A stretch of 32,827 nt of DNA, from NCBI GenBank assembly GCA_900128565.1, contig LT635947.1, positions 1 through 32,827 of the forward strand, given 5' to 3'. The notes beneath the pieces are model-generated. The model worked only from the letters and a program-made list of their open reading frames with translations. It searched no databases and was not told where the DNA came from. A program made the position numbers and the translations under genes. The DNA comes from Stramenopiles sp. TOSAG23-6. Its lineage: Eukaryota; Sar. This document shows positions 1 to 32,827 of the stretch, one piece after another (position 1 is the first letter of the stretch; each line of letters begins with the position of its first letter).

Positions 1-55
1 TAAATTCACAGAGAAAATATCAATTTTAGAAATGCAATAAATAATTTTCTGAAAG

Positions 56-970
56 TCATACCGTCGACAATAACCCAAAGACACCCAATAATAATATTGG
101 TGTAGCTGTTGATGACGTTGAAGGCAAACCTCGGAGACCACCCCAGCTCATAAAGATATTACAATTATTTGTCTCACACGCAGCACAATAATGTTCTGCT
201 GGTTTTACTAAACTCAGATTCCTTTCCTTGAGATACATTTTCCATTCTTCTTCTTTTTGATGTGTGAGTGTTACTTTCTCAAAATTGTCCATTGTACCAT
301 TACAATCTGAAACACCATAATCACCAGGTTCACAACGCCCAAACATAATTTCATGTTGTTTTCCTTTAAAGTTGACAAAAGAGAACTCGGTGATACATTT
401 CTTGCCTTGGTCGCATTCTTTTTCATCATGTGGAGGCACACGAAACTCGCCACTTAAAGTTGAGAGCCATTCTTCGTTTGACGCGTCATCATTTATGTGT
501 AGAAAATGATTACACGTCAATTTATCCAATTGTAAATGTTTTAGATTTGATTTCAATAGTTGACGAATTTCTGTTGGAATTTCAACAGATATGCCGTTGT
601 TGTACAAGCTCAAATATCCAAGCTTCGTTAGTAGACCAATTTGCGTTGGTATTGAAACAGATAGATCGTTGTTATCCAAGTTCAAATGTTCAAGATTTGT
701 TAGTTGACCAATTTCAGTTGGTATTGTACCAGATAGTTTGTTAGTTGACAATTCTAACTTCTTCACAACAGTGCGTTCATCGTCACAACTTACACCAAAC
801 CAATCGCAAACATGTTCCGTTTCCGTCTCCCAATTATTATTATTTTCCCAATTGACTCCACCAGTTGCCTCATAGAACGCTTCTAAAGCTTTCCTTTGTT
901 CTTCAAGTACTGCTCTACCTGTAGTACAATAAGTAATAAATACAATCAACGGTACAAATAATCTCGTCAT
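56..970 (-). CDS. Secreted leucine-rich-repeat protein, probably GPI-anchored
   Basis: Single-exon gene of 304 residues from the ATG at 970. That start gives a clean signal peptide (MTRLFVPLIVFITYCTTGRA); an in-frame ATG 26 codons upstream at 1048 would add a second hydrophobic stretch and is less likely. An LRR N-cap follows (ALEAFYEATGGVNW, then CDWFGVSC), then about three plant-type LRRs (LxxLxLxxNxLSxxIPTxIGxL), and then a Cys-containing region with no recognisable domain. The last 20 or so residues are a Ser/Thr stretch followed by a hydrophobic run with no charged tail, which fits a GPI-attachment signal. Such short LRR proteins are usually extracellular recognition or adhesion modules; no ligand can be inferred. 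It is divergent with the DUF707 gene and shares about 410 bp of upstream sequence with it. No intron of the window's family is present. Confidence 0.85.
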   Translation of the reverse strand: MTRLFVPLIVFITYCTTGRAVLEEQRKALEAFYEATGGVNWENNNNWETETEHVCDWFGVSCDDERTVVKKLELSTNKLSGTIPTEIGQLTNLEHLNLDNNDLSVSIPTQIGLLTKLGYLSLYNNGISVEIPTEIRQLLKSNLKHLQLDKLTCNHFLHINDDASNEEWLSTLSGEFRVPPHDEKECDQGKKCITEFSFVNFKGKQHEIMFGRCEPGDYGVSDCNGTMDNFEKVTLTHQKEEEWKMYLKERNLSLVKPAEHYCAACETNNCNIFMSWGGLRGLPSTSSTATPILLLGVFGLLSTV

Positions 971-1382
971 TGTATTGTAAAAATGGTAGTTGCGTTTCGA
1001 AGGGAACAAATAAATAATAAACAAGAAAAGAGGACTAACGTCACTCAAAGGGTATCACGAACTGTGTTAACTTAACTTAATTTGCTACAACACGCGACAG
1101 GACGCGGCAGCTGCATAAATTAAAATCGAAAGTACGTTATTTTACCCGGGTCCGGGTCCGAGGTCCGAGTCCGGGTTTATAAAATTTTATTTTTCTTGTT
1201 TTCAAACTTGCGCTCCTGTCCAACAAAACACACCACACTACCACATCACACACTAAATTTTGTTTGTAGAGTTTCTCCTTTCACACAATTTACGTCAAAT
1301 CAAAGATGTCATTCAACTGACATTGCAAACATGCAGATTCAGTTATACTAATTGGTAAAAAGCACATTTAAAAAAAGTGATT
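971..1382. promoter_or_regulatory. Divergent intergenic/promoter region
   Basis: This stretch lies between two start codons facing away from each other, so it should hold both promoters and 5' UTRs. I see no convincing TATA box. The one conspicuous element is a short GC-rich repeat at 1145-1176 in otherwise AT-rich DNA. If the upstream ATG at 1048 is used for the LRR gene, the region shrinks by 78 bp. Confidence 0.5.
1145..1176. repeat. GC-rich GGGTCC/GAGTCC hexamer-like repeat
   Basis: The sequence is made of variants of GGGTCC and GAGTCC repeated in tandem, flanked by T-rich and A-rich DNA. It stands out sharply from the AT-rich surroundings and lies midway between two divergent genes. It may be a regulatory element or a small tandem repeat; function is unknown. 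Confidence 0.6.
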
Positions 1383-2949
1383 ATGGTCGTGCCATCATCA
1401 ACCTTAAAAAGATGTAGGTATCAACTCTACTTTAAGTTATCAATAATGGTGTGCGTAGCACTTGGTCTGAGTAATACCCCAGTTGAATCACATAGTGAAA
1501 ATTGCATAGAGACAGAAACATGCAGTACGCACATTCCTTTAAATTTGTTTATTCGGGAACCTTATGCTGAAGACCAAATTGCTGGTCCAGAAGTAGATAT
1601 ACACATTGATGTTCCTTCTAATTTTACAGTTGGCCCTATTGATGGCTTTATTTGTGTCCAACTAGATAAACAAAAAGAAATATGCGCTGAAAATCTTCCA
1701 TCAAACTCCTCAACTCTGAAAGCAAAATTGACTGATGTATCTGTTGGTCGGCACACTATATCAGCGTGGATATCAAAGGGTGCGTCAAACATAAAAATTA
1801 GTCAACATACAGTATCATTTGACACATTAGCTGTGACGAAGCCTTGGTGGGGTCCGTACAGATATAGAACAGAAAATACAACAAAAAGCACGGAACCTCA
1901 AAGCAGAATAAAACACAACATTGAACCTGAAATGACTTGCTCACGTGATGCAGTACACGCTGCGGCAGATCTTGAACAAATTCCGCATTTTCTTGGCCCT
2001 TCACCATCTCGAAAAGTTGCAGAATCTAAAAAAGCGCTTGTCGCATTGTTTGCTGGAAAGAACAATTTTCGTAAAGCTGACGAAAAAATCCGACAATTTG
2101 GTCTAGAAGCCTTCAGTTTTATATTGTTTCTATATGATTTTGCTGAATTAGATATCAAAACATTCCCTTGGCTATCAAAGATCCCAGTGGTTTTGGTTTC
2201 CGGACAAATGAAATGGTTTTATCTAAAACGATTTTTATCTCCAAAAATAGTTTGTCATTACAAGTATATCATAATTGTCGATGACGACTGTGATATGACA
2301 GAACTTGATTTGAAAGGGTTTGTAGATGATATGATGAAATACCAAATTCACATTGGACAACCATCTCACTCGCAAAACTCACATCAACCAATGTATGCTT
2401 TCATGATGAATTTCATTTTTTTTTTCATACCAAATTCCGTACCTAACAATTTTTTTATGTGACATATTTTTTCACCAATATGTACCCATTTCTAATTCAA
2501 AATCCTCAATTGTTGAAAGAAAATGTGGCTGGTATATGGGTAAACTTCATCGAATCTGGGCCACTTCTTGCCTTTTCTACTGAAGCATGTATGTTTTATT
2601 TTTGTTCAAATTCGATTTTTTTTCATACGAAATTTTGTACTTAACAATTTTTTTTGAAATATTTTTCCAAAACACATGGGAATGTTTTTGGCCATTGATG
2701 CAACCTGATTTAGTTTCTGGTTATGGTTATGATTTAATTTGGGTTCCTGCGTGTGCAAAACGTCGAGCGGCTGTAATGCAACAACATTCTATTGTTCATG
2801 TCAATACAGGTAGTGCTTCAAGTGTAAGAGCTAATTGGGTTCCCCGGGCTATCGGTGAAGCCTTTACACTATTTAAAAGGCTTGCCCCTTTCAGTATTTA
2901 TCCAATTGATCCAAAACCATTAGGTAAATTCTACAGTATTTCTAAATAA
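1383..2949 (+). CDS. DUF707 glycosyltransferase-like protein with N-terminal beta-sandwich region
   Basis: Three exons, 1383-2392, 2482-2588 and 2678-2949, join in frame to 462 residues. Residues about 14-36 form a signal anchor or signal peptide. Residues about 50-150 look like a beta-sandwich (FICVQLDKQKEICAE, VGRHTISAW). The rest resembles DUF707: ALVALFAGKNNF near the start, IIIVDDDCD with an Asp-rich motif, GQPSHSQNSH, then across both introns NFIESGPLLAFSTEAWECFWPLMQPDLVSGYGYDL and HSIVHVNTG. In DUF707 families the W-x-C-x-W-x-L-x-Q-x-D-x-V-x-G-x-G-x-D block is conserved, and it is intact only if both introns end in AT. DUF707 proteins are predicted Golgi or secretory glycosyltransferases; the substrate is unknown. 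Start: the ATG at 1383 is the first in frame. Confidence 0.85.
2393..2481 (+). other. Non-canonical intron, family copy 1 (GT...AT)
   Basis: An 89 nt intron in the DUF707 gene. It starts GTATGC and ends CACCAATAT, with an internal GTACCTAAC (CTAAC at 2443-2447). Removing it restores CCA ATG TAC CCA and the DUF707 reading frame. The boundary bases ATGTA occur at both ends, so the exact cut is ambiguous within that repeat, but no placement gives a terminal AG. The next downstream AG would delete about 13 codons of exon. Confidence 0.85.
2589..2677 (+). other. Non-canonical intron, family copy 2 (GT...AT)
   Basis: An 89 nt intron in the DUF707 gene, from GTATGTTTTA to CAAAACACAT, with GTACTTAAC internally. 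Splicing restores GAA GCA TGG GAA TGT, the start of the conserved W-x-C-x-W block. CATG is repeated at both ends. The intron ends can pair: GTATGTTTT against AAAACACAT gives 8 of 9 pairs counting G-U. Confidence 0.87.
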
Positions 2950-2958
2950 ATAATATGC

Positions 2959-3028
2959 TGACATCAAAGAAACTTTTATTAGAAATTGAATGACATCAAA
3001 GAAACTTTAACTTTTATTAGAAATTGAA
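2959..3028. repeat. Imperfect 32-bp tandem duplication at convergent 3' ends
   Basis: The unit 2959-2990 (tgacatcaaagaaac... to ...agaaattgaa) is repeated at 2991-3028 with a 6-bp insertion. The insertion supplies the stop codon of the minus-strand gene at 3007. The repeat lies between the converging stops of the DUF707 gene and the coiled-coil gene. Confidence 0.85.
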
Positions 3029-4540
3029 TACCTGTTAAGTTCTCCTCGTATATCATTCACAAGATGAAGAGGTAGGTTATATCTACTTGGTGAAGATGAA
3101 TTCATGTATTGAAGTTCTTTTGTAATCTGATTGAACATTGTAATTGGAGTATTATACCGTTTCGCATCAATAGATAATATTTTTCTAACATATTTGCTAT
3201 GAGTAGGATTCTCGGAAACCCTTGCGTTGTAATTATCTATACTTTTTTTGTATTTTTGTTTTTCAAATAAATTATTTGTTGAATAATTTTCTACAATAAA
3301 TTGATCTGCTATATATTTATTAAGTTCTCCTCGTATATCATTCACAAGATGAAGAGGTAGGTTATATCTACTTGGTGAAGATGAATTCATGAATTGAAGT
3401 TCTTTTGTAATCTGACGAAACATTGAAATTGGTGGGATACTGCCTTTAAACTCTAATCCCCTTTTTTTAGACTTTTCTACCAAATCAGAGGATACAGTAG
3501 ATTGATCTGTACTTGCGTAATTTGTTTTGGTCTCTATATATTGTGATAATTCATCGTCCGATTCATATATATTGTGAAAAATATTTGAAATTTGAAATTC
3601 GTTAGGTACAGAATTTGGTACAAAAAGAAAATTGAAATTATGATGAAAATGTACATTCATTATTAGATGATGAATGATAACTTGGTGGTCCATCATCATC
3701 ACTATCAATACTATAGTTTTCATCTAAATGGTGGACCATTTCTGGAGTTGTTTGAATAATTTTATCTTGTGTGGTCTCTCTACTATTCTCCTCTTCTTTT
3801 TTATATTTTGCCCGTTCAAGCTCACTATTTATTTTATCAATTCGATTTTCTATTTCCTCGCGAAGTCTTTTGTTATAAAATACAAGACACTTTTTATCAT
3901 CCTGGTATTTTATTCTAGCTTCTTTTTTAATAGACTCGCATACTGAACTGCCAAGCTCTTGTTCTGCTAAAGTTTGCCAATTTGATATCGCTGACTCAAA
4001 AATTTCAGTCATATTGGCTAGCTCAGTCGCATAAGAAGTATTTCTGTTTTTTATTGCTGTTTTGAGACTGGATAAAAGATGCCTGTGTTTGCTCATTGAT
4101 TTGCATAGTTCTTTATATGATAGTGTGTTAATTCTATTATTTGCTTCTAAATTGTCAACGCATTGAACGAGTCTGAGCAAACGTTCAGATATGAAAGGAC
4201 CAAGAGAGCTTTCATTTCGAAGCCAAGTCTTCAAATTTGTGCCAGATGCGAATGGTTCAATTCTATAACGAATTCTTTTTTGGTCGTAAAACTCGCTAGA
4301 ATGAATATCGCCTGGCTCAATTGCATGTAGTAATGCATTGATCTCGCTTTGGTCATTTATAAATTCCTGCTCAAACTTTGACCTTGCCGTCATTTTTGAA
4401 ACATTTTGAAAAAAACGTATATTCTCACATGAAAAATTTTTTGACGCTCCAAATAATTCCTGAGTAGCTTCACGACCCTTTCGATATACTGAAAGTGCTT
4501 TTGCTATGGTTTCGTTGCATTTGCTTTGAGTGGGAAACAT
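3007..4540 (-). CDS. Uncharacterised helical/coiled-coil protein with internal duplication
   Basis: Two exons, 4540-3655 and 3560-3007, give 479 residues from the ATG at 4540 (MFPTQSKCNETIAKALSVYRKG). I do not recognise the family. Residues 1-260 are mostly charged helix (for example KKEARIKYQDDKKCLVFYNKRLREEIENR, then LERAKYKKEEE), with no signal peptide or membrane segment, so the protein is probably cytosolic. A BAR-like or other helical-bundle fold is possible but unproven. A low-complexity acidic/Ser linker (DSDDDGPPSYHSSSNNE) precedes the intron. The C-terminal part holds two nearly identical copies of a 35-residue block (QITKELQxMNSSSPSRYNLP and following) separated by about 60 residues. 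Divergent with PIMT, convergent with the DUF707 gene. Confidence 0.75.
3035..3425 (-). repeat. Two 106-bp direct repeats inside the coiled-coil gene
   Basis: Bases 3035-3140 and 3320-3425 match at about 102 of 106 positions by my alignment. Both are in frame, encoding the same 35-residue block. Near-identity at DNA level, third positions included, points to a recent duplication or conversion event. Confidence 0.9.
3561..3654 (-). other. Non-canonical intron, family copy 3 (GT...AT) with 6-bp flanking repeat
   Basis: A 94 nt intron in the coiled-coil gene. On the minus strand it starts GTACATTTTC, carries GTACCTAACGAATTT, and ends ATATATGAAT. The last six bases of the upstream exon, ATGAAT, are the same as the last six of the intron. 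Splicing restores AAT AAT GAA TCG GAC GAT. No AG lies at the junction. Confidence 0.85.
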
Positions 4541-4801
4541 ATTGAGGAAACTCGTTTAGGTTTCGTACTAACTGAAGCAAGCAACTTTTGAAATCACTGG
4601 ATCAACAAGTTTTGTTATATGAGTGACATGGCGACCTACCTGTGCCATCGCCATCGGCATCGATCGGAGTTTTTCATCAGCCGAAACCCACTTGAGAACC
4701 CCCTAACTACTAACCCCACCATCAACTTAGAGAGTATCAGGTAATAAAGTCAATAAAGTGTATTTGTTCCCAACGCCCCTCCAATCTTTATAATATTAGA
4801 T
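4541..4801. promoter_or_regulatory. Divergent intergenic/promoter region
   Basis: Between the starts of the coiled-coil gene (minus) and PIMT (plus). It presumably holds both promoters. A small GC-rich run of gccatcg/gcatcgatcg repeats lies near 4645-4665; otherwise nothing recognisable. Confidence 0.45.
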
Positions 4802-5574
4802 ATGGCATGGCGATGTTCAGGAGTGAGTAATGGGGAGTTGATCAAGAATTTAGTCGGAGCTTCCATAATACATACTGATCGAGTAATTCAAACAATGCTT
4901 GTCACTGACCGTCGTTTCTTTACTTCTTCCGATAGACCATACGACGACTCCCCACAAGAAATAGGATTTAACGCTACTATATCTGCTCCTCATATGCATG
5001 GATATGCTTTAGAATGGTTAGTGTCACATTTGAAGCCTGGAATGAAGTCGTTAGATGTTGGGTGTGGCTCTGGATACCTCACAGCTTGTATGGGCCAACT
5101 TTGTGGAAATTGTTATGGAATAGACCATATAAATCAATTAGTAGAATTAGCACGCTCAAATATATCTTCTTATAATCGTGATTTTTTAGACTCCGGCAAA
5201 GTAACCCTTCAGCAGACTGATGGTTTTAATGGTCTACCAGAAGAGGCTCCATTTGATGCAATTCACGTCGGAGCTGCTGCGCCTTCAATTCCTGTTGCTC
5301 TCGTCGATCAGTTGAAGTGTGGAGGTTTGTACGAAAAATTAGAAGAATTCGACCCTGACAGTTCTATTTTTTTGCACTACATTATGTACCTAACGAAATG
5401 TAAACTTGAAATAATTCTTCACAGCACATAATGATCATACCCGTTGGTCCAGTTAATGGTCATCAAGAAATATTAGCTGTGTCTAAGGACAAAGACGGTC
5501 ACGTGAGTACAAAATCTCTTATGGGGGTTAGGTTTATTCCTTTAACTAGTGTAGAAACGCAGATTAAAGGATAA
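4802..5574 (+). CDS. PCMT1: Protein-L-isoaspartate O-methyltransferase
   Basis: Exons 4802-5328 and 5430-5574 give 223 residues, close to animal PIMTs. The enzyme transfers methyl from S-adenosylmethionine to L-isoaspartyl residues to start repair of damaged proteins in the cytosol. Seen in order: N-terminal MAWRCSG as in metazoan PIMT; DSPQEIGFNATISAPHMHGY substrate/active region (residues 49-68); SAM motif I LDVGCGSG (84-91); FDAIHVGAAAPSIP (151-164); LKCGGLMIIPVGPVNGHQEI (171-190) spanning the intron. The GGLMIIPVGP motif reads through only with the GT...AT boundary. The C-terminus (VRFIPLT, then SVETQIKG) ends at TAA 5572-5574, and the 3' end is tandemly duplicated downstream. The start at 4802 is fixed by homology. 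Confidence 0.96.
5329..5429 (+). other. Non-canonical intron, family copy 4 (GT...AT) containing a bypassed AG
   Basis: A 101 nt intron in the PIMT gene from GTACG to CACAGCACAT, with GTACCTAACG (CTAAC at 5390-5394). Its left half has diverged from the other copies. A good-looking canonical acceptor, TTCTTCACAG, ends at 5424, but joining there to the donor at 5329 runs into a stop, and the alternative donor at 5325 gives the wrong frame. Cutting after ACAT at 5429 restores the conserved PIMT motif GGLMIIPVGP. Confidence 0.85.
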
Positions 5575-5640
5575 TAAAATCTATAATGGGGGTTAGGTGT
5601 ATTCCTTTAACTAGTGTAGAAATTAGTAAAGGATTATAAA
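5511..5640 (+). repeat. Tandem duplication of the PIMT 3' end
   Basis: The last 60 or so bases of the PIMT coding region (5511-5575, with atgggggttagg and cctttaactagtgtagaa) recur at 5576-5637 with a few changes. The second copy lies past the stop and is presumably 3' UTR. Confidence 0.85.
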
Positions 5641-5734
5641 ATATTTTTTATTTTTCTTTCAAGTTTTTACTTCAGAATTTTACTTTATTTTTTTTTGTTT
5701 TTTTTACCAAATTTTGTAATTATAATAAAAACAA
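5575..5734. other. Convergent intergenic region (3' ends)
   Basis: Lies between the PIMT stop and the giant gene's stop. It holds the second copy of the PIMT tail and T-rich sequence. On the minus strand AATAAA occurs at 5647-5652 and 5684-5689, candidate poly(A) signals for the giant gene; on the plus strand AATAAA occurs at 5573-5578. Protist poly(A) signals vary, so these are only suggestions. Confidence 0.4.
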
Positions 5735-8700
5735 TTAAAAAAACATATGATCTTGTAAGCCTGTAGTGTCTGGTTCACTCGATGAATAATATTCTTCTTT
5801 TGCTTTTTCATCCATTCCACTCCAGACAGTCTTATCAACTTTTTCTTTCGTATCTTCTGTTATTTTTTCTAATTTTAAATCATTTACAACATTATCATCT
5901 AATATTTCGTCGGGGGGTGGTCCAGCGTCAATTGACTTCTTTGTCTCTTCTATAATACCTTTATCCTTTGCATTTGACTCGGAAGTATCAAGGTTTGATC
6001 CGCGATTTTTTCTTTGTCTCGATCTCCTACGACGAGATTTTGATTTGGTACTGTCCCCTGCATTATTAGTAGAAGAGCGAGACTTTCTGCGCCTAAATTT
6101 TCTACCAGATCTTGAGGAAATCCCAGACTTGCGGCGAGAAATACTACCTCCGGCTTGATCAGTTGATTTTGATGCATTTTCTAGATTGGTACTACCCTCA
6201 GCCTTATTGCTAGAAGAACGATGTTTTCTGCGTCGAGAGCGCCGAGACTTGCGACTAGAAATATCACCCCCTGCTTGATCAGTTGGTTTTGATATATCTT
6301 CCCCTGCCTTGTTACTAGAAGAACGAGACTTTCTGCGCCTATATTTGCGCCTTCTATCTCCTTTGCCAGAGCTAGAGGATCTTTTGGACCTTTTTTTGGT
6401 TGTGTCGTTCACTCGAGGATCGTCTACTACAGGGACAACTTTCCTTAAAGCTTTGCGTTTTGCCAGTGTTTCTTTACGTTTTATGGCACCTGCTGATATC
6501 TCAGCCATTGCTGCTTCGCTTACGGTGCTAGCTTTACTTATCATCTTACTAAAACGATTACGTTTTTTTCCTGCATCCTCCTCCTTTTTCTTCTTTGTCT
6601 TTGATTGAAGCATTTCTTGTGCCCGAATCAAAACAACTCTAATCCAAGGTAACCTTTTTGATAAAACGAGTCCGCACCAAATCAACAGGAAGCAATTTCC
6701 ACCAATGAGAAATAAACCTAATTGCGTCTGTTCATTTTTTCTTCTGAATGCATTTGCACTTATCAAGAGATTTGAGTAAAAACTACAGAATATTGCAAAA
6801 AGGAGAATAAGCTGAAGATGAAAGTCTACTAAGTGTCTAAATGGGTCTACTAGAGCACACAGAACAAAGAACATCACAGATATGACAACTGCAACAGCAT
6901 TACGTGTAATCCCACCTGGAAGGGCGGCAAGCATACCAGTCAACATTGCCTTTCGAATTAACTCCACAAATTCATACCACCACACTTCATGTCTATAACT
7001 AATGAATATTGATCCATACGTTTTTGTAATTCGGTAGTGAAGGATTCTCAAATCTTTGTTGTACAGAAGTACTTCGTGCATTTCATTTCCCATGGCTTCT
7101 TCTGCTATAAGCCACACTCGATTGGGCCATAAAATACAAAATCCTATCACTGGCACTCCAATAACATACACAATAATAGCGCTGATTGCCACGATTGACA
7201 ATATTCTATATTGACTATCGTCACAACTGACAGCAAGATCCGCAACAAGGTAATTACTTCCATTTACCTCAAAACAATTAAATACACGAAAACATCTCAC
7301 AGAAAAGGATGGATATATGCAAAACATCACTAATATAAGAAGTCTCTTTGCATTCATTGTTGCGCTTGCTTTTGTGAATTTTACTGTATTTCCAGATAAG
7401 TTCTTTAGACCGTGCGCTGTTTTGAGCGCCAGTAGAATAACGAAAAATATCAGTGGCATTACCATCATGTATGCATAAAATTTTGTCGCAAAATCGGATG
7501 AAAAATCACATGGACTTACATATGCTGCAAACCGCATTATATCAAAATTGATTACATGGAAGGATTCAATAAAAGCAGTATAGTTTTCTGGGTATTCTTC
7601 ACCAGAAGCATATTGCATTTGGGATAAAACTTGGGTATAACTCAAAACTAATTTTACCGTTGCGCCCAATTCTGCCCAATATTGCCCTAATAATCCATGC
7701 TTGTCGTCCACACTGTGTAATCGTTTTCTCTTTAAAATTTCTTCCTTGGTCAAAACAGATTTTTTCTGTTCCTCGTGCAATGCTCTAATGAGTGTTAGTC
7801 GATCTTTACGCGAACCCATACTTTTCCGTGCTAATGTATGTCGTAGTCGTGATTCCTTTGCTAATTGTGCTGCTTTGCGCTTCATTCTCATTTCTTCTAG
7901 TTTTGCTTGGTAACTTTCAGTGTGCATAGTTTGTGATGTCCATATAATATTTGGAGTTTCAATATCATTTGTATTGATTCCTTTAGTCATTGAACTAATA
8001 CTTTTTATAGAAACAGAGCGCAATGCAGCTTTTCTAATTTTGTTACGAGTTGCTTCCAACTTTTCAAGGTAACCATCAGCATAGTAACCTTTGTCCGCTT
8101 TCGAAACCATCACACAAATTGATACAAAATAGGAAAAGAAACCAAGCAAAATACAGAGAATAATCATACCTTTTGTATTGCCTGTACTCTCTTGGTTTTC
8201 GTTTTGGCATTTTGTACAATGTTTACCATCAGACTGCAGTGCCCAACCTTGCATACATAATGCACAAAGAATTCCCATATGCCCTTCACGACAATTCTGC
8301 CAGTTAGATGTCGAATTTGCCCTAATAGGCCCGGCTTCACAGTTGTCGGGTGTTAAACATTCACGTAGAGTACAATCGCGATATGCTTTCTGGGATAATG
8401 GATCAGATGCACATTTACAAGAAGAACACGGGTCGTCATTGCAATCATCTGTAATTTCTTTTGGGCAAAACCAGTCTGGATGTTGTACTAACAATTCTGG
8501 GTCTTGCCAGTAACCAACAACTCGTTCATTCACAGAATTCGTTTCACTGCAGCTACCATTAATATAAGGATTTCCATTACATGGTACAATGTGGATACGT
8601 CGATTTACTGCATTAGTTTGTAAAGCTAGACCAAATTTGTCACAACGCGCACCCGGTGGACAAGGTTGGCATTTTTGAGCCCATGTATCCTTTCCAACAA

Positions 8701-10471
8701 GCGCTTCAATAGGTAATGTTAATGCGGTTACGGTATTATTTGATTCTCGACAATTGTATTTTTCCTGGTCTATGCGAAGGCCGTGTGTAGCGCCATCAGG
8801 TCTATTACCATTACAATCATCCGCATATTCAAAGTATTTTGCGTTGAAATATTCATCAGTATACAAAGCTTGAAACTTAGTTGTCGATGGACATTCATAA
8901 GCGCTCGCTTTTGACCCACCAGGGTCGTTTTTCTGGGCAAGAGCAGCAGCTGTACAATCTTTACTCCAAGAACCTTGCCAATACTCTATACTGCCTCCAA
9001 GATGAGCGTAGTACGATGCAGGACATTCGCATCGGCTCCGGTCACCTCCAATTTGTTCCCCAGTCACAAGCTTGACTGAGTTCCAAACGGGGCACTCTAA
9101 AGCTTGGAATTGACCAGCAGCACAAAATTCAATACCTTTGCATTTTACTTTACTAGCAGATGTCATACAATAATAGCCAGCAGGACAGATACTTGGATTA
9201 CGCCAGCCAGCGGTACTATCTTCGAAGTCTGTACGCTTGCCACAGTAAGCACCTGGCTCAGTACATTCCATAACAGTTTTTGAATTCGGACAATAAGAAC
9301 CTTCTGGGCACAAAACCGGTTTTCCTGTCCCTGGAATACAACGATATGCTTCTCCGTGATATGTCTCGCCAGTTGCAATAATTCTGTTTGATGGAGACCG
9401 CATATGCGGAGACCAAGTACCCACTATTTTGTTTGTTTTCACAACTACTTTTGAATTATTTTCATCATCATTATTTGCATCATCATTACTTGCATCATCA
9501 CTACCTGCATCATCACTACCCGCATCATCATTTGACTCTATGCCATTTTCGCACTGACTCTGTGTTGTCCGGGCTTGATACCAAATACCAGCGTGCTTAT
9601 ATTTTCCAATAGGTAAATCTGCCTCGGTCCAAAGTAGAAGCTCGCAATCAATAACATTACGCGGAGAAGATATCCCTCGAACATTCCAAATACCTGAAAT
9701 ACTGCAATCTTTTATCTCGCGACCATGAATTTCACGCATTGCAGAATCATAGCATTTCTCATTTTTCCAAGTACCACCAATGGAACAAGTCGTTTCATCT
9801 CGACTACGATGGATGAATGTATAATTTCCGTGTCGCTCATCCTCCACGGCACAAAAACTTTCTCGAGTTAAAATAGTCATATGATCATTTGCATCAACAC
9901 ATACATCGATACCAACATGAATTGCCGGGCCAATATTTGAGCCAATCATACATCCATGAAAAGGAAAGTCACATGAGTACTTAAACTTGCCCTGTTCACA
10001 ATAGAAACCTTCTGGGCATAATACGGGCATTGAAGTACCTTCAGGGCAATACCAAGATGGAGGCTGAATCGGATGATCCTCTAAAACAAGATTTTTATCT
10101 TTGACTTGGTCTGCTGACGCATTTGGATCTAATACACAAGGTTTTTTGAACTCACCTTCTTCACAATAAAATCCCGCAGGGCATACTTCTGTTTTCGCCG
10201 CATTTTCACAAAAGTATCCTGCTGGACACTTTATAGGTGTAATCGTCTTTTCTGGACAAAACCAAGACACGGTTTCATTTTCAAGTTTAGTTTTTGTTTT
10301 TTTATTTGCCTCTTCATTATATATACAACTTTCTTTTACGTTTGAAGATTCACAAAAAAAACCCGCTGGACATTTCACTTGTTCAAACGAACCTGCGGGG
10401 CAATAAAATCCATTGTTTTCGCAACTTCTCACTTCCCTTGAGTTCTTACATCTGTTCCCAGCCTTGCACAC
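5735..10471 (-). CDS. Giant gene, exon 7: last repeats, multi-pass membrane domain, basic tail
   Basis: 1578 codons plus stop. It starts VCKAGNRC; the first Cys completes a CPxG...PxxCxxGxxC repeat split by intron copy 5. Cysteine repeats continue to about 8200, followed by the first membrane helix, a basic helical cytoplasmic-type loop (KLEEMRMKRKAAQLAKESRL), six more hydrophobic segments and a Lys/Arg/Ser tail ending in GLQDHMFF. An Asp/Ser/Asn repeat (SDDAGSDDASNDDANNDD) lies at about 9464-9535. TGA, TAA and TAG are all absent in frame over the whole length. Confidence 0.88.
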   Translation of the reverse strand: MCKAGNRCKNSREVRSCENNGFYCPAGSFEQVKCPAGFFCESSNVKESCIYNEEANKKTKTKLENETVSWFCPEKTITPIKCPAGYFCENAAKTEVCPAGFYCEEGEFKKPCVLDPNASADQVKDKNLVLEDHPIQPPSWYCPEGTSMPVLCPEGFYCEQGKFKYSCDFPFHGCMIGSNIGPAIHVGIDVCVDANDHMTILTRESFCAVEDERHGNYTFIHRSRDETTCSIGGTWKNEKCYDSAMREIHGREIKDCSISGIWNVRGISSPRNVIDCELLLWTEADLPIGKYKHAGIWYQARTTQSQCENGIESNDDAGSDDAGSDDASNDDANNDDENNSKVVVKTNKIVGTWSPHMRSPSNRIIATGETYHGEAYRCIPGTGKPVLCPEGSYCPNSKTVMECTEPGAYCGKRTDFEDSTAGWRNPSICPAGYYCMTSASKVKCKGIEFCAAGQFQALECPVWNSVKLVTGEQIGGDRSRCECPASYYAHLGGSIEYWQGSWSKDCTAAALAQKNDPGGSKASAYECPSTTKFQALYTDEYFNAKYFEYADDCNGNRPDGATHGLRIDQEKYNCRESNNTVTALTLPIEALVGKDTWAQKCQPCPPGARCDKFGLALQTNAVNRRIHIVPCNGNPYINGSCSETNSVNERVVGYWQDPELLVQHPDWFCPKEITDDCNDDPCSSCKCASDPLSQKAYRDCTLRECLTPDNCEAGPIRANSTSNWQNCREGHMGILCALCMQGWALQSDGKHCTKCQNENQESTGNTKGMIILCILLGFFSYFVSICVMVSKADKGYYADGYLEKLEATRNKIRKAALRSVSIKSISSMTKGINTNDIETPNIIWTSQTMHTESYQAKLEEMRMKRKAAQLAKESRLRHTLARKSMGSRKDRLTLIRALHEEQKKSVLTKEEILKRKRLHSVDDKHGLLGQYWAELGATVKLVLSYTQVLSQMQYASGEEYPENYTAFIESFHVINFDIMRFAAYVSPCDFSSDFATKFYAYMMVMPLIFFVILLALKTAHGLKNLSGNTVKFTKASATMNAKRLLILVMFCIYPSFSVRCFRVFNCFEVNGSNYLVADLAVSCDDSQYRILSIVAISAIIVYVIGVPVIGFCILWPNRVWLIAEEAMGNEMHEVLLYNKDLRILHYRITKTYGSIFISYRHEVWWYEFVELIRKAMLTGMLAALPGGITRNAVAVVISVMFFVLCALVDPFRHLVDFHLQLILLFAIFCSFYSNLLISANAFRRKNEQTQLGLFLIGGNCFLLIWCGLVLSKRLPWIRVVLIRAQEMLQSKTKKKKEEDAGKKRNRFSKMISKASTVSEAAMAEISAGAIKRKETLAKRKALRKVVPVVDDPRVNDTTKKRSKRSSSSGKGDRRRKYRRRKSRSSSNKAGEDISKPTDQAGGDISSRKSRRSRRRKHRSSSNKAEGSTNLENASKSTDQAGGSISRRKSGISSRSGRKFRRRKSRSSTNNAGDSTKSKSRRRRSRQRKNRGSNLDTSESNAKDKGIIEETKKSIDAGPPPDEILDDNVVNDLKLEKITEDTKEKVDKTVWSGMDEKAKEEYYSSSEPDTTGLQDHMFF

Positions 10472-13400
10472 ATGTATTTTGGAAAAATATTTCAAAAAAA
10501 ATCTAAAAAAAATGTTAGGTACAAAATTTCGTATGAAAAAAAATCAAAATTGAAAAAAAAATAAAACATACATCTGGTGCACCTGAACCGGTCGGACAAT
10601 ATCTAGCAAATGCATCGACAGACCATATTCCGATTTCTCCATCTGGTGAAGACTCGCAACTCTCCGGAGTGGGTCTATCAATTGTCAAATCGACACCTTC
10701 TACAAGACATCTTCCAAGTTTGGGTTGAAGATTTTCAGATAGGAAAATATTCCTTTTTCTTTCACCAATCATAATATACTCTGCATCTTCAATCTCAAGA
10801 CATGCTCGTCTATCAACGTCTGAAGATAATATAGTACCATCAGACTGTTGACAGACTCCATAAAAATGATTGTCGTAGGGAAAGTCACAAGAGTATTTAT
10901 ACTTTCCTTCTTTACAGTAATATCCCTCAGGACATCTATTTACTCTCATTTTTTCTTTCGTCCTGTATTGCCCATGATGCCATGCACATTCATAATCCCC
11001 CCTGAATTTAGGATTCCATTTTGCACCAATTTCTTTACACAAAGCTTTGTCTGTAACATCACGAATTACACCTTGGCGGTTTATACATGTGCCAGTGTCT
11101 TTAACGTGCCAATTGCCACCAGCAGATGTACAGGAATATTGATCTGTTTTCTCTTTCATTAATGATTGTGCATCCGATGCCACACAGACATCTATATTTG
11201 CGATATCTTCGCCATCAATGATACAATATTCGAATTCTTCATATAATGAAATATCACCTGTAGCAGGAGGACAAAACCATGCAATAGCATTTGAATTTTC
11301 AAGTAAATTACTGTCCATCTGACCCGTAACTGGATCCACTTTAAAAACACAACTTTTCGGAAATGCCCCATCAACACAATAAAATCCACTTGGACAAAGC
11401 ACTTTTGAGTGTGCGCCAGGGCATACATGTGACTCTGGACAAGTTTTAGGAAATACTGTGCCTTCAGGGCAGTAATACTGCTTATCTTCTGCGATGTTTT
11501 CTTGATCTACTTGAGAATCCCAAATACATATTTTTTTTTCCGATGCATTTGAACAATAATACCCAGCAGGGCATATTTTAGGACTATATGAACCTTCTTC
11601 GCAGTAATTAGCATGTCCATCACCCCCACAGGATCTCAGTACACTAGATTTCGGACAGTAAGAGCCCTTTGGGCATATTTTGGGTACCAACGATCCTTCT
11701 GGGCAGTACGGCGCTTTTGGCTCTGCCGTCCAGGTTCCGACACCCGCTGGATTTTTTGGATCTTCGCAAAGCATTGGTGTACCCCTTACATTAGTAACAT
11801 CTGTTCCATTAGCTAATTTACATCTACCAAGTCTAGTATTGGGATCGCTATCCATTTCATATTCCCAAACTCCACCAAACGCAACGCATGTTGACCAATT
11901 AGAAGCAATTGCACCTCGACACGCGCCATGAATATAAGGAAAATCGCAACTAAGCTTGACGTTTCCTTCTTTGCAGTAAAACCCTCCAGGGCAAATGGAC
12001 GGTGTAATTGTGCCTTCGCCACAGTAATGTTCTTTCCATGTACACGATTGATTTTTTTTACACTCTACATCAGATGTAATACTCGTACACGCCGAATTTC
12101 CTTCACAATGAACAAGATTCATATCAATATCATCACTGTTGTACTTACACGTTGCCTTATGCTTGTTTCTGGCACAATAAAATCCAATAGGACAAGGAAG
12201 TTTTACTTTTGCATCTTTACAATAAAATCCTTCTTCACATGATGTAGGATAAGACGAATTAGATGGACAATACCAACTTTCTGATGGGGAATCAATTAAA
12301 TTGTCTTCAATGTCTGGATTCCACACACAAGATTTCTTTAAAGATGCTAGTTCACAATAGTAACCTGCTTCACAATTGAGTGCTCTTCTTGAACCCGCAG
12401 GACAGTATAGTCCAATACCCGAATCGCATTGCCGTCTCTCATGAGATGACCGACAGAAATAACCCGCAGGACAGAGTGACATACTTTTTGATCCTTTTTT
12501 GCAATAGTATGCATCCATTTCAACACCAGTATTAGCAGCAGGATACCAAACACCAGAGGGTCCATCGCGAATGCGGCTATATGATATAACCCCTACTCTT
12601 TCTTTTAATGGACAACTAGACTCTGACATTTGTGTCCGCAAATTACATGGGTGTTCACCTTCAGCAGAGAACTTCAACTGGCGATCAAACCCAACACATT
12701 TTATATCTTTATCGCATTCTGACTGACAAAATTGCACTGTGCCATTGATGGTTTCAGACTTACATGTTGACATATTTAGAATGGTGTGTCCAAAATTATC
12801 CATACTCCTGTACGTATTATTTACCCATGTACCGCGGGCACCAACACATCCTTCTTTGCCGCTACCTTTTGAATGCCAGTAATTATTTTCACCAACACAC
12901 AATTTTTTATTTAATGAATTAGTGGAAGAAACATGGTCTGAAAATGTTACGCATGTATTAAGATCCGTAATATCTTCATCACCAATCATACATTTTCCTA
13001 CACCCCAAACACACTGCATTTCAGTCGTGCGTGACGATATTATTTCTAATTTCGATGCACTCAAACAAAATTCCGGATCACATGAAATTTTCTCAGCCCC
13101 ATCTTTACAATAATATCCCGCCGGACATTCATCAGGTGTAGAATTCCCTCCAGGACAAAAGGAAGCATCGTCTTTGCATGCATTTTGATTTCCGTTGCCC
13201 TCTCCGCTGGAGCTGCTGTAATGGCATAAATTTTGTTTTTGTATGTTAATTTCAGATTCATCGATAATGTCAGAGTCCCATTCACAACTTCTCTTAGAAA
13301 CTGAGTCTAAGCAGTAGTAACCTCTTGGACATGGCTCATTCAAAATGGACCCTTCAGGACAGTATTCGCCCGGTTGGCATTGCTCTTTGATTGTAGAATG

Positions 13401-16400
13401 TGAACAATACATTCCTGCTGGACAAGGCAACGGTAATTTCGTACCACTTGGGCAGAAAAATGCAATTTCTGACCCGTCTGATTTCCTTTTGATACTCCAC
13501 ACAAACCTTTGTATGTCATCTCCTTCGTTTTCTTCTTCGTTTTCTTCTTCGTTTTCTGCGTCATTTGCTGATTCACATGCAGTCTTTGACGGGTACGTAT
13601 CTGTAACATCAACTAGCGTACCACTAGATACTTCACGTGTGCATTTTCCTATTGGTGAATTTGGGTGTATCATTTCTTCCCATATCGCGTTCACTGCATT
13701 ACTGCTAGATTCGCTAAACGCAATGGCCTTACATCCCTCTTCATCACTAGCTTTTTCATGCCATTTACCCTTTCTAGCTTCACATGTTGCCTTATCATTG
13801 CTGTCGGTCAAAATACTTAAACGTTTAACTGCACTGGTTGTACCATCTGCATCCTCAACTTGTTCTGTTATCTCAATGATGCATGCATTAAGCATGGAAA
13901 TATTTATTTCGCCAATCATGCATGCGTGATGATACGGATAATCACATGGATATTTAATATTGTCGTTGCAATAAAACCCGGGAGGACAAAGTTTAGGCTC
14001 ACTTAGGCCAGGGTGATTTTTTTCGATTACAGATTGGTCCACACGACAGTAAAATGCTGGAAGAATTTTTGATTGACTAGAATCATCATTATTTTTCCAC
14101 TCTAGATTCGGATCTTTATCGTCAGGGTCATATGTGCAACTCTTTGGGGCAATATTTTCTTCGCAATAATATCCAGAAGGACATGTCTTTTTAATCTTTG
14201 CTAATATGCACTGAAATCCTGCAGGGCATTTTATTGGACTTTCAGTTCCTTCTGGGCAATACCATTTGAGTTCCTGGGGCGCGATTTCGAGATCTGGGTT
14301 TTCGAGATTTTTATCTGGATTAGCATCGTCCCAAATGCAGGAATTTGAAGAACCAGATGTTAAACAATAACTACCCTCACTACACAAACTTTCTTCCCTC
14401 GAACCACTTGGGCAATATTTAGCTCTATTCGCAACACTTATGCAAGGTTTTTTTTCAGATGGAGTTGGACAGTAATGTTCTGCTGGGCAATATTCGCTTT
14501 TTTGAGAATTAGCAGGGCAATATAAAGCCTTTTCTGTATCATTACTACATGCAATCTGTAATTTTCCTTCTTGGCAATAGTGTCCAATTTCACATTGTTG
14601 AGGAGCACTGCTTCCCTCCTTACAGAACCAGGCATTCAGACCTACACGATCCTCATCTGGTCCCTTCAGCAATATATCGTCATCTGACTCATTATAAATA
14701 CACTCCTTTGGGGGTAACCCACGAGCACAATAAAAACCAAGCGGACAGTCCCTTTCAAACATTGCACCAATGCATGTAGAGCCCGCTGGACATGGTTTTG
14801 GTATGGTACTACCTTCCTCACAAAGCCAACTATAAGAAACGCTTTTCAAATTCTGTTCACACGTCATTTTGTTTACAGCTGAACTAGAACAATAAGTATT
14901 GTCCCATACACACGAATTCATCTCACTCGGAGAACGACAATACATTCCCGCTGGACAAGATGTTTGTATTTTTGAGCCTTTTGGGCAATATGCCCCAATA
15001 TCTGAACACAACATTCTTTCTGTAGAGGAGTTACACGCGTACCCAGCAGGACATATACCCCACGTTGATGAACCAGTGGGACAATATGGTGCCGTACTAT
15101 CATTTATGTGTTCTTGAATTCCATTTGGATCGTAATACCATCTAGTCCCATATTTAAATTCAAGACCACGATCTGTTATTGTTTTATCACAGCTTTCTTT
15201 AGTCTTAAAAAGAGAAAAAAACTTTCCATTGACAAAACACCCTTCAAACGGCCCATCACATCTATATTTGAACTTTCCTCTTTTACAATAATACCCAGTC
15301 GGGCACTCCGCTGGAGTTTTATTGCGCCCTGCGCAATACCACCCAGTTTGATCGTCAAAAAGTCGATTTTTTTGCTGGCTAGCTTTTATTCCACCCATTG
15401 AAGCAATTTGTTTATTCCACACACATTGATCTTTCATCGACGCTTCCCAGCAGTAATATCCGGGTGGGCAGTCCCCCGGTGCTCTAGAACCTTCTTCGCA
15501 GTAATCACCATCGGTGTCACAAGAAAGTTTTGAGGCACTATGAGGACAATAAAATCCTTTTTCGCAAACCCTTGGCGATGAAGATTTTTTTCCACAATAA
15601 AAAGCGGTTGTAGTATCGGTTTCGTCAAATGGTGAATTTTCATCAGGGTTTTCCACCACATCAAATGGACAATTGATGGGATCGTCAGGATTTCTTCCAA
15701 GATTTGCATAATACTGTCCTTCAGGGCATTTACTTTCTGAAATACCATGTAAAATAGTTCCCTTATCTCGACTGACACAAACACTGAGGACAGATATATT
15801 CACTGGTGGAATCCATTCTACTGTGGCATTTGGATGATTTTTTGCTAACATGGAACAACTAGTCTCGGTCATTCCTCCTCGAATTGCAATCTTACATGTG
15901 CCGTTTGCTACTGTTGTAAAAAGCATGTCGCCCTGATCTATGCATATTTCTTCATCCTCTGATAAAGGAACTTGTATCCGTCCCATAAGTAGACAAGCAC
16001 CAGGAAGGATACATGCTTTGTCATACGGAGCGTCGCATGGATACATATACCTTCCTCCTCTGCAATAGAAACCTTCAGGACATACTGAGGCAACAGAGTT
16101 TCCTGGGGCGCAGTAATCACCCGGTGCTTCACACCGTTTGGGGTTAATTCTGCCATCAGGGGTATCAGGACACTTAAATCCTAACGGACACTTAAGACAA
16201 TATTCCGCATTGATTTTATCTTTGTTAAAATACCCTTGTTCGCATGATACACAAATATTGTTTTGTACAAAAGTACCACTCCCACACACTACAATTGTTT
16301 CCCCTTTACTATATTCACCGTCGAGATCATTCGTTTTATCACCAATTAAACCATTTGTTGCACGAATCTTTATTTGGAATCTACCCGCAGTTTTTATTTC

Positions 16401-19400
16401 CTTTTGAGAAGACTCAAATATTTCGTCACGTTTGCAACCAACAATGGAAGTAAGCGTACTAGAAACGACGCCATCGATGACTTCATAAGCCTCTAGTATT
16501 TCTTCTTCTGGTTCGCTACCAACTGCTAGTTTAAATTTTGTTATACCGCGACCACCATCATCAGGGCATTGGAAACGAATTCTTATATATGTTTTGTCGT
16601 CTCGTCGCGTAAGTGAGACCGCCTTCTCCTCCCCCTTCTGTCCGTCACCACCACCGCCCTCGCCGCCACCGCCCTCACCGTCGCCCTGACTGTCTCCGTC
16701 AGTGTCTTCGTAAACTCCGTAAAAAAGTGCAACAGCACGTGGGGGTTGTAAATTCATTGTGACTTTTAAAGCACCAGAGTAATATGCTTGTGAATCATCA
16801 CCATCGTCTATTTTGTAATCATTTATTGGCTTTACTCGTACCTCAATACCGGTTTTATCTTCCATATTTCGGATAATTTGAATCCCGCTAGTGCTATGAA
16901 TGCATTCATCGCCCTCCCATGTGCCACTGGCATTAAGGCACCCTTCTTCACCACTACCTTTTGAATGCCAGTAATAATCACTATCGTCATCATCAGTACA
17001 CTTGTCTTCCTCTTTATTACTAATCTCAGGAGGTCGCAATTCTACGCATGTGTCGCCAATTTCCTCTGTACCAATCGTACATGTTGCTTCTGAATTGATT
17101 ACAACTGATCCCCATATGGCCCCGGCTTTAAGACACGCTTCTTCACCACCACCTTGTTGATAGAAGTAGAAATCAGGAGCACCACATGATTCTTCATCTT
17201 TTTTATCAGCATGAATCACGGGGTTTGGTAATAGTACGCATTGATTAAGATCAGTAATTTCTGTCTCGCCAATCATACATTTTCCTAGTGCGTTGTTACA
17301 TGCTTCCTTCCAACCATTGTCACCATTAAAATCCGTTGCGCCTTCAAAAGTATACGAAAAATGATATGTTAATACCCGATTGAGAGACAAGTCAAGACCA
17401 CTAACTTCAGGGGCTTTCACAACAAGGGTGTCACCAATTGCAACAATTTGCTCGGGCATAGCATTTCGTTTAGTAAAGTGTGATTTCCTTAAATATTCGC
17501 ATTTGTTTTCAAAAAATACAATAGTCCAATCATTTTGGTTTTCTGGGATTTCATTTAGCCCAATACAATTGTAGCAGTCTGATAACCCTGTTGGAGTTTC
17601 TTTTGTTTTGCATTCACGTGTTGTCCATGTATCTGCTTCCGACCTGGGTTTTGCAACTTCATGAAAAATTTCAATTTTTTTATCTCCATCTTCAAAGTAA
17701 TCATTTGAAAAACAAACATTATAGGTATTGTAATGAAATGTTTCTGCAGGAGTCACAACAAGTTTCGTAATTTTAGTAAAATCTTCAGAATACTCATTAT
17801 TTCTTGTCAAGTATTTTAATTTTTTTGTAGATTCTCCTAGACCAAGACTATCGTCATCATTTTTATTTTCATATGTAAGATCAGAGCAATTCTTTAATGT
17901 AAACACAATGGTTGGTAGGTTATACCAGTCTTCACTTAAGTTTTCGGGATCCTGATCGTTAACGGGCAAAAGATGCTCAACTTCAAACAATATTTCATAT
18001 TCACCTGGATTGCCGTCAGTAGGAATCATATTCCAGCTTTTTCGTGGCAATGGTACGGGTATACAAAATTGCTTCCCTAAGCCACCAATATACTGTCCTA
18101 CAGAGCAGACTTTACAATGTTTTTGAACATTATCAGAAGGATATACATTAGTACCTCGAGCAACAGTCGCAAACTCATCAGAGTATCGACCAGTGTCACA
18201 CGGCAAACATGCATTTTCATCTCTTCCAATATAAGGTAAATACCTCCCCTTGTCACACGCAATACAAGATTTTGAAGCTAATCCACTCTGCCACTTGCCT
18301 TTTGGACACTGAATGCAATTTTCCTCAAGACGTCTATTTTCATCTTCCTCCATATATCTTCCTCCTGGGCATGGTGTACAAACTGTTTGACCATGTGTGC
18401 TATATTTACCAAATCCACATTTTTGGCAGTCGTTATATTCATTGCAGTTTTCTTTCGAGAATCCTGTAATAGTATCATCAAGGTAAAATCCGGGATCACA
18501 TTGAACGCATTTGTCTTGACTGTCTACACCTTCGGCACTACTCCATCGTCCACCAGGACAAGTAATACACGCAGTAATTTCCCCTGGATTTTCACTATTT
18601 GGCTGTGAAGAATGATCGCTAGCATTACCATTACTTTGTAAATACGTTCCTGCGGGACATGACTTACAAATTGTTGGCGAGTTTGCGCCACCGAATTTTA
18701 TTTCTAGTCCTAATTGTTTTACATTTTCTGATCTGTTATCAGTATCATCCCATTTGTAATCCGAAAGCATATATGTACCACCCGGACACACAATACAGTC
18801 TGCCAACTCATCATGCATGACAGCAGTTGTACTATCCGTGAGGTAAGATCCTACAGGACAATTTATACAACTTATAACTTCCACGCCATCATCGTCAAAT
18901 TTCGTAGCCCTGAAACCCAGCTCCGTTGTTCCATCTGCTTCACCCCAATTTCTGGGTGAATCATTATATGTTCCGGGAGGACACGTGTAACATTCGCCAG
19001 GATTTGAAACTTTTCCATATCTTCCAGCGGGGCACACTTTGCAAACACTCAATTTTTCAAAATTTTTGCGTGTCGGATAACAATTTTCTGGACTTTCAAT
19101 TGGACAACGCTTTAACATACTGTTATCTGATGGACACGGAAAATCTTGCTGATTTGTATCTGGAACTGTAACTGTTGGTGTTTCTGTGCAATTTCCGGAA
19201 TTGATGATGGTAATATTCTCAACTTTACCATCAGGTACACTTACATTGTACGTAGCTTCAGGAATTGTATCGCAAGAATCAGCCTGGAAGTCTAAAGAGC
19301 CATTGGAATACCCCTCACCCGGCTTTTCAATGTATATAATAACCACTTGGTTATCAATGAGACTTGCTCTCAGCTGGGCTTTGTGGCCTTGTTTGCCGCA

Positions 19401-22400
19401 CTTTTCGTCCGTCTCTGTTAAATCATACCAATACCACTTTGAACCAAATAGACATTTTTTCTTACGATCTGTTTCTGGTTCATATGGGGATGCCACAGCA
19501 AATTTACCAAGTGAGCACAATCTACAGTCATACGTAGAATTCTCAAGTTGAATTCTTCTGTATCCCTGTGGGCATTCTAGATGCATGATATCCACAGTAG
19601 AAGGATTATCTTGGGATATTTCCAATATATCGTTATAAGTCCCTACAGGGCATAAAATACAATTTTCTACACTTGTATATCCTGGTGGGGCATTATTCTC
19701 ACCAATTCCTGGGGCATATTTACCCGCAGTACATAACTTACAGTCATTTTCTGATGTTGATCCATCGGTATCCAAATAGGTACCTGCATGGCATTTTATA
19801 CAGTCATCTTGTCTTGGTGCTCCTTCTATCCCACTATACCTGCCTTTATCACAATTTATACAATAAATTGAGCTGACGTGAACAGACACATCATTTACGC
19901 CATCAATGGTCTTGTTTTCTAAATATTTTCCTTTTCCACATGCATTACACGACGAGCTCTGTGTCTCTTCTACATACTGACCAGCTTCACAAATTTCACA
20001 CGGTATATCTGAGCTTTCCGAGTACATACCTATTTCACACCCAGTACATGATATTGCACCAGGAAGGTCATGAGTATTTGTTTCAAAACCAGCTTCGCAA
20101 GGAGTGCATTCTGTTTTCCCAGTAAGTTCCTGATACTCTCTTAGGACACAAAGGCTACATTGAGATTTTCCGACTTCATCGGCATAACTACCTGCTGCAC
20201 ATTGTTTGCATGTCTGACTTGCACCTGGAGAGTAAAAACCGACTTCACAAGCAGTACACGAAGTAGCACCACCAGGGTCTTCGGTGTCTGGATTTGTAGG
20301 ATACGTTTCTGTAATCCAACCAGGATTACACGTCTTACAGCTATCTGCGTATGCATGATTTGTATGATCGAGTGGTTCTATTAGGTCGATGTATTTACCA
20401 GGGGGGCATTTTGTACAAGTTTCTTTCGGATAATTTTCGCTATAATGCCCTAGAGGGCAAATGGCACAGGTAGATACTGTACCAGGTACCCATTTTTGGC
20501 CCGCAGAACAAGATTCGCACGCAGAATCCTTAGAAGCAGTTCCTGGGATGAATATTTGTGAAAATGTATCACACTCTTCCTTTGTTTTAAGATGTTTTGT
20601 ACACATGACGGAACCCCAATCACTAGTAAAGTGATTTGCTGGGCACTGGCGGCATTCACCAAAAGCATCGGAAGCATCCAAGAAACTAATCTCAACATAT
20701 CCATTTGGAAGAGTATTGCCTTCGCCAGAAAACACATACGACTTTTCCACTAAACCAAACTGCCCAATGAAACTGCTTCCTCCTTGTCCACCACGTTGTG
20801 CAGTGAAGCTATCTGGGTCTCCATTTACTTCGCCCGATATACCATAGTCACCACCGATCATACCACCGCCACCACCGCCACAATTCGTTCCTCCAGATCC
20901 ACCTCCCCCAAAACCACCACTTCGAAAAACTTTATCATCTTTCATAGCCCCTCTGCCTCCATTTATAAAGGACATTGGACAATTATCTGTTGCTGGATTA
21001 TCGGAAAATGCTGCGTTACATTCTGTTTTATTTCCCGTGCCATTTTCAATAAACCCCCCACCACCAGAGCCTCCACAGTCTCCTTCGTAACTTTGATTTA
21101 AATTTTCCACAAAGACTTCAAGATCTGTATTCGAACTGTCTACACTTCCCCCAAATAATTCCTCGCCAACTATGAGTGAGGTAATATCTGCTACATATAT
21201 TAAGCCTTCGGCTGTTTCAACAGGTTTCGATTGATCAAAAATGAGAGACTCTCCTGAAACGATTTTTAATACACCAACTGGGACATATGATTTAATTTCA
21301 TAACGAAAGACATATACCACATCACCAGCAGTAAATATTAGATCGGCTGATGTACCGGTGACCACCACTTCATTATCAGGGGATAGCGTGATATTTACAG
21401 AGTCAATCAACTCGTCACTACCATCTGTATACTTTACATGATATTTTACACTTCCCGAATTTTCAATAACATTGATTATTTTTGCATTTTGTTTCCGCAC
21501 CTGTATTGGAGAATAATAAACATATTTGACAACAACTCCTGTAGGTTTTATTGGTATTGCTATTGGTTCTCTGACACATTTACCACCCTCAATTACCTTG
21601 ATATCTTGAATAACCTGGTGGTCCACTTCTTCTGATATATCAAATGTATTGCCGTCTCTTGTACATTCGCCGCGATAGCCAATACGACATGTAGAAGTTC
21701 CAATGTTGGCGCCAAGAACACAACCACGATAGCAATCTTCTATAGTGTTTATTGTGCAATCAGTCTTATCTTGATAGAAAGATGTACAAAAGGCATCTTC
21801 ATTTGGTACTGTAGTATCCGGATTCAATAAAGCATTATTACAAAATTCTTTGCAGACAGTTTCATTTGTATAGATCTTCGGGTATTCCCTTTCAAGGTTC
21901 TCTCGGTATTCGCAAGCCTCGGAACACGAAACAAAGCCGGATATAGCACTATTACGTAAACAACAATGACCTTCACTTTCACATCGGCGAGGGCATTCGA
22001 CATGAGGATGTGTAGATGCTAAATCTGTTTGAAAGTCACATCCATACTTCACAGTAACAAATGCCTTTGGTGCTGTTTCACACATACAACCCCCGTTTGG
22101 ACACATAAATACAACCAAACCATTAATATAACCTTTTCCACCGTTTCCGTTTTTTAAGTCCACCTTGGTGACTGTTTTATACAAATATCTTTCTGCGCCA
22201 CCATTGGCAGCATTACTAATTGGTGCGCGACCATTTCCACCTTCAAACCCATTGTTAACATCACTGGGATCAGCATGACTGCCACCGGCCCCTCCAGCTA
22301 TCATGATAATATTTTCAATGGAAGGTAACATTTTTCTCTTACATGAAAAATAACAGAAACCATTCCAATCACCATGGGCATCCATGCGTTCAATATAGAT

Positions 22401-25400
22401 GGTAGAATTTTCTACTTTTTTAATCGTAAATTCTACATCGTTGTCAAATTCTACAGTTCCCGTTTCTGTATCAATAATCCGTTCACATTTCATATGATAT
22501 CCTTTGCTGGAGATAGTCGAAGGGCATTTTACATACTGCTCATTATCCAGAGGAATTTCATTAGACGTTGTTTCTGCGACATATTCTATACGATATTTAT
22601 GAGGAATGTGCGGACTATGACGCATAACAAACGTTCCACCAGACCCACCCGCTCCATATCCCTTACCATCATTACCACCAATACTACCACTTTGACCGAC
22701 TAGAATTTCAATCTTTTCGCCCTTTGTAAGATTAAAATTAGCACGGATAATAGCCCCTTTTCCTTTTTTCCTTGCCGCTTTATTATTTGTATTTTCACGC
22801 CAGGCGTCACTTGCACCTGCAGCTTCTATCGTATACGTTGCAGTTGCCGGGGCTGTCCATATTTGTATACCACCTTCAACATTGAAGAAGTCATTTTTTC
22901 TTATCCAATGATCATCATCATAGCTAGGGTTGTATGAATTTTTACATCTGTCGCTGTCCGGGCCTTCGCTTCCTTCTTTACCACAATTATCAAATCTCAT
23001 TGTTCCTCCAAAGTCATATAAATGATGACTTGCAATATCTTTACTGAAAAATCCCGGGGAACACAAAAGGCATTCATCAATATTCGCGTTTTCTCTTCCA
23101 TGCCCTCCATGACACCTACAATAGTATCCAGGTCCAGTGAATGTTTCTTCACATGTATATTTATGTCTACATTTGTTTTTTTCTGATTCCTGAAACTGCA
23201 CCAAATCAGGTGATACGCTGCTCTCATCTGAATTAAAAAAATACTGATATATGCTGTAATCAGGCGTGCTAGGATCTACATCATCGTACGCGATGTCCAT
23301 TGAACCATCACTATTTATCTTTGTAACGCTACCTTTGTGCCACTTGTTTCTCACAGCACAACAATCGACTAAATCATCAAAAAGGGTATTGTCTGATGGA
23401 AGCTCTATTCTTTCGGCCAGGGCTTTTTTCAGAATATCGTCACAATCAGAATTACTAATACAATTGTCAAGTTTAACTTCACAATATTTTCTAATCTCCG
23501 CTATATCATCAGCAAGATTTTTCTCTGTTGGGGCTAAAAAAAAACCCTTCTTTACCTCTACCTCTGCATCCTTTGTTATAGTTTCTTTAAACCATTTTTC
23601 AGAAGGGTTGTCATCGCCATCTTCGTCTGGGTTACAACCTCGCCATTCATCTTTGTTGCATGGATTATTAGCACATTTATTTTCTTTTACACATGGTATT
23701 GCTTTACCTTGTTGATCGATACCACCTCCAATATAACCTGCTAAACAGGAGCAATGAGATTTATTTTTCGCTAGAGTATACCCGTCGCTTGTTTGAGAAC
23801 ACACGCCGCCAATTCCACACGGTTCATCGGCACATTCATTCACATCAACACATATTTTCTGTACATATCTGAATCTCGTATCAAGTTTAGTGATACAAGC
23901 ATCTGATGAAGTATAAGCACAATCTTCCTTGAGTTCAAAACCAGGTTGACAATCTCTACATTGAAGAAGTGTAGCGCTACTATCACACGTATTGTGAAAA
24001 ATATTTAAAAAAAAAATCGTTAAGATACAATATTTCGATCGGAAAATAAATAAATCTGAAATTCATGATGAAAACGTACACGTCCCCGCGGAATTACATG
24101 CTTCGCCCCCCGAAGCGTCGCATTTACTCATAGTGCCACATACACATCCATCACCCCCGTCCTCACTTAAAGAACAATACTCAGAACCCCAGTATCCAAG
24201 TTTCATGTCTGTCCGAAATTCACACATATCCTTTTTTCTACACTCAGTTTCAGGGCCTGTTTTGTTTGACCAAAACCCAGTAACCGAGTCCACAAATCCA
24301 TAGTTTGCAATACACTCGGCACAAGAGTATTCAGATACAGCTGTCCTGTCGCCATTGAGATTTTTACATGAGTCTATTTCGGATTCCACTGCTTTGCATC
24401 CTTCTAATTGTCTATATGTGTCATGTTCCAGGGGGTCTAATAACTCTTGAATGTCAAGACATGAGGTTCCGACAAAACCATTCAAACAAGTTTTACAATT
24501 TGTAACCGGGTCAAAACCCTTATCACATCTACACTTTGCGTGTACATTGCGCTTGCGATAAATACTAAATCCATCCTCAGGTAATTTGTCAATGAGTTGA
24601 TCACATGTTGTGTTACATGAACAATGAGTTTCACTACTAGAGTAGTTCATATAAAAGAAGTCATCACACAACTCGATACACTCGTTCAATGTTTTTGAAT
24701 TATGATTCTCTTCATTATCAGCAACACACGAATAATCTTCCTTCCAAAATTCAAATGTACTGTCTGATGGCACAGGATTCCCACATGTACCGTGAGAAGA
24801 ACAATCATAATCACTTTCACATAAATCTCCATCTAAGGTTTCACAAAAAACACCAGAATATCCTTTAGGGCACACGCATTGTAACTGTGTTCTTGTATAT
24901 GTATCTGCATTATGATTACTCGACTCTGTAAATGAATCTGGAAGATATCCCTTCTCTCTCAAAGAACAGCGTACTGGCATTTCATAAACGACAAAAGTCG
25001 AAACATCAGCAGCACCTTGATCATTTGATGAGAGCCTAGCGCCACAATATAATGAATCTATAAATGAATTAGTATCAGTAGTCCATTTTCGAGTCGTCCA
25101 GTTGCTTCCATTAGCTGTACATTGTGATTCCTCTGTATACGAGGCATTGTCACACGAATCAACGCACTCTACCTCTGTATTAACATCATTAGGTGTACAA
25201 TATCCATATGTAGTCCAGAATCGAGTTGTCCATATTCCTCCACCCTCTTTACATTCTTTAGAATCTGTATACGAGTCATTGTCACACGAATTAACACAAG
25301 CTACCTCGCTATTTACATCATTAGGTGTACAATAGCCATTTTCTGTAGCTGTATATTTGCATGGTATAAGTTCACCTGTGCATTCATCTATTTTAGGTGT

Positions 25401-28400
25401 ATCATCAAGTGGGAATACAACTATAGACTGGTCATCACAACTTTCATCATTGCACCGAAAGCCTACATAGGAATAATTAATTGCTTTCTCTCTTATGATA
25501 CGTTTAAGTGAATACGTGTTCGACACTGTGAAGTAATTACCGCTTTGCTTCATGCAACCTAAATATGTCATAGTTCCGACCCATTTAGAAAGGTTGTCAC
25601 GCTGATTCCATCCTGATTTCTCCATAAAAACAGTATCGCATTTTGACTTTATTGAGTTTGGTTTTGAAATGTCAAGGCACATGCTCATACAATCTGACCT
25701 GCTCATTAAAGACGTATCATACTTTCCTAAATCATCTACTTCATGAAAGCCAGCATGCAACCCACCATCAACAAGTGGAGAACGATATAAATTTGAAACA
25801 TCGGTCTGGATATTGAACTTCAGTGCAGATGACCCAGGAAAACGTTTTGTGTAAGTAGTAAAAGGAGGGTATTTCTTAGAAAGCAATTTTACTTTGTATA
25901 CAGACCATAATCGCGGACGAGAATTCGTTGCATTAGAATTACCCCATTGCTTCTTCGTAACTGACTCCAAGAGAGGTGGCATATCTGTTGGATACTTATT
26001 ACACTGGGTATACGATATATCAGTAGTGATATTTTTTCCAAAAATAACCTTTGAATTTTGGCTAAAGCAGTCGTCGGCGGTTTCACATGAAAATGCAATG
26101 TATTCTATTTTTTTTGTTATAGCGTGTTGAATTGATGATGCAAAAATTCGAGACACATGTGGGGTTATGGTTATGCAGTAGCGCCAGCCGCCTTTGCCAA
26201 CATTATTCACGTTGCCCTCGTTCCATATGGGTACGCCCGCCGTTCCAGCTTTGGTCGAGGAGCAGCCGTGCAACCAAAAATCAGCATGCACCCCTGTCAC
26301 GGCGTTATCGCCATTGCCCACATTGTAACTGAGGGTCGGGAATTCTGCGGCGCACTCAGCCTTGGTCAGTGCACGAGTTCCACTTGGGCACGCCGCCCCT
26401 TTCGTCTCGTGTTCCGTTACTGCCCCTTCCGTCTCTTGTTCCGTTACTGCAACGGCATCAGGGAGTCCGCCAAATGCAGAAGCCGTAGTATAACCATCTT
26501 GCTTTATTACACGTGAACCAAATTTTGGCCAACATTCGCATATTTTATTTGCATTATGAAATGTAAAATAGAAACCAGCTTCCCCCAAATTGACACATTC
26601 CCTTCGACAAGAAGCGGCATCAGCTACTACTGTTTCAACTCTTGTTTCCAAAACAAATGGAATGCTCGGAATATCACTGTCTTCATTGTACACTCGAGTT
26701 GCTTCTCGACTGTGATTATAAACATAATTATCATTTGGAGGGCGTTGAAGTTCGTAGATCCGAAATAGGTCGTTTGTAGCTTCACTTATAATACACTCGG
26801 AAGTCCAAATACAATTATTTGAACCATCGGTATCATAAAAATATGAAATAAAATTGCATGATAATTCACTCACACATATATCCTTACAATTTTCCAAACT
26901 TGAAGCATTTGTCTGACCATTTGAAATACTATTTGAATCATCATATGCGCATACCCCAACACACGAATTTGGCTTGCAAAGCATTTTCCACTCATTTTGG
27001 ATCAGTGGGGCTTCTTGTATTCCATTAATATGAGACGCATCAACCAGTGGGTAGTATTTTATGTATTCCTTGTTCTCTTCACACGTGGTGTCGTCCCAAT
27101 TTTTGAATAGACATTTACANTGACCATTTTTCATTTTAGATGGTGGCTTACGACCTGGAGTTGTGTCTCTGTTGATTATTACACCATCATCAGTTGACAT
27201 AGAAGATCGAATAAAGCGAATATCACTCATACTAGTTATCGAGAAATAAGTCCATTCCGCTTTTATATAATCATCGCAAAAATTCTTATTATCAGAATTA
27301 TAAGATTCTGTTTCGGATTTCCACAAAAAAATTTCTGCCCCGAACTTAACCTCAATTTTATTTTTCAAATCAGACATGCTCATTCCTTGAAGTATCTTAA
27401 CACCAGTACCTTCATTCCAGTATGATGGTCTGATTTCACCGAGTTCACCGGTGTTTGACGTAGCACACTTCATTTTCCAATAAACAGGTTCCAAATCATT
27501 GACAGTCACGTCACCGCCATCCCAAAACACTTCGAATCCCACAGCCTTTCGCTGATTATCCCAAGATTTAAAATCTGTTGGTGTTCGCCCAAGTATATTA
27601 CTAGTAGTTTGAATTTCACTAGTACATGAATTGTGAAAAAATATTTTACATTTGAAATTCGTTAGGTACAAAATTTTCTATGAAAAAACAAATCGAAATT
27701 CAATTTTGAAAACGTACACGATTTGTGACACCATTCAATAGCAGATGCTTCTTTTTCTACTAAAGGCCCAAATTGATTTCCGTCAGGTAGTATGCTCCCG
27801 CTTCCATCGAAAGTTTTAATGAAATCATTTTCATTTGAACTTGTCGAATCTGCACAAGAACCTAAAATACCAGCTGAGTAAGGCAAAGTTGTTACATCAC
27901 CATGAAGACAACCTTGGAATTTGACACTATTAACCAATTCGACGAATATATTAGTATCTTCATCATTGTTAGCAGAAGACATTTTGAACTTTCCTCCAAC
28001 GTGAACTTCAAAGGAAAAACTACCAACACCATTGCTCCATGCTGGTTGTCCGTCAAACACAGGAACTTCTTGATCTCCGTTTGTTGTAACACAGTTTGTA
28101 CAGGGGGGATTTGTCCAAAACCCCCTTCGTCGCGACCACGATCCCTCACAAGGATCAGGAGATATATGCCAATACCCTGAAGTTTTGTTTACTGGTTCGT
28201 AGTACAAAAATATGTATTGTGCTACATTTTGAAATTCAGGAGTATCGACCCATTGATTATATGTTGATTCAGGAATGCAGTTTCTTGATTTATCGAGATT
28301 ACACGTCCATTTAATTTTATGTTTGTATTGTGAAATACCATTGCAGAGTGGTACATATTCAGTAGAGTAACTCCCATTCAAAAAACCCCAAAGACTGGAA

Positions 28401-31400
28401 GTTGTTCCATAAACAAAAAGTTCAGTGTTAAAATCTGTTTCGTCCTCAATACAAGACCCACCGTTTTGACAAGGACTGCTATCACAAATTGAACTGAATG
28501 ATTGACACGACGTAGACGCTATTTCACTGGTATATTTCCCAGGAGAACAATGGAAACAGTCTGTTTGACCTGGATCAGGCTGATACATATGAATAGGACA
28601 ATGATGACAATCTTCTATGCTATTCTTCTTTACATAATCAGCATTTGTTGGAAAATAACGCCCCGAAGGACATTTGATACAAAAATTTTCTTCAAAAAGA
28701 TAGTGCCCAGGATAACACGTCGCACACTGTCTGGGACCACGTCTGTCTTCAATTGACTTGGGTTCACCAAATTCACAATCCGCTGGCCAGTTCCGACATT
28801 CTAATTTACCTTCTTGTTCTATTGTGAAAAACCTACCCTCAGATGGATAAACAGAAAAAAATTCACATTTTCCAGAATCCACCAAATTGCATTTGGCTTC
28901 TTGTGTACGCTCTGATACCCCATTACAACGACCTTCAGATTCATTCGTTGTGGAAAATATTTTAAAGTTTAAATTCGTTAGGTAAAAAACTTGATACAAA
29001 AAAAATGAAATTTAAATTACCGATGAAAATGTACGGTTGTAATGCTTTGAGTAATGGATGAAAGATCAGGGTAATCTTCTGAAGTGTCCACTGCTTTGCG
29101 AAGCCGATTTTTAATTGCATCATCTGGTTGATACATGCAAAAACCCTTCACTAGTTTTTGCATATATTCCCAATCTGAACATTTTGTACAAACACCCTCA
29201 TTTATGTGACCATAGGGACCGGGAGACTGAATCAGAAGATTTCTATTAGAATTTTTTTCACCTTCATCTTCATTGCAAGGCAATAATGACTGACACTTTT
29301 TACCTCGAGTCATATCATTGCCAACCCTTTTATAAGAACCCCTAGGACATGGGACACAATAATTTTGCGTTGCCCCTTTACCGGTTCCATGATTACAAGG
29401 TTTACAAGTTGATAGATCGACGTATTCTTCACCACAAATTTCTTTATAAATATCAAGGCTGTTATAACCATCTTCAGCACAAAATGTACATACATCATTT
29501 TCACGTCTTCCTCCATCAAAGACATCTGTTTTTTCCCCGCAATCAGTATCACATAATTTGCACTCATTTATGCTATTTGTGCGCTTGTCGTTATATTTAC
29601 CATTTGAACATTCTGAACATATAGGTGGGTCTGTACTTCCTTCGACGGAGCATGCATCCCCTGGCCATTCAAATCCTCGGGGACACACCTCATTACAATC
29701 GATACACGCCGTTGCAGTACTTGAGGTACTGCTATACCGGCCGATAGGGCAGATTTTACATATTGGTGCATTCTTCGTCGGAGAGTCTTGTGGTATGACT
29801 TTATATCCTGGACCACAAACAGCCTCTAGACAGCCTATTGAAGTATCCGTGGCGTCGTTGTACGTATCCTCAGGACATTCAATACAATGAGGTGACTCCT
29901 CCTCCTCCTCCTCCTCCTCCTCCTCCTCCTCCTCAGTTGAGTAATGAAATGTCATTTGATTTGTACCAGGACTTCCATCTTGATTATCCTTACAATGATC
30001 TGTGCTCGGTAAATGTGTACCTGGTGGACACTCACAAGACAAGCAAGATGTGCCAGAGAACTTTTGAGTATTTTGATATTTACCATATGGACAAGTTTTA
30101 CAGGAAGGTATCTTTGTGGGATTGCAAATGCTTTCTCCTACAGTCCAAGATCGAGATGTCCATGTATCCCCATTAGAAGTACATTCTGATTGAACTGTAT
30201 ACGAGGCATTGTCACATGAATCAACGCACTCTACCTCTGTACTTACATCATTAGGCGTACAATGTCCATATGCAGTCCAGAATCGAGTTGTCCATGTATT
30301 CCCATTAGTTTCACATTGCGATTGATCTTCATAGTTGGCATTGTCACACGAATCAACACACTTTGCCTTTGTATTTTTAGTTACTTCATTAGGTGTACAA
30401 TATCCTTCTCTTGTAACAGAACTTTCAACATACTCCCCTTGTGCACACGCACAAGCATAACATTCATTTTTACTAAACAGATCATATTCTATTCGGGCTG
30501 TCTCCAAATACGTACCATGTGGACAATTATGACATACACCCTTTCGATCTTTATGATGTTTTGATGTTTCTGGTAGATATGTCCCCCTTTTGTCACATTC
30601 GTGCCATTTACAATCCTTTCCAGAACTCCATTGTCCATCAGGACATTCATTACATTGCAGTGCTCCCGTGCCATGCTCACATCCACTCGGAGAATAGCCC
30701 GGATTACATTTACACTCTGTGCACTCTAAACCTCTGTGATATTTTCCGCGTATCTTACTATTGCACAGTGGACTATAATTGTTTGCACTGCATCCAAGAC
30801 ATGATACACAACTAGTGTTTAACGAACTTGGAATCTCATTCTCTTTGGAATTTCTAAATACTGGATCATTGTTATATTTTCCATAATCACATTGTAAACA
30901 AACTGGACTTGCATCCGTATGACAACTATGACTAATATTCCCAGCACTATCCGACGTCGTTTCCCAATACTCCCCATCAGGACAACCGCGGGCGGGGAAT
31001 GCAGCAAAAAAATTAATTACAGCTTCTTCACTACACGCTATGCATGGGTCCGTAATAATTTGCGATCTCAGGTAAAATCCAGCTTCACAATCTTTACACA
31101 CAACACAAGAAGCGTCACTCACAGCACCTTTCCTATCGAAATTTGAATTATATTCACCTATGTCGCAAAAAACGGAACATTCTCTACACTCAGTTAATTG
31201 TTTATCACGGTATTCTCGATAATACCCAGCTTCACAGTCTTCACAACTCCAAATATCTTCATAGTATCCCTGTTTAATTCCATATCCTAATTTTGTACGT
31301 TTTTGAATTGCTTTTTTCCCAGCAGGACAATATATACATCCATTAAATACTGTTCCACCCACAAAATATGGGTGTACTTTTCCTTTAACACATGTTTTAC

Positions 31401-32827
31401 ACGCTGTATGACCATTGTCGGGATAACTGAAATTTCCGTAAAAACATTGCTTTTGTGTACTTTGTCCCAGATTATCTTGGTAAAACTGAACATCACAATT
31501 TTTGCACTTCGTTTCATTTTCATCATTCTGATACTGTCCTCTGTCACAATTTTTACACTGCGATTTATTTTCCTCATTCTGATACTTTCCACTGGGACAA
31601 TTTTTACACTTGTCTTGTCCTATCTCATTCTGATACTTTCCTGTGGGACAATTTTTACACTTGTCTTGTCCTATCTCATTCTGCCACTGTCCTTTACCAC
31701 AGGATTTACATTCAGTTGCACCTTCAAAATCAGAAAAATACCCCGGAAGACATTTGGTACATTTTTCCTCTTCTTTAGAAAACCATCTTTTTTTAGCTAT
31801 GTGTGTCCAAAGAAATTTTTTCTTTGAGAGATTATTAGCTTGGTCGACCAGAGTACAATCTTCTTCGTACGTTCTATCTGCTAAGGGCTTACATTTTTTA
31901 TAGTTCGATATTTCATAAGTTAAATTGTTTTCATTTCTGTAAAAACCTTTGGCACACTTTACACACAACAACCAACCTTTTTGTGAACAAAATTTTTTGT
32001 ACTCAAGAGGTGTGCCCCATTCTTCAAGATTATAGGATCCGGTAGCAAACACCGGAACGTACCCTGTGTTGGAACATTCTAAAACATTACCGTTGTTTTG
32101 TTTTAATTCATAAGATTCTTTTATTTGATAGTCAGCCAAATCATCTCTAGTCCTTATTATTTGAAAATTGTTGTTGTATTCAGAGTTTGAAAAATATCGA
32201 CTTTCACGTTTATGTTTTTTGGGAAAATATTTTCAAGAAAAATTTCATTAGATACGGAATTTCATACAAAATAAAAAAATTAAAATTCACAATGAAAATG
32301 TACGCCAAAACCAGGAATATAATACCTGTTATTTTTGTTAGTACTATCTTCGTTCCTACAAAACCCTTCATATATCCCATCCCCGTCCGTATGATAGTCC
32401 TTATGCTCGGGTTCCTCTAAAATATCATTTTCAAAACAAGGTTTTTGATTGTCAAAAGTAGGTTCATCAGATTCAGGTCGGCACCAAAGAACATTGAGAA
32501 AGACATTCCTATATGCTTGATGTGATGCCAAAAAAAAATTTAATTTTTTTTTTGTTAGGTACAATATTTCTTTGGAAAACAAATAAAATTGAAATTAAAA
32601 TGATAAAAACGTACATGTCGTGCTGCTTCTTCTGCTTCTGCTTCCTCTCTCGCCAACTCTGCCGTTTCTCTTCGATTCTCGGCTTCAAGAACTTCATCCG
32701 CTGCCTCATCAGCCTCTCGTAGACCCTCTGCCGCGATCTCTGCTGCGATCTCTGTTTTGACTGCGACCTCATATGCTACTTCTGCTGCTTTTTCAGACGT
32801 TTTTTCGGCAACACGGATGACCTCGTC
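5735..32827 (-). CDS. Giant modular cysteine-rich multi-pass membrane protein (5' partial)
   Basis: Seven exons in the window (32827-32615, 32519-32304, 32211-29035, 28942-27718, 27625-24080, 23986-10572, 10471-5735) join in one frame to 8842 residues plus stop; the true start lies beyond the right edge. Order: helical Glu/Ala segment, ephrin-receptor-like (GCC2/GCC3-type) cysteine repeats, EGF- and PAN-like modules, an ALK/LTK-type glycine-rich domain, a central region with few cysteines, over a hundred CPxGxYC-type repeats, about seven membrane helices and a basic Ser/Arg tail. The layout is that of a huge cell-surface receptor or adhesion/matrix protein with its N-terminus outside. Similar cysteine-repeat plus multi-TM proteins occur in algae and oomycetes; their function is unknown. 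All six introns are members of the window's non-canonical family. One N lies at 27120. It could be a gene-model fusion, but frame and module continuity across every intron argue for one gene. Confidence 0.82.
5738..6620 (-). other. Basic Ser/Arg/Lys-rich repetitive cytoplasmic tail
   Basis: After the last helix come about 290 residues of low complexity with repeated RRRKSRSSSNKAGxxxxxxD and SxSTDQAGG units, ending in an acidic patch. The repeats are diverged copies of a roughly 35-residue unit. It could bind the cytoskeleton or lipids, or be phosphorylated; nothing specific is visible. Confidence 0.7.
6640..8175 (-). other. Multi-pass transmembrane domain of the giant protein
   Basis: About seven hydrophobic helices: GMIILCILLGFFSYFVSICV (near 8170-8100), FYAYMMVMPLIFFVILLAL (about 7480), LLILVMFCIYPSFSVRCF (about 7350), ILSIVAISAIIVYVIGVPVI (about 7210), then the ELIRKAMLTGMLAAL and NAVAVVISVMFFVLCALV segments (6985-6840), LILLFAIFCSFYSNLLI and LGLFLIGGNCFLLIWCGLVL. 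The motifs IYPSFSVRCFRVFNC and WWYEFVELIRKAMLTG match a C-terminal module I know from algal and oomycete cysteine-repeat proteins, whose biochemical role is not established. Confidence 0.75.
10472..10571 (-). other. Non-canonical intron, family copy 5 (GT...AT)
   Basis: A 100 nt intron from GTATGTTTTA to CAAAATACAT, with TTTTCATACGAAATTTTG followed by TACCTAAC. Splicing gives GCA CCA GAT GTG TGC AAG, preserving the repeat pattern PxxCxxGxxC. The first downstream AG (ending at 10463) would also keep frame but delete that conserved Cys. The intron ends pair in 8 of 9 positions (GTATGTTTT/AAAATACAT). Confidence 0.85.
10572..23986 (-). CDS. Giant gene, exon 6: 13.4-kb exon with most of the ectodomain
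   Basis: One uninterrupted 13,415-bp exon of about 4471 codons. In order: a calcium-binding-type EGF module (DVNECADEPCGIGGVC, CSCLAGYIGG); a region with further cysteine modules; an ALK/LTK-like glycine-rich domain (about 22870-20680); a dense array of ephrin-receptor-like repeats (about 20670-18060); a central region poor in cysteine repeats, possibly with fibronectin-III-like strands (about 18060-16290); then a long array of CPxGxYCxxxxxxxxC repeats to the end, interrupted by CMIG-type modules and one PAN-like module near 12790-12560. The open frame extends upstream of 23843 to the splice site at 23986. Confidence 0.85.
16630..16700 (-). repeat. Gly/Glu/Asp low-complexity GC-rich repeat
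   Basis: Encodes DGDSQGDGEGGGGEGGGGDG. It is a local GC-rich, purine-rich coding strand, probably a replication-slippage linker. Confidence 0.75.
20680..22870 (-). other. ALK/LTK-type glycine-rich domain region
   Basis: Recognised by IQIWTAPATATYTIEAAGAS, then KGEKIEILVGQSG, GAGGSGGTFV, IIMIAGGAGGSH, and at the far end GGFGGGGSGGTNCGGGGGGM and GQGGSSFIGQFG with PNGYVEISF. These match the order of motifs in the glycine-rich domain of ALK-like receptors, which forms poly-Gly-II helices. Here it is split by a cysteine-rich insertion (about 22070-21650) and a beta-rich stretch (about 21590-21100), which is unusual. In ALK this domain binds the ligand; its role in protists is unknown. Confidence 0.7.
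23987..24079 (-). other. Non-canonical intron, family copy 6 (GT...GT or GT...AC)
   Basis: A 93 nt intron, GTACGTTTTC to CACAATACGT, with GTATCTTAACG internally. ACGTGT is repeated at both ends, so the cut may lie anywhere in it: GTACG...ACGT or GTGTACG...ATAC. It is the only copy that need not end in AT. Splicing restores GGG ACG TGT GAT AGT. Confidence 0.8.
24080..27625 (-). CDS. Giant gene, exon 5: PAN/WSC-like, EGF and YCTPND modules
   Basis: 1182 codons. An unassigned N-terminal part (GFEVFWDGGDVTVNDLEPVY) is followed by two PAN/WSC-like cysteine modules (CKDICVSELSCNFISYF; CRRECVNLGEAGFYFTF). A GC-rich segment at 26155-26480 follows, then repeated SxxCxxMCLD-type modules, two YCTPND modules (25075-25360), and EGF-like repeats (CVCPKGYSGVFCE; CRCDKGFDPVTNC). 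The single ambiguous base of the window, N at 27120, falls here inside a Cys-rich stretch and leaves one residue undefined. Phase 1 at both ends. Confidence 0.8.
25075..25360 (-). repeat. YCTPND module pair, exon 5
   Basis: Two tandem copies of a module of about 45 residues: YCTPNDVNxEVxCVxSCDN, SYT, one or two Cys, then WTTRxWTT. The DNA is closely similar to the exon 3 pair. Confidence 0.85.
26155..26480 (-). other. GC-rich coding segment with atypical codon use
   Basis: In-frame coding segment of exon 5 (CPSGTRALTKAECAAEFP, then VPIWNEGNVNNVGKGGWRYC) whose DNA is visibly GC-richer than the AT-rich flanks, with many GCC, GGC, GTG and ACG codons. It includes a short internal repeat, AVTEQETEGAVTEHETKG. 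The segment looks like one self-contained cysteine module inserted among native ones. Confidence 0.65.
27626..27717 (-). other. Non-canonical intron, family copy 7 (GT...AT)
   Basis: A 92 nt intron, GTACGTTTTC to CACAATTCAT, with TTTTGTACCTAACGAATTTC. Splicing restores AAA TCG TGT ACT AGT GAA. TGTAC is repeated across both boundaries. Confidence 0.83.
27718..28942 (-). CDS. Giant gene, exon 4: cysteine repeats and EGF-like module
   Basis: 408 codons plus one base. It starts ESEGRCNGVSERTQ, followed by three ephrin-receptor-like repeats (CATCYPGHYLFEENFCIKCP, then CHHCPIHMYQPDPGQTDC) and an EGF-like start (CDSSPCQNGGSC). The rest is a less cysteine-rich region (residues about 190-400) that I cannot assign. 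It ends in phase 1 (TCG T|GT). Confidence 0.8.
28943..29034 (-). other. Non-canonical intron, family copy 8 (GT...AT)
   Basis: A 92 nt intron, GTACATTTTC to CACAACGAAT, with TTTACCTAACGAATTT. It is phase 0, joining ACA ACC to GAA TCT GAA. Only one base is shared at the junction, so the boundary rests on frame and on analogy with the other copies; nearby in-frame alternatives exist. Confidence 0.75.
29035..32211 (-). CDS. Giant gene, exon 3: cysteine repeats, YCTPND modules, poly-Glu
   Basis: 1059 codons. Mostly ephrin-receptor-like repeats of the form CxxCxxGxYxxxxGxxxCxxC. Near its start it has five tandem 17-residue units (KCKNCPTGKYQNEIGQD type, 31455-31712). In the middle are two YCTPND modules (30130-30425) and a 13-residue Glu run (29896-29934). 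No membrane segment is present. The open frame continues upstream of the first obvious start-like codon to the splice junction at 32211 (KRESRYFSNSEYNNNFQ), so the exon start is set by the intron. Confidence 0.8.
29896..29934 (-). repeat. Trinucleotide (CTC/GAG) microsatellite encoding poly-Glu
   Basis: Thirteen uninterrupted GAG codons on the coding strand, between two cysteine-rich repeats. Such perfect repeats change length easily. Confidence 0.95.
30130..30425 (-). repeat. YCTPND module pair, exon 3
   Basis: Two tandem copies of the same module as in exon 5 (GHCTPNDVSTEVECVDSCDN, then NGDTWTSRSWT). The stretch at 30198-30297 is nearly identical in DNA to 25138-25233. Confidence 0.85.
31455..31712 (-). 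repeat. Five tandem 51-bp units encoding 17-residue cysteine repeats
   Basis: Units of the type KCKNCPTGKYQNEIGQD occur five times in a row. The middle ones are nearly identical at DNA level (gatactttcc, tgggacaatttttacac, ttgtcttgtcctatctcatt), so the array expanded recently. Confidence 0.88.
32212..32303 (-). other. Non-canonical intron, family copy 9 (GT...AT)
   Basis: A 92 nt intron, GTACATTTTC to CAAAAAACAT, with CCGTATCTAATG (a weaker CTAAT core). It is phase 0, joining TTT GGC to AAA CGT. There is no flanking direct repeat, so the boundary is set by frame and analogy. Confidence 0.75.
32304..32519 (-). CDS. Giant gene, exon 2 in window
   Basis: 72 codons, phase 0 at both ends (QAYRNVFLNVLWCRPESDEP near the start, NRYYIPGFG at the end). 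It is acidic, with three cysteines and no recognisable domain. It is bounded by two family introns 216 bp apart, the shortest internal exon of this gene in the window. Confidence 0.7.
32520..32614 (-). other. Non-canonical intron, family copy 10 (GT...AT)
   Basis: A 95 nt intron, GTACGTTTTTATC to GGCATCACAT, with TTGTACCTAAC. The upstream exon ends ACAT and so does the intron. It is phase 0, joining CGA CAT to CAA GCA TAT. Confidence 0.8.
32615..32827 (-). CDS. Giant gene, exon 1 in window (partial): Glu/Ala-rich helix
   Basis: 71 codons open to the window edge, phase 0. The composition is dominated by Ala, Glu and Arg in heptad-like runs (EIAAEGLREADEAADEVLEA), typical of a single long helix or coiled coil. 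There are no cysteines, in contrast with everything downstream. The exon is slightly GC-richer than its neighbours. It joins CGA CAT to CAA GCA across intron copy 10. Confidence 0.7.

Follow-up and report, generated by a model that had tools for sequence, protein, structure and literature searches.

Nearly all eukaryotic introns end in AG, for reasons that are unsettled. Known departures include the larvacean tunicate Fritillaria, in which AT is the most frequent 3' splice site (44% in F. pellucida and 34% in F. borealis); introns of its AG/AC and AG/AT classes nearly always close with a YAY triplet, and YAY is often found ahead of the donor as well. These introns are transcript-supported, and U2AF is duplicated in F. 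borealis (PMC13326754). Amoebophrya carries repeated non-canonical introners with direct repeats of 3-5 nt at their junctions and a transposon-like spread; inverted repeats of 8-20 nt pair their ends, no signature is shared among their variable splice sites, and a search for U1 found none (PMC7789003). Introners of other eukaryotes are introns alike in sequence that occupy many genes and take their splice sites partly from target-site duplications, with GY donors and AG acceptors (PMC9860276), and introners with ordinary or unstated ends appear in PMC9481584 and PMC12768974. The nonconventional introns of diplonemids and euglenids have non-AG ends that can pair and are not conserved, those of euglenids also being described as having direct repeats (PMC12621601). 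For Giardia one GT-AT intron is listed, which is rarely spliced (PMC10711314).

Acceptors other than AG and non-canonical introners are therefore both known already, and the suggestion in the initial annotation that no such family was known is not supported, given the 3'AT sites of Fritillaria (PMC13326754) and the non-canonical introners of Amoebophrya (PMC7789003). Full-text term searches of one open-access library brought up no single introner family that combines a constant GTAYGT donor, a CTAAC branch site and a preference for AT at its end.

The window, by which we mean the whole 32,827-nt stretch of DNA that was analysed, holds ten introns that were re-derived by exon joining (10/10). 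All ten begin with GT, nine end in AT and one in GT, and they measure 88-101 nt; the proposed group of ten related introns with a shared motif and nine AT ends was thus recovered, whereas of the proposed length range of 89-101 nt the upper bound stands and the lower does not, the shortest copy being 88 nt long. On the plus strand, two introns interrupt the DUF707 gene, for which a Pfam match was obtained with the protein joined across both. The first (2393..2481; 89 nt, GT..AT, direct repeat AT) is real as originally called, with its 3' end now corrected to 2481, where the junction reads CACCAATAT/GTACCC, and the second lies at 2589..2677 (89 nt, GT..AT, direct repeat CAT). The protein-L-isoaspartate methyltransferase (PIMT) gene has an intron at 5329..5429 (plus strand; 101 nt, GT..AT, one-base repeat T), and the alignment of its product to 1i1n is ungapped across the junction, in agreement with the earlier view that homologues fix this site. 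Within this intron, GTACCTAACGAAATG at 5386..5400 of the plus strand forms the branch-site block, which also occurs in other copies. The remaining seven introns are on the minus strand: one in a gene without an assigned function (3567..3654; 88 nt, GT..AT, direct repeat AT), three in a giant Cys-rich repeat gene (10472..10571, 100 nt, GT..AT, direct repeat AT; 23987..24079, 93 nt, GT..GT, direct repeat ACGT; and 27626..27717, 92 nt, GT..AT, one-base repeat T), and three further introns at 28943..29034 and 32212..32303 (each 92 nt, GT..AT, without a direct repeat) and at 32520..32614 (95 nt, GT..AT, direct repeat ACAT).

At all ten window introns, the reading frames that score best on either side agree once the intron is removed, although two introns have a flank whose coding score is negative (upstream of DUF707 intron 2 and downstream of the PIMT intron). 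With up to three mismatches allowed, the 15-base core motif of the introns matches the window 8 times where 1.3 matches are expected, a number reached in 0 of 100 shuffles, and Rfam models at gathering scores gave no match in the window. As a separate observation, the minus strand of the window contains a 7663-residue open frame with Cys-rich repeats once three introns are removed.

The motif is also enriched in the assembly that contains the window as contig C405 (8,027,113 bases in 408 contigs; 8.03 Mb), where the family 15-mer with up to one mismatch has 1255 matches and the reversed pattern, used as a control, has 0. For a closer description, we combined the window with 30 loci, each with an exact match to the core at its centre, and with 20 partly overlapping 10-kb stretches (contigs C1-C7), and searched this DNA with a profile that was seeded with 25 copies having a GTAYG/GTACA start, the core and an ACAT/ACGT/ATAT end and was retrained in three rounds. 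The search yielded 69 distinct full-length copies in unrelated genes, 86-113 nt long with a median of 97. In Giardia, by comparison, GT-AT is a single case and no family in the part of PMC10711314 cited here.

At profile-defined ends taken without frame adjustment, the 69 copies end in AT (55), GT (6), TT (5), AC (2) or AA (1), and the AG acceptor of U2-type introns occurs in none of them (0/69), with the reservation that a profile seeded with AT- and GT-ended copies may favour such ends. When a strict element pattern was run over the whole assembly with its last two letters varied, we obtained 400 matches with AT, 14 with GT and 9 with AG; these are raw counts that include near-duplicate contigs and overlapping matches, and they are free of the profile's seeding bias. 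Profiling the copies and tabulating their terminal dinucleotides, a check that had been proposed at the outset, therefore gives an AT majority, with AG at 0 of 69 and at 9 versus 400 AT assembly-wide.

The element opens with GTAYGT, followed by the block GTACCTAACGAATTT with a CTAAC branch-site consensus; a T-rich tract then leads to either CACAATAC or CAAAATAC, the tail being AAATATTTTTTCACAATACAT or similar and mostly AATACAT. The 5' ends are GT in 64 copies, AT in 3, GC in 1 and TT in 1, and the donor context (+3 A 68; +4 T 40 or C 29; +5 G 60 or A 9; +6 T 67; n=69) is the GTRNGT-like one of U2-type GT donors. Branch-site patterns of the CTRAY type are present in 66 of the 69 copies and CCTAAC in 57, a rate that is inflated, and a core conservation that is overstated, because this block served to select 30 of the loci. 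The median distance from the branch A to the 3' end is 37.5 nt. Toward the end of the element, position -9 is A in 69/69 copies and position -8 is C in 42, A in 19, T in 8 and never G, so that TTTTTCA is at that place never extended into a CAG; an AG between the branch site and the 3' end occurs in 16/69. Position -3 is a pyrimidine in every copy (69/69), and 57 of 69 copies close with YAY, a likeness to the YAY final triplet of Fritillaria (PMC13326754). The main Fritillaria classes in the portion of that paper cited start with AG, whereas the introns here start with GT and belong to one sequence family.

To place the elements in their genes, we scored 150-nt flanks, for which 67 elements were scorable. 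The coding score was better in sense on both flanks for 62 of 67 and in antisense for none (0/67). Removal of the GT..AT segment keeps the frame in 39 of 40 well-scored copies and in 61 of 67 without filtering. Among the six misfits at profile-defined ends, three are explained. Two of them form a head-to-tail pair at L032 7483-7678, where the second element starts directly after the AT end of the first and removing both together restores a TBC motif, and one, at L033 2994, fits the frame with an end two bases later, where a GT repeat sits; the other three (L020 1451, L035 5420 and L029 1003) are without explanation. Cruder and noisier flank classes for 60 profile hits including partial ones (S, sense; A, antisense) were SS 29, S- 13, -S 7, SA 4, AS 3, AA 2, A- 1 and -- 1, and of the two AA cases one scores sense in the main flank scoring and one is a true antisense copy. 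This antisense copy, a partial one at L032 4528-4602, lies within a coding exon and is apparently translated.

This orientation bears on whether the copies might be internal eliminated sequences that are cut precisely between direct repeats at the DNA level, before transcription. Such excision would leave one copy of the direct repeat after removal, whatever its letters, as is seen here. It would not account for the alignment of the elements with their genes (62/67 sense, 0 antisense, and one partial antisense copy in an exon) or for a conserved donor and branch-site consensus, and we regard it as very improbable.

We then asked whether the copies could be ordinary GT-AG introns whose AG lies slightly inside the exon or the intron, which is what the AG ends of nearly all known introns would lead one to expect. 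The first downstream AG within 60 nt, present in 39 of the 40 well-scored copies, restores the frame in 14 of 39, which is the chance level. An AG lies between the branch site and the end in 11 of the 40, and the first such AG works in 2 of 11. Homologues, moreover, allow no inserted or lost residues at the compared junctions. An ordinary AG end is thus hardly credible for this family, and the earlier proposal that none of the window introns can end in AG now has statistical support.

The frame fixes the length modulo 3 alone, and the exact length of the introns therefore needs homologues. In the MATE gene (L021), the joined sequence reads LEWWAFE against LEWWSFE of DETOXIFICATION 14, with no gap at the junction. 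A joined RING sequence reads CGHSLCAPC against CAHSFCSYC of RNF8, again ungapped at the junction, and the TBC alignment to a solved homologue is ungapped there as well. At L037, whose product is presumably an exostosin-like protein, the joined sequence is GGWDCLRHYEII; the WDCxRHYE block of this protein was found in 61 of 62 homologues with a query that included the Cys, and all 9 of 9 matches to a search begun one residue past the Cys have the Cys.

Where a direct repeat flanks an element, neighbouring registers yield an identical mRNA. With an AT repeat, GT..AT and AT..AC are therefore equivalent, and with a tail that is mostly AATACAT the introns could be read two bases upstream, starting with NT and ending in AC, as U12-like or U2-type AT-AC introns. 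U12 donors are ATATCC and GTATCC, and the U12 branch site, TTCCTTAAC, lies close to an AC or AG end. None of the 69 starts has a U12 donor (+5 is G in 60 and A in 9). The AT-AC register is also contradicted at two sites: a shift of -2 would replace the first Trp of the MATE LEWW with TGA at L021 and turn the Cys of WDCxRHYE into Tyr at L037. We consider an AT-AC reading highly unlikely, and the GTAYGT donor bears out the original judgement that U12 AT-AC introns do not fit. A shift of one base, to a TG..CA register, may apply but would give an unusual donor.

The repeats indicate where the acceptor may come from. Base -1 of the upstream exon equals the matching intron end base in 65 of 69 copies against 61.3 expected from shuffled pairs (P 0.001), and base -2 in 54 of 69 against 38.7 (reached in 0/2000 shuffles), with no excess at base -3 (24 against 23.6 expected; n=69). 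Target-site duplication, a feature of some introner families, is thus evident as a match above shuffles at -1 and -2. Most copies lie between two halves of a 2-bp direct repeat, which in the usual case is AT, and in 53 of 69 the last two intron bases repeat the last two of the exon whichever letters these are, so the AT-type 3' end first described holds as a predominant form and not as a fixed one. Of the 14 strict-pattern matches ending in GT, 10 are preceded by GT at the donor; of the 9 ending in AG, only 1 is preceded by AG there, which target duplication leaves unexplained. At L028 near 1452, where a 24-nt exon repeat is near-identical between units, the element sits at CCAT^TTATGA and the next unit is empty, CCATTTATGA.

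The repeats are discordant in 16 of 69 copies, with AT as the intron copy in 13 (for one of these, at L033, a later end is the better reading) and as the exon copy in 1, and 5 of the 16 differences would be synonymous. At L021 and L037 3254 a conserved codon holds the exon copy, and therefore the intron copy has changed or was AT from the start. We infer from the sequences that AT is preferred at the acceptor, since copies with other upstream exon ends mostly still end in AT. The target-derived acceptor here is usually AT, in contrast to AG in the introners described in the cited part of PMC9860276.

We think it probable, from the sequence evidence, that the copies form one family of introners, mobile elements that turn into introns, which carries a GTATGT donor and a CTAAC branch site with it and uses the downstream target copy, usually AT, as its acceptor. 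An element of the form GTAYG...RTAC would insert into a gene and generate a 2-bp target-site duplication. A U2-type spliceosome would then cut at the element-borne GT and join the exon that follows the downstream target copy, restoring the mRNA exactly, and the 3' splice site would in consequence be mostly NT, usually YAT, in place of AG. By analogy with Fritillaria, the acceptor would most likely be recognised by U2AF or a second-step factor able to accept YAY as the end when a T-tract precedes it. Terminal inverted repeats, a feature of some introner families, are here the very short GTAT/ATAC, which counts somewhat against this reading.

Several findings in the genome bear on the host and its splicing machinery. 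An FKBP gene has one GT-AG intron, found by reading gaps (100 nt, GTAAGT, TTCTAAC, TTTTAACAG), which is the sole canonical intron firmly found; when GT-AG introns were sought by coding score, 21 candidates came up, 14 of them away from family copies and none convincing by eye, and a second scan gave one doubtful case. Prp8 domain IV matches at C84:11768-12456 in two adjoining stretches whose frames overlap by one base, a split that may be an assembly frameshift, and the domain match occurs in 0 of 14 control genomes. Because of these two genes and the eukaryotic-type PIMT and DUF707, we read the host as a eukaryote. Searches with snRNA models gave no match for U1 and U2 at E<=1 and a sub-threshold best E of 0.106 for U6 among the candidates scored (41/101, 46/464 and 47/916), and a U2AF small-subunit query gave 0 candidates, which is uninformative on the presence of U2AF.

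It had been suggested that such a family would need either an altered acceptor recognition or a non-spliceosomal route. In the latter case, base pairing would bring the intron ends together and another activity would cut, as proposed for euglenozoan nonconventional introns, and non-AG ends with short direct repeats at the junctions are indeed recounted for introns of that type in the part of PMC12621601 cited here. The duplex energy between ends is, however, -3.07 for cognate and -3.06 for swapped ends, the mean folding z is -0.79 against single-base shuffles, and donor and CTAAC are strongly conserved. Spliceosome-independent removal is accordingly unlikely, and this half of the suggestion is not needed, since the donor and branch-site consensus is conserved and the genome has a Prp8 domain match and a GT-AG intron. 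What remains of it is altered recognition by the spliceosome: the sequence pattern suggests that, for these introns, a signal other than AG can serve the splicing machinery as the end mark. The unpaired ends (cognate equal to swapped) and the conserved donor and branch site also set the family apart from diplonemid and euglenid introns as portrayed in the excerpted text of PMC12621601. With Amoebophrya it shares repeated non-canonical introns with direct repeats at the junctions, and it differs from the introners described in the cited portion of PMC7789003 in that its ends show no cognate pairing, its donor and branch site are constant, its repeat is 2 bp long and AT is its preferred end.

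With little more than even confidence, we propose that two acceptor rules operate in one nucleus, AG for a few old introns and YAT for a mobile family whose acceptor came from target duplication and was then selected towards AT. If this is true, AG-independent acceptor recognition arose in a protist independently of Fritillaria and was driven by an introner burst. Because a non-AG intron recurs hundreds of times or more beside a GT-AG intron, a single cell would allow a comparison of how acceptors are chosen. Families of this kind would escape gene finders and introner surveys built on an AG requirement, and the genes that carry them would appear broken.

Two minor observations concern the contigs. 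Two exact-pattern scans for viral contigs pointed to 3 and 4 contigs, in which the profile and inspection by eye found no element, the profile matches there being weak and partial (best E 0.00025). Contigs C13 and C14 have near-identical element places and C2 has mirrored ones, which marks them as redundant or palindromic contigs.
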